In this document: one piece after another, positions 1-64,000 of the stretch
How positions within the stretch are numbered: position 1 is the first letter of the stretch
How the letters are laid out: the number at the start of each line of letters is the position of its first letter
Source: Herpetosiphonaceae bacterium
GTDB lineage: Bacteria; Chloroflexota; Chloroflexia; Chloroflexales; Herpetosiphonaceae
Reading direction: 5' to 3'
Length of the DNA: 64,000 bases
Assembly (NCBI GenBank): GCA_013538855.1
Contig: JABXJS010000081.1
Location: 1 to 64,000, forward strand
The notes under the pieces: generated by a model
The model's database searches: none
What the model saw: the letters and a program-made list of their open reading frames with translations, nothing else
Told to the model about the DNA's origin: nothing
Position numbers and translations under genes: made by a program

Positions 1-298
1 CGCACCTGCGCCTGCGCCACGCTGATGTTAGAGCCAGGCTGCGTGTGCTGGATGTTCAGGCGCACATCGTGCGCGGATGGACACTCACAGCCCACGCTCA
101 TCCAGTGCGAGCGCGATCAGCGCGCACCTGCGCCTGCGCCACGCTGATGTTAGAGCCAGGCTGCGTATGCTGGATGTTCAGGCGCACATCATGCGCGGAT
201 GGACACTCACAGCCCACGCTGGTCCAGTGCCAGCGCAATCAGCGCGCACCTGCGCCTGCGCCACGCTGATGTTAGAGCCAGGCTGCGTGTGCTGGATT
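1..298. repeat. 122-bp tandem direct repeat, about 2.4 copies
   Basis: The same unit starts at 1, 123 and 245, giving a period of 122 bases. The third copy breaks off near 298, just before the next gene. The copies differ by only a few substitutions (for example near 47, 71, 102 and 169). Since 122 is not a multiple of three, a reading frame cannot repeat through the array, so the open frames here are unlikely to be genes. The array starts at the first base of the window and probably extends to the left. Confidence 0.9.
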
Positions 299-325
299 GC
301 AGCAGCGTGGCGCGTATTCACATGC

Positions 326-332
326 AAGGAGG
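326..332 (+). promoter_or_regulatory. ribosome binding site fixing the start of the ADP-ribosylglycohydrolase gene
   Basis: AAGGAGG lies six bases before the ATG at 339. This favours 339 over the in-frame ATGs at 297 and 333. The 297 start would also place codons inside the tandem repeat. Confidence 0.75.
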
Positions 333-338
333 ATGCTG

Positions 339-1271
339 ATGGACACACGCTTTCGCGGGGCTATGGTCGGCCTCGCCGTTGGGGATGCGGTGGGCACAAC
401 GCTAGAGTTCCAGCCGCCAGGAACATTCACACCGCTCAGCGATATGCAGGGCGGCGGCCCGTTTGAGCTGCCGCTGGGCGCGTGGACCGACGACACCTCG
501 ATGGCGCTGTGCCTCGCCGAGAGCCTGATCGCCTGCCAGGGCTTTGATCCTACCGATCAGATGCAGCGCTACCTGCGCTGGTGGCGCGCAGGCTATCTCA
601 GCAGCATCGGCCACTGCTTCGACATTGGGACAACAACGAGCGCGGCGCTGAATCGCTTTGAGCGCAGCGGCGATCCCTACAGCGGCGACCCTGATCCAAG
701 CCGCGCAGGCAATGGCTCGCTGATGCGTTTAGCGCCGGTGGTGCTGTTCTTCGCTAGCACGCCGGAGCAGGCGATCACCTATGCGGGCTTCAGCTCGCGC
801 ACCACCCATGCCGCGCCGCAGGCCATCGACGCCTGCCGCTACTATGCGGCGCTCATCCTGGGCGCACTACGCGGAGCCAGCAAATCCGAGCTGCTCCAGC
901 CGCACTACACGCCAGTCGCCGGGCTATGGGAGCGCGAGCCGCTGCATCCGGCGATTGCCGAGGTGGCGGCTGGCTCGTTTGCGCAGCGCCAGCCGCCGCA
1001 GATCGTCGGCTCCGGCTATGTGGTGCGCTCGCTAGAGGCGGCGCTGTGGGCCTTCGCCAGCACCGACAGCTTTGAGGCTGGCTGCCTGGCCGCGGCCAAC
1101 CTCGGCAACGACGCTGACACCACGGCCGCGATCTATGGTCAGCTCGCGGGAGCCTTCTATGGCCATGCGGCCATCCCCGCCCGCTGGCGCGAGCACGTCT
1201 TCTGGCACACACGCCTGCTCAACTGGGCCGATCAGCTCTGGCAGCACGGCGGTGCCGCCAGCGAGCGCTAG
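339..1271 (+). CDS. ADP-ribosylglycohydrolase (DraG/ARH family)
   Basis: A 310-residue protein of the ADP-ribosylglycohydrolase fold. These are cytosolic dinuclear-magnesium hydrolases that remove ADP-ribose from proteins, nucleic acid ends or small molecules. The N-terminus has the family GLAVGDAVG box. WTDDT follows at residues 49-53, and the C-terminal metal site reads NDADTTAAI, with Asp258 and Asp260. All expected metal ligands are present, so the enzyme should be active. The length is usual for the family. The gene stands alone: upstream is repeat DNA, and downstream is a gap of about 250 bases followed by a convergent gene. No ADP-ribosyltransferase lies nearby, so the substrate cannot be guessed from context. 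The family call is firm; the substrate is unknown. Confidence 0.9.
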
Positions 1272-1306
1272 CGCCAGTCGCCACTGCCTACGGCCGCGAA
1301 CGCGCT

Positions 1307-1530
1307 GCCGCCCAGCCCGCACGCTGGCGCATCCGCACCTCGCCGTGGCGTGGTCGCCGCACGCGTGTGATCAGCCGCGAGCGTGGGTCGCGCCAGCTCA
1401 GCCGCCCAGCCAGCACGACGGTGCATCCGCAGCCGAGAGCGCTAAGCGGCCACGTGCGCGGATGGGGAACCCTGAGACGGCGGCCAATGCAGTACAGCCG
1501 CCTAACCAGCACGCTGGCACATCCAACTTA
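1307..1530. repeat. three imperfect ~30-bp direct repeats spaced ~95 bp
   Basis: Related segments begin at 1307, 1401 and 1497. Each starts GCCGCC followed by a CAGC/ACG-type core and ends near GCATCC or ACATCC. The DNA between them is poorly conserved. They fill the gap between two convergent genes, where I see no gene. Copy number and conservation are too low for a CRISPR array. Confidence 0.5.
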
Positions 1531-2517
1531 GCCGACGGCGCTGAGTGGCAGCTGCTGGGCGCGGCGCTGCTCCAGCTCGGCGTAGGCGGGGCCAACAATG
1601 CTCTGGGCGAGGGCGTGGAGGCTGGCGTCGGCCTCGGCCTGCTTGGCGGCAGCGTCGGGCTGCCAGCGGGCGCTGGGATGCTTGGCGTTGCGCTGGGCCA
1701 CGGTGGCGAGCAGCGCGTGATCGGCGGCTGTCAGCTCTAGGCCAAACCAGGGTGCGATCTGGCTGGCGAAAGCGGCGGGCAGCTCGCGATAGTGGATGAG
1801 GCGCGCGCGCTCGTCGAGCGTATCCAGCGCCGTGCGACAGAAGGCGGCCAGCACGCGCGCGGCATACTCGGCGTGGCCCATCTGTGGATGCGCACTGAGC
1901 AGCTGCATCTGCCAATGCGAGCTAAAGACGCCGAGCTGCATCCAGCTTGCCGGCTGATTGAGCTGTGAGACCAGCACCTCGACCGGCTCGCGGTAGATAA
2001 AGATCCAGGGCACATCGGGATAGGCGCGGCGCAGCAGCGGCCATTCCAGCGTGTGCCAGCTATCGAGCTTGATAAAGCCGTGCTGCTGCTCAGGACGGCG
2101 GGGATAGAGCAGCGCGTTGAGCAGGCCGCGCACCAAATCGAGCCGCAGCTGCTCGCTGAGATCGGGCAGCTGCTCCAGCACGCGCAGCAGCCGCTCCAGC
2201 GGCGACGGCTCGGCGATCACCGTGTGCGCCGGATTGGCAGCCAGCATCTGGGCGATCAGCGTCGAGCCACAGCGCGACATATGCACAATAAAGCCCTGCG
2301 GCGGCGCGGCTGGCTGCGCGTGCAGCGTATCGACAAGCGTGGTAAGCGGCGTGAGCTGGCGAAAGACCTGATTGACAGGCAGCTGTAGCTCGCGCTCGAT
2401 CGTCTGATCGAAGAACGGATCGGCGAAGTGCGCCGCGCCGACAGCACACCAGTCGACCAGCACATGCGGCGGCTGGATGGCGATGCGAATGGGCATCCAC
2501 GTGCGCAGATCGATCAT
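1528..2517 (-). CDS. sulfotransferase-family protein
   Basis: A 329-residue protein with the P-loop-like 5'-phosphosulfate motif SRCGST at residues 81-86. A 3'-phosphate site follows: Arg176 in FIYREP and Ser184, eight residues later, as in PAPS-dependent sulfotransferases. These enzymes move sulfate from PAPS to a hydroxyl or amine. About 75 residues precede the P-loop, a longer lead than in minimal members. The ATG at 2517 overlaps the TGA of the upstream Nif11-like gene (ATGA), so the two are probably translationally coupled and act together. The acceptor is unknown, and the neighbouring small protein is one possible partner or substrate. Some members of this superfamily are poorly characterised, so sulfation is inferred from the motifs. 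Confidence 0.82.
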   Translation of the reverse strand: MIDLRTWMPIRIAIQPPHVLVDWCAVGAAHFADPFFDQTIERELQLPVNQVFRQLTPLTTLVDTLHAQPAAPPQGFIVHMSRCGSTLIAQMLAANPAHTVIAEPSPLERLLRVLEQLPDLSEQLRLDLVRGLLNALLYPRRPEQQHGFIKLDSWHTLEWPLLRRAYPDVPWIFIYREPVEVLVSQLNQPASWMQLGVFSSHWQMQLLSAHPQMGHAEYAARVLAAFCRTALDTLDERARLIHYRELPAAFASQIAPWFGLELTAADHALLATVAQRNAKHPSARWQPDAAAKQAEADASLHALAQSIVGPAYAELEQRRAQQLPLSAVG

Positions 2518-2744
2518 GCCAGCCAGCGCTCCCGCCAGGCGCGCCGTCCCGATTGGGCGGCGGCGTAGAGCGTCTCGGCCGTCAGCGTGTAGCCAGCGGC
2601 GGCGGCGATGGCCAGCGTGTGGGACACAAACTCGTCGAGATCGCGGCAGGCGCGCAGCTCGGCGAGCAGCTGCGGATTGGCGCAGACAAGCTGGTGCACG
2701 GCGGCAAAGGCTTGGTCTTGCGCAGCGGAGGGCGGTTGATTCAT
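2514..2744 (-). CDS. Nif11-like small protein
   Basis: A 76-residue protein. Its pattern resembles the Nif11 domain: an aromatic residue near 13, NPQLLAEL at about 23-30, a DLDEFV segment at about 35-40, an Ala-rich helix, and the GYTLTAETL turn at about 51-59. Nif11 domains occur as stand-alone small proteins and as leader peptides of ribosomally made, modified peptides. The protein lacks a double-glycine cleavage site and a Cys/Ser/Thr-rich core; it ends in a basic, Trp-containing tail (WRERWLA). The ATG at 2744 is chosen because AAGGAT precedes it and the protein family begins here; the longer frame to 2864 has no such support. It overlaps the sulfotransferase gene by four bases. The family call is by pattern only. 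Confidence 0.6.
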   Translation of the reverse strand: MNQPPSAAQDQAFAAVHQLVCANPQLLAELRACRDLDEFVSHTLAIAAAAGYTLTAETLYAAAQSGRRAWRERWLA

Positions 2745-3034
2745 GGCTCTATCCTTAAATAAACACGCAGGTGTAGGCTCGAACGACGTGGTTGCGCATG
2801 CTTGCGCTTGATAACAGCAGGTGAAGTTGGTACACTGCCGTAGCAGCACATTATACGCATTCATCGTGGCTACCGCGCACTGCCAGGCGCTTTGGGGCGC
2901 AGCCCTACGCTCGCGGCAGCGCGACGCCCTGCACCTGCCGCAGGGGCAACGCTACTGTGTAAACAAACCATAAGTATTTTGGCGTCACAGGTACAAACAG
3001 GCCGCTGGAGGCCGAAGGCCGACAAGGCACATGG
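2745..3034. other. divergent intergenic region upstream of secA
   Basis: This gap of roughly 300 bases separates the minus-strand Nif11-like gene from the secA promoter. A short GC-rich inverted repeat (GCCCTGC with GCAGGG, about 2926-2945) is visible. I see no convincing gene. Confidence 0.5.
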
Positions 3035-3040
3035 TATAAT
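3032..3040 (+). promoter_or_regulatory. extended -10 promoter for secA
   Basis: TGGTATAAT is a perfect extended -10 (TGN plus TATAAT at 3035-3040). No good -35 lies 17 bases upstream, as is common for extended -10 promoters. It lies 50 bases before the secA ATG. Confidence 0.7.
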
Positions 3041-3090
3041 AGACCGGACAGCGCCGCGCTGTTTCCACAACAGATAACGAGGTAAAAACA

Positions 3091-6000
3091 ATGTTCAAAT
3101 GGCTTGGGAAGCTAGCAGGCGATCCAAACACCCGTGTTGTAAAAAAAATGCAGCCCACGGTCGATGCGATCAATGCTCTAGAACCCCAGATGCAGGCCCT
3201 CAGCGATGCCCAACTGCGCGAAAAAACTGATGCGCTTCGTCAGCGGTTTCAAGAGCTTACGCGCGATCAGCGGGCCGATTTAGACGCAGCCTTCGAGTCA
3301 AAAAATCGCCACGACTCAACGACAGAAAAAGAGTATCAGAAAAAGCTCCGTGAGATTGAAGATGGCGCACTAAACGAGCTGCTGCCTGAAGCCTTTGCGC
3401 TGGTACGCGAGGCCGCCCGCCGCACGCTGGGCCAGCGGCACTACGATGTTCAGCTGATCGGCGGCATCGTCCTTCACGAAGGTCGCATCGCAGAGATGAA
3501 GACCGGTGAAGGTAAAACCTTGGTTGCCTCGTTGCCATTGTATCTGAACGCGCTGGCCGGGCGGGGGGCGCACCTGATCACCGTCAACGACTACCTGGCC
3601 AAGGTCGGCGGTGGCTGGATGGCCCCGATCTACCATCGGCTGGGCCTGAAGGTTGGCTATATCGCCCACGACTTCTCGGCGCTCTACAACCCCAACTATA
3701 GCGATAAAAACGCCAAGCAAGATGACTCGCGCCTGCTGCACTGGGAGCCGTGCACGCGCCGCGAGGCCTACGAGGCCGATATCACCTACGGCACCAACAA
3801 CGAGTTTGGCTTCGACTATCTGCGCGACAACATGGTGCAGCAGGAGAGCCAGTGCTCGCAGCGCGATCTGCACTACGCCATCATCGACGAGGTCGACAAC
3901 ATCCTCATCGACGAGGCGCGCACGCCGCTGATCATCTCCGGCCCCGCGCAAGAGTCCAGCAGCGAGTACGCGCGCTTCGCCCGCCTGGTGCGCGGCCTCA
4001 AGCGCTCGACCGTCTCGCCCGACGACGTGCGCAAGAATGGCGACGAGTACGACGGCGACTTCTGGATCGACGAGAAGAGCCGCACGATCACGCTCACCGA
4101 GGACGGCATCGAGACGATGGAGCGCCGCCTCAACTTGCCCGATGGCGAGAGCATGTACGACGCCCAGAACTACGAGATGACCCACTATCTCGAAAATGCG
4201 CTCAAGGCCGAGTATGTCTTTCACCGCGACCGCGACTATGTGGTGCAGCCCGATGGCGAGGTCGTGATCGTCGACGAGTTCACCGGCCGCACCATGCCCG
4301 GCCGCCGCTGGTCCGACGGCCTGCACCAGGCCGTGGAGGCCAAGGAGGGCGTCGAGGTGCGCCGTGAGAACGTCACCATGGCCACCATCACCTTCCAGAA
4401 CTACTTCCGCATGTACCACAAGCTGGCAGGTATGACCGGCACCGCGCTCACCGAGGCCGAGGAGTTCAGCAAGATCTACGAGCTAGAGGTGGTGGTCATC
4501 CCCACCAACAAGCCGGTTATCCGCGACGACATGCGCGACCAGATCTACGCCAACATCGGCTCCAAGTATCGCGCGGTGCTGCGTGAGATCAGCGAGATGC
4601 ACGCGATCGGGCGGCCGGTGCTGGTCGGCACCACCTCCATCGAAAGCTCCGAGTATCTGAGCCAGCTGCTGACCGACGCGGGGCTAGAGCACAATCTGCT
4701 CAATGCCAAGCACCACGAGCGCGAGGCCTACATCGTGGCCCAGGCCGGGCGCAAGGGCGCGATCACCATCGCCACCAACATGGCCGGCCGCGGCACCGAT
4801 ATCTTGCTCGGCGGCAACCCCGACGGCCTCGTCGAAGATAAGCTCAAAGAGCTAGACATTACGCCAAACGACGCCACGCCCGAGCAGCTGGAGGCCGCCC
4901 TGAAGGCCGCCCAGGCGGACGTTGAGGCCCAGCGCAAAGAGATCGTTGCCCTCGGCGGCCTGCACATCATCGGCACCGAGCGCCACGAGGCCCGCCGCAT
5001 CGATAATCAGCTGCGTGGCCGCGCTGGACGCCAGGGCGACCCCGGCTCGTCGCGCTTCTTCCTCTCGCTTGAGGACGAGCTGATGACGCGCTTCGGGCGC
5101 ATGGAGACCGTCAAGAAGTGGATGGATCGGGTTGGCCTGGAGGACGACGCGCCCATCGAGGCCGGCCTGCTCGACCGCGCCATCGAGGGCGCGCAAACCC
5201 GCGTCGAGGGCTTTAACTTCGACATCCGCAAGCACGTGGTCGAGTACGACGATGTGGTCAATCGCCAGCGCGAGATCATCTACGCCGACCGTCAGGCCAT
5301 CCTGGCCGGCGAGGACATGAGCGAGCGCATCCTCGATATGATCGCCGATGAGATCAACGCCCACGTCGAGGACTATCTCGATAATCCCCACCTCGAAGGC
5401 CCCGATATGGAGGGCTACCTGCGCCAGATCTACGCGATCGCGCCCACGCTCAAGGACGACGCCGACTTCGCCAAGAGTCTGCGCGGCCAGCAGCCCGAGC
5501 AGGTCGAGGAGCTGACGCTTGATCGCATGGACGCCTTCTACGAGCAGAAGCGCGCGGATCTGGTGCATCAGTATGTCGAGCTGCTCAAGCACGGCGTGCA
5601 CATCCCTGGCATCGACGACCCCGAAGATGTCTTCCCGCACTTCGAGCGCCAGGTGATGCTCCAGGCCATCGACCGCCACTGGATCGACTATCTCACCGCC
5701 ATCGATGAGATGCGCCAGGGCATCGGCAACATGGCCATGGCCCAGCAAGACCCACTGGTGGCCTTCAAGAAGCGCGGCTTCGAGATGTTCGAGGAGCTGA
5801 AGGACAACATCCAGCGCGCCATCGTCTATGACTTCTTTAAGTCAGCCGATAACTGGCAGGTGCGCTTGAAGCAGGTCGAGCTGGAGGCCCAGGCCCGCCT
5901 GGAGGCCGCCCAGACCACCGGTGGCTCGGCCAACTCCACCGAGGAGGACGATCAGCCGACCAAGTCTCGCCGCACCCGCGTCACCACCCAGCGCCGCGCA

Positions 6001-6183
6001 GCACCCAAGGTCGGGCGCAACGATCCTTGCCCGTGCGGCAGTGGCAAGAAGTTCAAGTACTGCCACGCTGGCAACGAGAAGGAGCTAGAGGCGATTATCG
6101 CTGCTGGCGCTGAAACCAGCGCAACGCTCGCCGCAGCAACGCCAGAGCGCAAGAGCAAGGGCCGCAGCGTGCCAACACGCTAA
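3091..6183 (+). CDS. secA: preprotein translocase ATPase SecA
   Basis: SecA is the motor ATPase that pushes unfolded preproteins through SecYEG at the membrane. The 1030-residue sequence starts in the usual way ([13 protein letters not shown]). Walker A is TGEGKT at about residues 138-143. The DEAD-equivalent [17 protein letters not shown] follows, then the preprotein cross-linking and second nucleotide-binding domains ([23 protein letters not shown]). The C-terminus carries the zinc site Cys980-x-Cys982 and Cys991-His992, which binds SecB or the ribosome. The protein is longer than the ~900-residue E. coli form; extra sequence is visible around the first motor domain (about residues 190-215) and in the acidic linker before the zinc site. 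It is a single gene between its own promoter and terminator. Confidence 0.98.
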
Positions 6184-6208
6184 GCACTCGCCCAGCACCT
6201 AGCTAGGC

Positions 6209-6245
6209 GCAACAACGGCTCGGATTACCCCTGAGCCGTTGTTGC
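6209..6245 (+). terminator. hairpin terminator after secA
   Basis: A perfect 13-bp stem (6209-6221 with 6233-6245) encloses an 11-base loop, 25 bases after the secA stop. The T-run is weak. Confidence 0.75.
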
Positions 6246-6286
6246 ATATTCCGGCCCAGCCTTCAAGCATAGGAAACAACGCTTGT

Positions 6287-9200
6287 ATGGACGCACCTGT
6301 ATCTGCGCTGCTACCCTACATTCCTGCTCCGCTCCTGCGTGAACTGGTCGGTACGCCCACCGCCTCTGAGCTGATTCACACCTATCACGCCGCTGTGCTC
6401 TTTGCCGACATCAGCGGCTTCACTGCGCTTACCGAGCGCCTGTCGCAGGCACAGGTCGATGGCATCGAGACGCTGTCTGGTATTCTTAATCGCTACTTTA
6501 GCTCCATGATCGACGTGATCGTCTGTCACGCTGGCGATATTGTTAACTTCACCGGCGATGGCCTCACGGCGCTGTTCATTGGGCCAGAGCCTGCCCTTAG
6601 CACCGCTGTTCGGCGCGCACAGGCCGCCGCCGCCGCGATGCTGCAAACGCTGCGCCAGCTGCGTGCGCTCAACACCAGCATTGGCAGCATCGATCTGCAG
6701 GTAAAAATTGGCATTAGCGCTGGTGCGGTGCGCTCGCTGACCCTCAACAGCGACACCGATGAGTGGGAGTGGATGCTGGTCGGCCCAGCCTTAGAGCAGC
6801 TGCGCGACCTGCCACTGAGCACCGACACCATCAGCCTCACGCCACCAGCCGCTGTGCTCGCCAGCGCTGCCGCCGTTGACCTCGCGCCGCAGGTGTGTCC
6901 GCTCATTCCAGCGCTTCCGACACTGCATGCGCGCATTCGTGCCTATGTCAAGTCGATTGTCACCAACTGGTCAAATCCCGCGCTCAATGCGTGGATGGCC
7001 GGCCTGCGCTCGGCGACGGTGCTGTTCGCGAAGGTTCACGGTCTTGCCGCCGATGATCCGCAGATTGTGACGCAGCTGCAAGCGCTCACGCGCAGCGCCC
7101 ACCGCCTGCTGCGCGCCCACCGCGGCGTGCTGCGCCAGATCACCGTCGAGGAGAAGGGCATCACGCTGATGTGCGTCTTTGGCCTGCCACCGTTCGCCAG
7201 CGATAGCGCCGCCCTCCAGGCCATCCAGCTCGCCTGGGCGGTGACGGGGCTTGAGACGAACAGCATCCCGCTGTCGATCGGCATCGCCACCGGCAATGTC
7301 TTCGCTGGCCCCATCGGCAACGAGGTCTACCGCGAGTACACCATCATCGGCGATACGGTCAACCTGGCCTCACGCCTGATGGAGCTAGCCAAGCCCCAGC
7401 AGATTTTGTGTGACACCGGCACCTATCTCAGAGTCAACGATCAGCTCACCTTCGACCTGCTCACGCCGGTGCGCCTCAAGGGCAAGTCGGGCTTTATTCG
7501 CCTGTTTCAGCCGCAGCGCCAGCGCAGCGAGCAGCGCATGCCCACCTTGCTGATCGACACAGCCCTGCCGCTGATCGAGCGCCAGCCGCAGCTCGATACG
7601 CTGGCAGCCGTTACCGAGCACGTGCGCCAGGGCCATGGCCAAGTTGCGCTGATCTGTGGCGCAGCCGGCAGCGGCAAAACCCGCCTGCTTGAGACTTGGG
7701 TGCAGTCCATGCGCCTGCTCGGCTGGGTCGGCCTCGTCGGCCAGGCCCGCGCCAGCATGCAGTACACGCCGTACGCCGTCTGGGCCGATCTGCTGCGCGC
7801 CTACTTCGAGATCGAGACCATCAGCGATCCCGCCGCTCAGCACACGCTCATCCACGAGCTGATCAGCGCCGTCGCACCTGAGCAGCTCGAGCGCCTGCCG
7901 CTGCTCAACGATATCCTTGGCTTGAGCATCCCCGATACGCCGCTCACCAGCTCGCTCGACTCAAACCTGCGCCTGCAAAACCTGGCCCTGCTGATTGGTG
8001 CGCTCTGGCAGCGCTGGCTTGAGGAGCAGCCGCTGATCGTGCTCATGGAAGATGCCCAGTGGATGGATAGCCTCTCGTGGGAGCTGCTGCTGGCGGTAGC
8101 GCGCCCGCTGCTGATGCAGGAGCTGCCGCTGCTGCTCAGCATCACCCTCCAGCGCACGCTCGACTATCCGCCAGCCGTCCAGGGCCGCGCTGCGCTCGAG
8201 CGGCTGCCGCTGACCAGCCGGATCGATCTCTCTGATCTGAGCCGCGCGGGCACGCTGCGCCTGACAGCGCTGCTGCTAGAGGTGCAGCGGTCGGCGCTGC
8301 CGCCAGAGCTGGTCGATCTGATCTATCTGCGCACAGGCGGCACCCCGGCCTTTATCCACGACCTCGTGCGCGATCTGCGCGAGCGCGAGTGGCTGCACGT
8401 CGATTCCAGCAGCACTAGCCCCGAGCTGGCGCAGGTGCAGCTGACCGTGCCGCTCAAAGAGGTCGAGCAGGCGCTGCCAGCCAGCAGCGCTGGTGTGCTG
8501 CTCTCGCGTGTCGAGCGCCTGCCACCGCAGCGCCAGATGGTGCTGAAGGCGGCGGCGGTGGTCGGCCCGGTGTTTCGCCTTGATCTCGTCCAGGCGATCT
8601 TGCAAGAGCTGGTCGGCATGGAGCCAGCGACAGTGGCTGACAGCATCGAGGCGCTTGTCGCCGCCGAGCTGCTGGCCTACGAGTATCTGCCCAACACGCC
8701 AACGTATCGCTTCCGCCACGCGCTCACCGCCGATGTGGTCTATAAAAACATGCTCTTCGCCCAGCGCCGCCGCATCCACAGGCTCGTGGTTCAGTGGTAC
8801 GAGACAACCTTTGCGGCCGATGAGCGCGAGCCATTCTGGATGATCTTGATCGACCACTCCCAGCGCGCCGAAGATGTTGTGCGCGAGCGCATGTACACGC
8901 GCCTTGCTGGCCAGCGCGCTGTCGAGCGCTTCGCCAACGCCGAGGCCGTGATCCTGCTCAAGCGGGCGCTGGCGCTCACGCCGCCAATCGAGGTCGCCGA
9001 GACCTACCAGTTGCTGGCGGCCCTGGAGATGGTCTACGAGCGCCAGGGCGAGCGCACGCTGCAGCAAGATGTCCTCAATCAGCTTCATGCGCTGGCGGTG
9101 CGCGCCCATCAGCGTCCTTGGCTCATCGATATCGCCCTGCGCCAGGCTAACCTCGCCGACCACACCGACGCCTTCGCCACACTGCGCCAAACAGCGGCGC

Positions 9201-10441
9201 AGGCGATAGAGCTGGCTCAGCTCGCCGAGCTGCCAGCCAAGCAGGCCATGGGCCATCTGCTGCTCAGCCGCGCCGAGTGGAAAAGCGGCGACTACGCGGC
9301 GGCCATGGCCCAACTTGAGCAGGCGCGCAGCCTTGCGCTGGTCGGCAAAGCCGCAAGCCTAGAAGGCGACATCTTGCGCAACATGGGCATTATCTCGGCG
9401 TACCGCGGCCAGTCACAGGCTGCCCGTGAGTTCACCCAGCAGGCCCTGACAGCCTATCGCACCGCCGGCAATCGGCGCGGCGAGAGCGCGGTGCTCAACA
9501 ACCTCGGCCGCTTTGCGCTCGTGCGCGGCGACTACACCCTCGCCCAGGATTTCTATCAGCAGGCGCTGGCGCTCGATCAACAGCTCGGCCTGCGCTGGAG
9601 CGAAAGTCTCATCCGCTGCAACATCGGCATCCTCGCCGCCGAGCAGGCCGACTACATGACCGCCTACACCTTTACGCGCGCGGCACTCAACATCTGTCGC
9701 CAGGTCAATAACCGCTTTGGCGAGTGCGTGGCGCTCGATAACCTCGCCGATATCGCCCGCGACCTTGGCGACTTCACCTCCGCCCACCTCCACTATCAGC
9801 AGGCCCGCCTCGTGGCCATGGAGATCGCCAACCGCCGCATGGAGGCCGAGATCGCCGCTGGCCAGGCGCAGCTCGAGCTATGGGAGCAGCAGGTCACCAC
9901 CGCGCTCGCCAGCGCCCGCGCCGCCCAGACCATCGCGCAGGATACGCAGTCGCGCCGCGAAGAGGGCCTGGCCCTGAGCGTCATCGGCGCAGCGCTGCTC
10001 CAGCTCGAGCAGTGGCGCGCTGCTGCGGCTGCGTTCGAGGCATCCGCCTGCTGCTGGAGCGATCTGGAGCATCGCCCGCGCTGGATTGAAACGCAGGCGG
10101 GCCTGGCCGCAAGTCTGCTCGGCCAGGGACAATCCAGCGCCGCCCATGCGCTCATCGCGCCGCTGGTGCCCGAGCTGCTGGCCACGGTACCGTTTGGCGT
10201 CGCCGATGTGGCGGCGCTCTACCTGGCCTGCTATGATGTGATGAGCGCCTGCGCTGATCCAGCCGCCGCGGCGCTGCTGGAGCGTATTTCCACGCTCTAT
10301 GAGCAGCTGTTCGCCCAGGTCAGCACGCCGCAACTGCGCAAACAGGTGCAGCATGTGCCCTCCCGCCGCCGTATGCTGGCGCTACAGACGGCGCTTTCAG
10401 CTAGTGAGGATCGCTACGATGACACGCCGAATGGTGGTTAA
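6287..10441 (+). CDS. soluble-adenylyl-cyclase-type protein: tandem class III cyclase, NTPase, TPR
   Basis: A 1384-residue cytosolic protein with the architecture of mammalian soluble adenylyl cyclase: two class III cyclase domains, a STAND/AAA-type NTPase and a long TPR region. C1 (about 35-175) has both metal aspartates, Asp41 in FADISGFT and Asp91 in FTGDG. C2 (about 250-410) lacks them (FAKVHG) but has Lys290 in EEKG and Asn359/Arg363 in NLASR. The two domains thus supply complementary halves of one catalytic site. Walker A is GAAGSGKT at 458-465, and TPR-like helices run from about 900 to 1330. Enzymes of this type make cAMP and several respond to bicarbonate; that response is inferred here. 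The ATG at 6287 is chosen because it follows AGGAAA; an earlier in-frame ATG lies inside the secA terminator. The 3' end overlaps proB by 23 bases. Confidence 0.88.
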   Translation: MDAPVSALLPYIPAPLLRELVGTPTASELIHTYHAAVLFADISGFTALTERLSQAQVDGIETLSGILNRYFSSMIDVIVCHAGDIVNFTGDGLTALFIGPEPALSTAVRRAQAAAAAMLQTLRQLRALNTSIGSIDLQVKIGISAGAVRSLTLNSDTDEWEWMLVGPALEQLRDLPLSTDTISLTPPAAVLASAAAVDLAPQVCPLIPALPTLHARIRAYVKSIVTNWSNPALNAWMAGLRSATVLFAKVHGLAADDPQIVTQLQALTRSAHRLLRAHRGVLRQITVEEKGITLMCVFGLPPFASDSAALQAIQLAWAVTGLETNSIPLSIGIATGNVFAGPIGNEVYREYTIIGDTVNLASRLMELAKPQQILCDTGTYLRVNDQLTFDLLTPVRLKGKSGFIRLFQPQRQRSEQRMPTLLIDTALPLIERQPQLDTLAAVTEHVRQGHGQVALICGAAGSGKTRLLETWVQSMRLLGWVGLVGQARASMQYTPYAVWADLLRAYFEIETISDPAAQHTLIHELISAVAPEQLERLPLLNDILGLSIPDTPLTSSLDSNLRLQNLALLIGALWQRWLEEQPLIVLMEDAQWMDSLSWELLLAVARPLLMQELPLLLSITLQRTLDYPPAVQGRAALERLPLTSRIDLSDLSRAGTLRLTALLLEVQRSALPPELVDLIYLRTGGTPAFIHDLVRDLREREWLHVDSSSTSPELAQVQLTVPLKEVEQALPASSAGVLLSRVERLPPQRQMVLKAAAVVGPVFRLDLVQAILQELVGMEPATVADSIEALVAAELLAYEYLPNTPTYRFRHALTADVVYKNMLFAQRRRIHRLVVQWYETTFAADEREPFWMILIDHSQRAEDVVRERMYTRLAGQRAVERFANAEAVILLKRALALTPPIEVAETYQLLAALEMVYERQGERTLQQDVLNQLHALAVRAHQRPWLIDIALRQANLADHTDAFATLRQTAAQAIELAQLAELPAKQAMGHLLLSRAEWKSGDYAAAMAQLEQARSLALVGKAASLEGDILRNMGIISAYRGQSQAAREFTQQALTAYRTAGNRRGESAVLNNLGRFALVRGDYTLAQDFYQQALALDQQLGLRWSESLIRCNIGILAAEQADYMTAYTFTRAALNICRQVNNRFGECVALDNLADIARDLGDFTSAHLHYQQARLVAMEIANRRMEAEIAAGQAQLELWEQQVTTALASARAAQTIAQDTQSRREEGLALSVIGAALLQLEQWRAAAAAFEASACCWSDLEHRPRWIETQAGLAASLLGQGQSSAAHALIAPLVPELLATVPFGVADVAALYLACYDVMSACADPAAAALLERISTLYEQLFAQVSTPQLRKQVQHVPSRRRMLALQTALSASEDRYDDTPNGG

Positions 10442-11519
10442 GCTGGGAACAAGTGTCCTGACCGATGGCACAGATCGCCTGCATCGCCCGCGCATGGTCG
10501 ATCTTGCCCGCCAGATGGCGCAGCTGCGCGAGCGCGACACCGAGGTCGTGCTGGTGTCGTCGGGCGCTGTGCTGGCCGGCTGGGAGCAGCTGGGCTTTCC
10601 TCGCCGCCAGCGCGCAATCGCCCACAAGCAGGCGCTCGCCGCCGTCGGCCAGGGCCGCCTGATGCACCTCTACGCCCAGCTGTTTGAGATCTATGGCGTC
10701 ACGGTCGCCCAGGCCCTGCTCACCCGCGCCGACCTGCGCGACCGCGCGCGCTATCTCAACGCCCGCAACACGCTGCTCGCCTGCCTCGACGCCGGCGTCC
10801 TGCCGATCATCAACGAGAACGACGCCGTCGCCGTTGATGAGATTCGCGTCGGCGACAACGATAATTTGTCAGCCTATGTCGCGAATTTGGTCGACGCTGA
10901 CCTGCTGGTCATCCTCACCGATATCGCCGGCCTGTACTCGGCCGATCCGCGCAGCGATCCGCAGGCGGCGCTGATTGAGCATGTGCCCGCTGTCAACGAT
11001 GAGGTGTTCGCCCTCGCTGGCGCGGCGGGGTCGCACCGCGGCACCGGCGGCATGCGCACGAAGATCGAGGCCGCGCAGCTGGCCACGCGCTCCGGCGTTG
11101 CGCTAGCCATCGCCGCCGGCGCCGCGCCCGATGTGCTGCTGCGCATCGCGCAGGGTGAATCCGTCGGCACCTTCTTCGCGCCCGCCGAGTCGCGGCTGGA
11201 GAGCCGCAAGCGCTGGATCATGGCCGAGCGGGTGCACAACGCCCGCCTAACTGTCGATGCTGGCGCGGCGCTGGCGATCTGTGAGCATGGCCGTAGCCTG
11301 CTGCCAGCCGGCGTGGTCGCCTGCGCTGGCGAGTGGCGGCGCGGCCAGACGGTCGCCATCTGTGGCCCCGATGGCACCCGCATCGCCTGTGGCCTGGCCC
11401 AGTACGCCGCCCACGAGGTCGCCCGCCTCTGCGGCGCACAGTCCGACGCCATTGAGACCATTTTGGGCTACAGCTATGGCGCAGAGATCGTCCACCGCGA
11501 CGATCTCGTCATCATCTAG
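10419..11519 (+). CDS. proB: glutamate 5-kinase
   Basis: ProB phosphorylates L-glutamate to glutamyl-5-phosphate, the first step of proline synthesis. The 366 residues match the usual bacterial length. An amino-acid-kinase domain begins VVKLGTSVL (residues 6-14), with SSGAVLAG and the INENDAV glutamate-binding segment. A C-terminal PUA domain follows from about residue 270. The ATG at 10419 has GAGGA seven to eight bases upstream. It lies inside the end of the cyclase gene, so proB is probably translated by coupling to it. proA follows two genes later, with a histidine phosphatase between. Feedback inhibition by proline is usual for the family; the sequence alone does not show it here. Confidence 0.96.
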   Translation: MTRRMVVKLGTSVLTDGTDRLHRPRMVDLARQMAQLRERDTEVVLVSSGAVLAGWEQLGFPRRQRAIAHKQALAAVGQGRLMHLYAQLFEIYGVTVAQALLTRADLRDRARYLNARNTLLACLDAGVLPIINENDAVAVDEIRVGDNDNLSAYVANLVDADLLVILTDIAGLYSADPRSDPQAALIEHVPAVNDEVFALAGAAGSHRGTGGMRTKIEAAQLATRSGVALAIAAGAAPDVLLRIAQGESVGTFFAPAESRLESRKRWIMAERVHNARLTVDAGAALAICEHGRSLLPAGVVACAGEWRRGQTVAICGPDGTRIACGLAQYAAHEVARLCGAQSDAIETILGYSYGAEIVHRDDLVII

Positions 11520-11537
11520 CCCGTCAAAGGAGTTCGC

Positions 11538-12257
11538 ATGACCCATCTATACTTGATTCGCCACGGTCAGGCGGTCGTCAATGTCGAGCCGATCATCGGC
11601 GGCATGCGCGGCGACCGGGGCCTCACGCCGCTGGGCATCGAGCAGGCCCAGCGCCTGCGCACCCGCCTAGCCGCCACCGGCGAGATTCGCGCCGATATGC
11701 TGATCGCCAGCACCATGCCGCGCGCCCGCGAGACGGCCGCGATCATCGCTCCAGCCCTCGACCTAGAGCCGATCCACGACCCCGAGGTGCAGGAGCTAAA
11801 CCCCGGCGAGGCCGATGGGCTGACCTTCGACGAGTTCCGCCAGCGCTACGGCGAGCTGCGCTTCAATCCGCAGCGCCCGCTGTCGCCTGGCGGCGAGAGC
11901 TGGCCCATGTTCCAGCAGCGCATCAGCGCCGCGATCGAGCGCATCATCAGCGACCACGCCAACAAAACCATCGTGGTCGTCTGCCACGGCTGGGTGATCG
12001 AGGCGTCGTTTATGCACTTTCTCGACCTCGGCGCGCTGGATCGGCCGAAGCTGCGCTTTCAGGTGGCCAACACATCCCTGACGCACTGGGAGCGCTTCGA
12101 GCACCGCCAGGGCTGGCATTGGCGCTTGGCTGGCTACAACGATGCCGTGCATCTGCACGCGGCTGTGCGCTGGGAGGCTCCACCGGACGCCGACAGCCCC
12201 AGCCATCCCGGCGTTCCTATCAGCGCCGATGATACCGAGAACACCCAACAGTGGTAA
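11538..12257 (+). CDS. histidine phosphatase family protein
   Basis: A 239-residue member of the phosphoglycerate-mutase-like superfamily. The catalytic RHG motif is at residues 8-10 (LIRHGQ). The second histidine is His150 in VCHGW. ARET, at about residue 60, supplies the usual second phosphate-binding arginine. Members remove phosphate from sugars, nucleotides, cobalamin precursors or proteins by way of a phosphohistidine. The C-terminal 30 residues look disordered and are not part of the fold. It sits between proB and proA, 18 bases after one and 14 before the other, so all three are probably co-transcribed. A role in proline synthesis is not established for such enzymes. The specificity cannot be read from the sequence. 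Confidence 0.85.
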
Positions 12258-12261
12258 CTCT

Positions 12262-12266
12262 GGAGG
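12262..12266 (+). promoter_or_regulatory. ribosome binding site fixing the proA start
   Basis: GGAGG stands five bases before the ATG at 12272. It lies inside the frame that opens at the GTG at 12251, so 12272 is the better start. Confidence 0.75.
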
Positions 12267-12271
12267 TACGT

Positions 12272-13534
12272 ATGTTAGAGTCGTTGGGACGATCCGCGCG
12301 CCAGGCCGCCCGCACGCTGGCGCGCACAAGCACCGAGCAGCGCAACCGCGCCGTCAACGCTATCGCCGATGCGCTCATTGAAGAGCGTGCCGCGATCCTG
12401 TCGGCCAACGCCGCCGATATGCGCGCCGCACGCGAGGCTGGCGTCAAAGAGGCCCTGCTCGACCGCATGCTGCTCACCAGCGCCCGGCTAGAGGCCATCG
12501 CCGCCGATGTGCGCACTGTCGCCGCCCTGCCCGATCCGCTCAACGTGGTCTTTGAGCGCGGCGTGCTGCCTAATGGCCTGCGCGTCGAGAAAATCCGCGT
12601 GCCCATCGGCGTCATCGGCGTGATCTACGAGGCCCGGCCCAATGTGACCGCCGATGTGGCCGCGCTGTGCTTGAAAGCTGGCAGCGCCGTGATCCTGCGC
12701 GGCGGCTCAGATATCCTGCGCTCGGCAACGGCGCTCATCCACGCGATCCAGCGCGGCTTAGAGCGCGTCGATCTGCCGCCCACCTGCATCCAGCTCATCG
12801 ACGACCCCGACCGCGAGCGCGTCCGCGAGCTGCTCACCCTCGATCAGTACGTCGATATGATCATCCCGCGCGGCGGCGCTGGCCTGCACGAGTTCTGCCG
12901 CCGCAATGCGACCATTCCGGTCATCACCGGCGGCATCGGTGTCTGCCACGCCTATGTCGATCACACCGCGCCCATCGAGCAGGTCGTGCCGATCATCGTC
13001 AACGCCAAGGTGCAGCGGCCCAGCGTGTGCAACGCCCTCGATACGCTGCTCGTCGAGCGCGCCGCCGCTCAGCGCGTGCTACCGCGCGTCGCCGCCGCGC
13101 TGGCCGAGCACGACGTCGAGCTGCGCTGCGCCCCCGAGGCCCTCGCGATCATCAAGGCCGACTGCGAGCCAGAGTGGCGCGTGCTGCCCGCCAGCGACGC
13201 CGACTGGGGCCAGGAGTTTCTGGCGCTCGTGCTGTCGATTCGCATTGTCGATGGCCTCGACGCCGCGCTCGACCACATCGCCACCTACAGCACCGGCCAC
13301 TCCGAGACCATCCTCTCACGCGATAACGCCGCCATCGAGCGCTTCCTCCACGAGGTCGACTCGGCGGCCGTCTACGCCAACGCCTCCACCCGCTTCACCG
13401 ATGGCGCGCAGCTCGGCCTCGGCGCAGAGATCGCCGTCAGCACCCAGAAGCTGCACGCCCGCGGCCCCATGGCCCTGGCCGAACTGACCAGCTATAAGTG
13501 GGTCATTCGCGGCGATGGCCACGTGCGCGAGTAG
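12272..13534 (+). CDS. proA: glutamate-5-semialdehyde dehydrogenase (gamma-glutamyl phosphate reductase)
   Basis: ProA reduces glutamyl-5-phosphate with NADPH to glutamate semialdehyde, the second step of proline synthesis. It acts directly on the unstable ProB product, which fits its place in the same gene cluster. The 420-residue length matches the family (about 417). The catalytic cysteine is Cys253 in [13 protein letters not shown]. The [16 protein letters not shown] segment and the C-terminal [22 protein letters not shown] box are diagnostic. A long hairpin follows the stop and closes the operon. Confidence 0.97.
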
Positions 13535-13585
13535 CCCTTCACAGCGTGCACCACGACTGGTCGGCAATCGCAGCGTCGGCCACAT

Positions 13586-13630
13586 CAACAGCCCCGCCTG
13601 TCGTCAATCAAGTGGCAGGCGGGGCTGTTG
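13586..13630 (+). terminator. hairpin terminator after proA
   Basis: A perfect 15-bp stem (13586-13600 with 13616-13630) with a 15-base loop lies about 50 bases past the proA stop. There is no T-run. Confidence 0.65.
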
Positions 13631-13743
13631 ACCGTGACATGTGTCATCGGCGGTGGTGACGCTGCACACTAGGCAAGCGCGCCCAATCTGTGTATGCTAG
13701 CGTTGCGCGCTGTTTTGATCAGGAAAGGGCAGGTGGTAGAGCC

Positions 13744-15054
13744 GTGCAGAGCCAGCCGATCCCCCGCTCAGAGGATGTTTCCGCGACGGTTGTCTTACAC
13801 TCCACCAGCCCACGGGCGCTGACAATCGGCCCGCGGCGGCTGCTGCGCTTTGTGACGCTGCTGTGGGTGGGCTACATCATGCTGCTGCGGCTGCTCGACC
13901 ATATGTCAATTGTCTATCGACCAACAACTGCTCCGCTGCCAAGCAGCTACTATGGCATTCAGCTCGCCATGGCCCTGGCTGGCGTGGCCCTAACCTGGCT
14001 GCCACCGCTCCAGCGGCTGGTCGGCCCCGCCTTCCTGCCGCTGCTGATCTGCTTCCTCGGCCTGCTGCCCAGCGTGCTGCCGCTGCTGCTCATTCCCAAC
14101 TTGCCGCCAGGCCCGATCACCGGCACGCCTGGGCTGATCAGCCTGCGCGCCCTGCCGATGGTCTGGTTTGCGCTGGTGCTGGTGGCCTCCTACTATCGCT
14201 GGTACGTCGTGGTGCTCTACTGCCTGGGGGTGCCGCTGCTCAACCTCGGCGCGGCGCTGTGGATGTATCCCGACCCGCTGATTGTGTCGCGGGTTGAGGT
14301 GCTGGTCGCGCTGCTGCAGGCACTTGTCTCGCTGATCGCCGGCATGTCGTTCAACGTGCTCTCGCTGCGCCTGCGCCAGAACCAGGCGGCGCTGGAGCAG
14401 GCCAACCTCCAGCTGCGCAATCACATTAGCACCCTCCAGCACCTGGCCATGAGCCAGGAGCGCAACCGCGTGGCCCGCGAGCTGCACGACACGCTGGCCC
14501 ATACCCTCAGTGGCCTCGTCGTCCAGCTGGAGACCGCCAAGGCCTACTTGCACCACGACCCGCCCACCGCCGAGTCGTTCGTCACCACCGCGCTCGACAT
14601 GGCCCGCACTGGTGTCCACGAGACGCGCCGCGCCCTCAAGGCCCTGCGTGCGCGCCCGCTCGAAGACCTGGGGCTGCGCCTCGCGGTCATCCAGCTCGCT
14701 GAGATCGCCACCGCAGCCGCCAGCATTAACTTGGAGCTGCATGTCGCCGACGATCTGCCGATCCTGCCCTGGGACACCGAGCAGGCCGTCTACCGCATCG
14801 CCCAGGAGGCCATCGCCAACAGCGTGCAGCACGCCCGTGCCAGCAGCATCCGCCTGTGGCTCACCCACGATCTGCGCTCACTCACGCTGCGCATCGAGGA
14901 TAACGGCAGCGGCTTCGTTCAGCAGCAGACGGCTCCGCCCGGCCACTTCGGCATCGCCGGTATGCACGAGCGCGCGGCGCTGGTTGGCGGCACGCTCACG
15001 CTGCACAGCCAGCCCGGCCGCGGCACCACCGTTCAGCTCGTTATTCCGCGCTAG
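13744..15054 (+). CDS. sensor histidine kinase, NarL-type partner
   Basis: A 436-residue membrane kinase. About five transmembrane segments occupy the first 215 residues, with only short external loops, so it probably senses a membrane or cell-envelope signal. A short coiled coil leads into a HisKA_3 domain, with His248 in RELHDTLAH as the phosphorylation site. A HATPase_c domain follows, with EAIANSVQHA, DNGSGF and HFGIAGMHERA boxes. The GTG at 13744 has AGGTGG seven bases upstream. An alternative in-frame GTG at 13690 would add 18 residues of little hydrophobicity, so the start is uncertain. The response regulator begins 13 bases after the stop and is the evident partner. Confidence 0.9.
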   Translation: MQSQPIPRSEDVSATVVLHSTSPRALTIGPRRLLRFVTLLWVGYIMLLRLLDHMSIVYRPTTAPLPSSYYGIQLAMALAGVALTWLPPLQRLVGPAFLPLLICFLGLLPSVLPLLLIPNLPPGPITGTPGLISLRALPMVWFALVLVASYYRWYVVVLYCLGVPLLNLGAALWMYPDPLIVSRVEVLVALLQALVSLIAGMSFNVLSLRLRQNQAALEQANLQLRNHISTLQHLAMSQERNRVARELHDTLAHTLSGLVVQLETAKAYLHHDPPTAESFVTTALDMARTGVHETRRALKALRARPLEDLGLRLAVIQLAEIATAAASINLELHVADDLPILPWDTEQAVYRIAQEAIANSVQHARASSIRLWLTHDLRSLTLRIEDNGSGFVQQQTAPPGHFGIAGMHERAALVGGTLTLHSQPGRGTTVQLVIPR

Positions 15055-15067
15055 CTCAGGAGATACC

Positions 15068-15721
15068 ATGATTCGCCTGCTTGTTTGTGATGATCAGTCC
15101 ACCACCCGCGCTGGCCTTGCCATGATCCTGCGCCTCGAGCCAGATATCGAGATCGTCGGCCTCGCCTGCGATGGCGCAGAGGCCCTGGAGCTAACCGAGG
15201 GCCTCCAGCCCGATCTGGTGCTGATGGACCTGAAGATGCCGCACGTCAACGGCATCGAGGCCACGCGCCTCATCCGCGCCCAGCACCCGCAGATCTTCGT
15301 GCTCGTGCTCACCACCTACGACGACGACGAGTGGCTCATCGAGGCTATCCGCGCCGGCGCACACGGCTATCTGCTCAAGGATGCGCCGCGCAGCGATCTG
15401 GTCGATGCCGTGCGCGGCACAGTCAGCGGTAAAAACTACATCGACCCTGGCGTCACCGGCAAGCTGCTGCAGCAGGTCGTCACCGGCCAGCAGCACCCCT
15501 CGTCCGACCTCACCAGCAAGCTCACCGAGCGCGAGGTGGCGGTGCTCGGCCTGATCGCCAACGGCCTGAGCAACGCCGCCATCGCCGCCCGCCTTAGCCT
15601 CTCCGAGGGCACCGTGCGCAATCACGTTAGCTCGATCTTGGCCAAGCTCAACCTCGCCGACCGCACCCAGGCCGCCGTCCTGGCCATGCGCCACGGCGTG
15701 ATCGCCGATGCCACCCGCTAG
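15068..15721 (+). CDS. response regulator, NarL/FixJ family
   Basis: A 217-residue DNA-binding regulator. The receiver domain has the acidic pair in VCDDQ, phosphoacceptor Asp54 in VLMDLKMP, the conserved Thr in LTTYDDD and Lys in YLLKDAP. A LuxR-type helix-turn-helix fills the C-terminus (LTEREVAVLGLIANG, then GTVRNHVSSILAKL). CAGGAGA precedes the ATG. It forms a two-gene unit with the upstream kinase. I see no promoter or operator nearby that would show its targets. The next 600 bases are repeat DNA without genes. Confidence 0.95.
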   Translation: MIRLLVCDDQSTTRAGLAMILRLEPDIEIVGLACDGAEALELTEGLQPDLVLMDLKMPHVNGIEATRLIRAQHPQIFVLVLTTYDDDEWLIEAIRAGAHGYLLKDAPRSDLVDAVRGTVSGKNYIDPGVTGKLLQQVVTGQQHPSSDLTSKLTEREVAVLGLIANGLSNAAIAARLSLSEGTVRNHVSSILAKLNLADRTQAAVLAMRHGVIADATR

Positions 15722-16339
15722 CAGCTGTAAAGCCTTTTGGCGCTGCGGAGGCCGCCTAGCGCCCTGGCGCTCGCCCGCCTGCGCCGATGGCTGAATGTGT
15801 CGCGCTGTGTTAGCCCACCAGCGCGCATGTTTTTTGGAAATGCTGCGCCGTGCGCCAGCGCCACAGCTCAGCCGTGGGCCGGCGCTGGTGCTTGCCCGCC
15901 CGCTCATTGCCCCGCCGCTCCCGTCCGCCGCCGAGCGCCCCGGTGCGATCGATCAAGCGGTTGGCTAGCCCGCCCTGACCGCTGACCGTGCACTGCTGCG
16001 GCCTGCCCGCTGAGCCGCTTGATTAACCCACACGCAGCTGCATCATTAAAAAACTGCTCCGTCGTGCGCCAGCGCCACAGCTCAGCCGTGGGCCGGCGCT
16101 GGTGCTTGCCCGCCCGCTCGTTGCCCCGCCGCTCTCGTCCGCCGCCGAGCGCCTCGGTGCGATCAATCAAGCGGTTGGCTAGCCCGCCCCGACCGCTGAC
16201 CGTGCACCGCTGCGGCCTGCCGTCTGAGCCGCTTGATTAACCCACACGCAGCTGCATCATAAAAAACTGCTTACACTTTGACGCTCAGCGCTGGCTCGGC
16301 TATCATCGGCACACGAGCATCTAGCACAAGGAGCACGCC
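15722..16339. repeat. gene-free region with a 214-bp tandem direct repeat and internal inverted repeats
   Basis: Two near-identical copies run from about 15848 and 16062 (shared TGCGCCAGCG at 15851 and 16065). A third tail (CATCATAAAAAACTGCTT) ends near 16270, and a degraded relative precedes the first copy from about 15740. Each copy contains two inverted repeats: CCAGCGCC with GGCGCTGG about 18 bases apart, and AATCAAGCGG with CCGCTTGATT about 60 bases apart. In the first copy the left arm of the second pair has one mismatch (GATCAAGCGG). Differences between the copies are point changes that leave most arm positions paired. No frame here looks coding. This could be a structured RNA, a small transposable repeat or a recombination remnant. 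Confidence 0.85.
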
Positions 16340-16639
16340 ATGATCGCCCCAGAGGACTGCACCAGCCTCGCCGATGTGCGCGCCGAGATCGACAGCATCG
16401 ACCAGCAGATCATCGCGCTGATCGGCCAGCGCGCCGGCTATGTCAAAGCCGCCGCTAAGTTCAAGCAGAGCACCGACCAGGTGCGCGCCCCCGAGCGCCA
16501 GGCCGCCATGCTCGACCACCGCCGCGCCTGGGCGCAGGAGCACGGCCTCGGCCCAGACATGATCGAGCAGCTCTACCGCCTGCTGATCGACTACTTTGTC
16601 AACCAGGAGCTGCACGACTGGCAGCGCGACCAGCACTAA
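16340..16639 (+). CDS. chorismate mutase type II / isochorismate pyruvate-lyase (PchB-like)
   Basis: A 99-residue all-helical AroQ-fold protein. The opening LADVRAEIDSIDQQI holds the N-terminal active-site arginine. YVKAAAKFK and APERQAAML follow, both typical of the PchB subgroup, and the C-terminal helix contains the conserved YFVNQELHDW. PchB removes pyruvate from isochorismate to give salicylate, and also has weak chorismate mutase activity. Stand-alone chorismate mutases of this size make prephenate for Phe and Tyr. The APER and VKAA boxes lean towards PchB, but no isochorismate synthase or siderophore gene is in the window. AAGGAG lies six bases before the ATG. It is a single gene with its own terminator. 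Confidence 0.85.
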   Translation: MIAPEDCTSLADVRAEIDSIDQQIIALIGQRAGYVKAAAKFKQSTDQVRAPERQAAMLDHRRAWAQEHGLGPDMIEQLYRLLIDYFVNQELHDWQRDQH

Positions 16640-16640
16640 A

Positions 16641-16667
16641 AAAGCTCGCCCAGGCCGGGCGAGCTTT
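16641..16667. terminator. terminator shared by convergent genes
   Basis: An 11-bp perfect stem (16641-16651 with 16657-16667), with A-rich DNA before and TTT within the end of the right arm, sits between the PchB-like gene and the minus-strand gene that ends at 16687. It can work in both directions. Confidence 0.85.
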
Positions 16668-16686
16668 GCAACGTGCGATCATACGC

Positions 16687-17196
16687 CTATAAATCGGAGG
16701 CAACGATGTACACAACGACGGTCTGCTGGTCGCTGGTGTCGAACACAAACGCCTGCTTGATCGGCGCACCCGCGTCGCGGTTGAAGCTGGCCGCGCCGAC
16801 GGTGAACTGCTGCGGCGGCTGCTGGAGCCACCACGGGAACTCGCGGCGCATAAACTCGTCCGCAAAGGTGGCGGGAACCGCGCCAGCGTGCGGTGGCTCG
16901 TCCCAGCTAAGCGTTGACTGGAACTGCTCCAGCTCGCTGCGCGGCAGATCAAAGCGGTAGTACGAGGTAAAGTTCTGCAGGCTGCCTGACACCGCATTAA
17001 TGTTGTTGGCGCTAGACGGCAGCGTGATGCCAACCTCCTCAAACGCGGACATGCTGACCACAGCCTGCTGCCCACCGCTAGGCCCTGGCTCTGGCCCGGT
17101 GGGCGCAGACTGGCGCGAGTTCAGCTCGTAGAGCGTTGCCAGGGCCGCCAGCGCCACAATTGTTCCTAGAATCACCCAGTACAGTCGTCGTGCCAT
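16687..17196 (-). CDS. uncharacterised membrane-anchored protein
   Basis: I do not recognise this 169-residue protein. One hydrophobic helix (about residues 5-22) follows a short basic start, and there is no lipobox, so it is probably a signal anchor with the rest outside the membrane. A Pro/Gly/Ser-rich linker (about 28-45) leads to a folded domain that has no cysteines. GGAGG precedes the ATG at 17196; the longer upstream frame runs into the aldolase gene. It is the last of three minus-strand genes with short gaps (17 and 22 bases), after the aldolase and the membrane glycosyltransferase. No catalytic motif is visible. Confidence 0.7.
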   Translation of the reverse strand: MARRLYWVILGTIVALAALATLYELNSRQSAPTGPEPGPSGGQQAVVSMSAFEEVGITLPSSANNINAVSGSLQNFTSYYRFDLPRSELEQFQSTLSWDEPPHAGAVPATFADEFMRREFPWWLQQPPQQFTVGAASFNRDAGAPIKQAFVFDTSDQQTVVVYIVASDL

Positions 17197-17213
17197 CGTC
17201 GCCTCCGTTTCAT

Positions 17214-18203
17214 TTAGTGGGTTGGATGCCGGAAGTCCGCCGAGTACTGGCCGGTGACAAAGTGCTCGAGCTGGCGCTCGATATCGCCGAGCAGCGAGGA
17301 GGCCCCAAAGCGGAAGAGCTGCGGCTCCAACCACTCGTCGCCCAGCTCCTCCTTCATCAGAATCAGCCACTCGAGCGCCTGCTTGGCCGTGCGAATGCCG
17401 CCAGCGGGCTTAAAGCCGACCTTGTAGCCGGTGCGCTCGTAGTACTCGCGGATAGCGCGCGCCATCACCAGCGACACCTGCGGCGTGGCGTTGACGCCCT
17501 CTTTGCCCGTCGAGGTTTTGATAAAGTCCGCGCCGGCCTGCATGCACACGAGGCTGGCCTGATACACATTGCGCAGCGTGCCCAGCTCGCCGGTGGCGAG
17601 GATCGTCTTGAGGTGGGCGTCGCCGCAGGCCTCGCGGAAGGCGCGCACCTCGGCGTAGAGGCTTGCCCAGTCGCCAGTGAGCACCAGGTGCCGCGAGATC
17701 ACAATGTCGATCTCCTGTGCGCCATCGGCCACCGAGGCGCGAATCTCCTCGAGCCGCGTCTCAAACGGCGACAGACCGGCGGGAAAGCCGGTTGAGACCG
17801 CCGCCACCGGAATGCCGGAGCCTGCCAGCGCCGCCACGGCCGTGGACACAAAGGTATGATACACGCATACTGCCGCGACGGACAGATGCAGATCGGCGAT
17901 GCCCAGCGCCGCGACCAGGTCGCTGCGCAGCGGGTGGCGCGCCTTGGCGCACAGGCGCTGCACCGTGCCGGGCGTGTCATCGCCGGAGAGCGTCGTCAGG
18001 TCCATACAGCGGATCGCGCGCAGCAGCCAGGCGGCCTGCCACTCCTTCTTGACCGTGCGGCGGCCGCTCAGGGTGGCGACACGGCGCTCGACGGCCGAGC
18101 GATTAATGCGCACCGTATCGATCCAGCCTGGATTAAAGTCGCTGATTGGATTGCGCTCAAGCGGCGCAGCGTGCGTCTGCGGTTCAACAGCGTGTGCAGT
18201 CAT
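17214..18203 (-). CDS. deoC: deoxyribose-phosphate aldolase
   Basis: DERA splits 2-deoxyribose-5-phosphate into glyceraldehyde-3-phosphate and acetaldehyde during deoxynucleoside breakdown. The 329-residue length and several boxes match the longer DERA form found in animals rather than the ~220-250-residue E. coli type: FIKTSTGKEGVNAT, GFKPAGGIRTAKQALEW, then LGDEWLEPQLFRFGASSLL near the C-terminus. Lys229 is the Schiff-base residue and Lys265 the proton relay, so it should be active. The ATG at 18203 has GGAGAT just upstream. It lies 22 bases after the membrane glycosyltransferase gene in the same direction. The other deoxynucleoside genes (phosphorylase, deoB) are not in the window. Confidence 0.93.
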   Translation of the reverse strand: MTAHAVEPQTHAAPLERNPISDFNPGWIDTVRINRSAVERRVATLSGRRTVKKEWQAAWLLRAIRCMDLTTLSGDDTPGTVQRLCAKARHPLRSDLVAALGIADLHLSVAAVCVYHTFVSTAVAALAGSGIPVAAVSTGFPAGLSPFETRLEEIRASVADGAQEIDIVISRHLVLTGDWASLYAEVRAFREACGDAHLKTILATGELGTLRNVYQASLVCMQAGADFIKTSTGKEGVNATPQVSLVMARAIREYYERTGYKVGFKPAGGIRTAKQALEWLILMKEELGDEWLEPQLFRFGASSLLGDIERQLEHFVTGQYSADFRHPTH

Positions 18204-18225
18204 CGGTATCTCCGTTGCTAGGCCA

Positions 18226-20268
18226 TCAGCGCAGTGATGGCGGGCTTTGGTGTAGCGAGTGCGAAACAGGGTAGCGGCGGGCGGCAGGCAGGGCCAGCGT
18301 CCACAGCACGTACAGCAGCGTGGCCACTGTGAGGGCGGCGCTGAGCATAGCCCAGGCTGGCGCTTGCAGCCAGTCTTGCAGCAGCGGCACAAAGCCGAGC
18401 GCGCGCAGCAAGTTGATGGCGTTGGCCAGTGCCAGCGCCGCGTAGGCCGCCAGCAGTCGGCGCTGCTGGGCTGCCGCCAGCAGCAGCGGCGCGAAGGTGA
18501 AGGACATAAAGCGCTCGTGAATCTGCGTCGGCAATACAAAGAAGATCAGCGCCGCTGTCGCCAGCACCAGCCAGTGGCGCGACTGCTGGCGCTGACGCCA
18601 GCAGAGCCAGCCAACCAGCAGCAGGCCCAGCCCAAACGCCAGCATGCCCACCTGGCGGTAAGTCAGCCCCAGCGCCAGCACGTCCGTATCGCGCATGTAG
18701 GTGGGCGCGCCGCCTGGGCCGTCCATGTTGCCGCGCCCGCCGGTGAGCAGATACCAGCCGTTGTAGGCTCCTGCCGTTGGAAACGGCCAGCGCTCGACGG
18801 ACTTGAACACCGCCAGATACACGCCATCGCCGTGGCCCGCTAGCTGCATCGGCAGCATGCCGATCGCCAGCAGCGCAGCGGCCAGCAGCCCATTGTGCAG
18901 CACAGCGCGTGCGCCCCAGCGGCGGGCGGTGGCAATAAGTAGCAGCGGCAGCGCAAACACCGCCTGGAGCTTGAAGAGCGCCGCCAGCGCCCACAGCGCC
19001 CAGGCCCAGCGGCCCTGCGCCCGCTCCAGGCTGAGCACACTGCCAAGCAGCGCCAGAATGATCAGCGCGTCGGTCTGGCCCCACCAGCCAGCGTTGATCC
19101 AGATCGACGGTGTGAGCATGTAGATCAGCGGCAGCAGCCAGGCCCAGCGCGGCGACCACCAGCGCCGCCCGTAGCGCCAGATCAGCAGCAGGCAGGCGGC
19201 CTCGGCCAGCAGCGCGGGCGCTTTCATCAGCAGCGCCGCCGCGTAGGGCAGCGTATCGGGCAGGGCCAGGCCCAGCGCCTGCGCGAGGCGGCCCTGTAGC
19301 CACAGCAGATACAGGTTGCCAGGCATGTTGTCGCTGCCCAGCGCGTAGGCGGCACCAAGGCCCTGCTGCGCCTGAATGTTCGCCCAGCGGGTGAAGAGCT
19401 CCAGGTCGCCAACGCGCTCTGGGAGGCCCACCGCGATCAGCCGCGTCAGCAGCCATAGCCCGGCGATGCCTAGCCCGATCAGCCACTCGCGCCGCTGCCA
19501 TGGTGGCGCAGTCGGCGGCCATGCCAATGGCTGTAAAGGCCGCCAGCGGGCGTACCAGGCCAAGCCGAGGCTGCCCAGCGCGCCGAGCAGCAGCAGGCCC
19601 AGCAGCAGCGGCAGCAGCGCAAACTGCCATAGCCCGCTATAGTCCCAGGCCAGCAGGGCCAGCAGCGCCGCAGCGCTCAAACCAGCGGCTGCCCACCAGC
19701 GGCTGCCCAGCGCGCGCAGCGCCAGGTACAGCGTCAGCGCCGTCGTCAGCAGCAGCGCCAGCGTGCGCCAGGGCGGGCGGGTCGCGCCGACAACCAGCAT
19801 CTGTGGACCGATGTAGACGCCGAGCGGGCGCGCATCGCCGCCGATGGTTGTCGTCGGGCCGCTCAGCGCCAGCTTCAGGCGCGGCGGGCTGGCTGTCAGC
19901 AGCATGTGGATTGTGCGCGGCTGACCAACCGACGCGATGTGCAGACAGCCCTGCTGCTGACAAATATCGACCGGCAGCGGCTGCTCCGCTGTTGCGCCAA
20001 CCACGCCGGACCAGCTCAGCCGGCCCACGCCAGGTGCAGGCAGCTCAAGCAGCGCCTGCCCATCGGTCCAGCGATAGTCCCAGCCAAACAGGTCGCTGTG
20101 CTCTGCGGCATAGACGCCCGCGGCGGGCAGCGTCTGTGTTAGGCTAGGGGCGCGCAGCAGCAGCTGCTGTGGCCGACTATAGCGCAGCCAAACGCCCAGC
20201 AGCAGGGCCAGCAGCAGCAGCAGCACACCGAGCATGTCGCGCCAGCCGCGCCGAAACATAGATTGCAT
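18226..20268 (-). CDS. GT-C-type membrane glycosyltransferase (GT39/mannosyltransferase-like)
   Basis: A 680-residue polytopic protein. A first helix (about residues 12-30) is followed by an external domain of about 140 residues that looks beta-rich. Roughly ten or more helices come after it. The acidic loop GDLELFTRWA (about 285-300) after a transmembrane segment resembles the catalytic Asp/Glu loop of GT-C enzymes, which use polyprenyl-phosphate sugars outside the membrane. The PTQIHERFMSF segment near the C-terminus resembles mannosyltransferases of the PIG-M/ALG type. The exact family is uncertain. GGAG lies seven bases before the ATG at 20268. It starts a minus-strand set continued by deoC and the small anchored protein; the link to deoC is unclear. 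Confidence 0.75.
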   Translation of the reverse strand: MQSMFRRGWRDMLGVLLLLLALLLGVWLRYSRPQQLLLRAPSLTQTLPAAGVYAAEHSDLFGWDYRWTDGQALLELPAPGVGRLSWSGVVGATAEQPLPVDICQQQGCLHIASVGQPRTIHMLLTASPPRLKLALSGPTTTIGGDARPLGVYIGPQMLVVGATRPPWRTLALLLTTALTLYLALRALGSRWWAAAGLSAAALLALLAWDYSGLWQFALLPLLLGLLLLGALGSLGLAWYARWRPLQPLAWPPTAPPWQRREWLIGLGIAGLWLLTRLIAVGLPERVGDLELFTRWANIQAQQGLGAAYALGSDNMPGNLYLLWLQGRLAQALGLALPDTLPYAAALLMKAPALLAEAACLLLIWRYGRRWWSPRWAWLLPLIYMLTPSIWINAGWWGQTDALIILALLGSVLSLERAQGRWAWALWALAALFKLQAVFALPLLLIATARRWGARAVLHNGLLAAALLAIGMLPMQLAGHGDGVYLAVFKSVERWPFPTAGAYNGWYLLTGGRGNMDGPGGAPTYMRDTDVLALGLTYRQVGMLAFGLGLLLVGWLCWRQRQQSRHWLVLATAALIFFVLPTQIHERFMSFTFAPLLLAAAQQRRLLAAYAALALANAINLLRALGFVPLLQDWLQAPAWAMLSAALTVATLLYVLWTLALPAARRYPVSHSLHQSPPSLR

Positions 20269-20411
20269 AGCAACTCCAACAACGTGAGCCAGATGTGGCA
20301 GCGCTGAATAATACTGTGCTCAGCAGGCACAAACCAAGCAGAGATCAGATCACGGCCAACCTTGCTCGCCTATTGTAGCCGAAGATTGTTAGCCAAACGA
20401 CAAGTTCTAGG

Positions 20412-20441
20412 TTGCCCAACGTGAACGATGTTCGCTATGAT
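20412..20441 (+). promoter_or_regulatory. promoter of the DeoC-like paralogue gene
   Basis: TTGCCC (20412-20417) and TATGAT (20436-20441) are 18 bases apart. AAAGGAG (20454-20460) and the ATG at 20467 follow. Confidence 0.55.
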
Positions 20442-20466
20442 GTACAGACATGGAAAGGAGTGCTTT

Positions 20467-21156
20467 ATGACCACCATGCGCCGCTCGGTTGAACAAACGA
20501 TCACCCGCCTTGCGCTACGCCAGCTCCGTGAGCGCGCCAGCGTCGCCGGAACCGCCGCCGCACGCAGCGATGCCCCGCAGGCGCTCGCGCTGCTGCTCGA
20601 CTACGAGGTGAGCAGCGCGATTGATAGCGCCTGCCAGACTGCGCTCGCCAGGCACATTGGCTGCATCGTTGTGCCAAGCAGCGCGGTTGACGCTGCCGTC
20701 AGCCTGCTCGATGGCGCGCAGGTCCGCGTCGGCACCTATGTCACACAGCCAGAGGATATTCAGGCCGCCCTCACCGCTGGCGCAGCCGAAATCGAGCTGG
20801 ACGCAGCCGCCCTTGTGACTGCTGCAGGCGCGCTGGACGCCGCGCTGAAGGAGTTTGTCAACCTGTGCCATACCGCCGGGGCCTTGCTCAAGCTTGATCT
20901 CAGCCGCCTCGCCATCTCGCAGGAGACGCTGTGTCGCCTCAGCGCCAGCGCCGATGCCGCCAACGTCGATCTGATCGGTGTGCCTGCCGAGAGCCTAGCG
21001 CTGGTGCGCAGCAGCACCAGCCGCTACACTGGCTTTAAGGTCGCGCAGGTTCACAGCCTAGCCCAGGCCCGCGACCTGCTCCACGCTGGAGCCATCCGCC
21101 TGGGCACCGCCAGCGCGCCCCAGCTCATCGACGCCGCTCAGACGAGCGGGCCGTAG
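20467..21156 (+). CDS. degenerate deoxyribose-phosphate-aldolase-like protein
   Basis: A 229-residue TIM-barrel-like protein that follows the DeoC pattern in order: CIVVPSSAVDAA (strand 2), VRVGTYV, GAAEIELDAA (the EIDMVI position) and a C-terminal ending like DeoC's final strands (RLGTAS for RIGASS). The Schiff-base lysine position, KTS in real DeoC, reads GVP here (Gly171). The second lysine is kept (Lys191 in GFKVAQV). It should therefore not be a normal aldolase. It may be a binding or regulatory paralogue, or have new chemistry. It is about as long as a bacterial DeoC, so it is not simply truncated. A full-length active DERA is encoded about 2 kb away on the other strand. The family call rests on pattern alignment by eye. 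Confidence 0.65.
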   Translation: MTTMRRSVEQTITRLALRQLRERASVAGTAAARSDAPQALALLLDYEVSSAIDSACQTALARHIGCIVVPSSAVDAAVSLLDGAQVRVGTYVTQPEDIQAALTAGAAEIELDAAALVTAAGALDAALKEFVNLCHTAGALLKLDLSRLAISQETLCRLSASADAANVDLIGVPAESLALVRSSTSRYTGFKVAQVHSLAQARDLLHAGAIRLGTASAPQLIDAAQTSGP

Positions 21157-21165
21157 CGCGTAAGC

Positions 21166-21195
21166 TTGTGCATTTGCCCAGGCTTGTGCTATACT
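21166..21195 (+). promoter_or_regulatory. promoter upstream of the SAM riboswitch
   Basis: TTGTGC (21166-21171) and an extended -10, TGCTATACT (21187-21195), are 18 bases apart. Transcription would start just before the riboswitch. Confidence 0.65.
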
Positions 21196-21211
21196 CCACG
21201 AAACATAATAT

Positions 21212-21315
21212 CTCATCATGAGGAAGCGAGGGAATCGGCCTGATGACCTTCCAGCAACCGACATCGCCACGATGTGCGGTGCTCCATCCGACAGCGCTGT
21301 GCTGACAGATGAGTG
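21212..21315 (+). ncRNA. SAM-I (S-box) riboswitch
   Basis: The core features of the SAM-I aptamer are present in order. P1 is CTCATC (21212-21217) with GATGAG (21310-21315). The GCGAGGGAATCGGCC block, the kink-turn TGATGA, GCAACC, a P3 hairpin (ACATCG/CGATGT), GGTGCTCCATCC and CAGATGAG follow. It sits before metH, a classic target. An intrinsic terminator follows at 21332, so high S-adenosylmethionine should stop transcription before metH. Confidence 0.92.
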
Positions 21316-21331
21316 GCAATAGCAACCCTGC

Positions 21332-21360
21332 CCCTCGCCTGCGCGAGGGTTTTTATTTTG
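21332..21360 (+). terminator. riboswitch-controlled intrinsic terminator of metH
   Basis: CCCTCGC (21332-21338) pairs with GCGAGGG (21343-21349) around a CTGC loop, followed by TTTTTATTTT. The aptamer also contains GCGAGGG (21226-21232), which could pair with the left arm as an alternative structure. Confidence 0.9.
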
Positions 21361-21372
21361 AGGAATGTGCGC

Positions 21373-24300
21373 ATGACCCAAGCATCCACCAAACCGTATC
21401 TCGCCGAGCTTGCCCGGCGCGTCTTGATCTACGACGGCGCAATGGGCACCAGTCTTGACCGCTATACCCTCACCGCCGCAGACTTTGGCGGCGAGGCGTA
21501 CTTCGGCGCCCGCGACTATCTGGCCCTCACCCGCCCTGATATCATCGAGGCGATCCATACGTCGTTTATGGAGGTTGGGGTCGATGTGCTGGAAACCAAC
21601 ACCTTCCAGTCAACCCGCATGCGCCTGGCTGAGTGGGGCTTGGCCGAGCAGACCCACGCCCTCAATGTGCAGGCCGCCCGCCTGGCCCGCACGGTCGCCG
21701 ATCGCTTCCAGGCCCGCGATGGCCGCCGCCGCTTTGTCGCTGGCTCGATGGGACCGACAGGCATGCTGCCCTCTTCCGACGATCCGGCGCTCTCCAATAT
21801 CACCTGGGACGAGCTGTCCGACACCTTCCACGAGCAGGCGCTGGCCTTGATCGAGGGCGGCGTCGATGTGCTGCTCGTCGAGACGAGCGTCGATATCTTG
21901 GAGGTCAAGGCCGCCCTCGATGGCATTCGCCGCGCCCTCGCCGACACCGAGCGCCACGATATCGCCGTCCAGGCCCAGGTCTTTCTCGATCTCTCCGGCC
22001 GCATGCTGCTTGGCACCGATATCCAGGCCATGATGACAACGCTCGAGTCCATGGCGATCGTCGATGTGATCGGCCTCAACTGCTCCACCGGCCCCGAGCA
22101 TATGCGCCAGGCCATCACCTTTCTCACCGCCAACTCGCGCCTGCCGATCTCGTGCATCCCCAACGCTGGCTTGCCCCTGGAGGTCGATGGCGATACCGTC
22201 TTCCCGCTCGAGCCAGAGGGCTTCGCGCACTCGCTCGCCGAGTTTGTCACCGAGCTAGGCGTGAGCGTCGTCGGCGGCTGCTGCGGCACCACGCCCGCTC
22301 ACCTCGCCCGCCTTGTCGAGCGCATCGGCAACGACTATGCGCCCAAGCCGCGCCTGCGCCGCCCGGTCGAGGAGGTCTCCTCGGGCATGCGCGCCGTCAG
22401 CCTCCAGCAAGACCCGCCGCCCTTCATCATCGGCGAGCGCGTCAACTCGGTCGGCTCGCGCAAGGTCAAGCGCCTGCTCCTGGCCGATGACTACGACGCG
22501 GTGCTACAGGTCGCCCGCGATCAGGCCGAGAGCGGCGCACATGCCCTCGATGTCTGCGTCGCCATGACCGAGCGCTCCGATGAGAAAGAGCAGATGCAGA
22601 AGCTGCTCAAAAAACTGACCATGGGCGTTGAGCTGCCGCTCGTGATCGACTCGACCGAGGCTGACGTCGTCGAGGCCGCCCTGCAGATGTACCCCGGCCG
22701 CCCGATCATCAACTCCACCTCGCTGGAGGGCGGGCGCGACCAAAAGTTCGACAAGACCATGCCGCTTGTGGCCCGCTACGGCGCGGCCATCATCGGCCTC
22801 ACCATCGACGAGGATGGCATGGCCCACACCAGCGCCAAGAAGCTCGCCATCGCCCAGCGCATGTTCGAGCTTGGCCGCGACGAGTATGGCGTGCCCGCCG
22901 AGTCCTGGCTCTTCGATGTGCTCACCTTCCCGCTCACCACCGGCCAGGAGGAGCTGCGCAGCTCGGCCATCGAGACCATCGAGGGCATCCGCCTGATCAA
23001 GCAGCACATCCCTGGCGCGCGCACCGTCCTCGGCGTGTCGAACCTCTCGTTTGGTGTGCAGCCCCACGCTCGCGCCGCGCTCAACTCGGTGTTTTTATAC
23101 CACGCCGTCCAGGCGGGCCTCGATGCGGCGATTATCAATCCCGCCCACGTGATGCCCTTCGCCGAAATCCCGCCGGAGCAGCGCCAGGTCTGCGAAGATG
23201 TGATCTTCAACCGCGACTCCGAAGCTCTGCCTCGCTTCATCCAGTTCTTCGAGCAGACCGCCGCCATCGAAACCGACAGCAAGGTCGATCCCACCGCTGG
23301 CATGTTGGCCGAGCAGCGCATCCACTGGAAGATCGTCCACCGCAAGAAGGACGGCATCGAGGCCGATATCGACGAGGTCCGCGCCGACCGCGAAGGCTCC
23401 GGCCTGCCGCGTGGCGAGGCCGCCGTCGCTGTGCTCAACGGTGTCCTCCTCCCTGCCATGAAAGAGGTTGGCGATAAGTTTGGCGCCGGCGAGCTGATCC
23501 TGCCCTATGTGCTCCAGTCCGCCGAGGTGATGAAGCGCGCCGTCGCGCACTTAGAGCAGTTCCTCGACCGCCTGGAGGGCACCTCGAAGGGCAAGGTCGT
23601 GCTCGCCACGGTCTACGGCGATGTCCACGATATTGGCAAGAACTTGGTCAACACCATTCTTTCCAACAATGGCTACACTGTCTATGATCTCGGCAAGCAG
23701 GTGCCGCTCAACACGATCATCGAAAAAGCGATCGAGGTGCAGGCCGATGCGATCGGCCTCTCGGCGCTGCTCGTCAGCACCTCCAAGCAGATGCCGCTGT
23801 GCGTGCAGGAGCTGCACAAGCGCAATCTGCACTTCCCTGTGCTCGTCGGCGGCGCGGCCATCAATCGGCAGTACGGCCAGCGCATCCTCTTCCCCGAGCC
23901 AGAGAAGCCCTACGCCGGCGGTGTCTTCTACTGCAAAGACGCCTTCGAGGGCCTAGAGACCATGGATCGCCTCGCCGATCCACGCCAGCGCGAGGAGTTT
24001 ATGGCGCGCATGGAGGACGAGGCCTGGGCCGCACTTAACGGACCCGAGCGCGGCCGCACCGCTCTGGAGAAGCTGGGCACCAACACGCCCGCCGGGCTAC
24101 GCTCCAACGTGCGCAGCGATAACCGCATCCCCACGCCGCCGTTCTGGGGCGCGCAGGTCGCCCAGCGCATCCGCCTCGACGATGTCTCGCCGCACCTCGA
24201 TCTGAACACGCTCTGGCGCTTGGCCTGGGGCATCAAAAACCTCAAAGGCCCCGAGTACGATCGCGTCGTCAACGAGGAGTTCCTGCCACGCCTCAAGCGC

Positions 24301-24921
24301 ATGCAGGCCGAGGCCAAACAAACAGGCTGGCTCCAGCCCAAGGTCGTCTACGGCTACTTCCCCTGCCAGTCCGCTGGCGAGGAGCTGATCGTCTATGATC
24401 CCAAAGATCGCAAGACCGAGCTGACCCGCTTTGTCTTCCCGCGCCAGCCAGCCCGCGAGCACCTGTGCCTCGCCGACTATTTCCGCCCCACCAGCTCGGG
24501 CGAGATGGACGTGGTCGCGCTGCAGATTGTCACCATGGGCCGCGATGCCGCCGACAGCGTCGAGCAGCTCCAGCAGGCCGCCGACTACAGCGAGTCCTTC
24601 TTCCGCCACGGCCTTAGCACCACCTACGCCGAGGCGCTGGCCGACTACACCAACGCCATCATCAGCCGCGGCCTCGGCCTCGACTATCAGGCCAAGCGCT
24701 ACTCTTGGGGCTATCCCGCCTGCCCCAATCTTGAGGAGCACGTGCGCCTGTTCGAGGTGCTGCCAGCCCAGGAGATCGACGTGAAGCTCACCGCCGGCTT
24801 CCAGCTCGACCCAGAGCAGAGCACCGCCGCCATCGTCGTGCACCACCCCGACGCGAAGTACTTCTCCATCGGCTCCGCCGCCGAGCGCGCCGAGGCCGAC
24901 GTCGCCGAAATTTCAGGTTAA
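21373..24921 (+). CDS. metH: cobalamin-dependent methionine synthase
   Basis: MetH transfers a methyl group from methyltetrahydrofolate to homocysteine by way of cobalamin. The 1182 residues carry all modules. The homocysteine domain (about 1-310) has zinc ligands Cys237, Cys303 and Cys304. The pterin domain spans about 350-610. The helical cap and cobalamin domain (about 640-870) have the base-off ligand His752 in DVHDIGKN. The C-terminal AdoMet activation domain (about 900-1182) includes YGYFPCQS and YSWGYPACPN. The ATG at 21373 has GAGGA upstream and lies after the riboswitch terminator; an earlier in-frame start would fall inside that control region. AdoMet represses it by transcription termination. 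It is a single gene with its own strong terminator. Confidence 0.98.
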   Translation: MTQASTKPYLAELARRVLIYDGAMGTSLDRYTLTAADFGGEAYFGARDYLALTRPDIIEAIHTSFMEVGVDVLETNTFQSTRMRLAEWGLAEQTHALNVQAARLARTVADRFQARDGRRRFVAGSMGPTGMLPSSDDPALSNITWDELSDTFHEQALALIEGGVDVLLVETSVDILEVKAALDGIRRALADTERHDIAVQAQVFLDLSGRMLLGTDIQAMMTTLESMAIVDVIGLNCSTGPEHMRQAITFLTANSRLPISCIPNAGLPLEVDGDTVFPLEPEGFAHSLAEFVTELGVSVVGGCCGTTPAHLARLVERIGNDYAPKPRLRRPVEEVSSGMRAVSLQQDPPPFIIGERVNSVGSRKVKRLLLADDYDAVLQVARDQAESGAHALDVCVAMTERSDEKEQMQKLLKKLTMGVELPLVIDSTEADVVEAALQMYPGRPIINSTSLEGGRDQKFDKTMPLVARYGAAIIGLTIDEDGMAHTSAKKLAIAQRMFELGRDEYGVPAESWLFDVLTFPLTTGQEELRSSAIETIEGIRLIKQHIPGARTVLGVSNLSFGVQPHARAALNSVFLYHAVQAGLDAAIINPAHVMPFAEIPPEQRQVCEDVIFNRDSEALPRFIQFFEQTAAIETDSKVDPTAGMLAEQRIHWKIVHRKKDGIEADIDEVRADREGSGLPRGEAAVAVLNGVLLPAMKEVGDKFGAGELILPYVLQSAEVMKRAVAHLEQFLDRLEGTSKGKVVLATVYGDVHDIGKNLVNTILSNNGYTVYDLGKQVPLNTIIEKAIEVQADAIGLSALLVSTSKQMPLCVQELHKRNLHFPVLVGGAAINRQYGQRILFPEPEKPYAGGVFYCKDAFEGLETMDRLADPRQREEFMARMEDEAWAALNGPERGRTALEKLGTNTPAGLRSNVRSDNRIPTPPFWGAQVAQRIRLDDVSPHLDLNTLWRLAWGIKNLKGPEYDRVVNEEFLPRLKRMQAEAKQTGWLQPKVVYGYFPCQSAGEELIVYDPKDRKTELTRFVFPRQPAREHLCLADYFRPTSSGEMDVVALQIVTMGRDAADSVEQLQQAADYSESFFRHGLSTTYAEALADYTNAIISRGLGLDYQAKRYSWGYPACPNLEEHVRLFEVLPAQEIDVKLTAGFQLDPEQSTAAIVVHHPDAKYFSIGSAAERAEADVAEISG

Positions 24922-24922
24922 G

Positions 24923-24975
24923 ACGAGCTGCGCCCCACCCAGCACCATGGTTGATCTGGGTGGGGCGCAGCTCGT
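24923..24975. terminator. long hairpin terminator after metH
   Basis: A perfect 20-bp stem (24923-24942 with 24956-24975) with a 13-base loop starts two bases after the metH stop. It lacks a T-run. About 110 bases separate it from the convergent pentapeptide gene, whose own end shows no separate hairpin, so it may serve both. Confidence 0.8.
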
Positions 24976-25085
24976 TGGGATCGCTTACAAACCTTTCTGT
25001 CTCTCAATGCATCGCTGACAATCACGCAGCACTGACAGGAGTACGCTCGCTACCCGCGAGTTCCCACACGCCAGCACCGCCAGCG

Positions 25086-27068
25086 CTACCGCAGCGCCCA
25101 CACCGGCGCACCGCTCTGTAACGTGTACACCTTCACCTCACCGACGTTCTCTACAAGCACATGATCCTCAAGCACTCGCACGTGCGGACTTCCCACCATA
25201 AACACTTGCAGCTTCTGGCGCCAAACCTCCGCGCCATCCGGATTGATTAACGCGATGTTCAGGGTGTTCTTTTCAGCGGCATCGGCCCACATCAGCACAA
25301 GGCCCGCCGCAGAAACCACCCCGCGCACATCGTCGGCGTACGCGCCCAATTCGTTCTCCCAGCGCACGTCGCCGCTGGCACTGTCGATGCCCAGCAGACT
25401 CATTGTCGCTGTCCCACGCTGTTTAATCGCCAGTGCGTAGAGCAGTTGATCATGAAAGCCAAAGGGGTAGAGATAGGTTGAATCCTTGACTACACTGCTC
25501 AGCCTGCCCCCAGCACTGCCGAATGCCAGATGATCAAGCATGCTCAGCGCCACATGGTCACCATCAGCCGCGAAGCTCACCCCGCCATTAAACACCGCCG
25601 CGCTAAAAACCGGATCAAGCGCCGTGCTCCACGCCAACGCGCCAGCGCTATTCAGTGCCGACAGCACCGGGCTGCTGCCATCATCTTCGAAGCAGTATAG
25701 ACCTGTGCCATCAGCCATCGGCCACCACGCGATCTCGCTGGCCCAGTCGCCGAGCACATATGTTGTTGTACGCTCACCGCTGACGGGAAGATAGCACTCG
25801 AGAGCAGCCACACCTGCATCGGTTACAGGCTCATAGGTGCACACGTGGCCATTCAGCACAGTGCTCGTTACCTGTACTGGCCGCTCAAGCACCTGCTGCC
25901 AGCGCTGCATGCCGCTGCCACGCTCAAAGCCTGTGAGCGTATTGTCCAGCGTGTGCGCAACCACCATCGTATCCAAAAGATAGAGGTTTGCGCCGTACTT
26001 AACTCGATCAGGTAGCGCTGCCTGCCACAGTTCGTGGCCGTCCTGGGCACTCAGCGCATAGAGCGTAGCACCTTGACTTGCCAGCACGATATCGTCAGCC
26101 TGATAGCCCACCAGTATTTCCTGCTCGTCAGGCAGTCCATGATGCCACAGCACGCGGCCGTCAGCACCACTGAGCGCTACTACCTGCCCATCGTGCGTAG
26201 CACCGAGAAGATCGGTAAACGCATCGTTGTTAAGGTTGGCCGCCGTTAGCACAGCGCTGCTGAGATCAGGCTTGAACACGGCTATGATCGGCGTTGGAGC
26301 TGGGCGGAGCATCTGTGTTGGCAACAGCACATCAGCTGTAGGTGCCGCTGCGGTCGGCTCAGGCGTGGGCGTTGCTAGCGCTACAGCCAGCATCGTGTGC
26401 TCCGCAGGCATAGCATCATCACTATCGTCAGCCCGCAGCTTGAGCACCCAGTAGGCCGACACCGTGATAACCAGCAGCAGCACGCCAACCATCAAGCTCG
26501 CCGCTAGCACGCTGCCATTAACTGACCGGTTCGGCGGCAGGCTCCCGCTGATCTGCGCTGGCTGGTGTGTTCCAGCTCCACGCTCAGCCACCGCAGTTGT
26601 AACAATCGTATCGCGTAGATCAGTGCCATCGAGGTGCGCGTCACTCAAATCGGCAGCGGTGATATTTGCCTGCCGCAGACTGGCGCGGCTAAGGTCAGCC
26701 CGACAAAGCAGCGCCTGCTGCAAGTTGGCGCTTGTGCAGATAGCATTGCTTAAACTGGCATCAGTCAGATTGGCTTTTATGAGCTTGGCGTAGGGTAGCA
26801 GCGCCCAGCGTAGGTTTGCGCCGCGTAGATCGGCGTTCTCCAGTTGGGCCTGGCTTAGATCACTATCCTCAAGGTTCGCGCCGCTCAGCTGCGCACCTGT
26901 CAGGTTTGCCCCGCGCAAATTGGCTCGCCGCAGAGTTGCGCCAACGAGATTCGCGCCGCGCAAGTCAGCGTTCTCTAGTCGCGCACCAGTTAAGTCCATG
27001 CCACTCAGTTGATGCGGTCCTGGTCGGCTCAGAAGATCAGCAATCTCTCGCTGCGATAAACGCGCCAT
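25086..27068 (-). CDS. pentapeptide-repeat / transmembrane / PQQ-like beta-propeller protein
   Basis: A 660-residue single-span membrane protein with an unusual order of parts. Residues 1-20 are a short helical start. About 22-155 are pentapeptide repeats of the A(D/N)Lxx type, which form a right-handed beta helix. A linker and one transmembrane helix (about 185-207) follow. A Pro/Thr-rich stalk (to about 250) leads to PQQ-like propeller repeats (about 265-655), with blade motifs such as GADGRVLWHHG, AQDGHELWQ and ASGDVRWE. By topology the pentapeptide helix should be cytosolic and the propeller outside. That suggests a scaffold or sensor spanning the membrane, since no enzyme residues are evident. 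AAAGGG precedes the ATG. Confidence 0.8.
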   Translation of the reverse strand: MARLSQREIADLLSRPGPHQLSGMDLTGARLENADLRGANLVGATLRRANLRGANLTGAQLSGANLEDSDLSQAQLENADLRGANLRWALLPYAKLIKANLTDASLSNAICTSANLQQALLCRADLSRASLRQANITAADLSDAHLDGTDLRDTIVTTAVAERGAGTHQPAQISGSLPPNRSVNGSVLAASLMVGVLLLVITVSAYWVLKLRADDSDDAMPAEHTMLAVALATPTPEPTAAAPTADVLLPTQMLRPAPTPIIAVFKPDLSSAVLTAANLNNDAFTDLLGATHDGQVVALSGADGRVLWHHGLPDEQEILVGYQADDIVLASQGATLYALSAQDGHELWQAALPDRVKYGANLYLLDTMVVAHTLDNTLTGFERGSGMQRWQQVLERPVQVTSTVLNGHVCTYEPVTDAGVAALECYLPVSGERTTTYVLGDWASEIAWWPMADGTGLYCFEDDGSSPVLSALNSAGALAWSTALDPVFSAAVFNGGVSFAADGDHVALSMLDHLAFGSAGGRLSSVVKDSTYLYPFGFHDQLLYALAIKQRGTATMSLLGIDSASGDVRWENELGAYADDVRGVVSAAGLVLMWADAAEKNTLNIALINPDGAEVWRQKLQVFMVGSPHVRVLEDHVLVENVGEVKVYTLQSGAPVWALR

Positions 27069-27112
27069 AGAACACTACCCTTTCTGCCTGCCTAACACGG
27101 CTGGTGTGCATG

Positions 27113-27122
27113 TGTAGCTACA
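27113..27122. promoter_or_regulatory. palindrome in a divergent promoter region
   Basis: TGTAGCTACA is a perfect 10-base palindrome between two divergent genes. It could be a regulator site but may be chance. Confidence 0.25.
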
Positions 27123-27296
27123 AGACCTAAGCTAGCACACCGTATAGACGCCGCTTTAGCTGCATCTATAATTAAGCACATATCAGCTCAATAAAGGAAT
27201 AGGTTCAGCGGCAGAAAAAGTGACAGAGAGTCCACGGCACGCTGTTTGATAGCCTCTCTCAGTAGAATCACTCGATCTGCTGCGATTGGAGAAGTC

Positions 27297-28031
27297 ATGC
27301 CCCAGGTCATTATGAAGCTGTTGCCGTATATTTTGCCTGCTGTCGCTGTCGGTATTGCCGGTGGTGTTATCGCCGCCTTCTGGCGGCCAAAGGGGGCAGT
27401 GCGCAGTGGCATCCAGCACTTCGCCGCCGGCCTTGTCATCGCCGCCATCGCCGCCGAGGTGCTGCCCGAGATCGAGCAGTACCACCAGGTCCCGCAGGCG
27501 CTCATCGGCTTCGCTGTCGGCGGCTGCGCTATGGTCGCGATGCGCTGGGGCGTGCACAAGTTCGCCCAGCGCGAGCAGTCTAAGCAGAGCGCGCCGATTG
27601 GGCTGGCGGTCGCCGCAGCGCTCGACACTGGCATCGACGGCTCCATCATCGGCGCAGCCTTCGCCAGCGGCCAACACCTCGGCCTCGTGCTTGTACTGGC
27701 GCTGGGCGTTGAGCTGTTCTTCCTGATGCTCTCCGTTGGCACTGCCTTTCACGACAGCAGCACCTCGCGCTGGCAGAAGATCACCGTCACATCCGGCATC
27801 GCGCTCATGCTGGCGCTGGGCGCGTTTGGCTCCAGTCTGTTTCTGGCCGATGCGTCGCAGGCGGTGCTCACCGTCGTGCTCTCGTTCGGATCGGCCGCGC
27901 TGATCTACCTGGTGGCCGAGGAGCTGCTGGTCGAGGCACACCAGGCCGCCGAGAACCTGCTCTCCACGGCGCTGCTCTTCGGCGGCTTCTGGGCTTTCTT
28001 CGCCTTCGACTTGTTCACCAGCGGCGGCTAG
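27297..28031 (+). CDS. ZIP-family metal transporter-like membrane protein
   Basis: A 244-residue protein with about seven or eight hydrophobic segments. ZIP-like features are HFAAGLVIAAIAAEVLPE (helix 2), TGIDGSIIGAAF (the position of HNxxDGxxxG in helix 4), ALGVELFF (helix 5) and LVAEELLVEAHQAAE near the C-terminus. ZIP proteins bring zinc or other divalent metals into the cytosol. The helix 4 histidine and asparagine are replaced, so metal choice or transport may differ. GGAGAAG lies before the ATG at 27297. The stop overlaps the end of the convergent regulator gene by four bases. Confidence 0.7.
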   Translation: MPQVIMKLLPYILPAVAVGIAGGVIAAFWRPKGAVRSGIQHFAAGLVIAAIAAEVLPEIEQYHQVPQALIGFAVGGCAMVAMRWGVHKFAQREQSKQSAPIGLAVAAALDTGIDGSIIGAAFASGQHLGLVLVLALGVELFFLMLSVGTAFHDSSTSRWQKITVTSGIALMLALGAFGSSLFLADASQAVLTVVLSFGSAALIYLVAEELLVEAHQAAENLLSTALLFGGFWAFFAFDLFTSGG

Positions 28032-29167
28032 TCATCCTCAAACTCGTTCAGCGCGAGAAATTGCTCAAGGTCAGCAAAAAGCCGCCGGATCTCCTCGCCG
28101 ACAAGGGTGTGGCGCACTTGGCGGCCATCGGGCTGCGTTGTGATCAGGCCCGCCTCGCGCAGAATCTTGGCGTGCACGCTCACCGTCGGCCGCGCGATCT
28201 CCAGGTACTCGGCGATATCGGTGTTGTTCATAGGCAGATGACGGATCAAACGCAGGATCGAGAGCCGCGTCGGGTCGGCCAGCGCCTGCGTGCGCACCGC
28301 GATCTCCTCGGCTAAGCGCCGAAAGGACTGCATGGTTGACCCCGTTGGCGCAAACGAGACCAGCATCAGCTCTGGCAGCAGCGTCACCAGGTCAAACATC
28401 CCCAGCGGCTCCACCCAGAACACCACCGGCAGCCGCTGCATCAGCGAGCCTAGCTCAGCGAAGCGCAGCAGCGGATTTTGCGGCGGCAGCCATCCGAGCG
28501 GCGGGACAGCACCGCTGTGCTTCAGCACCTTCAGGTGGCCACGCGCCTCCGCCCAGCGCTGGTCCAGCACCGCCTGCCGCCCAGCCCGCCAGGGCCGGTA
28601 GAACTCAAAGTAGAACTGATCGAGCAGGAACCAGAAGCGTGAGTGCAGCTCGCCGTCACGCAAGATCAACACGCACAGCTCCAGATCGCGGCGCAGCTGG
28701 CGCATACGCGCATCAATATTTTGGATCTCGATCTTGCTGATGGTGTACAGCGCCTGCGCCGCACGCGCACGCACGTCGATGAACTGCTCCTCCAGCGGCA
28801 GCGTGCGATCTGGCTGCACATCAACCTGGGCCGCCTCATTGATTGCATACTCCAGCGCCGCCGCCAGCGTCAGCTCACGGATAGCCAGCGTCACCGCGCC
28901 GTAGTCGGTGCCAAACAGCTGGCCCGCCATCACCGCCGCATCTTCAAGCACACCAACATGCTGACCGCGCAGATGCATCAGCTCGGCCCACTGCGCCCGC
29001 CACTCTGGCGTGATCGTTGCCAGCAGCTCGTTAATCGCTGGGTCGAACACACGCACAGTCGATTCTTCGCGCCTAAGCGCCCACGTCAGCACAAGGTTCA
29101 GCTCCAGCGCAAGGCTCTCGCTGACCAGCCAGCCCGGCGCGGCCGGCACAGACTCCATAGCTATCAT
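28028..29167 (-). CDS. ArsR-type winged-helix transcriptional regulator with large N-terminal domain
   Basis: A 379-residue protein. The last 100 residues are a winged helix of the ArsR type: LADPTRLSILRLI, NNTDIAEYLEIARPTVSVHAKILREAGLI, then a basic wing (PDGRQVRHTL). The first ~280 residues are a helical domain I do not recognise, probably a ligand or dimer domain. Classic ArsR repressors are about 100 residues and respond to metals; no clustered cysteines are seen, so the signal is not obviously a metal. GGAG precedes the ATG at 29167. The MFS exporter upstream in the same direction has a two-site operator, and this regulator is a reasonable but unproven candidate for it. Confidence 0.8.
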   Translation of the reverse strand: MIAMESVPAAPGWLVSESLALELNLVLTWALRREESTVRVFDPAINELLATITPEWRAQWAELMHLRGQHVGVLEDAAVMAGQLFGTDYGAVTLAIRELTLAAALEYAINEAAQVDVQPDRTLPLEEQFIDVRARAAQALYTISKIEIQNIDARMRQLRRDLELCVLILRDGELHSRFWFLLDQFYFEFYRPWRAGRQAVLDQRWAEARGHLKVLKHSGAVPPLGWLPPQNPLLRFAELGSLMQRLPVVFWVEPLGMFDLVTLLPELMLVSFAPTGSTMQSFRRLAEEIAVRTQALADPTRLSILRLIRHLPMNNTDIAEYLEIARPTVSVHAKILREAGLITTQPDGRQVRHTLVGEEIRRLFADLEQFLALNEFEDD

Positions 29168-29761
29168 TTCGGCTCCATCTCGCAGTAGCACAGCCCGCAG
29201 GAAAAACAGCGTAGCCTAAAGGGTACTCGATGCCCGCAGCCTTTGCAAACCTCACGTGCTCTAGCAGTCAAGGCCGCACCCATCCCGCGCGCTGCTGCAC
29301 TCCCCGCCTGGAGCTATTGGCGCGCTGCTGTTCTGCAAAAAATAAGCCGCCTGTGCTCCGCTGGAACAGCTCAGCTTGCAGTGCCAGCGCTTGCATATAC
29401 GCCCGTCGCTTGCTGTGGCCGCCCCGCAGCGCGGTCGGACCAGCTCACGCCATGGCTGCTGGCCGCCCCCAGCCTGCCTAGCAGCACGACGAACCGGATC
29501 GTCTGGCCTGGGCAAGCGGGGCAGCGCGCTCGCCCGCAGAGCTGCCACCACCGCGCATCCCGCCGGATTGCCCTCCCGCAGCATTGTCCCACTTGCCGCT
29601 GCCCCAGGCCCGCAGCGCATCCGGTCGTACTGTCCGCCCACAGCACTGTCGCACGCGACTGTACCGAAGGCGCACTTGAACTGGCGCAACAGTCTTGCCG
29701 CAGCACGCGCTGGCGGCGACACCCGCTCTGCTCTGGGTGTCGCCGCCAGCACTCGTCAAGC
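29168..29761. other. long intergenic region with a 62-bp imperfect duplication
   Basis: Nearly 600 bases lie between the regulator and exporter genes. Frames run through it on both strands, but none has a start site or protein pattern I trust. A roughly 40-base segment beginning GCGCATCC at 29553 recurs at 29615 with about four of five bases matching. The exporter terminator lies at the right end. Confidence 0.6.
29709..29750 (-). terminator. terminator of the MFS gene
   Basis: A perfect 16-bp stem (29709-29724 with 29735-29750) with a 10-base loop lies 11 bases after the stop of the minus-strand exporter. Confidence 0.8.
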
Positions 29762-31024
29762 CTAGGCTTCGACAGCAAGTGGAGCGCGAAGCGTTTGGCC
29801 ACGCAGCACGAGCGCGGTGCCGAGCACAACCAGCATAATTGCCAGCGTTGCCGCGCTAAAGTAGAGCGTGGTCGAGATCAGGCGCGGCACAAGCAGCGGC
29901 ACCGCCAGCAGTGCGATCAGCTGACCAAACACCATCACACTCTGAAAGACCCCACTGACGCGGCCGAGATACGCTGGCGGCGTCAGCGTTTGCAGCAGCG
30001 TCTGCAGCTGTACCACCGCCAGCCCGCTGCCAGCGCCGCCGACCACGCAGGCCAGCAGCATCGCACCGCGGGCCAGCATCGGACTCTGGAGGCTGATCGC
30101 CAGCGGCACAGCCATGGGGATGCTGGCCAGCGCCAACATACCAATCAGCAGATCGCGCCATGGTCGCTGCGAGCCGCCCTTGAGCAGCAGCCAGAGCGTC
30201 GCCAGGGCCGAGCCAGCGCCAACCAAGCCGATCATCAGGCCAAAGAAGCCCTCGTCGCCGCCAAGAATATCGCGCGTGATGACCGATGAAAAGACATCGA
30301 AGCCCATGATCACGATCAGCATCAGGAACGTCGATACAAACAGCAGCAGCAGCAAGGGCGACGAGCGGATCACCGCAAGCACCGAGCGCCGCGGGGCAGT
30401 GGCTGGCGCGCGCTCGGCGGGCTGGGCCGCGTTGGCCTCGGCTGTGGCAGCGGCCGCTGTGGCCTTGAGTGCAGGCAGGCGCAGCAGAATGAGCGCTGAA
30501 ACCCCATACGAGATCACATCGACGATCACCGCCTGATGCGGCGTCAGCACTGTCAGCAGCAGGCCCGCCAGCATCGGCCCAAGAATTTTGAGCACGCCGG
30601 TGAGCTGCTGCAGCAGCGCGTTGGCCTGGGTCAGCAGCTCTTTAGGCACCAGCAGCGGCACGGCCGCCTGCCGCGCTGGCAGCATCAGCGTGGTACAGAA
30701 CGATTGGACCGCCAGCAGTGCGTAGATCCAGCCAATGCTTGGCGCGACAATTAGCCCAGCGACGACGATACCGGCCAGCGCCTCGCTGATAATCATCAGC
30801 CACTTGCGGTCGTAGCGATCGCTGAGCCAGCCGGCAATCGGGCTAAACAGCAGCATCGGCACCATGGAGGCCAGAAAAATACCGCTGCTGGCCTGCACAC
30901 CGCCGCCCTGCTGGAAGACGATCAGCGCGAACATCGCCATCGCCGTCACCCACGTTCCAAGGCCGCTGACCGCCTCGGCCAGCCCAACAATCAGAAGATC
31001 ACGCTGTTTGAATAGTTGACGCAT
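29762..31024 (-). CDS. MFS transporter, EntS-like exporter
   Basis: A 420-residue major-facilitator protein with twelve predicted helices in two halves joined by a Ala/Glu-rich cytosolic loop (about residues 190-215). The first half has the MFS loop 2-3 motif, GWLSDRYDRKW. The start RQLFKQRDLLIVGLAEAVSGLGTW resembles the EntS/MefA subgroup, which exports siderophores, macrolides or other small molecules by proton exchange. The substrate is unknown. TGAGGGG precedes the ATG. Two similar palindromes overlap the promoter, so the gene is very probably repressed and inducible. Confidence 0.88.
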   Translation of the reverse strand: MRQLFKQRDLLIVGLAEAVSGLGTWVTAMAMFALIVFQQGGGVQASSGIFLASMVPMLLFSPIAGWLSDRYDRKWLMIISEALAGIVVAGLIVAPSIGWIYALLAVQSFCTTLMLPARQAAVPLLVPKELLTQANALLQQLTGVLKILGPMLAGLLLTVLTPHQAVIVDVISYGVSALILLRLPALKATAAAATAEANAAQPAERAPATAPRRSVLAVIRSSPLLLLLFVSTFLMLIVIMGFDVFSSVITRDILGGDEGFFGLMIGLVGAGSALATLWLLLKGGSQRPWRDLLIGMLALASIPMAVPLAISLQSPMLARGAMLLACVVGGAGSGLAVVQLQTLLQTLTPPAYLGRVSGVFQSVMVFGQLIALLAVPLLVPRLISTTLYFSAATLAIMLVVLGTALVLRGQTLRAPLAVEA

Positions 31025-31044
31025 CGTAGCCCCTCAATAAAACG

Positions 31045-31083
31045 TAGTTGATAAACTATTTATATCGTAGTTGACAGACTACG
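31045..31083 (-). promoter_or_regulatory. twin operator palindromes over the MFS promoter
   Basis: Two related palindromes, TAGTT-GATA-AACTA (31045-31058) and CGTAGT-TGACAG-ACTACG (31066-31083), share the pattern GTAGTTGAnArACTA 23 bases apart. The second lies mostly in the spacer between -35 and -10, and the first covers the expected start of transcription. Confidence 0.7.
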
Positions 31084-31092
31084 TCACGTCAA
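31064..31092 (-). promoter_or_regulatory. promoter of the MFS gene
   Basis: On the minus strand, TTGACG (31092-31087) and TACGAT (31069-31064) stand 17 bases apart, about 40 bases before the ATG. Confidence 0.65.
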
Positions 31093-31186
31093 GAGGGATA
31101 TTCATCGGTAAAAAGCGATAGAAACCCTAGCGCAGCCAAGACGTATTACAAACACTCAGCCAAAACACTGGATATAAGGAGGTCGT

Positions 31187-31753
31187 ATGGGACCAGGGGT
31201 TATTATCGCCATCGTCATTGGGGGGCTGCTACTGATCCTGATGCTGATGTACAACAGCCTGATCAACAAGCGCAACCGGGTTGACCAACTCTTCGCCACG
31301 ATGGATGTCATGCTGAAAAAGCGCCATGATCTCATCCCCAACCTCGTGGCGGCCGTCAAGCAGTACATGACCCATGAGCGCGACGTCCTGACCAACATCA
31401 CCGAGCTGCGCGCGCAAGCGACCAGCGGCAGCCTCTCGCCGGACCAGCAGACGAACGTCGAGAATCAGCTAACGGCCTCGCTAGGGCGGCTGATGGCGGT
31501 GGCCGAGGGCTACCCTGATCTGAAGGCCAACACCAACTTTTTGCAGCTGCAAGGTGCGCTGAACGAAGTCGAAGAGCAGCTCTCGGCGGCACGACGCGCC
31601 TACAACAGCACAGTCACCGACTACAACAACGCCATTCAGATGTTCCCGACCAACATCATGGCCTCGATGATGGGCATGCAGCGCCGCGCCTGGTTCGAAA
31701 TTCCCGAAATCGAGCGCCAGAACGTTGACGTCAACGCGCTCTTTCAGCGCTAG
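31187..31753 (+). CDS. LemA family protein
   Basis: A 188-residue LemA protein. An N-terminal helix (about residues 4-22) spans the membrane. The conserved KRNRVDQLFATMDVMLKKRHDLIPNLV block follows in parts, then YNSTVTDYNNAIQMFP and the C-terminal WFEIPE. The remainder is a long helical bundle. LemA proteins are widespread and of unclear function; several are linked to envelope stress or to DUF3137/Htp-like partners. AAGGAGG lies six bases before the ATG. The DUF3137 gene follows after 42 bases, a pairing seen in other bacteria, so they probably act together at the membrane. Confidence 0.95.
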   Translation: MGPGVIIAIVIGGLLLILMLMYNSLINKRNRVDQLFATMDVMLKKRHDLIPNLVAAVKQYMTHERDVLTNITELRAQATSGSLSPDQQTNVENQLTASLGRLMAVAEGYPDLKANTNFLQLQGALNEVEEQLSAARRAYNSTVTDYNNAIQMFPTNIMASMMGMQRRAWFEIPEIERQNVDVNALFQR

Positions 31754-31795
31754 GTGAAGTAAATCTAGATCTAGAGGAAAGAGGTTAAGCTGCCG

Positions 31796-32761
31796 ATGCA
31801 ATCTATCTCACCAACACCCAACCCACTGCCCCGTGCGGATCTTGCGCCCATCGAACAGCTGCGGCAGCGGGCGTTGATCGCCATCGCCGGCGCAGTCGCC
31901 ATGATCATCATCGCAGTGGGGCTAGGTATCCTGCTGCTACAGGAGGTCTCGCCGATTTTCCTGCTGCCGTTTGTGATCGTGGCGATTGGTCTGGTGATAT
32001 ACGCCTCGATGCAGTGGACGCGCTACCGCCAAACCTTTAAGCGCGAAGTGATCACCATGCTGGTAAAGAGCATCAACCCAAGCCTGATGTACGATCCAAA
32101 AGGGTCGATCAGCTACAACGAGTACATGCAGAGCCAGATCTACCTGCACGATGTTGACCGCTTCGAGGGCGAGGACTTTGTAAGCGGCACGATTGGCGCA
32201 ACGCCGTTCCGCTTCTCGGAGCTACACAGCGAGTATGTGACCACCAGCACAGACAAGGATGGGCATACCCACCGCAACTGGCACACCATTTTCCAGGGCA
32301 TCTTCTTCATTGCCGACTTCAACAAGCACTTCAACGGCACCACGGTAGTGCTGCCGGACAGCGCCGAAAAGCTATTCGGACGGATTGGGCAGAAGTTTCA
32401 GGAGCTAAGCGGCAAGCTGACCTTTAAGCGCGGCGATCTTGTAAAGCTAGAAGACCCCGAGTTCGAGCGCCACTTTGTCGTGTATGGCAGCGACCAAATC
32501 GAGGCGCGCTACATCCTCTCGACCAGCCTGATGCAGCGCATCGTCGATTTCCGGCAGCGCTCCGGGCGGCGCGTGGCGCTCTCGTTTGTCAACTCGGTGA
32601 TCAACGTAGCGATTGAAGACTCGCGCAACAAATTTGAGCCGCCGCTGTTTGGCAGCCTGCTCAAGGGCGACTACATCAACGAGTACCTCGCCGACCTGCG
32701 CTTCGTGCTCGGCATCGTCGATGATCTGAACCTCAATCTGCGGATTTGGAGCAAGAGCTAG
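31796..32761 (+). CDS. DUF3137 family membrane protein
   Basis: A 321-residue protein with two adjacent transmembrane helices (about residues 28-70). A large cytosolic domain follows, containing the family boxes GTIGATPFRFSELHSEY, IFQGIFFIADFNK and FVVYGSDQIEARYILS. Its biochemical function is unknown. It is the second gene of a pair with lemA. The GAGGAAAGAGG stretch upstream of the ATG gives weak but suitable ribosome binding. A hairpin shared with the convergent citrate synthase gene follows. Confidence 0.88.
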   Translation: MQSISPTPNPLPRADLAPIEQLRQRALIAIAGAVAMIIIAVGLGILLLQEVSPIFLLPFVIVAIGLVIYASMQWTRYRQTFKREVITMLVKSINPSLMYDPKGSISYNEYMQSQIYLHDVDRFEGEDFVSGTIGATPFRFSELHSEYVTTSTDKDGHTHRNWHTIFQGIFFIADFNKHFNGTTVVLPDSAEKLFGRIGQKFQELSGKLTFKRGDLVKLEDPEFERHFVVYGSDQIEARYILSTSLMQRIVDFRQRSGRRVALSFVNSVINVAIEDSRNKFEPPLFGSLLKGDYINEYLADLRFVLGIVDDLNLNLRIWSKS

Positions 32762-32792
32762 CGCTTAACCACAGCGCCGAGCATCAAAAAAA

Positions 32793-32824
32793 CAACACCC
32801 CAGCCAATGATGGCCGGGGTGTTG
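32793..32824. terminator. bidirectional terminator between DUF3137 and gltA genes
   Basis: A stem of twelve pairs with one mismatch (32793-32805 with 32812-32824), with A-rich DNA on the left, sits between two convergent stops. Confidence 0.8.
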
Positions 32825-32849
32825 CGTTACGTCGTGCCGTGCGCGCTGA

Positions 32850-34136
32850 CTAGGAGCGCTTCTCGACAGGCACAAAATCGCGCTCGTTGTAGCCGGTGTA
32901 GATCTGGCGTGGGCGCGCGATGCTGGTCTCCTTGTCCTCGCGCGACTCCTCCCACTGGGCCAGCCAGCCGACGGTGCGTGGGATCGCGAAGAGCACCGGG
33001 AACATATCGACCGGGAAGCGCATGGCCTGGTAGATAATGCCGGTGTAGAAATCGACATTGGGATAGAGCTTGCGCTCGATGAAGTACTCATCTTCGAGGG
33101 CGATGCGCTCTAGCTCAAGGGCGATATCGAGCAGCGGATTGCGCCCGGTGACCTCGAACACCTCATAGGCCATCTTTTTAACGATGGCCGCGCGCGGATC
33201 GTAGTTTTTGTAGACGCGGTGGCCGAAGCCCATCAGCAGCGTCTCGCGATTTTTGACCTTGGTAATAAACTCGGGCACATTGTCGACCGAGCCGATATCC
33301 TGAAGCATGCGCAGCACCTGCTCGTTCGCGCCGCCGTGCAGCGGGCCATAGAGCGCGGCGGCGGCACCGGCCATCGCCGAGTAGGGATCGACGTTGGAGC
33401 TGCTGACTGAGCGCATCGCGTTGGTGCCACAGTTCTGCTCGTGGTCGGCGTGCAGAATAAACAGCACATCGAGCGCGCGCTCCAGCACCGGATGCGGCTG
33501 ATACGAGTCGGCCATCTGGAACATCATCTTTAAGAAGTTGCCCGTGTAGCTCAGCGTATTATCGGGATAGACATACGGCAGGCCCATGCGCTTGCGATAG
33601 GCGTAGGCGGCGATGGTGGGCATCTTGGCGATCAGGCGTGAGATCTGCAGGCGGCGCACAGCGGAATCTTTGATTTTCCGGGCGTTGGGGTAGAAGGTGG
33701 AGAGGGCGGCAATAGTACTAATCAGCATGCCCATGGGGTGAGCGTCGTACTGAAAGCCGTCCATCAACTTCTTTATATTCTCGTGCACCATCGTGCGGTG
33801 GGTGATCTCGTAGACCCAGGCATCGAGCTCGGGGCGGGTTGGCAGCTCACCGTTGAGGATGAGATAGGCCGTTTCGAGATAGGAGCTATTTTCAGCCAGC
33901 TGCTCGATGGGGTAGCCGCGATAGCGCAGAATGCCCTTTTCACCGTCGATGTAGGTGATGGCGCTGCGGCAGGAGGACGTATTATTGAAGCCTGGATCGT
34001 GGGACATCAGGCCGAAGTCCTCTGGATCGACCTTGATCTGGCGCAGATCCATGGCGCGGATCGTTCCATCGGTGATCGGGACGGAATACGTTTTCCCAGT
34101 ACGATTGTCAGTAATCGTCAGACTTTGTTCGCTCAC
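32850..34136 (-). CDS. gltA: citrate synthase
   Basis: Citrate synthase joins oxaloacetate and acetyl-CoA, the entry step of the TCA cycle. The 428-residue protein is the type I (GltA) form. The HADHEQNCGTNAMR block, HGGANEQVLRML and GFGHRVYKNYDPRA supply the active-site histidines, and the FYTGIIYQAM and IPRTVGWLAQW segments are typical near the C-terminus. The start is taken as the GTG at 34136, because a perfect AGGAGG ends six bases before it. The ATG at 34151 has its second and third codons inside that site. It has its own TACAAT promoter and shares a terminator with the convergent DUF3137 gene. Confidence 0.97.
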   Translation of the reverse strand: MSEQSLTITDNRTGKTYSVPITDGTIRAMDLRQIKVDPEDFGLMSHDPGFNNTSSCRSAITYIDGEKGILRYRGYPIEQLAENSSYLETAYLILNGELPTRPELDAWVYEITHRTMVHENIKKLMDGFQYDAHPMGMLISTIAALSTFYPNARKIKDSAVRRLQISRLIAKMPTIAAYAYRKRMGLPYVYPDNTLSYTGNFLKMMFQMADSYQPHPVLERALDVLFILHADHEQNCGTNAMRSVSSSNVDPYSAMAGAAAALYGPLHGGANEQVLRMLQDIGSVDNVPEFITKVKNRETLLMGFGHRVYKNYDPRAAIVKKMAYEVFEVTGRNPLLDIALELERIALEDEYFIERKLYPNVDFYTGIIYQAMRFPVDMFPVLFAIPRTVGWLAQWEESREDKETSIARPRQIYTGYNERDFVPVEKRS

Positions 34137-34142
34137 CAGCGA

Positions 34143-34148
34143 CCTCCT
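34143..34148 (-). promoter_or_regulatory. ribosome binding site fixing the gltA start
   Basis: AGGAGG on the minus strand (34148-34143) is six bases before the GTG at 34136. Confidence 0.8.
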
Positions 34149-34226
34149 CATGGTCTATTAAACTGAAGCATCATTGCTTCGCTGAGTAAATAATCATTGC
34201 GCGAGAAAGCCGTTTCTCCTGTGCGC

Positions 34227-34255
34227 ATTGTAACAATCCTTTAGATTCTCGGCAA
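34227..34255 (-). promoter_or_regulatory. promoter of gltA
   Basis: On the minus strand TTGCCG (34255-34250) and TACAAT (34232-34227) are exactly 17 bases apart, giving a leader of about 85 bases. Confidence 0.75.
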
Positions 34256-34326
34256 CGTGAGTAGACCCAAGCAGGTCGCTGTGCGAGCACAGCTGACCCA
34301 CATAACGACCAACAGCTGCGCGTAGG

Positions 34327-34560
34327 TTATGGCTCGAAGCGATCGCCGAACAGGCTGCCAAGCACATAGCTCGTCAACAGCGTATAAAAGGATGAGCCGC
34401 CGCAGGCGAGGCCCACGCCAAGCGCTGGCAGCACATTGGAGCGCAGCACCCGCACTGGCCCGAGCACCACACCGCGTTGCGTGGGCAGCCCACGGCTGGC
34501 CGACCCAAGCGCCGAGCCAACGTGAGCGACAACAATCAACTTAAGCATCTTCTTGAGCAT
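34327..34560 (-). CDS. small hypothetical membrane protein
   Basis: A 77-residue protein I do not recognise. The start MLKKMLKLIVVAHVG suggests a short basic signal and hydrophobic stretch, and a second Gly/Leu-rich hydrophobic segment fills residues 45-70. GAGGAG lies about seven bases before the ATG. That site and the absence of any other gene between gltA and the polysaccharide operon are the main support. It is upstream of gltA, which has its own promoter, so they need not be linked. A chance frame remains possible. Confidence 0.45.
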   Translation of the reverse strand: MLKKMLKLIVVAHVGSALGSASRGLPTQRGVVLGPVRVLRSNVLPALGVGLACGGSSFYTLLTSYVLGSLFGDRFEP

Positions 34561-34802
34561 ATGCGGCTCCTCTAGCTAAAACCGGCACCACCTGTTCAGT
34601 ATAGCGCGTTTTCGCGCGCACTTGGCACATGCCTTGCTGCACCACAGTGCTAGAAGCGCCACAACGGCACAGCATAGCGGCGAAAAAGTGTCAACCTAAA
34701 ACTGTAGCCGAACAGTCATCCTATGGCTGAAGCATAGAATCATCCAGCCTCACCCACACAGGTGAATTAGCGCCAGGAGCCGCTTTAGAACCAGTGATAT
34801 TC
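34561..34802. other. intergenic region before the polysaccharide operon
   Basis: No gene or clear hairpin is seen here. The DNA is noticeably less GC-rich than the genes on either side and ends at the promoter at 34803. Confidence 0.4.
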
Positions 34803-34831
34803 TTGACACTCACAAGTGTGCGTGGTATGGT
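34803..34831 (+). promoter_or_regulatory. promoter of the polysaccharide operon, with palindrome over the -35
   Basis: A consensus TTGACA (34803-34808) and TATGGT (34826-34831, with an extended TG) are 17 bases apart. A palindrome ACACT-CACA-AGTGT (34806-34819) overlaps the -35 and could be an operator. This is the best promoter ahead of the fifteen-gene run. Confidence 0.8.
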
Positions 34832-34885
34832 TAGCCCACTTCACCCATATCCTCGGAACAGGTTTGCTGCTCACAAGGAGTAGGT

Positions 34886-35533
34886 ATGCGCCTAAAACGA
34901 TCAACAGCCGTTGGACTGCTCGCAATCCTGTTAGGGATCAACATGGTTGGCTTTGGATGGAGCGGCTCTTGGGGAGTTGCCTATGGCCAATCGGCAGGTC
35001 CAACCCCCACACTGCCCACAAATATTTCGCCGATTAGTGCAGAAAAGTCGGTTAACCCCAGCAACGGCGAGCCAGGCGACAGCCTGACGTTCTCGATTGA
35101 TATTCGCAACAACGAAACCAGCGCCCAGACGAATGTCACCCTCAGTGATCGAATACCTGACTTTCTTGAGATCATCTCAGTCAACACGACCAAAGGCACG
35201 GCCTCGTTTAGTGGGCAGAATGTGTCAGTAAACATCGGCACCCTCGAGCCAGGCGAAGTGGTAACCGTAACAATCGTTGTGCGTATTCGCCAGTCGGCCA
35301 GCGATGGCGACACGGGGATTAACGTCGCCGAGGTGTCTTCAACGGAAGGCGGCTCGACTGTAACGACCCCGACGAATCCGGTCGCGATCAGTGTCAACCA
35401 ACCACCGCCAGCGCAGCTGCCGCCCACAGGCGCAAGCAGCCGCCCGGTATGGCTTGGATGGCTTGGCCTAGCGCTGTGCGCAGTCGGTCTATTCAGCGTG
35501 CTACGTCAGCGCCAGCAGCAACACGAGGGCTAG
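34886..35533 (+). CDS. DUF11-type surface protein with LPPTG sorting signal
   Basis: A 215-residue exported protein, first in the polysaccharide operon. A signal peptide (about residues 1-34, ending near AYG) is followed by a Thr/Pro linker. One DUF11-like beta-sandwich covers about 50-165 (NPSNGEPGDSLTFSIDIRN, then the VTLSDRIPDFLE turn). The C-terminus is a cell-wall sorting signal: LPPTG at 178-182, a hydrophobic helix (about 188-206) and the tail RQRQQQHEG. Sortases cut this motif and attach the protein to the envelope. No sortase gene is in the window. DUF11 domains are often found in surface fibres. AAGGAG precedes the ATG by four bases. The next gene starts one base after its stop. Confidence 0.85.
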   Translation: MRLKRSTAVGLLAILLGINMVGFGWSGSWGVAYGQSAGPTPTLPTNISPISAEKSVNPSNGEPGDSLTFSIDIRNNETSAQTNVTLSDRIPDFLEIISVNTTKGTASFSGQNVSVNIGTLEPGEVVTVTIVVRIRQSASDGDTGINVAEVSSTEGGSTVTTPTNPVAISVNQPPPAQLPPTGASSRPVWLGWLGLALCAVGLFSVLRQRQQQHEG

Positions 35534-35534
35534 G

Positions 35535-37370
35535 GTGGAAATCCAACGCTATCTTTATGCACTCCGGCGCTGGTGGTGGCTCTTGCTCATGGGCATCAGT
35601 GTCACTGGCATCTCGGGCTATCTCTTTAGCGCCCAGCAGACACCAATGTACACCAGCACCGTGCGGGTGATCGTCGGCCAAACGCTGCAGAGCGTCAACC
35701 CAGACTATGGCAGCCTCGCCGCCAGCGAGCGGCTTGTGGCCACGTATGCGCAGCTCGTGCAGAGTCGCTCGATTAGTCAGGAAGTGGCCAAGGCGCTAGG
35801 CCGCGCTGACCTGGGGGCAACCACGGTTCAAGCGCAGCCAGTGCCAGACACCGAGTTTTTGGATATTGTGGTAGAGGCCACCGACCCGCAGCTGGCGGCA
35901 GACATCGCCAACGAGTACGCCCACCAGCTGATTCAAGAGAGTCCCACCGGCCCACAGAGCGCCGAGGCCCGCATTCTAGCCGAGGTCGATGCACAAATCA
36001 CCGACCTCAAGAATCAGATCAGCGCCCGCGATGCGGAGATCAAGTCGCTGCAGGAGCAGATCAAAAATCTCGGCACCGATACGGCCGAGGCCCAGCCGCT
36101 GATTGCGCAGCTGCAAGTGACGCAGCAGCTCCAGAGCGATGATCGTCAAACGCTGAGCACGCTGTACAACACAGTGCTTGGCAATCGCTCAAATACGGTC
36201 AGCGTCGTCGAGCCAGCGATTATGCAGCCAACCCCGATCGCACCACACCCGCTGCGCGCAGGCATCCTCAGCGGCATCGCTGGGCTGCTGATTGCGCTTG
36301 GGTTTGTGGTTGGCCTTGAGTACATCGACGACTCGATCAAGTCGCCTGATGAGGTTGTCGACCTGATCGAGGCACCCCTGCTAGCCGCAGTCGTGAAGCA
36401 GTCCAAAGTTGTGCGCGCGCCTGAGCGGCTGGTCACCAAGCTCGATCCACGCTCGGCAGGCGCAGAGGCATTCCGCACCCTGCGCACGAACTTGCAGTTT
36501 TCACGAATTGACTCCAAAACACGCAGCCTGCTCATCACCAGCAGCCAGCCCGAAGAGGGCAAGAGCACGGTGGCCTCTAACTTGGCCTGGGTGCTAGCGC
36601 AGGCTGGTCAGCGCGTCATCCTGATCGACGCTGATCTGCGCAAGCCAATGCTGCACAAGATTTTCGAACTGAACAACGAGTTCGGCCTCACGAATTTGCT
36701 GACCAACACCGAGGACAGTGAAATCGCCGAGCAGGCCATCCACACACTAACGCCCAATCTGCGCGTGGTGCCAAGCGGCCCGCAGCCACCCAACCCCTCG
36801 GAGCTGCTTAGCTCACGGCGGATGGAGATGCTGATCTGGCTGTTTCAGCAGGAGTATGACTGGGTCATTTTTGACACACCGCCGGTGCTCACCGTCACCG
36901 ATCCGCTGGCGCTCGCGCCACGCACCGATGGCGTGCTGCTGGTTGCCGCTGGCAAGGTGACTAGCCGTGATGCGCTGCGCAAGAGCTATCAGGCGCTCAA
37001 GACCGTGGGCGCGACGCTGATCGGCAGCGTCGTCAACAAGCTCGATGCGCGCGCAGAAGGCTACTACAGCTACTACACCTACTACTACGATCAACAGCAC
37101 CAAGAGCGTGAAGAGCAGCCACGGCGCTGGTGGACGCTCTGGAGCCGTCGCGGCGACGCACTAGCGAATGGCCACGCGAACGGCCACACGAATGGCCACA
37201 CGAATGGCCACGCGAATGGCCACAGCAACGGCTATAGCAACGGCAACGGCAATGGCCACGTGCAGACGGCGGAGGCAGAGGTCGAGCCGCCGCTGAACGA
37301 TGAAGCAGCAGACGCAGAAACAGAGACAGCCGCTCCAACACCCGACAACCATGATCAAACGGCGCTCTAG
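35535..37370 (+). CDS. Wzz-type chain-length determinant fused to BY-kinase
   Basis: A 611-residue inner-membrane protein that controls polysaccharide assembly. The Wzz domain comprises a first helix (about residues 14-32), an external coiled-coil part (to about 235) and a second helix (about 240-260). The cytosolic tyrosine-kinase domain has Walker A, PEEGKST, with Lys343 and Ser344, then Walker A' ILIDADLRKP and Walker B VIFDTPP. A Tyr cluster at about 510-520 is the usual autophosphorylation tail. After it comes an Asn-Gly-His repeat tail (about 544-576), which is not usual for the family. The start is GTG, two bases after the previous stop. Kinase cycling of the Tyr cluster is known to tune chain length and export. 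Confidence 0.95.
   Translation: MEIQRYLYALRRWWWLLLMGISVTGISGYLFSAQQTPMYTSTVRVIVGQTLQSVNPDYGSLAASERLVATYAQLVQSRSISQEVAKALGRADLGATTVQAQPVPDTEFLDIVVEATDPQLAADIANEYAHQLIQESPTGPQSAEARILAEVDAQITDLKNQISARDAEIKSLQEQIKNLGTDTAEAQPLIAQLQVTQQLQSDDRQTLSTLYNTVLGNRSNTVSVVEPAIMQPTPIAPHPLRAGILSGIAGLLIALGFVVGLEYIDDSIKSPDEVVDLIEAPLLAAVVKQSKVVRAPERLVTKLDPRSAGAEAFRTLRTNLQFSRIDSKTRSLLITSSQPEEGKSTVASNLAWVLAQAGQRVILIDADLRKPMLHKIFELNNEFGLTNLLTNTEDSEIAEQAIHTLTPNLRVVPSGPQPPNPSELLSSRRMEMLIWLFQQEYDWVIFDTPPVLTVTDPLALAPRTDGVLLVAAGKVTSRDALRKSYQALKTVGATLIGSVVNKLDARAEGYYSYYTYYYDQQHQEREEQPRRWWTLWSRRGDALANGHANGHTNGHTNGHANGHSNGYSNGNGNGHVQTAEAEVEPPLNDEAADAETETAAPTPDNHDQTAL
37164..37260 (+). repeat. 12-bp tandem repeat encoding (A/T/S)-N-G-(H/Y)
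   Basis: About eight units of the type GCGAATGGCCAC lie inside the kinase gene, encoding the Asn-Gly-His tail. A change in unit number would keep the frame. Confidence 0.85.
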
Positions 37371-40233
37371 CTCTAAACAATCACACAAACGAGAGCGGCG
37401 TCATAAGCGCCGCTTCTTTATTATCTGCGGCTTGCTTGTGCTCGGCTGGTGTGGCTGGATCGGCGTCAGCAGCTGGCAGGCGCTGCGCCACGGCCGTGCC
37501 GCCCAAGCAGCGCTGCAGAGCCAGCCACTGCGGCCGCAAGCGCTGGAAACTGCCTGTGCCCAGCTCGGCGCAGCCGGCGGCAACCTGCGCACGCTGCGCA
37601 CACTCACGCTGCCAATCACGCCGCTGCTGCGCCACAGCAGCTGGGTGCCAAAGCTCGGCCCGCTGCTCAGCAGCACACCGGCACTGCTCGATAGCGGCAG
37701 CGCTGGAGCCGATCTGCTGGACTATACATGTGCAGCCCTCGCCCCTGTTTGGCCAGCTCTGGAAGCCCCAGCCGAGCAGCGCCTGGCCGCGATCCTGCGC
37801 GCGCTCCAGCCGCAGCCCCCAGATTGGAACAGACTACAACAGCTCACCACACAGCTCGCGCAGGCCTGGGCAGGTATGCCGCCGTCCGCGCTTGAGCGCT
37901 GGCCCTTCGCCAGCTACCCACAGCTCCAGCAGCTTGCGCCTACGCTGCGCGACAGTCAGCAGATGCTCCAGCTGGCCCAGCCACTCTGGCCAGCGCTGCC
38001 AACGCTGCTAGGGCTAGAGCGGCCGGTGCGCTGGCTGGTGGTGGCCCAAAACCCAGGCGAGCTGCGGCCAACCGGCGGCTTCATCGGCAGCCTTGCGCTC
38101 ATCACACTCGACCAGGGTCAGCTTACCGCGAGCGCGTACTACAACTCATCGCTGCTTGGTGCAGCGGCACCGGCAGGATCGGCCATGCCAGCGCCCTACA
38201 ACGATTACCTACGCGCATCGATCTGGACCCTGCGCGATGCAAACTGGTGGCCAGACTGGCCGCGCTCAGCGCGGATCATCGAGACGTTCTGGGAGCTCAA
38301 CGAGCAGCCAGCGGTCGATGGCGTGATCGCGGTTAATTTGTACGCGCTTGAGGCGCTGCTGCCAACGCTCGGCAGCATCGAGGTGCCCAACTACGGCACC
38401 GTGAGTGCAGCAGCAGGGCTAGAAACGATCTACAGCCTCTACGAGGGCCAGGACCAGCTAACCAGCAATAAAGATTTTCTCGGCGCGCTGTTTCAAGCAA
38501 CACTGCAGCGCCTGCTCACCGCCAGCCCGCAGCAGCTGCCAAGCATCGCGGCCGGGCTGTACAGCGCGCTCGATTCGCGCCAGATCAGCCTGTGGCTGCA
38601 CGATGACGCAGCGCAGCAGGCGATCACCGCAGCGCAGTGGGACGGCAGCCAGCCAGCACTGCCGGCAGATCGGCTCCAGGTTATCGACGCCGATCTCAGC
38701 TATAGCGACGTGCAGCCGTTCATCGACGAGCGCATGGCGCTGACCGTGCGCTTGAACCAGCAGGGCCAGCCAATCAGCAGCACGCTGATCATCACCTACA
38801 CCAACCACTACGATGACTGGAACGCCGCCCAGACCCAGCACCAAGTCTTTGGCTACTGCTACAACGTTGCCACCCAGCTGCAGGAGCGCATACCAGGCTG
38901 CTATGGTAACTATGTGCGCATCTATCTGCCGCCGCAGGCCGCTGTCAGCAGCGTCCATGGCAACGACGGGCCGCTGACAGTGGAGCGTAGCGCGCAGTTC
39001 AGCAGTGTCGGCATGTATCTGCGGCTGCTGCCAGGTGCCACACGCCAGCTGCGCATCGACTATACGCCGCAGCTCAGCAGTGCAGCAGGCGACTACCGGC
39101 TGGATGTGCTCAAGCAGGCGGGCACCTTCGCGCGCCCGCTCGCGCTGACGCTGATCGACTCCACGGGGCAGACACTTGCAGCTGATATCGACCTCTGGCG
39201 TGATCGCACCTTGAGCGTGAGCGCCACGACAGGTGGGCTACAGTGGACGCAGCCGCTGCCGCCGCTGCATCCGGCGGCCCAGGCGCAGCTAACACGCGCG
39301 CGCAGCTGGGAGCAGGGCTGGCAGCTCTGGCCAGCGAACCAGGCGGCGGCGCTGCGCCAGTGGCAGCAGACAGGCACGCTGGAGCAGAGCCTGGATCAAG
39401 TAACGGCGCTGCGCTGGCAGGGTGAGCTTGAGCAAGCGGCACAGCTGCTGGCGGCCTTGGAGCGTGAAATGCCCACCAGCGCGCGCGCGGCCTTTCTGCG
39501 CGGCCAGCTGGCCGAGGAGCAGGGCAGCATGGCTGAGGCCATCAGCGCCTATCAAACTGCGCTCGAGCGTGATCCACAGGCCGATGTGGCGCGGCTGGCG
39601 CTGGCGCTGCTGCAAAGCCATAGCGGCCAGACCGCCGCCGCGATCGCCACTCTCCAGCAGATGCAGGAGCCAAAGATCACCCTGCGGCGACGGGCCTTTG
39701 ATGCGCGTCTCGCTGGCGATGTTGCCGCCGCAGATCAGCTGCAAGCCCTCATTTTAGCGCTGGACCCGGCTGATCAGATGGCCTGGGAGGAGCGCTACTG
39801 GCTGGCGCGCTTCAGCAGCGACCAGCCGCGCTGGGAGCATGTGCTCGCCATCGCACAAGCGGCCAGCGCCCAAGCGCCGACAAGTGCCGTATGGAGCAGC
39901 CGCCGCGCCGAAGCGCAGCAGGCGCTAGGCAACACAGCGGCAGCGCTGGCTGACTGGCAGCAGACCACCAGCCTCAGCCCGACCAATGCGCTCGCCTGGT
40001 ACAATCAGGGCCTCATTCAGCGCAAGCTCAACGATATCAGTGCAGCGACCTACAGCATCGAGCAAGCCGTTAAGGTCAGCGCGACACCAGACATAAACTT
40101 CTTGGTCGTTCTGGCCGACCTGTATGTTGAACAAGAGCGCACTGCTGAAGCGCGCCATCTCTATGCCCAAGCGCTCCAGCTACAGCCAGAGCGCGATGAC
40201 CTACAGCAAACCTTAGATCTTCTAGGAGAGTAG
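37351..40233 (+). CDS. DUF4012 protein with C-terminal TPR repeats
   Basis: A 960-residue protein. A very basic start (residues 1-21) precedes one membrane helix (about 22-42), so the rest should lie outside. A helical region leads to the DUF4012 domain, whose hallmark NPGELRPTGGFIG begins at Asn234. DUF4012 genes are typically found in envelope polysaccharide clusters. Their activity is not known, though a relation to LytR-CpsA-Psr-like ligases has been suggested by their context. From about residue 680 to 955 there are TPR-like helices (GELEQAAQLLAALE, GSMAEAISAYQTALE, AEARHLYAQALQLQPE). The ATG at 37351 overlaps the end of the kinase gene by 20 bases. Confidence 0.85.
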   Translation: MIKRRSSSKQSHKRERRHKRRFFIICGLLVLGWCGWIGVSSWQALRHGRAAQAALQSQPLRPQALETACAQLGAAGGNLRTLRTLTLPITPLLRHSSWVPKLGPLLSSTPALLDSGSAGADLLDYTCAALAPVWPALEAPAEQRLAAILRALQPQPPDWNRLQQLTTQLAQAWAGMPPSALERWPFASYPQLQQLAPTLRDSQQMLQLAQPLWPALPTLLGLERPVRWLVVAQNPGELRPTGGFIGSLALITLDQGQLTASAYYNSSLLGAAAPAGSAMPAPYNDYLRASIWTLRDANWWPDWPRSARIIETFWELNEQPAVDGVIAVNLYALEALLPTLGSIEVPNYGTVSAAAGLETIYSLYEGQDQLTSNKDFLGALFQATLQRLLTASPQQLPSIAAGLYSALDSRQISLWLHDDAAQQAITAAQWDGSQPALPADRLQVIDADLSYSDVQPFIDERMALTVRLNQQGQPISSTLIITYTNHYDDWNAAQTQHQVFGYCYNVATQLQERIPGCYGNYVRIYLPPQAAVSSVHGNDGPLTVERSAQFSSVGMYLRLLPGATRQLRIDYTPQLSSAAGDYRLDVLKQAGTFARPLALTLIDSTGQTLAADIDLWRDRTLSVSATTGGLQWTQPLPPLHPAAQAQLTRARSWEQGWQLWPANQAAALRQWQQTGTLEQSLDQVTALRWQGELEQAAQLLAALEREMPTSARAAFLRGQLAEEQGSMAEAISAYQTALERDPQADVARLALALLQSHSGQTAAAIATLQQMQEPKITLRRRAFDARLAGDVAAADQLQALILALDPADQMAWEERYWLARFSSDQPRWEHVLAIAQAASAQAPTSAVWSSRRAEAQQALGNTAAALADWQQTTSLSPTNALAWYNQGLIQRKLNDISAATYSIEQAVKVSATPDINFLVVLADLYVEQERTAEARHLYAQALQLQPERDDLQQTLDLLGE

Positions 40234-40235
40234 CA

Positions 40236-41183
40236 ATGGCAGACCGATACCTTGTAACCGGCGGCGGTGGCTTTATCGGATCACACCTTGTACGAGCGCT
40301 GCTGGAGCGTGGTGATGCCGTGCGCGTGCTTGATGACTTTTCAACCGGCAGGCGCACGAATCTGGCGGCCGTCGAGCACGACATCGATCTGCGTATCGGC
40401 TCCATTCTGGACCATGACACGCTCAGCAGCGCGATGAACGGCATCGACTACGTGCTGCATCAAGCTGCGCTGCCATCGGTGAGCCGCTCGGTCGCACGGC
40501 CCCGCGATAGCCATGAGGTCAACGCCACAGGCACGCTCAACGTACTGCTGGCCGCGCGCGACGCCGGGGTGCGCAAGGTCGTGTATGCTGCCTCATCATC
40601 GGTGTATGGCAACAGCCCGACGATGCCGCGCCACGAAGAGCTGCCGACACAGCCGCTATCGCCATACGCCAGCGCCAAGCTCGCTGGTGAGAACTACTGT
40701 CGTGCCATCCACCACGTGTACGGCTTGCCAACGGTGATGCTGCGCTACTTTAACATCTTTGGGCCAGGCCAAGATCCCGACTCGCCCTACTCGGCGGTAA
40801 TACCACGCTTTATCACAGCGCTGCTACGTGGCGAGCCACCGCAAATCAACGGCGACGGCACGCAGTCGCGCGACTTCACCTACGTGGCCAACGCCGTGCA
40901 TGCCAACCTGCTTGCCTGTGCCGCCGACGAGCGGGCCAACGGCAACGTGATGAACATCGCCTGCGGCGGCGCGTACAGTTTACTGGAGCTGATGGGCAAC
41001 TTATGTGAGATTTTAGACACGCAGATCGAGCCAGTCTTTGGGCCAGAGCGGCCTGGTGATGTGCGCCACTCGTGTGCCTCGATCGAGCGCGCCAAGGAGC
41101 TGATTGGCTACACACCGGCTGTCGCATTCCGGGCGGGCCTAGAGGCGACCGTCGCGAGCTTCCAGCTAGCCAGTGTACTATGA
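40236..41183 (+). CDS. NDP-sugar epimerase/dehydratase (GalE/WbpP-like SDR)
   Basis: A 315-residue extended short-chain dehydrogenase. The NAD site is VTGGGGFIGSHL (residues 7-18). Catalytic Tyr and Lys lie in YASAKLAGE, after the SSSVYG triad serine, and RYFNIFGPGQDP is typical of UDP-hexose 4-epimerases of the WbpP type. The enzyme probably makes UDP-galactose, UDP-GalNAc or a uronic acid from the gluco form. A specificity call would need the substrate-pocket residues to be aligned. AGGAGA precedes the ATG. It supplies a nucleotide sugar for the glycosyltransferases encoded downstream. Confidence 0.9.
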   Translation: MADRYLVTGGGGFIGSHLVRALLERGDAVRVLDDFSTGRRTNLAAVEHDIDLRIGSILDHDTLSSAMNGIDYVLHQAALPSVSRSVARPRDSHEVNATGTLNVLLAARDAGVRKVVYAASSSVYGNSPTMPRHEELPTQPLSPYASAKLAGENYCRAIHHVYGLPTVMLRYFNIFGPGQDPDSPYSAVIPRFITALLRGEPPQINGDGTQSRDFTYVANAVHANLLACAADERANGNVMNIACGGAYSLLELMGNLCEILDTQIEPVFGPERPGDVRHSCASIERAKELIGYTPAVAFRAGLEATVASFQLASVL

Positions 41184-42628
41184 GTCGCCCACGGCTGTTG
41201 CGCGACACTGCGCTCTATGCGATCAGCAGCATGGCCACCAAACTAATCGGTGCGCTGCTGCTGCCGCTGATCACGCGCTTAATCTCGCCAGCGCAGTATG
41301 GCCTGATCGATCTGCTGGCGCTGTGCGGGCAGTTTGGCCTGGAGATGATCGTGCTGGGCACGGACTATGTGATCGCGCTGTACTACCACGATGAGCAGAC
41401 CGACCAGGGGCAGCTGATCGGCACGATTATGCTGGGGCGGGTGATCTTCGGCGCGCTGGTTTTGAGCATCGGGGTGATCTTCTCGCAGCAGCTGGCGCGC
41501 TGGCTGGCTACGCCCACAGCGCAGCGCGGCCTGCTGATTGCGCTGATTGGGTTGCCGTTCAGCGCCACCGTCAATAGCTGGCTGATGATTCTGCGCCAAG
41601 CAGGCCGCGCGCTGCTGCTAGTGAGCATCACGGTGAGCAAAGTGCTTGCGACGGCGCTGCTCACGGTAGGACTGCTGCTGTGGCTGCCTGACCCGCTCAG
41701 CGCCTACTTTCTGGCGATTCTGCTCGTTGACGGCAGCGTGGCCGTGGGGCTAAGCCTGGCCTTCCGCAGCTGGATCAGGTGGCCAGACCGGGCGCTGACC
41801 TGGCTGATCTTGCGCAAAGGCATCGCGTTCTTCCCGCGCTCGGTTTATTTTATCCTGATGACGCTGATCGCACGCCAGATCCTGCTGCACTGGGGATCGC
41901 TCGCGGAGGTGGGGCTGTATGGCGCGGCCAACAAAATCAGCTACGGCATCTGGATCGGCATCACCGCCTTCTCGCAGGCGTGGCTGGCCTACAGCATGGC
42001 GATCGCCAAGCAGCCAGATGCGCCGCAGATCTATGCGCGCTACCTTGAGCGCTATGTCGTCAGTATCGGCACGCTGGTCGTCGGCCTCGCACTGCTGGCC
42101 CCCGAGGCGCTGGCGCTGCTGACCACGAGCGCCTATCTGCCTGCCGCGCCGCTGGTGGGCTGGCAGGCGCTGAGTCTGATGGCGGTCGGCGCACTGGTTA
42201 TTGTCACCACGGGCCTTAATCTCAACAAAGAGACGCTGATCGTTGGTCGTGTCACCGTCGTGATGGGCGTGGTCAACGTTGGCCTAGCGATCCTGCTCGT
42301 GCCGTGGCTCGGCGGGCTAGGCGTGGCGTTGGCAGCGGCGCTGGATCAAGGGCTGGTGGTGATTGTGCTGTATCATATTGCCCAGCGCTACCATCGGCTG
42401 CCATTTCGCGGCTGGCGCATCAGCCTCTGGCTGGGGCAGATCGTGCTCGCTGTTGGCGTAGCGAGCTGGCTCCCAAGCAATGTTTCCTGGCGGCTGCTGG
42501 GCCTCAAGCTGCTGATTCTAAGCGCCTATGGCGTGGGATTGTGGATCAGCGGTGGCCTGAACGCGCTGCAGCTGCGCGCGCAGCTACAGCGCATCTGGCA
42601 GCGGCGTATTCCTGAAACTGGTGTTTAG
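41180..42628 (+). CDS. polysaccharide flippase (Wzx-type)
   Basis: A 482-residue protein with about fourteen hydrophobic helices. The start RDTALYAISSMATKLIGALLLPLITR, with RLISPAQYG soon after, is typical of the MATE/MVF flippase superfamily. Wzx proteins turn lipid-linked oligosaccharide units from the inner to the outer face of the membrane. Its ATG overlaps the stop of the epimerase gene (ATGA). It is the only flippase seen in the operon, which fits a Wzx/Wzy route rather than an ABC exporter. Confidence 0.9.
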   Translation: MSRPRLLRDTALYAISSMATKLIGALLLPLITRLISPAQYGLIDLLALCGQFGLEMIVLGTDYVIALYYHDEQTDQGQLIGTIMLGRVIFGALVLSIGVIFSQQLARWLATPTAQRGLLIALIGLPFSATVNSWLMILRQAGRALLLVSITVSKVLATALLTVGLLLWLPDPLSAYFLAILLVDGSVAVGLSLAFRSWIRWPDRALTWLILRKGIAFFPRSVYFILMTLIARQILLHWGSLAEVGLYGAANKISYGIWIGITAFSQAWLAYSMAIAKQPDAPQIYARYLERYVVSIGTLVVGLALLAPEALALLTTSAYLPAAPLVGWQALSLMAVGALVIVTTGLNLNKETLIVGRVTVVMGVVNVGLAILLVPWLGGLGVALAAALDQGLVVIVLYHIAQRYHRLPFRGWRISLWLGQIVLAVGVASWLPSNVSWRLLGLKLLILSAYGVGLWISGGLNALQLRAQLQRIWQRRIPETGV

Positions 42629-42659
42629 ACATACTCGATACATAGAGAAAGGTACCTGT

Positions 42660-43598
42660 GTGAAAGCGAGCCTTCTTCCACTGCTACGCGACCCCGAGAG
42701 CCACGCGCCGCTGAGCCTTGAGATCAGCACGCAAGATGGCGACGAGATTCTCGAAGGCGTGCTGCGTGCGCCGAGCGGCAAGACCTACCGGATCAGCAAC
42801 GGCATCGGCCGTTTCGTGCCTGATGACGAGTATGTGGGCAACTTCAGCTTTGAGTGGACGCAGCATCAGACCACCCAGCTCGACAGCGCGCATGCGATGC
42901 GCGAGTCCGAAGAGCGCTTCGCTGATTCGCTGCCCTACCCGCTGACCGAGCTAGCCGGCAAGCTGGTGCTCGACGTTGGCTGCGGGATGGGCCGCTTTGC
43001 CGAAATTGTGCTGAAGTACGGCGGCAGCGTGGTTGGCATCGACCTGAGCTTCGCGGTAGACGCAGCGTGGAAAAACATGGGCCGCCATCCACAGGCCAAC
43101 TTTTTGCAGGCGAATGTCTACAGTCTGCCGTTTGCGCCGGAGTCTTTCGATCTGATCTACAGCCTCGGCGTGCTGCACCACACGCCGGACCCGCGCGCCG
43201 CCTTTGATCAGCTGCCGCAGCTGCTGAAGCCTGGGGGCACGCTGATGACCACATTCTACGCCGCCTACAACAAAGCCTATGTTGCCGCGAGCGAGTTCTG
43301 GCGCTGGGTGCTGCGCCCAGTGCCACAGCCCTGGCTCTACAAGCTGGCGCACATCAGCATTCCGCTGTACTACATCTGGCGGCTGCCGAAGATTGGCAAG
43401 GTCTTCAGCACGCTCTTTCCGATCAGCCTGCATCCGCGGCCAGAGTGGCGCGTGCTGGACACCTTTGACTGGTACTCACCGCGCTACCAGTTCTACTACA
43501 CACATCCAGAGGTGTTCCGCTGGTACCAGGAGCACAAGCTCCAGAATATTGTCGTCAAGGGACCAGGAATTTCGCTGGCTGGGGTGCGCGGGCAATGA
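42660..43598 (+). CDS. SAM-dependent methyltransferase with Trm112-like N-terminus
   Basis: A 312-residue class I methyltransferase. Motif I is LDVGCGMGRFAE (about residue 102), with VVGIDLS as motif II and LIYSLGVLHHTPDP as motif IV. The first ~50 residues resemble the Trm112-type domain often fused to such enzymes (LLPLLRDPESHAPL ... YRISNGIGRFVP), but without its zinc cysteines. The C-terminal third has several aromatic-rich helices, perhaps for lipid-linked substrates. The GTG at 42660 with GAAAGG upstream is preferred; another GTG at 42621 overlaps the previous stop. In this setting it probably methylates a sugar. Confidence 0.82.
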   Translation: MKASLLPLLRDPESHAPLSLEISTQDGDEILEGVLRAPSGKTYRISNGIGRFVPDDEYVGNFSFEWTQHQTTQLDSAHAMRESEERFADSLPYPLTELAGKLVLDVGCGMGRFAEIVLKYGGSVVGIDLSFAVDAAWKNMGRHPQANFLQANVYSLPFAPESFDLIYSLGVLHHTPDPRAAFDQLPQLLKPGGTLMTTFYAAYNKAYVAASEFWRWVLRPVPQPWLYKLAHISIPLYYIWRLPKIGKVFSTLFPISLHPRPEWRVLDTFDWYSPRYQFYYTHPEVFRWYQEHKLQNIVVKGPGISLAGVRGQ

Positions 43599-44770
43599 GA
43601 AGTATGCGCGTCGCCCATGTGATAACCAGTCTCGGGCGCGGCGGCGCAGAGCGGCAGCTGGTGAATCTTATCGCCGCGACGTGCGCCGAGGTCGAGCACC
43701 TGGTGGTGACACTCGGGCCGCCGCACCATCTTGCCGACGAGCTGCGAGCGCTCGGCGTAACTGTCCATACGCTCAATAGCCCACGCTGGCGCGAGCTGCC
43801 GCAGGCGGTTGGGCGGCTGTACACTGCACTGCAGCACTGGCGACCGGACATCGTGCACACGTGGCTGACACAGGATGCGCTGGTGGGCCGAGTCGCCGCC
43901 TGGCTGCGCGGCACGCCGGTTGTTAGCTCGCTGCAGGCGCTGCTCTACGTTGATATTCCCCACCAGCCGCTGAGCCGCACCCGTCGCTGGAAGCGCGCGG
44001 TGCTGCAGCAGCTTGATCGTTGGACAGCACGGCTCAGCCAAGCGGCCATCGTCGGCTGCTCGGCCACAGTGAGCGCGATGGCGCAGCAGAAGCTCGGCGT
44101 ACCGGCGGCGCGCACACGAACCATCTACAACAGTGTGCCGCAGCAAGCAGTCCGCCAGCCGCCCCACGGTGCGCCGCTGGTGCTCTCGGTTGGACGCCTT
44201 GTGCCCGAGAAAGGCCATCAGTTTGTTATTGATGCCTGGACGCAGGTGCGCCAGCACCATCCGCAGGCGCAGCTCTGGATTGTTGGCAGCGGCTGGTATC
44301 AGCCTGAGCTAGAGCGTATGATCGAGCAGCGCAGACTACAGGGCAGCGTGCAGATGCTGGGCCTGCGCGCCGATGTAGATCAACTGCTAGCGCAAGCAAC
44401 GCTGTTCATTCTGCCAACGTTGTGGGAAGGCTTCAGCTTGGCTATTCTCGAAGCGATGACGCACGGCGTGCCAGCGATCAGCAGCGATCTCGCCGTTGTA
44501 CGCGAGATCATCGAGCATCGCCAGAGCGGCTGGCTGGTCCCGCCAGGTGATAGCACAGCCATCGCCGAGGCGCTCAACACGCTGCTTAGCGATAGCGCAG
44601 AGCGCGAGCGACTGGCACAGGCTGGCTACCAGCAGATCCAGCAGCGTTTCAACAGTGCGCAAACAGCGCAAAACTGGCTTGAGCTTTATCAACAGGTGTC
44701 GCATGAGCAAGACAGACAAAACCACCGCGCAGCCCCACGTGCTGTACCTATCGTACAACGGCGCGCTTGA
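43595..44770 (+). CDS. GT4-type glycosyltransferase
   Basis: A 391-residue GT-B-fold enzyme. The N-terminal loop (ITSLGRGGAERQLVNL) receives the acceptor. The donor half has VGRLVPEKGH and the E-x7-E motif in EGFSLAILEAMTHG, which marks GT4. It adds one sugar to a lipid-linked or membrane-near acceptor from a nucleotide sugar, on the cytosolic side. The ATG overlaps the methyltransferase stop (ATGA). The C-terminal ~25 residues overlap the next gene by 68 bases. The linkage and sugar are not predictable. Confidence 0.9.
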   Translation: MRSMRVAHVITSLGRGGAERQLVNLIAATCAEVEHLVVTLGPPHHLADELRALGVTVHTLNSPRWRELPQAVGRLYTALQHWRPDIVHTWLTQDALVGRVAAWLRGTPVVSSLQALLYVDIPHQPLSRTRRWKRAVLQQLDRWTARLSQAAIVGCSATVSAMAQQKLGVPAARTRTIYNSVPQQAVRQPPHGAPLVLSVGRLVPEKGHQFVIDAWTQVRQHHPQAQLWIVGSGWYQPELERMIEQRRLQGSVQMLGLRADVDQLLAQATLFILPTLWEGFSLAILEAMTHGVPAISSDLAVVREIIEHRQSGWLVPPGDSTAIAEALNTLLSDSAERERLAQAGYQQIQQRFNSAQTAQNWLELYQQVSHEQDRQNHRAAPRAVPIVQRRA

Positions 44771-45971
44771 GCCGCTAGGCGTCAATCAGATCATCATCTA
44801 CCTGCTGGTGCTAAGCCAAACCGGGCTACGCTACACGCTGGTGACATTTGAAAAAAGCGCCGATCTCAACGATCCCGCCCGCGTCGCGGCCATGCGGCAG
44901 CTGCTGGCGGCGCATCAAATTCAGTGGCTGCCGCTACGCTACTATCGCGGATCGCTGTGGGCCGTGCTGCGCAACATCGCGCAGGGCGTACGTATGATGC
45001 TGCGGCTCGCATGGCGCGAGCGCTTTGCCGCCATCCATGTGCGCAGCTACCTGCCGCTGCTGTTTGGGCTGCCGCTCCAGCTGCTCCAGCGCACCAGGTT
45101 AATCTTTGATCTGCGCGGCTTTTGGGCCGATGAGCGCGTCGACTGGCAGCGCTGCCGCCGCAACAGCCTCCAGTACCGCATCATCAAAGGGCTGGAGTGG
45201 CTTGGTCTCGCGCGGGCCAACGTGGCCGTTGTGCTAAGCAGCAAAGCGCGCAGCCACCTGCAGAAGATCGCGATTGTCCAAAAGCGGCAGCTGCCCATCG
45301 CGGTCGTGCCCTGCTTTGTCGATGCGACGCGCTTCCGGCCCAAGCCAGCCGAGCGCGCACAGCGGCGGCGGGCGTATGGCTGGGAAGACAACGTCGTGCT
45401 GGTCCACTCTGGCTCGCTCGGCGGCCTGCATCTGGTCGACGAGATCGTCGCGTGCTTCCAAGCTGGCCAGCGACTAGAGCCACGGCTGCGGCTGCTGGTG
45501 CTGACGCCAAGCGACCCACAGCGCCTGATCGACAAACTGCAGGCGAGCGCCATCGACCCAAGCAGCTGGCGCATTGAGCATGTTACCCCGGAGCAAATGC
45601 CCGACGTGCTGGTCTGCGCCGATCTAGGACTCGCGCTGATCAAGCCCACCTTCTCCAAGATCGCCTCATGGCCAACCAAGCTTGGCGAGTATCTGGCGAC
45701 CGGCATCCCTGTGCTGACGACGCCGAACATTGGCGATACGGCCGAATTTCTGCAGCAGCACGAGGTCGGGGTGGTGCTGGCAGATCTTACGGCGGCAGGC
45801 TGTGCCGCTGGCATGCAGGCGCTGCTGGAGCTGACGCGCAGGCGCGCTGATCTGGTGCAGCACTGCCGTGAGACTGCGCTGCGGCATCTTGATGTCAACA
45901 GCGCGGGCCAAGCACAGTACCTGACCATCTACAACCATCTTCAGCTTGCGACCAAGGAGACCAGCTCATGA
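44703..45971 (+). CDS. glycosyltransferase, GT4-like
   Basis: A 422-residue GT-B-like enzyme. The start VLYLSYNGALEPLGVNQI resembles GT4 acceptor loops. The donor half has VHSGSLGGLHLVDE and SWPTKLGEYLATGIPVLTT, with the conserved Lys and Glu. The first glutamate of the usual E-x7-E motif is less clear than in its neighbours. The ATG at 44703 would overlap the previous gene by 68 bases; a later GTG at 44739 is an alternative. AGGTG precedes the first. The operon position suggests a transfer step in the repeat-unit pathway. Confidence 0.83.
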   Translation: MSKTDKTTAQPHVLYLSYNGALEPLGVNQIIIYLLVLSQTGLRYTLVTFEKSADLNDPARVAAMRQLLAAHQIQWLPLRYYRGSLWAVLRNIAQGVRMMLRLAWRERFAAIHVRSYLPLLFGLPLQLLQRTRLIFDLRGFWADERVDWQRCRRNSLQYRIIKGLEWLGLARANVAVVLSSKARSHLQKIAIVQKRQLPIAVVPCFVDATRFRPKPAERAQRRRAYGWEDNVVLVHSGSLGGLHLVDEIVACFQAGQRLEPRLRLLVLTPSDPQRLIDKLQASAIDPSSWRIEHVTPEQMPDVLVCADLGLALIKPTFSKIASWPTKLGEYLATGIPVLTTPNIGDTAEFLQQHEVGVVLADLTAAGCAAGMQALLELTRRRADLVQHCRETALRHLDVNSAGQAQYLTIYNHLQLATKETSS

Positions 45972-47077
45972 ACGTGCTGCTGCTCTTACCCTACGCGCTT
46001 GATCGGGCACCAAGCCAGCGGCTGCGTGTAGAGCGCTGGCTGCCCTACCTGCATCAGCACGGCTGGGCGACCGAAACGCTCGTTTTTCCAACCCCGCTGC
46101 TAACCAACGTTATGTATCGACAGCGCCACTACGGGGCCAAGATCATCGGCACGCTGCACTCGCTGATCAGCTACAGACAGCGCTTCCGCCGTCTCGATCT
46201 TGCCAGCTTCGATGTAGCGCTGGTGCACCGTGAGGCGGTGCTGGTTGGCCCCGCCCTGATCGAGCGCGAGCTTGTGCGCCAGCGGCTGCCGTTTGTCTTT
46301 GAGTTTGATGATCCTATCTTCCTGCCAAGCCAAAGCCGTAACAGCCCTTGGCTCACCGTCGGACGCTGGTACAGTAAGATCAGCGAGCTGTGTCGCACCA
46401 GCGCGCATGTGGTGGTGGCCAACAGCTACCTCGAGCGCTATGCGCGCATGCTCAACCAGCATGTTTCGATCATCCCCATGGGCATGGAGCCAGGCGTAAT
46501 ACCGCCCAAGCAGCACAGCCAGCACAGCCCGCTGCTGATCGGCTGGACTGGCAGCTTCAGCACCGCACCGTTTATCGCCACCATTCAGCCTGTGCTGGCC
46601 ACGATTCAGCACGAGTTTAACTGTCGCATCCAGCTGATTGGCGCACCACAGGACTACCGCCTTGATGGCGTAGACCTAGAGATCAAACCATGGACGCCAG
46701 CGAGCGAGAAGACGTTGATCCGCCAGTTCGATATCGGCATTAACCCGTTGCCGATCACCGACTGGACCAAGGGCAAGGGCACGGGCAAAACCTTACAGTA
46801 CATGAACGCGGGCGTGCCCTGCATCGCCACCCCCACCGGAGCCAACACCGATATCATTGTAGATGAGCAAAACGGCCTCTTGGCGCACACGCTCGCCGAC
46901 TGGGAGGCGGCGCTGCGCCGTCTGCTCACCGATGTGAGCGAGCGCCGACGGCTTGGGGCGGCGGGCCTCGCCACGGTTGAGCAGCGCTTCAACATTCGCA
47001 CCCATGCCCAGCAGCTTAGCCAGATACTGAGCGAGGTAGCGCAGGAGCACCCCCGATGTGTGGAATCTGTGGCCTAG
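45968..47077 (+). CDS. glycosyltransferase, GT4-like
   Basis: A 369-residue GT-B-like enzyme. The start has LLPYALDRAPSQRLRVERW, unlike the G-G-A loop of its neighbours. The donor half reads GWTGSF, then KGTGKTLQYMNAGVPCIATPTGAN, which holds the conserved Lys and acidic/polar donor site. The protein length and fold agree with GT4, but the first catalytic Glu of the usual motif is absent, so activity may follow another subfamily's rules. It overlaps the previous gene by ATGA and the following asparagine synthetase gene by 22 bases. Confidence 0.8.
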   Translation: MNVLLLLPYALDRAPSQRLRVERWLPYLHQHGWATETLVFPTPLLTNVMYRQRHYGAKIIGTLHSLISYRQRFRRLDLASFDVALVHREAVLVGPALIERELVRQRLPFVFEFDDPIFLPSQSRNSPWLTVGRWYSKISELCRTSAHVVVANSYLERYARMLNQHVSIIPMGMEPGVIPPKQHSQHSPLLIGWTGSFSTAPFIATIQPVLATIQHEFNCRIQLIGAPQDYRLDGVDLEIKPWTPASEKTLIRQFDIGINPLPITDWTKGKGTGKTLQYMNAGVPCIATPTGANTDIIVDEQNGLLAHTLADWEAALRRLLTDVSERRRLGAAGLATVEQRFNIRTHAQQLSQILSEVAQEHPRCVESVA

Positions 47078-48930
47078 TTAGCGCCGATCCGCAGCACCAC
47101 GTGGCGATCGACGCCATCAATACAGCCATCGCCCATCGTGGGCCGGATGGCAGCGGCACCTGGCAGGGCGCGAACGCCAGCCTAGGCCATCGCCGACTGG
47201 CGATCATCGATCTTGTAACTGGTGATCAGCCGCTAGGCAGCCCCGATGGCACGCTGCAGCTCGTCTTCAATGGTGAGATCTACAACTTCCAGGCCCTGCG
47301 CGCCGAGCTGCGCGTGCTTGGCCACACATTTCGCACAACCTCAGACACCGAGGTGATTGTGCATGCCCTGCAGCAGTGGGGCGATCAAGCGCTCGCCCGC
47401 CTCGACGGCATGTTTGCCCTGGCGGCCTGGGATAGCCGTGAGCAGCGCCTGCTGCTGGCGCGTGATCGCCTGGGCAAGAAGCCGCTGTACTACGCGCCGC
47501 TGCCTGGCGGCGGCCTGAGCTTTGCCTCGGAGATCAAGGCGCTGCTCCAGCACCCCGCCGTTGAGCGCACACTTGCGCCTGACGCGCTCGGGCAGTTTCT
47601 CTGCTACGGCTACGTGCCGCCGCCTGCCACCTGGTTTCAGCAAATCAAGCAGCTGCAGCCTGGGCACGCGCTGGCCTGGCAGGCAGGTGCGGTACACCAG
47701 TGGCGCTGGTGGTCGGCCCATGCGAGCGCCCAAGCGCCACGCCTGGAGCTATCGAGCACAGCGGCAGCCCTAGAGCTGCGCCGCCGCATCCGGGCCGCAG
47801 TGGAGCGCCGGCTGATCAGCGACGTGCCGCTCGGCGCATTTCTCAGCGGCGGCATCGACTCGAGCGTTGTGGTAGCAGAGATGCAAGATCTGCTCGACCA
47901 GCCGGTCAAAACGTTTAGCATCGGCTTTCACGGTGGCGGTTGGTATGACGAGACCGCCTACGCCCGCGAGGTTGCGGCCCACCTAGGCACAGAGCACCAC
48001 GAGTTTCAGGTTGAGCCGGATGCGCACCAGCTGCTCGCCGTGCTGCTGCACCACTACGACGAGCCATTCGCCGACTCATCGGCGCTGCCGACGTATCTGC
48101 TCAGCGCCATGACCAAGCAGCACGTCAGCGTGGCCCTGGCTGGCGATGGCGGCGATGAGATCTTCGCAGGCTACGAGCGCTTTGGGGCCGCGCTGTGGGC
48201 CACGCGCTATCAGCGGCTGCCTGCGCCCATGCGCCGGGCCATCGAGCGCAGCGCCGCATGGCTGCCAGCGCACCAGGCATCAGCGCCGACAGCGCGGCTC
48301 CAGCGCGTGCTGCAGAAGCTCGCGCTGCCGCTTGAGGTCGGCTTTCCGCGCTGGCTAATGCTCTGGACGCCGGAGGAGATCGCCGACCTGACTGGGGCCG
48401 CGCCAGAGCCGACGGTGCGCTATCGTGCCCATACCGCAGGCATCGCCCACCCACTGGCGGCGACGATGACCTATAATCTGACCACCTATCTGCCCGATGA
48501 CCTGCTGGTCAAGGTTGACCGCATGAGCATGGCCCATGGCCTAGAGGTACGCGCACCACTGCTCGACACAGCGCTGGTCGAGTGGGCGCTGCGCCTGCCG
48601 CCGCAGCTCCAGTGGCGTGGGCGTCGCGGCAAGTGGCTGCTGCGCCAAGCCTACCGCGAGCGCTTGCCAGCCACGGTGCTAAGCCGACCAAAACATGGAT
48701 TTGGTGTACCATTGGATGCATGGTTTCGCGGCCCGCTGCGCGCATGGCTCAGTGATACACTGCTTGCTGCCAGCCCAGCCTACACACGCTGGCTTGATCG
48801 CAACACCATCGCCGCGCTCTGTGCAGATCACTGGAGCGCCCGCCGCAACGCTGGCCATCAGCTGTGGGCGCTGCTCGCCTTAGAGCTGTGGCTCCAGCAC
48901 ATCAACCAATCCTCCGAGGTGACGATATGA
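47056..48930 (+). CDS. asnB: glutamine-hydrolysing asparagine synthetase homologue (first copy)
   Basis: A 624-residue AsnB-type protein. Cys2 (MCGICG) is the nucleophile of the N-terminal glutaminase domain, which releases ammonia. The synthetase domain has the PP-loop SGGIDSS (264-270), which binds ATP, and LAGDGGDEIFAGYERF. All motifs are present. Some AsnB homologues make asparagine, but those inside capsule or O-antigen operons are often thought to amidate a sugar acid, and context favours that here. It overlaps the GT gene before it by 22 bases and the membrane protein after it by four. A second copy is encoded one gene later. Confidence 0.92.
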   Translation: MCGICGLVSADPQHHVAIDAINTAIAHRGPDGSGTWQGANASLGHRRLAIIDLVTGDQPLGSPDGTLQLVFNGEIYNFQALRAELRVLGHTFRTTSDTEVIVHALQQWGDQALARLDGMFALAAWDSREQRLLLARDRLGKKPLYYAPLPGGGLSFASEIKALLQHPAVERTLAPDALGQFLCYGYVPPPATWFQQIKQLQPGHALAWQAGAVHQWRWWSAHASAQAPRLELSSTAAALELRRRIRAAVERRLISDVPLGAFLSGGIDSSVVVAEMQDLLDQPVKTFSIGFHGGGWYDETAYAREVAAHLGTEHHEFQVEPDAHQLLAVLLHHYDEPFADSSALPTYLLSAMTKQHVSVALAGDGGDEIFAGYERFGAALWATRYQRLPAPMRRAIERSAAWLPAHQASAPTARLQRVLQKLALPLEVGFPRWLMLWTPEEIADLTGAAPEPTVRYRAHTAGIAHPLAATMTYNLTTYLPDDLLVKVDRMSMAHGLEVRAPLLDTALVEWALRLPPQLQWRGRRGKWLLRQAYRERLPATVLSRPKHGFGVPLDAWFRGPLRAWLSDTLLAASPAYTRWLDRNTIAALCADHWSARRNAGHQLWALLALELWLQHINQSSEVTI

Positions 48931-50291
48931 AGACCGAACACCGCTGGCAGCGCTGGGCCTTGCCGCTGCTGCTCATTCCAGTGTGGATCGCCATCGGCGG
49001 TGGGCTGATTATGCTTGGCGAGCGCTATCTCGCCGGGCTTATTCTCATGCCGGTGCTGCTGGGCATCGGCTTGCTCTGGGCCAGTGTGATTGTGCCCCAT
49101 GCGGAGCGAACGTGGCTGCTCAAGCTGTTTTTGTTCAGCCTCGTACTGCACTTCTGCACGAGCTTCGTCATAGAGTTTGTGTGGCCCTCCTTTGAGTCCA
49201 TCAGCGATGGCGCAGCCTATGGCCCGCATGCGGCCACCATCGCCACAGCATGGCACACGCGCGGATTCGTAACCTACGCCGATGTGGTGCCGGTGCCTGT
49301 GAGCGCGGCAGGCTATGTCTACTTCTCCGCAGCGCTGTACTGGCTGATCGGCTACAACACGCTGTTTATCAAGCTGATCAATGGCCTGTTCGCCAGCCTC
49401 TCGATTCTCTACACCTACAAGATCGCCAACCGCCTTTTTGACGGCCAGGTCGCACGGCGCAGCGCCCTGATCACAGCGCTGATGCCCTCCATTTTGCTCT
49501 GGACCTCGCAGAATCTTAAGGACAGCAGCGTGCTCTTGCTATCACTGTGGGGCTTTTGGGAGGCGCTGCAAGTTGCGCGCAATCGGCTGCCACGGCTGGG
49601 CATGCTGGCATTGATCATTTTATTGCTATCGACAGTGCGCATCGAGACAGCGCTGGGCATGGCCGTTATCTTCAGCAGCACGCTCATGTTTCAATCCCGC
49701 GGCCACTTTATCTGGCGGCTGGCGCTCAGCGCCCTGGCGCTGATCTTAATCGGCTGGGGTTTGCAGCGCGCCGGCTATGGATTTCTTGGCAGCGACGTGC
49801 TCAGCACACGGCTATCTATCGACGCCATCAACGCGAAGCGCACCGCAACGGCCTACGGCGGCTCCGCCATTGATCCTGGCCCGAAGATCAACTCGCTTGG
49901 TGGCCTTATCGCCTACCTGCCGCTGGCGTTAGCCAACTTTCTGCTGCGGCCATGGCCGTGGGAGGCAACAGGCAGCGCGCTGCAGCTGGCCACGATTCCT
50001 GAGTCGCTGTTCATTTGGTATCCGCTGTTTGGGCTAGCACTGCTCGGACTGATCCATGTGCTGCGCACACAGCTGATTCATACAGCGATGCTCTGGTCAT
50101 ATATCATTGGTGCCACCATCGCCGCTGCGCCACAGTATGGCAACCTTGGCACCGCCTATCGGCACCGCGTGCAGCTGTGGCCGTTTTACTTTATTCTGGC
50201 AAGTGTTGGCTGGCAGGTGTGGCGACGCTGGCGCGAGCGGGTTCGACAGTCAAAGCCGCTCGCAGCGCAGCAGCGCCCCCTCCGAGGATAG
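48927..50291 (+). CDS. polytopic membrane protein, possible polymerase or GT-C glycosyltransferase
   Basis: A 454-residue protein with about ten hydrophobic helices. The loop after helix 3 contains SISDGAAYGPHAATIA, an acidic loop near the membrane like the first external loop of GT-C enzymes. LINGLFASLSILYTYKIANRLFDG and the LWTSQNLKDSSVLLLSLWGFWEAL part resemble GT39/ArnT helices. It lacks the O-antigen ligase pattern that marks classical Wzy or WaaL. No other candidate for a polymerase is encoded in the operon, so it may fill that role. The ATG overlaps the previous stop, and GAGG stands just upstream. Confidence 0.6.
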   Translation: MKTEHRWQRWALPLLLIPVWIAIGGGLIMLGERYLAGLILMPVLLGIGLLWASVIVPHAERTWLLKLFLFSLVLHFCTSFVIEFVWPSFESISDGAAYGPHAATIATAWHTRGFVTYADVVPVPVSAAGYVYFSAALYWLIGYNTLFIKLINGLFASLSILYTYKIANRLFDGQVARRSALITALMPSILLWTSQNLKDSSVLLLSLWGFWEALQVARNRLPRLGMLALIILLLSTVRIETALGMAVIFSSTLMFQSRGHFIWRLALSALALILIGWGLQRAGYGFLGSDVLSTRLSIDAINAKRTATAYGGSAIDPGPKINSLGGLIAYLPLALANFLLRPWPWEATGSALQLATIPESLFIWYPLFGLALLGLIHVLRTQLIHTAMLWSYIIGATIAAAPQYGNLGTAYRHRVQLWPFYFILASVGWQVWRRWRERVRQSKPLAAQQRPLRG

Positions 50292-50294
50292 CAT

Positions 50295-52172
50295 ATGTGT
50301 GGTATTGCTGGGTTCATCTCCCAGTCTGCGGAATCATTGGCACCAACGGTCTTGGCGCGCCAGCTCCAGTGCATCGAGCATCGCGGCCCTGATGGACAAG
50401 GGCGCTTCGTTGAGGGCCGGGCCGCTCTCGGGATGCAGCGGCTGGCGATTATCGACCTAGCCACTGGCGAGCAGCCATTCTTTAGCCACGACGGTAGGCT
50501 TGTGCTGGTGTTCAACGGCGAGATCTATAACTATCGCACGCTGCGGCAGCAGCTTCAGGCGTGCGGCCAAGTTTTCATCAGCACCAGCGACACCGAGGTG
50601 ATTATGCGCGGCATCGAGGCCTGGGGCCTCGCCGAGTGCCTGCAGCGCCTCAATGGCATGTTCGCCTTTGCGCTATGGGATCGGCGCGAGCAGGTGCTCA
50701 CGCTGGCGCGTGATCGGCTGGGTATCAAGCCGCTCTATGTTTATCACGATCAGCAGCAGCTTGTCTTTGGCTCAGAGATCAAGAGCATTCTCCAGCACCC
50801 GCTGGTGCCGCGGCAGCTCGATCTGCGCGGGCTGGCGAATTTTCTCACCTGGGGCCATGCTGTAGCGCCGCAGACGATGTTCACCAACATTCACAAGCTG
50901 CTGCCAGGCCACACGCTGCACTACAGCGCACAGAGCGGAGCGGTTCACGCACAGACGTATTGGCAGCTCAGCGATCTCCAGCCAATCACTGATCTGACGC
51001 CGAGCGCCGCCCAGGCCGAGTGCTACGATCGGCTGCGCGAGGCCGTGCGGCTGCAGCTCGTCAGTGCTGTGCCGCTCGGCGCATTTCTCAGCGGCGGATT
51101 AGACTCGTCGATCATTGTTGGGCTGATGACACAGCTCGGCGCTGCGCCAGTGCAAACGTTTAGCGTGGGCTTCGATGCCTCCAACACGTTCAATGAGCTA
51201 GCTGACGCCCAGCAGGTGGCCGAGCACTTCGGCTGCACCCACCATGCCCTGCGCCTGCAGGCCAGTGATCTGCCAGCGCTGCTGGAGCGCCTGATCTGGC
51301 ACTACGATGAGCCGTTCGGCGACGCGGCCGCGATCCCGGTGCTGGCCCTCGCCGAGTTCGCCCGCCGCCATGTCACCGTCGTGCTCACCGGCGAGGGCAG
51401 CGACGAGCAGTGGGGCGGCTATCGCCGCTACCAGGCGCAGATCTACACCAACCTGCTGCGGCGGATGCCTGGGCGCTCAATGCTTGCAGCAGTGCTGCGC
51501 CAGCTCCCGCGCGCGCGCCGCATCAAGCAGATCGCCCGCGCGCTTGAGATCGCCGACCCGGCTCAGCGCTACGCCACATGGCTTACCGTGCTGCACGCTG
51601 ATCAGCGCCAGCGCCTGCTGCACACCGATGTGCTCAGCGCGCTCGGCGACTACGATCCAGCCGCGAGCTACCGCCAGATGTACCCGACAGATGCACGGCA
51701 CGCGATTACGCGCATGGGCGCAGCCGACTTGCAAACTTGGCTGCCAGACACATATCTTGAAAAGGTTGACAAGGGCACGATGGCCGCCAGCCTAGAGGCC
51801 CGTGTGCCGTTTCTTGATCATACGCTGGTGGAGTGGACCATGCGTCTGCCGCCGCAGTTCAAGCTGCGTGGGCGCACCACGAAGTGGCTGCTGCGCCAAG
51901 CATTTCAGGACATGCTGCCACAGCGCACACTGCAGAAGCCCAAACATGGCTTTGCCGTCCCAACTGACCCATGGTTCCGCGGCTCGCTCTACCCATGGGT
52001 CCGCCAAGTGCTGCTCGACCAGCGCACGATTCAGCGCGGCCTGTTTCAACCACAGGCGCTTGAAACTATTCTTACGGCGCATCAGACAGGCCGCGAAACC
52101 AACGATGCCTTGATCTGGCTGCTGCTCAACCTTGAGCTGTGGCAGCGCCGTTTTCTTGATGCGACACTGTGA
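50295..52172 (+). CDS. asnB: glutamine-hydrolysing asparagine synthetase homologue (second copy)
   Basis: A 625-residue paralogue of the gene at 47056 with the same domain order. Cys2 is the glutaminase nucleophile, SGGLDSS (266-272) is the PP-loop, and TGEGSDEQWGGYRRY follows. In the PP-loop and following segments it differs from the first copy (GEGSDEQWGGY against GDGGDEIFAGY), so the two probably amidate different acceptors. GAGGAT precedes the ATG. Two complete copies separated by one gene are unusual; the most likely reading is two amidation steps in the same polysaccharide. Confidence 0.92.
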   Translation: MCGIAGFISQSAESLAPTVLARQLQCIEHRGPDGQGRFVEGRAALGMQRLAIIDLATGEQPFFSHDGRLVLVFNGEIYNYRTLRQQLQACGQVFISTSDTEVIMRGIEAWGLAECLQRLNGMFAFALWDRREQVLTLARDRLGIKPLYVYHDQQQLVFGSEIKSILQHPLVPRQLDLRGLANFLTWGHAVAPQTMFTNIHKLLPGHTLHYSAQSGAVHAQTYWQLSDLQPITDLTPSAAQAECYDRLREAVRLQLVSAVPLGAFLSGGLDSSIIVGLMTQLGAAPVQTFSVGFDASNTFNELADAQQVAEHFGCTHHALRLQASDLPALLERLIWHYDEPFGDAAAIPVLALAEFARRHVTVVLTGEGSDEQWGGYRRYQAQIYTNLLRRMPGRSMLAAVLRQLPRARRIKQIARALEIADPAQRYATWLTVLHADQRQRLLHTDVLSALGDYDPAASYRQMYPTDARHAITRMGAADLQTWLPDTYLEKVDKGTMAASLEARVPFLDHTLVEWTMRLPPQFKLRGRTTKWLLRQAFQDMLPQRTLQKPKHGFAVPTDPWFRGSLYPWVRQVLLDQRTIQRGLFQPQALETILTAHQTGRETNDALIWLLLNLELWQRRFLDATL

Positions 52173-53320
52173 TGAAAATTGCCCATCTTGCGACCATTGA
52201 CGTTGGCGTGCGCTTTCTGCTGCTCAATCAGCTCCAGCGCATTCAGGCCGCCGGACACGAGGTGCACGCGATCTGCCGCGATGGCCCCTGGCTTAGTGAG
52301 GTGCGCGCCGCTGGCATCACCGTGCACACGCTGCCGTTTAGCCGCCAGATTGCGCCGCGCGATGATCTGAGCGCGCTCTGGCAGCTGGTGCGGCTGCTGC
52401 GCCGCGAGCGCTACGATCTTATTCACACGCACACGCCCAAGGCGAGCCTGCTGGGGCAGTGGGCGGCCTGGCTGGCGCGGGTGCCCCGCCGCGTCCACAC
52501 CATCCATGGCCTTTACTTTCCTGGGTCAATGCAGCCGCGCGCACGGCGCTTCTACACCTGGCTCGAGCGCATCACCATGCGGCCAGCCCATCTAGTGCTC
52601 TCGCAGAGCCGCGAGGATGTGCGCACGGCCGTTGAGTCGCACATCTGCCGCGCCGATCGGCTGCTGTACCTTGGCAATGGCATCGATGTGCGCCACTTCG
52701 ATCCAGCCAGCGTCCGTGCCGTCGATCTCGCCGAACTACGGGCTGAGCTACACATTGCCTCCGACCAGCAGGTGATCGGCATTGTTGGCCGCCAGGTGGC
52801 CGAGAAAGGCTTTTTTGAGTTTTTCAGCGCCGCCAAGCAGATCAGCCAGCGCTGGCCAAAGACCACGTTTCTCTGTGTTGGTCCCGAAGAGCCAGGCAAG
52901 CCCGATGCGCTCACCGCCGCAGATCGCCAGCAGGCACAGGCCATGGCCGATATTCGCTTTCTCGGTATGCGTCGTGATCTGCCGCAGTTGTATGCGCTGA
53001 TGGACATCCTCGTGCATCCATCGCATCGTGAGGGCTTTCCGCGTGTGCCAATGGAGGCCGCCGCCATGGCCCGGCCGCTGGTGCTCACCGATATCCGCGG
53101 CTGCCGCGAGGTCGTCGCCCATGAGCAGAACGGCCTGCTTGTACCACTGCGTGATCCAGCGGCGCTAGCTCAGGCGATCGAGCGGCTGCTAGATAACCCG
53201 CAGCTCGCTGTACAGTTGGGGGCGGCTGCGCGCCAGCGTGCGCTGAGCGAGTTTGACGAGCAGATCATCTTTCAGCGTGTCTTGGCCGCCTATCAGCAGC
53301 TCGATCCCTTGAGCACTTAG
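52172..53320 (+). CDS. GT4-type glycosyltransferase
   Basis: A 382-residue GT-B-fold enzyme. The acceptor half begins with KIAHLATIDVGVRFLLLNQL. The donor half has VGRQVAEKGFFEF and the E-x7-E motif in HREGFPRVPMEAAAMA, then DIRGCREVV. This is the most typical GT4 of the operon and resembles capsule N-acetylhexosaminyltransferases acting on the first or second sugar. Its place next to the PglC-type transferase makes it a candidate for the second sugar of the repeat unit. The ATG overlaps the previous stop by one base; the GTG directly before it could also serve. Confidence 0.92.
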   Translation: MKIAHLATIDVGVRFLLLNQLQRIQAAGHEVHAICRDGPWLSEVRAAGITVHTLPFSRQIAPRDDLSALWQLVRLLRRERYDLIHTHTPKASLLGQWAAWLARVPRRVHTIHGLYFPGSMQPRARRFYTWLERITMRPAHLVLSQSREDVRTAVESHICRADRLLYLGNGIDVRHFDPASVRAVDLAELRAELHIASDQQVIGIVGRQVAEKGFFEFFSAAKQISQRWPKTTFLCVGPEEPGKPDALTAADRQQAQAMADIRFLGMRRDLPQLYALMDILVHPSHREGFPRVPMEAAAMARPLVLTDIRGCREVVAHEQNGLLVPLRDPAALAQAIERLLDNPQLAVQLGAAARQRALSEFDEQIIFQRVLAAYQQLDPLST

Positions 53321-53333
53321 CAGGAGAAACACT

Positions 53334-53939
53334 ATGTCAACCAGCAAGCGGTTGTTTGATCTCGTCGTTGCCAGCGGATTAATCGTTGTGCTTAGCCCGC
53401 TGCTGCTGCTGATCGCGCTCGCCATTCGCCTGACGTCAGCCGGGCCGGTGCTCTACGTGCGTCAGCGGGTTGGCAGGGCAGGCCAGCCCTTCCCGATGTA
53501 CAAGTTTCGCACCATGGTTGCCGACGCCGAGCGCCGCGGGCTAGGAATTGAAACCGCCCGCCACGATGCGCGCATCACCGCTGTGGGCAAGCTGCTGCGC
53601 CGCTGGAGCCTCGACGAGCTGCCGCAGCTCTTCAATGTGCTGCAGGGCCATATGAGCCTGATCGGTCCGCGCCCAAGCCTGCCCGAGCAGGTGGCGCGCT
53701 ACACGCCAGCACAGCGCCTGCGCCTGCGCGTGCGGCCGGGCATCACCGGCTGGGCGCAAGTGAACGGGCGCAACGACCTCTCCTGGGAGCGGCGGATCGA
53801 GCTTGACTGCTGGTACATCGATCATTGGAGCTGGCGCATCGACTGGCTGATTCTGCGCCGCACGCTGCGTGCGGTGGTCGATCCAAGCGGCATCTATGGC
53901 AGCGATGGCGTCGTGCGCGATCTCGGATCGCAGGAGTAA
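53334..53939 (+). CDS. PglC/WcaJ-type initiating phosphoglycosyltransferase
   Basis: A 201-residue monotopic enzyme that moves a sugar phosphate from a UDP-sugar to undecaprenyl phosphate, starting each repeat unit. The start KRLFDLVVASGLIVVLSPLLLLIA is the re-entrant membrane helix. MYKFRTM, WSLDELPQLFNVL (the catalytic Asp-Glu) and GPRPSLPEQVARY are all present, and PGITGWAQVNGRN closes the core. The short length is the PglC form without the extra N-terminal helices of WbaP. It is followed by an acyltransferase of the PglD type, so the first sugar is likely an N-acetylated amino sugar. The sequence alone does not fix the donor. Confidence 0.93.
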   Translation: MSTSKRLFDLVVASGLIVVLSPLLLLIALAIRLTSAGPVLYVRQRVGRAGQPFPMYKFRTMVADAERRGLGIETARHDARITAVGKLLRRWSLDELPQLFNVLQGHMSLIGPRPSLPEQVARYTPAQRLRLRVRPGITGWAQVNGRNDLSWERRIELDCWYIDHWSWRIDWLILRRTLRAVVDPSGIYGSDGVVRDLGSQE

Positions 53940-53947
53940 GGCTCGCT

Positions 53948-54586
53948 ATGCGCCCAGTGGTTATCATCGGCACCGGCGGCCATGGCCGCGAGGTGGCCGA
54001 GATTGTGCAAGCGGCGGCGGCGGCCGGACGGGGTGGTCCGCTGATCGGCTGGCTCACCGATGATGTGCAGCAGCACGGGCAGCAGCTCAGTGGCTTGCCG
54101 ATCTTCGGCCCGCCAGCGTGGCTCAGCCAGCATCCAGAGGTAAGCGCGATCATTGCCATTGGGGCCAACCCTGTGCGCCAGCGCATCGCCGCACGGCTGC
54201 CAAGCGGCTGGCACAGCGCGACCGCGATCTCGCCCCACGCGCTGATCTCGCCGCAGGCCCAGGTCGCCGCAGGCACAATGGTGTTCCCCGGCGTGGTAAT
54301 CGGCCCCAACGTGCGCATCGGCGCACACAGCATCGTCAACGTCGGGGCCAGCATCAGCCACGACAGCCACGTTGGCGCATGGTGCAACCTCAACCCTGGC
54401 GCACGCCTCGCAGGCAACGTGCAGCTTGCAGAGGGGGTAAACATCGGCATGGGGGCGCTGGTCATCCAAGGCCGCCAGATTGGCGCATGGAGCATTGTCG
54501 GCGCAGGCAGCGTGGTCATCCGTGACTTGCCCGAGCGCATCACGGCGGTCGGCGTGCCAGCGCGCAGAATCAAAGCCCAACATTAG
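53948..54586 (+). CDS. PglD-type sugar O/N-acyltransferase
   Basis: A 212-residue enzyme. The N-terminal half is a small Rossmann-like domain (VIIGTGGHGREVAEIV). The C-terminal half is a left-handed beta helix of hexapeptide repeats (from about residue 95; for instance ISPQAQVAAGTMVFPGV, IGAHSIVNVGASI). The His in the ISHDSHVG segment is the expected catalytic base. PglD-like enzymes acetylate a 4-amino group of UDP-sugars with acetyl-CoA. The 4,6-dehydratase and aminotransferase that would make such a sugar are not in the window. It is the last gene of the operon. Confidence 0.9.
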   Translation: MRPVVIIGTGGHGREVAEIVQAAAAAGRGGPLIGWLTDDVQQHGQQLSGLPIFGPPAWLSQHPEVSAIIAIGANPVRQRIAARLPSGWHSATAISPHALISPQAQVAAGTMVFPGVVIGPNVRIGAHSIVNVGASISHDSHVGAWCNLNPGARLAGNVQLAEGVNIGMGALVIQGRQIGAWSIVGAGSVVIRDLPERITAVGVPARRIKAQH

Positions 54587-54739
54587 GCAGCGCCGACTCC
54601 AGCCAGCTCCAGCTGGCCAGGCGTTCGGCGGCCGCGGCCAGCGCTAGCGCAGGAGCACAGTGCCAAGGCAGCCAGGGACACAAAAAACAGGCTGCAAGCC
54701 TATGCTCCAGCCTGGCGCAGCATCCGTCAGCCGTGCGGT

Positions 54740-55663
54740 CTACGAGTGCAGCATCACATAGCCCAGCGCCACAGCCAGCAGGCCCTGGATCACGCTGGAG
54801 CCGATGAGCAAGAGCAGCGCCCCTACGCGCGACGAGCGATAGACCGCCAGGCTGATCGCCGTATTGGCCAGCCACACCAGCAGGCCAATCAGCGGCAAGG
54901 CCAAGAGCTGCTCGCGCGACACCACGCCGATGGCAGCGCCAGTGGCATCGAAGCGCAGGCTCACCAGCGCAGCGATTTGACTGTAGCGGGTCGACAAAAT
55001 ACCCCACAGAGCCAAGTTAAGCAGCAGGCCCAGCATCAGCATCAGCCGCACCAGGCCATCGGTCCAGAACGGGTAGCTAACGCGGGTCGTGCGCACCACG
55101 CCTTCGGCCTGGCCCTGAACCACACCAAGGCCGCGGCGGCCCTCGACCTCTTGCACAAAGCTATCGCGCTGAGCGGGAGCGATCACGTAGATGCTGCCGT
55201 TGGCGAGCGTCACGGCAACCGCTTCTTTGAGCGGGCCAGGGGCAAACAGGTGCACCGTTGCGCCGTCGGCGGTGGTTCCGCTGCCGCGATTATAGCCGAG
55301 CAAGCGTGCGCCAAACCATGGCAGGCGCATCGGCGGTGCGCCAACCGTCACTGCGGCGATCCGATCCATCGGGATAACAGCACGGTTGCCTAACCAGTGC
55401 ACCGTAACAGCGTTACGATCAACCTGATAGCGCATCAGCAGCGCGCTCAGCGCACGATAGAACAGAATGGCCCCCAGTGACAGCCCGATGAGCACAGCGA
55501 CCAGCAGGCCAAACGAGCGCAGCGTAAGCGGCCAGTCGCGGGGCGCGCCAGCCAGCTGATCAGCAAGTTGAACGGCGGCCCAGCCAGCCGCCGCCCACAT
55601 AGCGACGGTGAGGAGCAAGCCCCCCCACACGCTGAAGGGACGACGTGCAGCCCATCGATTCAT
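54740..55663 (-). CDS. uncharacterised membrane protein
   Basis: A 307-residue protein I do not recognise. Two helices lie near the N-terminus (about residues 15-36 and 50-75). A soluble part (about 80-195) follows that looks like a small beta domain similar in pattern to bacterial PH-like domains (VTVHWLGNRAVIPMDRIAAVTVG). Three or more helices come after it (about 215-305). GGAGG lies before the ATG at 55663. It faces the polysaccharide operon and lies outside it. The soluble part with a WLGN-type loop suggests a scaffold; no catalytic residues are visible. Confidence 0.65.
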   Translation of the reverse strand: MNRWAARRPFSVWGGLLLTVAMWAAAGWAAVQLADQLAGAPRDWPLTLRSFGLLVAVLIGLSLGAILFYRALSALLMRYQVDRNAVTVHWLGNRAVIPMDRIAAVTVGAPPMRLPWFGARLLGYNRGSGTTADGATVHLFAPGPLKEAVAVTLANGSIYVIAPAQRDSFVQEVEGRRGLGVVQGQAEGVVRTTRVSYPFWTDGLVRLMLMLGLLLNLALWGILSTRYSQIAALVSLRFDATGAAIGVVSREQLLALPLIGLLVWLANTAISLAVYRSSRVGALLLLIGSSVIQGLLAVALGYVMLHS

Positions 55664-55761
55664 AAAACCTCCGCAGAAAACCACGTTCAGCGCATAAAGC
55701 AGCCTAGGGAGCAGCCAGCAGCGCTAAGCACTGATGCGTCGGGGCGCGCAAACATAGCAGA

Positions 55762-55801
55762 CCACGCAGGCGGGGGGGTGTAGTGCCCCATACCTGCGTG
55801 G
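55762..55801 (-). terminator. hairpin terminator after the parvulin-like gene
   Basis: A perfect 9-bp outer stem (55762-55770 with 55793-55801) plus an inner GGGG/CCCC stem lies about 35 bases past the minus-strand stop at 55836. Confidence 0.6.
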
Positions 55802-55835
55802 CACCGAAATGCCCACAAGCAGCCAGCGGCTCTGG

Positions 55836-57251
55836 CTACGGTGTAGGTGTTACCTCAGCGGGCGGAGCCTCGGAGGGAGCCTCGCTTGGCGGCAGCAGCG
55901 CCGGGTCGATAGTCGGCGGCGCTGGGGTTGGCGTTGGTGCCGGGAAAAGCTCAACGCCGATCTTCTCGCGCTGCTCCTTGAGCCAGTCGGCGATCGCCTG
56001 GCCACGGCTATCCTCCCAGGCCTGCTGGTCGGTCTGCTCGGTGCGCTCGTTGACGCGCACAATGTGCCAGCCCAGTGGCGAGCGATACGGCTCGCCGATC
56101 ACGCCCACCTCCTGGGTCGAGATTGGCTGCGTGATCGAGAGCGAGTCCCAGTAGCTGAGCGGCTGGAGGCCAGTGTTGGTCGGCTGACTGGCCGTATCCA
56201 GCTCCGAGTCGCTCTGCATGAGATCGTCGAAGCTTGCGCCCTTGTCGAGCTTTTGCTGAATGGCCTGGATGCGCTCGCGGCCCTCGGCCCACAGCGTTGC
56301 GCTCAGCTCCTCGGTCGCCGTGGGGGGCACCGTGACCTGGATGAAAATCTGATCGGCGTCGGCCACGACCTGTTTGGGAGCCTCGGCCTCTGGCTTCAGC
56401 TTCTTGCCTAGCTCAGAGCGCAGCAGATCGGCGCGCTCCTGCTGGATGACATAGGCTTTGAAGTCATCGTAGGTAAACGGCAGCTTGGAGGTAGCAATCT
56501 GGATTTGCTGCGGTGGCGTCTCGATAAACTCGCGCAGGGTGCCGAAGTAGTTGGTCAGGCCGATCTCCACACTGTTCTGGGCCTCGGCGGCGGTGAAGGT
56601 TGGCGTGGCGGTTGGTGACAGCGCCGCCGTTGCCGAAAGATCGCTTGTGCCAGAGAGATCGCTTGTGCCAGAGAGATCGCTGGTTGGCGTGAGGCTATCG
56701 GTGCTGGTGACCGGCGTGGGCACATTCATGGTCGAGGTCTGCTGCTGCGCGGCAAACTGCTCGGCGAGCTTTTGGTTGATTTGCTCATCGGTGGCGGTGA
56801 TGCCCATATCGGCGGTGCCCAGCTCGACGAGCCGGTTATCGATCATCTGATTGAGGATAGAGTAGTCGAGCGGCGCGTTCTTATCGTTGAGCGCCTTGAT
56901 GTTCTCCTCGACCTGGGTCAAGAAATCCTGGCCACCGGACTGCTGATACTGGGCGAACTGCAGGGCCGTGCTGTAGTTGGCGTAGGCGGCCTGCGCCTGA
57001 GCGACCTTGCGGTAGCGCTGATACTCGGCGTTGCTGATCTCGGTGGTGCCCACTTTCGCCACAGTGCGATTGGGCACAAACACCTTATCCCAGAGAATTC
57101 CGGCGATCAGCAGCACCACCACCACGGCGAGCACGCCGGCGACCCCGAAGATCACGCGGCGCTGCTTGAGCTGTTCCTGCTCCCAGCGTGCCCGCTGACG
57201 CTTGGTCATTGGGGCACCATGCTGGATGGTTGTCTTTCGTTCCTTCGGCAT
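55836..57251 (-). CDS. parvulin-like (SurA/PrsA-type) peptidyl-prolyl isomerase
   Basis: A 471-residue membrane-anchored foldase. A basic start leads into one helix (about residues 35-55), and the rest is outside. A SurA-like N-terminal chaperone part (about 65-160: VAKVGTTEISNAEYQRYRKVA) is followed by a Ser/Thr-rich insert and helices. A parvulin domain covers about 305-440 (DQIFIQVTV, DKGASFDDLMQSDSELDTAS, then SPLGWHIVRVNERTE). The C-terminus is Pro-rich and disordered. The insert contains DLSGTS three times, from an 18-base DNA repeat near 56635-56690. The ATG at 57251 is chosen as most likely; a TTG at 57269 is possible. It lies about 100 bases after rpsR in the same direction. Confidence 0.88.
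   Translation of the reverse strand: MPKERKTTIQHGAPMTKRQRARWEQEQLKQRRVIFGVAGVLAVVVVLLIAGILWDKVFVPNRTVAKVGTTEISNAEYQRYRKVAQAQAAYANYSTALQFAQYQQSGGQDFLTQVEENIKALNDKNAPLDYSILNQMIDNRLVELGTADMGITATDEQINQKLAEQFAAQQQTSTMNVPTPVTSTDSLTPTSDLSGTSDLSGTSDLSATAALSPTATPTFTAAEAQNSVEIGLTNYFGTLREFIETPPQQIQIATSKLPFTYDDFKAYVIQQERADLLRSELGKKLKPEAEAPKQVVADADQIFIQVTVPPTATEELSATLWAEGRERIQAIQQKLDKGASFDDLMQSDSELDTASQPTNTGLQPLSYWDSLSITQPISTQEVGVIGEPYRSPLGWHIVRVNERTEQTDQQAWEDSRGQAIADWLKEQREKIGVELFPAPTPTPAPPTIDPALLPPSEAPSEAPPAEVTPTP
56635..56690 (-). repeat. 18-bp tandem repeat inside the parvulin-like gene
   Basis: Three units of GAGAGATCGCTTGTGCCA type encode the DLSGTS repeats. Confidence 0.8.
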
Positions 57252-57349
57252 AACGGCTATCTGCTCCAACTCATATACAACAAAGGCACAGCGCGGACTC
57301 CGCTACTGTGCCTCCGGTTTGTGCTCATCAACCAATCAAGGCACCCGCA

Positions 57350-57604
57350 CTAGGCGCGGGTGTTATCGGCTACAAACGGCAGCAGGGCCAGATGGCGGGC
57401 GCGCTTGATCGCGATGTTCAAGCTGCGCTGGCATTTGGCACACGTACCGGTGCGGCGGCGGGGCAAAATTTTCCCGCGATCCGAGACCATGCGCTGCAAG
57501 CGCTTGATATCTTTGTAGTCAGGTTGAATGCCCTCAGCGGTGAAAATACACACCTTGCGCCGAGGTGTATACTTGCGGCGACCGCGGCGACCAGAATCAG
57601 CCAT
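57350..57604 (-). CDS. rpsR: 30S ribosomal protein S18
   Basis: An 84-residue S18, which binds the platform of the small subunit next to S6 and 16S rRNA. The core is [21 protein letters not shown] and [16 protein letters not shown], with the C-terminal [12 protein letters not shown] that holds the S6 contact. The three cysteines suggest the zinc-type form. It is the third gene of the rpsF-ssb-rpsR operon. In many bacteria rplI follows; here a parvulin-like gene does, after about 100 bases. Confidence 0.97.
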
Positions 57605-57627
57605 GAGTGTACTCCTCTATGTGCTTT

Positions 57628-58077
57628 TTAGAATGGAATATCGTCGTCGTTAATATCATCGGTGTAGCTGCCGCCACGGGAGTAATCGTTAGACGATGTG
57701 TCGCGTGAGCGACCGCCACTGCGCTGCGGCGGTGAGTCGTTGCGGCTATCAAGAATGATCATATCGTTGGCGACCACCTCGGTGCGGTATTTTTTCTCGC
57801 CGCTCTGCGGATCATCCCAGGAGCGAGTTTGCAAGCGGCCTTCGATATACACCCGTGAGCCTTTCGTCAAATACTGGTTGCAGATCTCCGCCAGCTTGTT
57901 CCACACCACGATTGAAAACCATTCGGTTTCCTCGCGAGTCTCGCCGTTTGGGTCCTTCCACTGCCGACCAGCGGCCAAGCGGAAGTTTGTCACCGGGCTG
58001 CCGCTAGGGGTGTAGCGCATCTCCGGGTCGGTGCCCAAGCGTCCAATCAACATGACTTTGTTTAAATCCTTAGCCAT
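57628..58077 (-). CDS. ssb: single-stranded DNA-binding protein
   Basis: A 149-residue SSB. The OB-fold covers the first ~110 residues ([21 protein letters not shown], then [19 protein letters not shown] and [12 protein letters not shown]). The flexible tail is Gly/Ser/Arg-rich and ends in the acidic peptide DDDIPF, which contacts replication and repair proteins. SSB forms tetramers that coat single-stranded DNA. The ATG at 58077 has GAGGA upstream; the slightly longer frame to 58089 is less likely. It lies between rpsF and rpsR. Confidence 0.98.
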
Positions 58078-58095
58078 AGCCGTCCTCACACCGTA

Positions 58096-58410
58096 TTACG
58101 CACTCTTTTTCGTATTTTTCTGCTGGATCAACAAATAGCGAATCACCGGCTCGGCCAACTTCAAGCTGCGCTCGATCTCGTCGATGCTACGCGGATCGGT
58201 CTCGAAGTGCATCAACACATAGTAGCCTTCGGTGAAGTCTTGGATGGGGTAGGCCAACTTGCGGCGGCCCCAAGGGTTCGCATGATCAATGTCGTTGATC
58301 GAACCACCTTGGTTGGTGATAAACCCTTGCAGCGTTTCCAGATAAGCGTTGAACTCGTCCTCGCCCCCTAGGTCGGGGCGCAGGATCGTCATCAATTCAT
58401 AGGTTCGCAC
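58096..58410 (-). CDS. rpsF: 30S ribosomal protein S6
   Basis: A 104-residue S6, which partners S18 on the small subunit platform. The start reads VRTYELMTILRPDL, and WGRRKLAYPIQDFTEGYYVLMHFE is the conserved core. The start codon is GTG at 58410, because GGAG lies six bases before it and the alignment to other S6 proteins starts here. The extension to 58461 would run through the leader. It is the first gene of the operon, with its own promoter. Confidence 0.97.
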   Translation of the reverse strand: MRTYELMTILRPDLGGEDEFNAYLETLQGFITNQGGSINDIDHANPWGRRKLAYPIQDFTEGYYVLMHFETDPRSIDEIERSLKLAEPVIRYLLIQQKNTKKSA

Positions 58411-58490
58411 GAATAGCTCCTGCTTTTCTATGGATAAGAACCCCGCCTGCGTTGTGCACACGAAAGCACACGCCTACGGAGTAGAAAGGC
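58411..58490 (-). promoter_or_regulatory. rpsF leader with a hairpin, candidate autoregulatory site
   Basis: The ~80-base leader contains a GCGT-GTGC stem pairing with GCAC-ACGC (about 58449-58473, one bulged A) preceded by CTACTCCGTAG. An S6:S18-binding leader is known for this operon in other bacteria. I cannot show that this hairpin is homologous to it. Confidence 0.3.
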
Positions 58491-58497
58491 GCGTGCG

Positions 58498-58526
58498 ATT
58501 GTAACACGCCTTAGAGCTGATCGCAA
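58498..58526 (-). promoter_or_regulatory. promoter of the rpsF-ssb-rpsR operon
   Basis: On the minus strand TTGCGA (58526-58521) and TACAAT (58503-58498) stand exactly 17 bases apart. Confidence 0.75.
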
Positions 58527-58688
58527 ATACTGCTCTGCGCCAGCGCCATCAACCGCGGAACTTCTGCCAGCACCGCAGCGTTTGGTCTATAAGCCAAAGT
58601 TGGCTTTTGCTGTTGATTTAATCGTGGCCTTGCAAGCATTCAGCCCCCACAGGCTCTGTGTGGCTACGGCCATAGATAGGAGAACCGC

Positions 58689-59348
58689 ATGCGTCGTGGA
58701 ATACTCGGACTAGCCGTGATAGTGGCGCTGCTGTGGTCGGTGCGCCCAGCCGCCGCCTGCAGCGGCATCGCGCCCGGCATCGAGTCCTTTACCCCCATCG
58801 CCCCTGTGATCGCTATCGGCACCATCGTTAAGAGCGATGCCGACAGCGCCACGCTCCAGGTCGAGCAGTATCTCAAGGGCGCTGAGCGCGCACCAGAGCT
58901 GCTGTTTAACAATCGCACCGTTACATCAATTAGTCCAAGCTGCGCGCAAACGATTGCCCCCGGCCCGCATGTTGCCGCAGGCAGCCGCGTGCTCGTGATG
59001 CTGGAGGCCAGCGCGCCTGACGCTAGCGAGCCATGGCGGCCGCTGGGGCTGATGTACGACGGCATCTGGAGCATCGAAAACGATCAAATCCGCGTGTTTG
59101 ACCAGAACACTGGTCAGCAGCAGGCGCGCGAGATCAGCGCTGTGCTGGCCCAGATCGAGCAGCTCACCGGCAGTGCGCCTGTGCAGCCTGAACCTAGCGC
59201 CGCCACGCCCGCGCCAGCAGCTCAGCCAGCGACAAACACCAGCGCAGCGCTGCCCTGGCTGCCAATCGGCCTGGCGCTTGTGGCCGTTGTAGCCGCACTA
59301 GGAGCCTGGCTGGCCCGACGGGCACAGCAGCGCGGTCAGCGCGCCTAA
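58689..59348 (+). CDS. exported protein with C-terminal membrane anchor
   Basis: A 219-residue protein with no family I recognise. A signal peptide (about residues 1-23, ending near AAACS) precedes a folded domain of about 130 residues with two cysteines (Cys24, the first residue after the cleavage site, and one near 78). A Pro/Ala-rich linker (about 160-182), a transmembrane helix (about 186-206) and a basic tail follow. Cys24 could also be a lipid-modified residue, but the AAAC context is atypical for a lipobox. It resembles small surface lipoprotein-like proteins without a known role. AGGAG precedes the ATG. Confidence 0.7.
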   Translation: MRRGILGLAVIVALLWSVRPAAACSGIAPGIESFTPIAPVIAIGTIVKSDADSATLQVEQYLKGAERAPELLFNNRTVTSISPSCAQTIAPGPHVAAGSRVLVMLEASAPDASEPWRPLGLMYDGIWSIENDQIRVFDQNTGQQQAREISAVLAQIEQLTGSAPVQPEPSAATPAPAAQPATNTSAALPWLPIGLALVAVVAALGAWLARRAQQRGQRA

Positions 59349-59407
59349 ACCAGGCCGCGCAGGAGAAACGCGGTACAATACAGCAAACACTTAAACGGAG
59401 GAACGCC

Positions 59408-59998
59408 ATGTATTTACCTGGACAGCGCCAGGGGCCTTCACCGATAATCCTGGGTTTGCTGATCGGGTTTCTGGTGATTGTACTGCTGGCTCTGCGCACC
59501 TGCACTCCGCAGACCAGCGAGAATCTGCGCAGCCGCTTCGCCGCCGCCGGAGCAACCGATACCGCCATGCAGACCGCCGGTGCACCAGTCATCTCGCTAC
59601 CAGAGCCAGTGCAAACCTGGGGCGAGACAGCCATCGCCGGACTGCGCGGCGGCGACAAGGTCGTGCCCATCACGCCGGTGGCCGCCAACACCACGCTGCA
59701 GGTCGATATCGAGTCGCTCCAGCAGATCAGCGGCGGCCTACAGATTAAAGGCACCGTGCGCAACACAGGCCAGCAGGAGCTGCGCGTTCCGCTGTCCGCG
59801 TTTCGCTTCATCGATCAGACCGGCACTGTCTATGCGGCCCAAGGCGATGCTGCCGCAACCTTGCCCCCCAACGCCAGCACCACTCTCGACCTGACGCTGC
59901 CCATCAACCAGCCAACGACGCTGACGATGCTGGTCGAGATTCCAGACGCTGATATTCACTTGGAGCTGCGCCTGCTGACCAGCAGTGCCAGCCAATAG
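59408..59998 (+). CDS. uncharacterised membrane-anchored protein
   Basis: A 196-residue protein I do not recognise. One N-terminal helix (about residues 12-30) ends in RTC, suggesting a signal anchor. Residues 75-190 form a beta-rich domain (VDIESLQQISGGLQIKGTVRNTGQQELRVPLSAFRF in parts) that resembles the DUF4352-like family in pattern, which is a weak call. GGAGG lies before the ATG. TACAAT at 59374 may be its promoter, but no -35 is clear. It is 59 bases after the previous gene in the same direction. Confidence 0.7.
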   Translation: MYLPGQRQGPSPIILGLLIGFLVIVLLALRTCTPQTSENLRSRFAAAGATDTAMQTAGAPVISLPEPVQTWGETAIAGLRGGDKVVPITPVAANTTLQVDIESLQQISGGLQIKGTVRNTGQQELRVPLSAFRFIDQTGTVYAAQGDAAATLPPNASTTLDLTLPINQPTTLTMLVEIPDADIHLELRLLTSSASQ

Positions 59999-60039
59999 GG
60001 CACTCCTGCTGCCCTACAGCACCTTGGAAACCATCGCCC

Positions 60040-60078
60040 AACCGCCTGCCAGTACTGACAAGCAGGCGGTTTTTTGTT
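60040..60078 (+). terminator. intrinsic terminator
   Basis: A perfect 10-bp stem (60040-60049 with 60062-60071) with a 12-base loop is followed by TTTTTGTT, after the gene ending at 59998. Confidence 0.92.
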
Positions 60079-60305
60079 ATAGTATCGCCATATATAGTGC
60101 TCAAATCCCCTAACACTCAATACATATCAAACAAACCATATGCGTACGTCGCAGGCCGAGTATCGGCATACGCCTTGCAGTAGCAGGATGCAGCATCAGA
60201 CCATAGCCTGCAGCAAGCAACCTATAGCCCTACCATCATCGCTGTCTGATCGACAGCGCAGTACCTGCGAGCACATCGAGCATCGCTCGGTTGGGAATCA
60301 ACACT
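60079..60305. other. intergenic region before the hybrid kinase
   Basis: AT-rich DNA follows the terminator, including TATAGT-type boxes near 60079-60100 that could form a promoter. I see no gene. Confidence 0.4.
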
Positions 60306-63056
60306 ATGCAACAGATCCGCTCTTTTCAACATCACGAGGAGTCTTGCTTCTATAGCGCGATCCTGGCCAATGTCCAGCAGGTGATCACGGCAATCAATCC
60401 GCAGGGTGAGATTATTTTTTGGAACAGCTATGCCGAGCAGTTCTATGGCTGGAAGCGCGAGGAAGTGCTCAACCGCCCAATCACTGCGCTGCAGGTCTCT
60501 ACGGCTGTGCTCAGCGACGCACAGCAGGTTCTGAGTCAGGCGCTCAGCGCTGGGCATTGGGAGGGGCGGATGATTCAGCAAGGAGCCGACGGACAGCGGC
60601 TGCCCGTCTACACCATGATCTCGCCGATTCACGATGATCAGGGCCAGCTGCAAGCCTTCGTCTGCTTTACTGAGAACATCAGCGACCATCTGCGCTCGGA
60701 GCAGGCGCTGCAGGCCAGCGAAGAGCGCTTTACCAAGGCGTTTCACGCCAGCCCGATGGCCATGCTGATTGTGGACTGCGCAACGGCGACGATTCTCGAT
60801 AGCAACCAGCGCTTTGTTGAGCTCATAGGCATCACCCACGACGAGCTGCTGCAGCATAACATCAACGAGGTGCCCCTCTGGTCCGAGCCAGCAATGTGGC
60901 AGCGCATCCTGGCCCATGTCAGTCGCACTGGCTCTGTGCAGCAGCTTCACACCCACACCCGCACCAGCGGTGGCAAGCGGCGCAATCTCAATCTTAGCAT
61001 CGAGCCGATCGAGATCGCCGACCGCGCCTCACTGCTCTTCATTATTCAGGATGTAACCGAACAGCATCGCCAGCGCACACAGCGCGAGGTACAGCGGCTG
61101 TTTTTCGAGCAGCTGGCAACTGGCGCAAGTCTCCTGACGATCTTCAACACACTACTCCAGGGCATGGAGCGCTACTTTGAAGATTGTCGCACCACGATGC
61201 TCATCCACAACGCCGAACAGCAGCCGACCGCATTTATTGCGCCCAGCTTTGCAGCAAGTGTTCGGGCTGAGATCAGCGCTGCGCTGGCCGAAAACACCAG
61301 CGCCGACCCCAGCAAGCTCCTGCAGCCCACGTTTGAGCGCATCAATGCTACGCACAGCGCCCTCGGCAGGCTCCTGCAAGCGCAAGGCTACACCGACCTG
61401 TGGACACTGCCAGTGTACAATCGCCATACCACACTGCTGGGCATCCTCTACCTATGCTTTGAGCAGCCGCGCCAGCCCAGCGCCAGCGAGCTAGAGTACC
61501 TCAACAGCTCTATGAGCTGGATTGTGCTGGCCACCGAGCGGCGCTCAAGCGATGAGGCGCTGCGTCAAAGCGAGCTACGTCATCGCTCGCTGCTCAATGC
61601 GCTGCCCGATATGATTCTGCACCTGAACCAAGATGGGGTCTGCCTTGACTGTACGCTGGGCGAGGTGCTCCCTGCCACTGAGATGGTCAACGTGGTCGGC
61701 CAGCCGCTCGAATCCTGGCTCCCCGCAAGCGTCGCCGAGCAGATTCGGCACGCCATGCAGGCGGCCCGCCGCTCACAGACGACGCAGGTGATCGAGTACC
61801 ATCTTCGCCGCGCCACAGCCGACAGCGACTATGAGGCCCGTGTGGTCTCCGATAGCCAGGGCAATGCGATCGTGATCGTGCGCGATGTTACTGAGCGCAA
61901 GCAGCTTGAGGCCCAGTTTCTGCAGGCGCAGAAAATGGAGCTTGTCGGACGCCTGGCTGGCGGCATCGCCCACGATTTCAACAATCTGCTGGTGGTGATC
62001 AACGGCAGCGCCGCCCTGGCCGCCGACAGCCTGCACCAGGATGATCCGGTCCAGCAGGACCTGCAGGAGATCACCCACGCCAGCGAGCGCGCGGTGGCGC
62101 TCACACGGCAGCTGCTGATGTTCTCGCGCCAGCAGATCGCCACCCAGCAGCCGCTCAACCTCAACGAGCTGATTGTCAACCTCAACCGCATGATGCAGCG
62201 CCTGATTGGCGAGCATATTCATATGCAGCTGGAGCTAGCAAGCAATCTCGCGCTTGTGCTTGGCGATACAGCGCAGATGGAGCAGGTGCTGATTAATCTT
62301 GTCGTCAACGCCCGTGATGCCATGCCGCACGGCGGCCAGCTGACCATCAAGACCCACAACGAGTTTATCACGCCAGAGGTGGCCAGCCTGCACGTTGGCC
62401 TGGAGCCAGGGGCCAAGGTTGGGCTGATCGTCAGCGATACAGGCGTTGGCATGACCGAGCAGGTGCGCCAGCAAGCCTTCGAGCCGTTTTTTACCACCAA
62501 GCCCGCCGATAAAGGCACCGGCCTGGGGCTAGCCACCTGCTATGGCATCGTGCGGCGACACCAGGGCTGGATTGGCATCAGCAGCCAGGTTGGCCTTGGC
62601 TCCAGCTTCAGCATCTACCTGCCACAACTAGCAAACCAGCAGCCACAGCCGGTTGATGCGCCGCGCTCAGCCGAGCTTCATCAAGGCCAGGGCTGCGTGC
62701 TGGTGGTTGAGGATGATCCAGCGGTGCAACACTTGATCACGCGCATTCTCAACCAGCATGGCTACACGGTGCTCCAGGCAAGCGACGGCCAGCAGGCCCT
62801 GCAGATTGTGGCCGAGCACCACGCGGCGATCGATGTGCTGTTCACCGATTTGGTGCTACCGTCCATGAGCGGCGGAGCGCTGGCCAGGGCTATTCGCAGC
62901 CTCCGACCAGCGCTCAAGGTTGTTTATAGCTCCGGCTACCTCGATGATCAGCTCGCCGCACAGACCGAGCTGCTAGCAGAGGCTCCGGTGCTGCACAAGC
63001 CGTTTACGCCGCAAGAGCTGATTCGCTGCATCCAGGCAGTGCAGCAGACGACCTAA
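60306..63056 (+). CDS. hybrid sensor histidine kinase (PAS-PAS-GAF-PAS-HisKA-HATPase-REC)
   Basis: A 916-residue cytosolic kinase with no clear membrane helix. Two PAS domains (about residues 20-130 and 145-265) are followed by a GAF-like domain (about 265-420) and a third PAS (about 425-545). HisKA follows, with His556 in GGIAHDFNNLL. HATPase_c has NLVVNARDAMPHGG, VSDTGVGM and GTGLGLATCYG. A C-terminal receiver domain has Asp848 in FTDLVLPS. The multiple input domains suggest sensing of a small ligand, light or redox, which the sequence does not tell. A separate output protein is not encoded nearby. The ATG at 60306 is favoured over a TTG at 60291, but the ribosome site is weak (GGGA). Confidence 0.93.
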   Translation: MQQIRSFQHHEESCFYSAILANVQQVITAINPQGEIIFWNSYAEQFYGWKREEVLNRPITALQVSTAVLSDAQQVLSQALSAGHWEGRMIQQGADGQRLPVYTMISPIHDDQGQLQAFVCFTENISDHLRSEQALQASEERFTKAFHASPMAMLIVDCATATILDSNQRFVELIGITHDELLQHNINEVPLWSEPAMWQRILAHVSRTGSVQQLHTHTRTSGGKRRNLNLSIEPIEIADRASLLFIIQDVTEQHRQRTQREVQRLFFEQLATGASLLTIFNTLLQGMERYFEDCRTTMLIHNAEQQPTAFIAPSFAASVRAEISAALAENTSADPSKLLQPTFERINATHSALGRLLQAQGYTDLWTLPVYNRHTTLLGILYLCFEQPRQPSASELEYLNSSMSWIVLATERRSSDEALRQSELRHRSLLNALPDMILHLNQDGVCLDCTLGEVLPATEMVNVVGQPLESWLPASVAEQIRHAMQAARRSQTTQVIEYHLRRATADSDYEARVVSDSQGNAIVIVRDVTERKQLEAQFLQAQKMELVGRLAGGIAHDFNNLLVVINGSAALAADSLHQDDPVQQDLQEITHASERAVALTRQLLMFSRQQIATQQPLNLNELIVNLNRMMQRLIGEHIHMQLELASNLALVLGDTAQMEQVLINLVVNARDAMPHGGQLTIKTHNEFITPEVASLHVGLEPGAKVGLIVSDTGVGMTEQVRQQAFEPFFTTKPADKGTGLGLATCYGIVRRHQGWIGISSQVGLGSSFSIYLPQLANQQPQPVDAPRSAELHQGQGCVLVVEDDPAVQHLITRILNQHGYTVLQASDGQQALQIVAEHHAAIDVLFTDLVLPSMSGGALARAIRSLRPALKVVYSSGYLDDQLAAQTELLAEAPVLHKPFTPQELIRCIQAVQQTT

Positions 63057-63058
63057 GC

Positions 63059-63340
63059 TTACTCGCTCACCTCCACACCGCGCCAAAAGGCCACCCGATC
63101 CTTGATGTTCTCGGCGGCCTCTTTTGGGTGTGGATAATACCAGGCGGCATCTTTGTTGACCTCGCCCTCTACCACAACATCGTAGTAGCTGGCCTCGCCC
63201 TTCCAGGGACAGGTGGTGTGGGTGATGCTGGGGCGAAAATAGGTGCTGTCGATTGACTCTGGCGGGAAATAGTGGTTGTTCTCCACCACGACGGTATCAT
63301 CGGACTCTGCCAGCACAACTCCATGCCACATCGCTTTCAT
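63059..63340 (-). CDS. DUF427 domain protein
   Basis: A 93-residue protein of the DUF427 family. The core is ESDDTVVVENNHYFPPES, ITHTTCPWKGEASYYDV and the ending AWYYPHPKEAAENIKDRVAFW. The family adopts a small beta-tent fold; its function is unknown. AAAGGAG precedes the ATG. The stop lies only a few bases from the hybrid kinase stop, on the opposite strand. Confidence 0.93.
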   Translation of the reverse strand: MKAMWHGVVLAESDDTVVVENNHYFPPESIDSTYFRPSITHTTCPWKGEASYYDVVVEGEVNKDAAWYYPHPKEAAENIKDRVAFWRGVEVSE

Positions 63341-63537
63341 GGTCGACTCCTTTCAGGCTAGATCGGCCCATGTCAAGCCAAGCGCAGTCTACCGCAGTGG
63401 CGCGGCCACCGCACAGCGTATCCAGCGAACAGCTTGCAGCATGGGCGAGACCGCCGACGCTGCGGGGCCTCTGCATCTAGTATACCCATGTTCCTAGTCT
63501 GAAGTATAGCAAGCCCTATTCCCGCGTCGGCGACGGC

Positions 63538-64000
63538 CTACTGCGCCGCTTTAAAGAGCGCGATCTCGGCCAAGGTTTTGCGCTGGAGATCGGGCACCTG
63601 CACGCCCTCGGCGGGATAGCCAACAACCAGCAGTAGGAAAGCGCGCTCGCTGGCAGGCCGCTCCAGCACTGTGTTGAGAAAGCCCATCGGGCTAGGTGTG
63701 TGCGTCAGCGTGGCTAGGCCCGCATGGTGCAGCGCCGCGATGAGCATGCCCGTGGCGATGCCCACCGACTCGGTGGTGTAGTAGTGCTTGAGCGTGCTGC
63801 CATCAGGTAGCTCGGTGTAGCGCTTGGCGAAGATCGCGATCAGGTACGGCGCAACTTCAAGGTAGGGCTTGTGCTCGTCGGTGCCGAGCGGGGCCAGCGC
63901 CGCGAGCCACTCGGGCGTGGCGCGCTCGCTGTAGAACGCACGCTCCTCGGCCTCCGCCGCTGCCCGAATCTGCTGCTTGAGCGCCGGATCGCTGACCACC
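63538..64000 (-). CDS. nitroreductase-family protein, iodotyrosine-deiodinase-like (5' end outside window)
   Basis: The last ~153 residues of a flavin nitroreductase-fold enzyme; the start lies right of the window. The visible part follows iodotyrosine deiodinase in order: EERAFY (the lid Glu and Tyr, four apart), HKPYLEVAP (the lid Lys), then [24 protein letters not shown] and [16 protein letters not shown]. These three lid residues hold the substrate zwitterion in the animal enzyme. FMN reduction of a halotyrosine is therefore possible, but a general nitroreductase is the cautious alternative. Relatives occur in several bacteria. The terminal RKTLAEI resembles the end of the animal proteins. 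Confidence 0.85.

Follow-up and report, generated by a model that had tools for sequence, protein, structure and literature searches.

Why would one polysaccharide operon carry two asparagine-synthetase-type amidotransferases, and would two such enzymes mean two amides? We followed this question in a 64,000-nucleotide stretch of DNA (the window), which comes from a Herpetosiphonaceae genome (6.3 Mb, 100% complete) of the same family as Herpetosiphon and of another genus. An earlier note, made from the letters alone, had proposed a methylated, doubly amidated uronic-acid polymer. The best explanation, which we consider moderately probable, would be one surface polysaccharide with amides installed by the two enzymes (AsnB1 and AsnB2). 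Other bacteria are known to form such amides, and nothing in the operon is categorically new.

Organization and gene content of the operon

An ORF check of the window placed 15 ORFs on the plus strand at 34886-54586, and the fifteen-gene cluster described earlier was thus confirmed, all of its junctions overlapping or lying within 13 bases. From gene 1 to gene 15 the gaps were 1, -20, 2, -4, -8, -4, -68, -4, -22, -4, 3, -4, 13 and 8 bases, so that the largest intergenic gap was 13 bases. The four ATGA overlaps noted before (41180, 43595, 45968 and 48927) were all exact, and a fifth junction of this kind was a GTGA at 52169. Starts were corrected for three genes: gene 3 (probably 37351), gene 8 (44703) and gene 15 (53948). 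A terminator candidate at the boundary of genes 2 and 3 was discarded because it lies inside the coding sequence of gene 3; with the gene 3 start at 37351, the terminator-like matches within the operon region fall in coding sequence. The features are:

34803..34831, +, sigma-70-type promoter-like site, TTGACA-17-TATGGT with extended -10 (hexamer scan and H. aurantiacus counterpart)
34886..35533, +, gene 1: signal peptide, DUF11, LPPTG sorting signal and TM; probable sortase-anchored surface protein (domain scans)
35535..37370, +, gene 2: Wzz chain-length domain fused to BY-type tyrosine kinase (TIGR01007, 190 bits, over cut-off)
37351..40233, +, gene 3: N-terminal TM, DUF4012, C-terminal TPR repeats (domain scans)
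40236..41183, +, gene 4: SDR epimerase nearest WbpP/WbgU/TviC, the GnaB-type UDP-GlcNAcA 4-epimerases (scores)
41180..42628, +, gene 5: Wzx-type flippase (PF01943; 47% orthologue in H. aurantiacus locus L047)
42621..43598, +, gene 6: class I methyltransferase with N-terminal Trm112-like stretch (domain scans)
43595..44770, +, gene 7: GT4 glycosyltransferase (domain scan)
44703..45971, +, gene 8: GT4-like glycosyltransferase (GT4b), opening the AsnB1 cassette (domain scans, orthology)
45968..47077, +, gene 9: GT4-like glycosyltransferase (GT4c), AsnB1 cassette (domain scan, orthology)
47056..48930, +, gene 10: AsnB1, class II glutamine amidotransferase, 624 aa, Cys2 nucleophile, SGGIDSS PP-loop
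48927..50291, +, gene 11: polytopic GT-C-type membrane glycosyltransferase or polymerase (candidate Wzy role)
50295..52172, +, gene 12: AsnB2, class II glutamine amidotransferase, 625 aa, Cys2 nucleophile, SGGLDSS PP-loop
52169..53320, +, gene 13: GT4 glycosyltransferase (GT4d), AsnB2 partner (domain scan, orthology)
53334..53939, +, gene 14: monotopic sugar-phosphate transferase, initiating step (PF02397)
53948..54586, +, gene 15: NeuD/PglD-type sugar acetyltransferase (TIGR03570, 197.9 bits, cut-off 160.8)

The prediction of a polysaccharide operon is supported. Domain scans matched the flippase, initiating transferase, four glycosyltransferases, epimerase, methyltransferase and Wzz-kinase that had been proposed, and both AsnB homologues are complete, being of full length with glutaminase and PP-loop motifs; two additions are the acetyltransferase of gene 15 and, in gene 1, an LPPTG sorting motif. 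Four sortases are encoded elsewhere in the genome, and gene 2 has orthologues of 61-67% identity in loci L047 and L055.

A strong single promoter had also been claimed. The promoter-like site at 34803, 55 bases upstream of gene 1, has a counterpart in H. aurantiacus (L047:6374), where TTGACA-18-TATGCT and the same CGTGGTATG block precede the gene-1 orthologue, which makes a promoter upstream of gene 1 likely at the sequence level. The hexamer scan alone was not above chance (3 hits versus 3.7 expected). The CGTGGTATG match between the window and H. aurantiacus was made by pattern scan, MAFFT having left the two blocks unaligned.

Predicted route of assembly

The proposed route would be Wzx-dependent and lead to one surface polysaccharide. 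Gene 14 would load the first sugar phosphate onto a lipid carrier and genes 7, 8, 9 and 13 would extend the chain, with gene 6 methylating and gene 15 acetylating; that the methyl group sits on the polymer is a guess. Gene 5 would then flip the unit, gene 11 would work on the outer face by adding sugar from a lipid donor or by polymerising, gene 2 would set chain length, and genes 1 and 3 would serve as surface or attachment factors.

An initiating transferase, Wzx and a chain-length kinase are the parts of the Wzx/Wzy pathway that were found. No strict Wzy was identified among the operon genes, the sole candidate being gene 11, of GT-C type. Its own PMT_2 match is weak and three of its homologues exceed the PMT_2 cut-off. 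Its low-confidence structural model (pLDDT 59) matched oligosaccharyltransferase, ArnT and ALG9 structures, all of GT-C fold, the first 16 matches all being oligosaccharyltransferases (E 0.008-0.36, none below 0.001). Because model confidence is low, GT-C type was assigned from the homologues' PMT_2 matches together with the fold matches. What had been called a likely polymerase is thus better described as a GT-C-type membrane protein; gene 11 may be a transferase or the polymerase.

Gene 3 is possibly a polymer-anchoring factor. DUF4012 genes, which have no known function, are present in a Bifidobacterium capsule cluster (PMC5412050). An LCP-fold (LytR-CpsA-Psr) enzyme was considered for DUF4012 and set aside: profile similarity was too weak (7% probability in hhalign, with E 0.005 in one comparison), and a fold predicted from the single sequence was of no use (mean pLDDT 38.7). 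In gene 3 (37351-40233), DUF4012 is joined to a TPR domain.

Motifs and family assignment of AsnB1 and AsnB2

Both AsnBs start with MCGI and retain Cys2, HRGPD, NGEIYN and SGG[IL]DSS. The earlier note had located their difference in divergent PP-loop flanks. These flanks proved to be conserved, VPLGAFLSGG[IL]DSS being common to both proteins and the PP-loop and flanks nearly identical; divergence lies instead on the acceptor side (DEPFADSSALPTY in one versus DEPFGDAAAIPVL in the other; GDGGDEIF versus GEGSDEQW) and around residues 380-470.

The top model for both was TIGR03108 (WbpS/XrtA amidotransferase; 606.1 and 586.7 bits), whose cut-off of 816.9 bits was reached by neither, and both passed the TIGR01536 asparagine-synthase cut-off of 267.1 (502.3 and 483.7 bits). 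Traits of the TIGR03108 type are present in both, namely intact N-terminal Cys glutaminase and PP-loop domains and a polysaccharide cluster setting. The arginine of the TTIRAST motif of E. coli AsnB binds the aspartyl substrate. This residue (Arg325) is not Arg in AsnB1 or AsnB2, where the aligned segments read DEPFADSSALP and DEPFGDAAAIP; the loss points away from asparagine synthetase in a suggestive way only, the comparison being with the E. coli type of AsnB. The nearest PDB match of both proteins was 7ylz, named a hydroxyamidotransferase.

WbpS (P. aeruginosa O6) and WbqG (E. coli O121) have been assigned to TIGR03108 (PMC7468200). WbqG is needed for uronamide formation (cited in PMC7468200), and without PGN_1234 P. 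gingivalis no longer forms a uronamide (PMC7468200). Like these three proteins, the AsnBs of the operon join a class II glutaminase to a PP-loop synthetase, and they share with them the best family match, the polysaccharide cluster and a WbpP-like epimerase alongside. Unlike them, they score under the family cut-off, occur as two copies per operon and have no adjacent WbpO-type dehydrogenase, and their host belongs to the Chloroflexota, described as without an LPS outer membrane (PMC3368417).

The top match to TIGR03108 and the loss of the Arg, along with the WbpP/TviC-type epimerase of the operon and the tRNA route to asparagine (both below), support the prediction that the AsnBs are sugar amidotransferases. 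AsnB1 and AsnB2 would use glutamine as the ammonia source and ATP to activate a carboxylate, so that the amide is made either on a sugar acid or on a carboxylate linked to a sugar.

Candidate sugar substrate

The likeliest AsnB substrate would be an N-acetylhexosaminuronic acid, produced jointly by the 4-epimerase of the operon and a dehydrogenase whose gene lies outside it. Gene 4 scored 245 and 238 bits against WbpP/WbgU, 228.6 against TviC and 102 against E. coli GalE; by these scores, not by a tree, it is nearer to WbpP/WbgU/TviC than to GalE. Clade-B enzymes of the WbpP/TviC kind are UDP-GlcNAcA epimerases (PMC3682973). No UDP-sugar dehydrogenase was found in the operon and no WbpO-type dehydrogenase adjoins gene 4; the nearest candidate is a UDP-HexNAc 6-dehydrogenase-like gene on contig C146 (76-79% conserved in five relatives), and a UDP-glucose-dehydrogenase-like gene is on contig C54. 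Since the genome holds both the gene-4 epimerase and a UDP-HexNAc dehydrogenase, a HexNAcA-to-uronamide route is, by sequence prediction, encoded there in dispersed genes. The idea that a uronate dehydrogenase is the usual neighbour of AsnB1 relatives was rejected, as a UDP-sugar dehydrogenase was within reach in 3 of the 80 loci that hold such relatives.

Alternatively, the AsnBs might amidate a non-uronic carboxylate (a sugar-bound amino acid or acyl group) or form some other C-N bond, as the hydroxyamidotransferase name of 7ylz and the mere three dehydrogenase-bearing loci would allow. The WbpP/TviC-type epimerase in the operon, and the HexNAc- and UDP-glucose-dehydrogenase-like genes in the genome, speak against this alternative, and we regard it as rather unlikely.

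Ancestry and partner genes of the AsnBs

Identity between AsnB1 and AsnB2 is 43.6%, while each is 62-63% identical to a separate Herpetosiphon orthologue, and in a FastTree phylogeny (deep branches weak) they fell in separate, fully supported pairs or clades. The orthologue identities and the tree rule out a recent tandem duplication; judged by sequence, the two are old paralogues that diverged before the genera split.

In H. aurantiacus DSM 785 the operon is split: orthologues of genes 1-3 and 5, of genes 8-11 and of genes 12-13 lie at separate chromosomal sites (loci L047, L049 and L050), not in one operon, with gene 4 elsewhere and the AsnB1 and AsnB2 orthologues ~445 kb apart. GT4b, GT4c, AsnB1 and gene 11 form a four-gene block in Herpetosiphon, and AsnB2 and GT4d are kept together in H. 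aurantiacus. GT4b-, GT4c- and gene-11-like genes also share a locus with an AsnB in two Omnitrophota loci, although the tree does not place these AsnBs as sisters to AsnB1. In three other Chloroflexota genomes the neighbours of a gene-11 homologue are a gene-9-like transferase and a gene-4-like epimerase (56-60% identity); in a fourth such a homologue stands beside an AsnB 47% identical to AsnB1. We take these arrangements to reflect a conserved block for adding sugar, with amidation as an optional extra. Counting against the best explanation, as far as its sequence goes, is another genome (76% complete), in which genes 1-3, 7, 11 and 13 form a single cluster that lacks AsnB. At L195, L196 and L198, from other Chloroflexota, the block of GT-C protein, gene-4-like epimerase and gene-9-like glycosyltransferase likewise stands without AsnB.

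Two AsnBs occurred in 6 of 60 other loci of more than 12 kb holding an AsnB1 relative, these being spread over several phyla, and where both members of a pair were in the tree they were not sisters. The psc1 cluster of Rubrivivax gelatinosus holds three WbpS-like asparagine synthases, one of them tied by mutation to a colony and aggregation phenotype (PMC3684757). Pairing of AsnBs is thus uncommon but already known. Like the operon, psc1 and the XrtA/PEP-CTERM clusters have several WbpS-like asparagine synthases among group 1 glycosyltransferases and Wzx; they also have Wzy genes, a role for which gene 11 is the candidate here. The operon differs in its LPXTG-type surface protein in place of PEP-CTERM, its DUF4012 gene and its far smaller size. 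Two Acidobacteriota loci (L126 and L137) carry the same divergent AsnB pair, which suggests that this pair was inherited or moved as a unit.

Number of amides

When wbpS is lost in H. pullorum, the glycan is truncated and elongation halts (PMC6025236). Thus amidation can gate the next transferase, an effect that the retention of AsnBs beside particular transferases fits. Each AsnB would prepare the acceptor or the donor used by the glycosyltransferases beside it, namely those of genes 8, 9 and 11 in the case of AsnB1 and that of gene 13 in the case of AsnB2, and two different positions would probably be amidated. Because the AsnBs are old, divergent and associated with different glycosyltransferase partners, two distinct acceptors are plausible on sequence grounds.

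Double amidation itself is not established, given the lack of an operon dehydrogenase, the ~445 kb between the H. aurantiacus AsnBs, and the Bordetella b-Cool locus. The latter resembles the operon in having AsnB and several glycosyltransferases, together with UDP-GlcNAcA and UDP-GalNAcA production and a uronamide product; it differs in that one putative AsnB gene serves two amides (two GalNAcAN residues), on an oligosaccharide (PMC12407052). The count of AsnBs does not give the count of amides. The same b-Cool case lends some weight to the view that AsnB1 and AsnB2 are redundant, acting on the same kind of residue to yield a single uronamide type, which we nevertheless find fairly unlikely: their split predates the genera, both copies have been kept, and their partner genes differ.

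Asparagine supply

AsnRS is present in the genome, which implies that free asparagine is used in one way or another; a genome search found no AsnA. GatB is also present, and a second AspRS scored over the cut-offs of non-discriminating aspartate-tRNA(Asn) ligase models. As these two allow tRNA-dependent synthesis, no AsnB would be needed for asparagine, though one of them may still make it. AsnRS, non-discriminating AspRS and GatB (L141:1492-2844 on the minus strand, L140 and L142), in the absence of AsnA, leave two possible Asn-tRNA routes.

It is distinctly unlikely that AsnB1, AsnB2 or both are plain asparagine synthetases lying in the operon by chance, or dual-purpose enzymes. In favour of this view, both pass the TIGR01536 cut-off, free asparagine needs a source where AsnRS occurs without AsnA, and the genome has its three full-length AsnBs all within polysaccharide loci. 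Against it, TIGR03108 is the better model, the TTIRAST Arg is gone, asparagine can be made on tRNA by way of non-discriminating AspRS and GatB, and each AsnB has been inherited with glycosyltransferases.

The third AsnB (630 aa; L054, G000:C268:1-20000) lies in a second polysaccharide cluster with glycosyltransferases, a Wzz-like gene and a sugar-phosphate transferase, and is conserved with its neighbours in Herpetosiphon (H. aurantiacus L048).

Wider implications

A broader proposal, which we put forward tentatively as possible rather than probable, is that all three old AsnB paralogues are glycan amidotransferases with distinct acceptors and none a free asparagine synthetase, asparagine being made only on tRNA. 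The GT4-GT4-AsnB-GT-C block, shared with some Omnitrophota, would then be a transferable module for installing an amidated sugar and elongating it, here in a bacterium that has no LPS outer membrane. If the preferred reading of an amidated surface polysaccharide is true, the surface polymer of these little-studied gliding filamentous Chloroflexota becomes predictable, and uronamides would cut its negative charge and alter hydration and adhesion. Moreover, every gene annotated as "asparagine synthase" in genomes of this kind may encode a sugar-modifying enzyme, and the AsnB pairs seen in several phyla offer a natural test of whether a pair means two amidation sites.

Elsewhere in the window, the minus strand at 25086-27068 encodes pentapeptide repeats fused to a PQQ/BamB-type beta-propeller.
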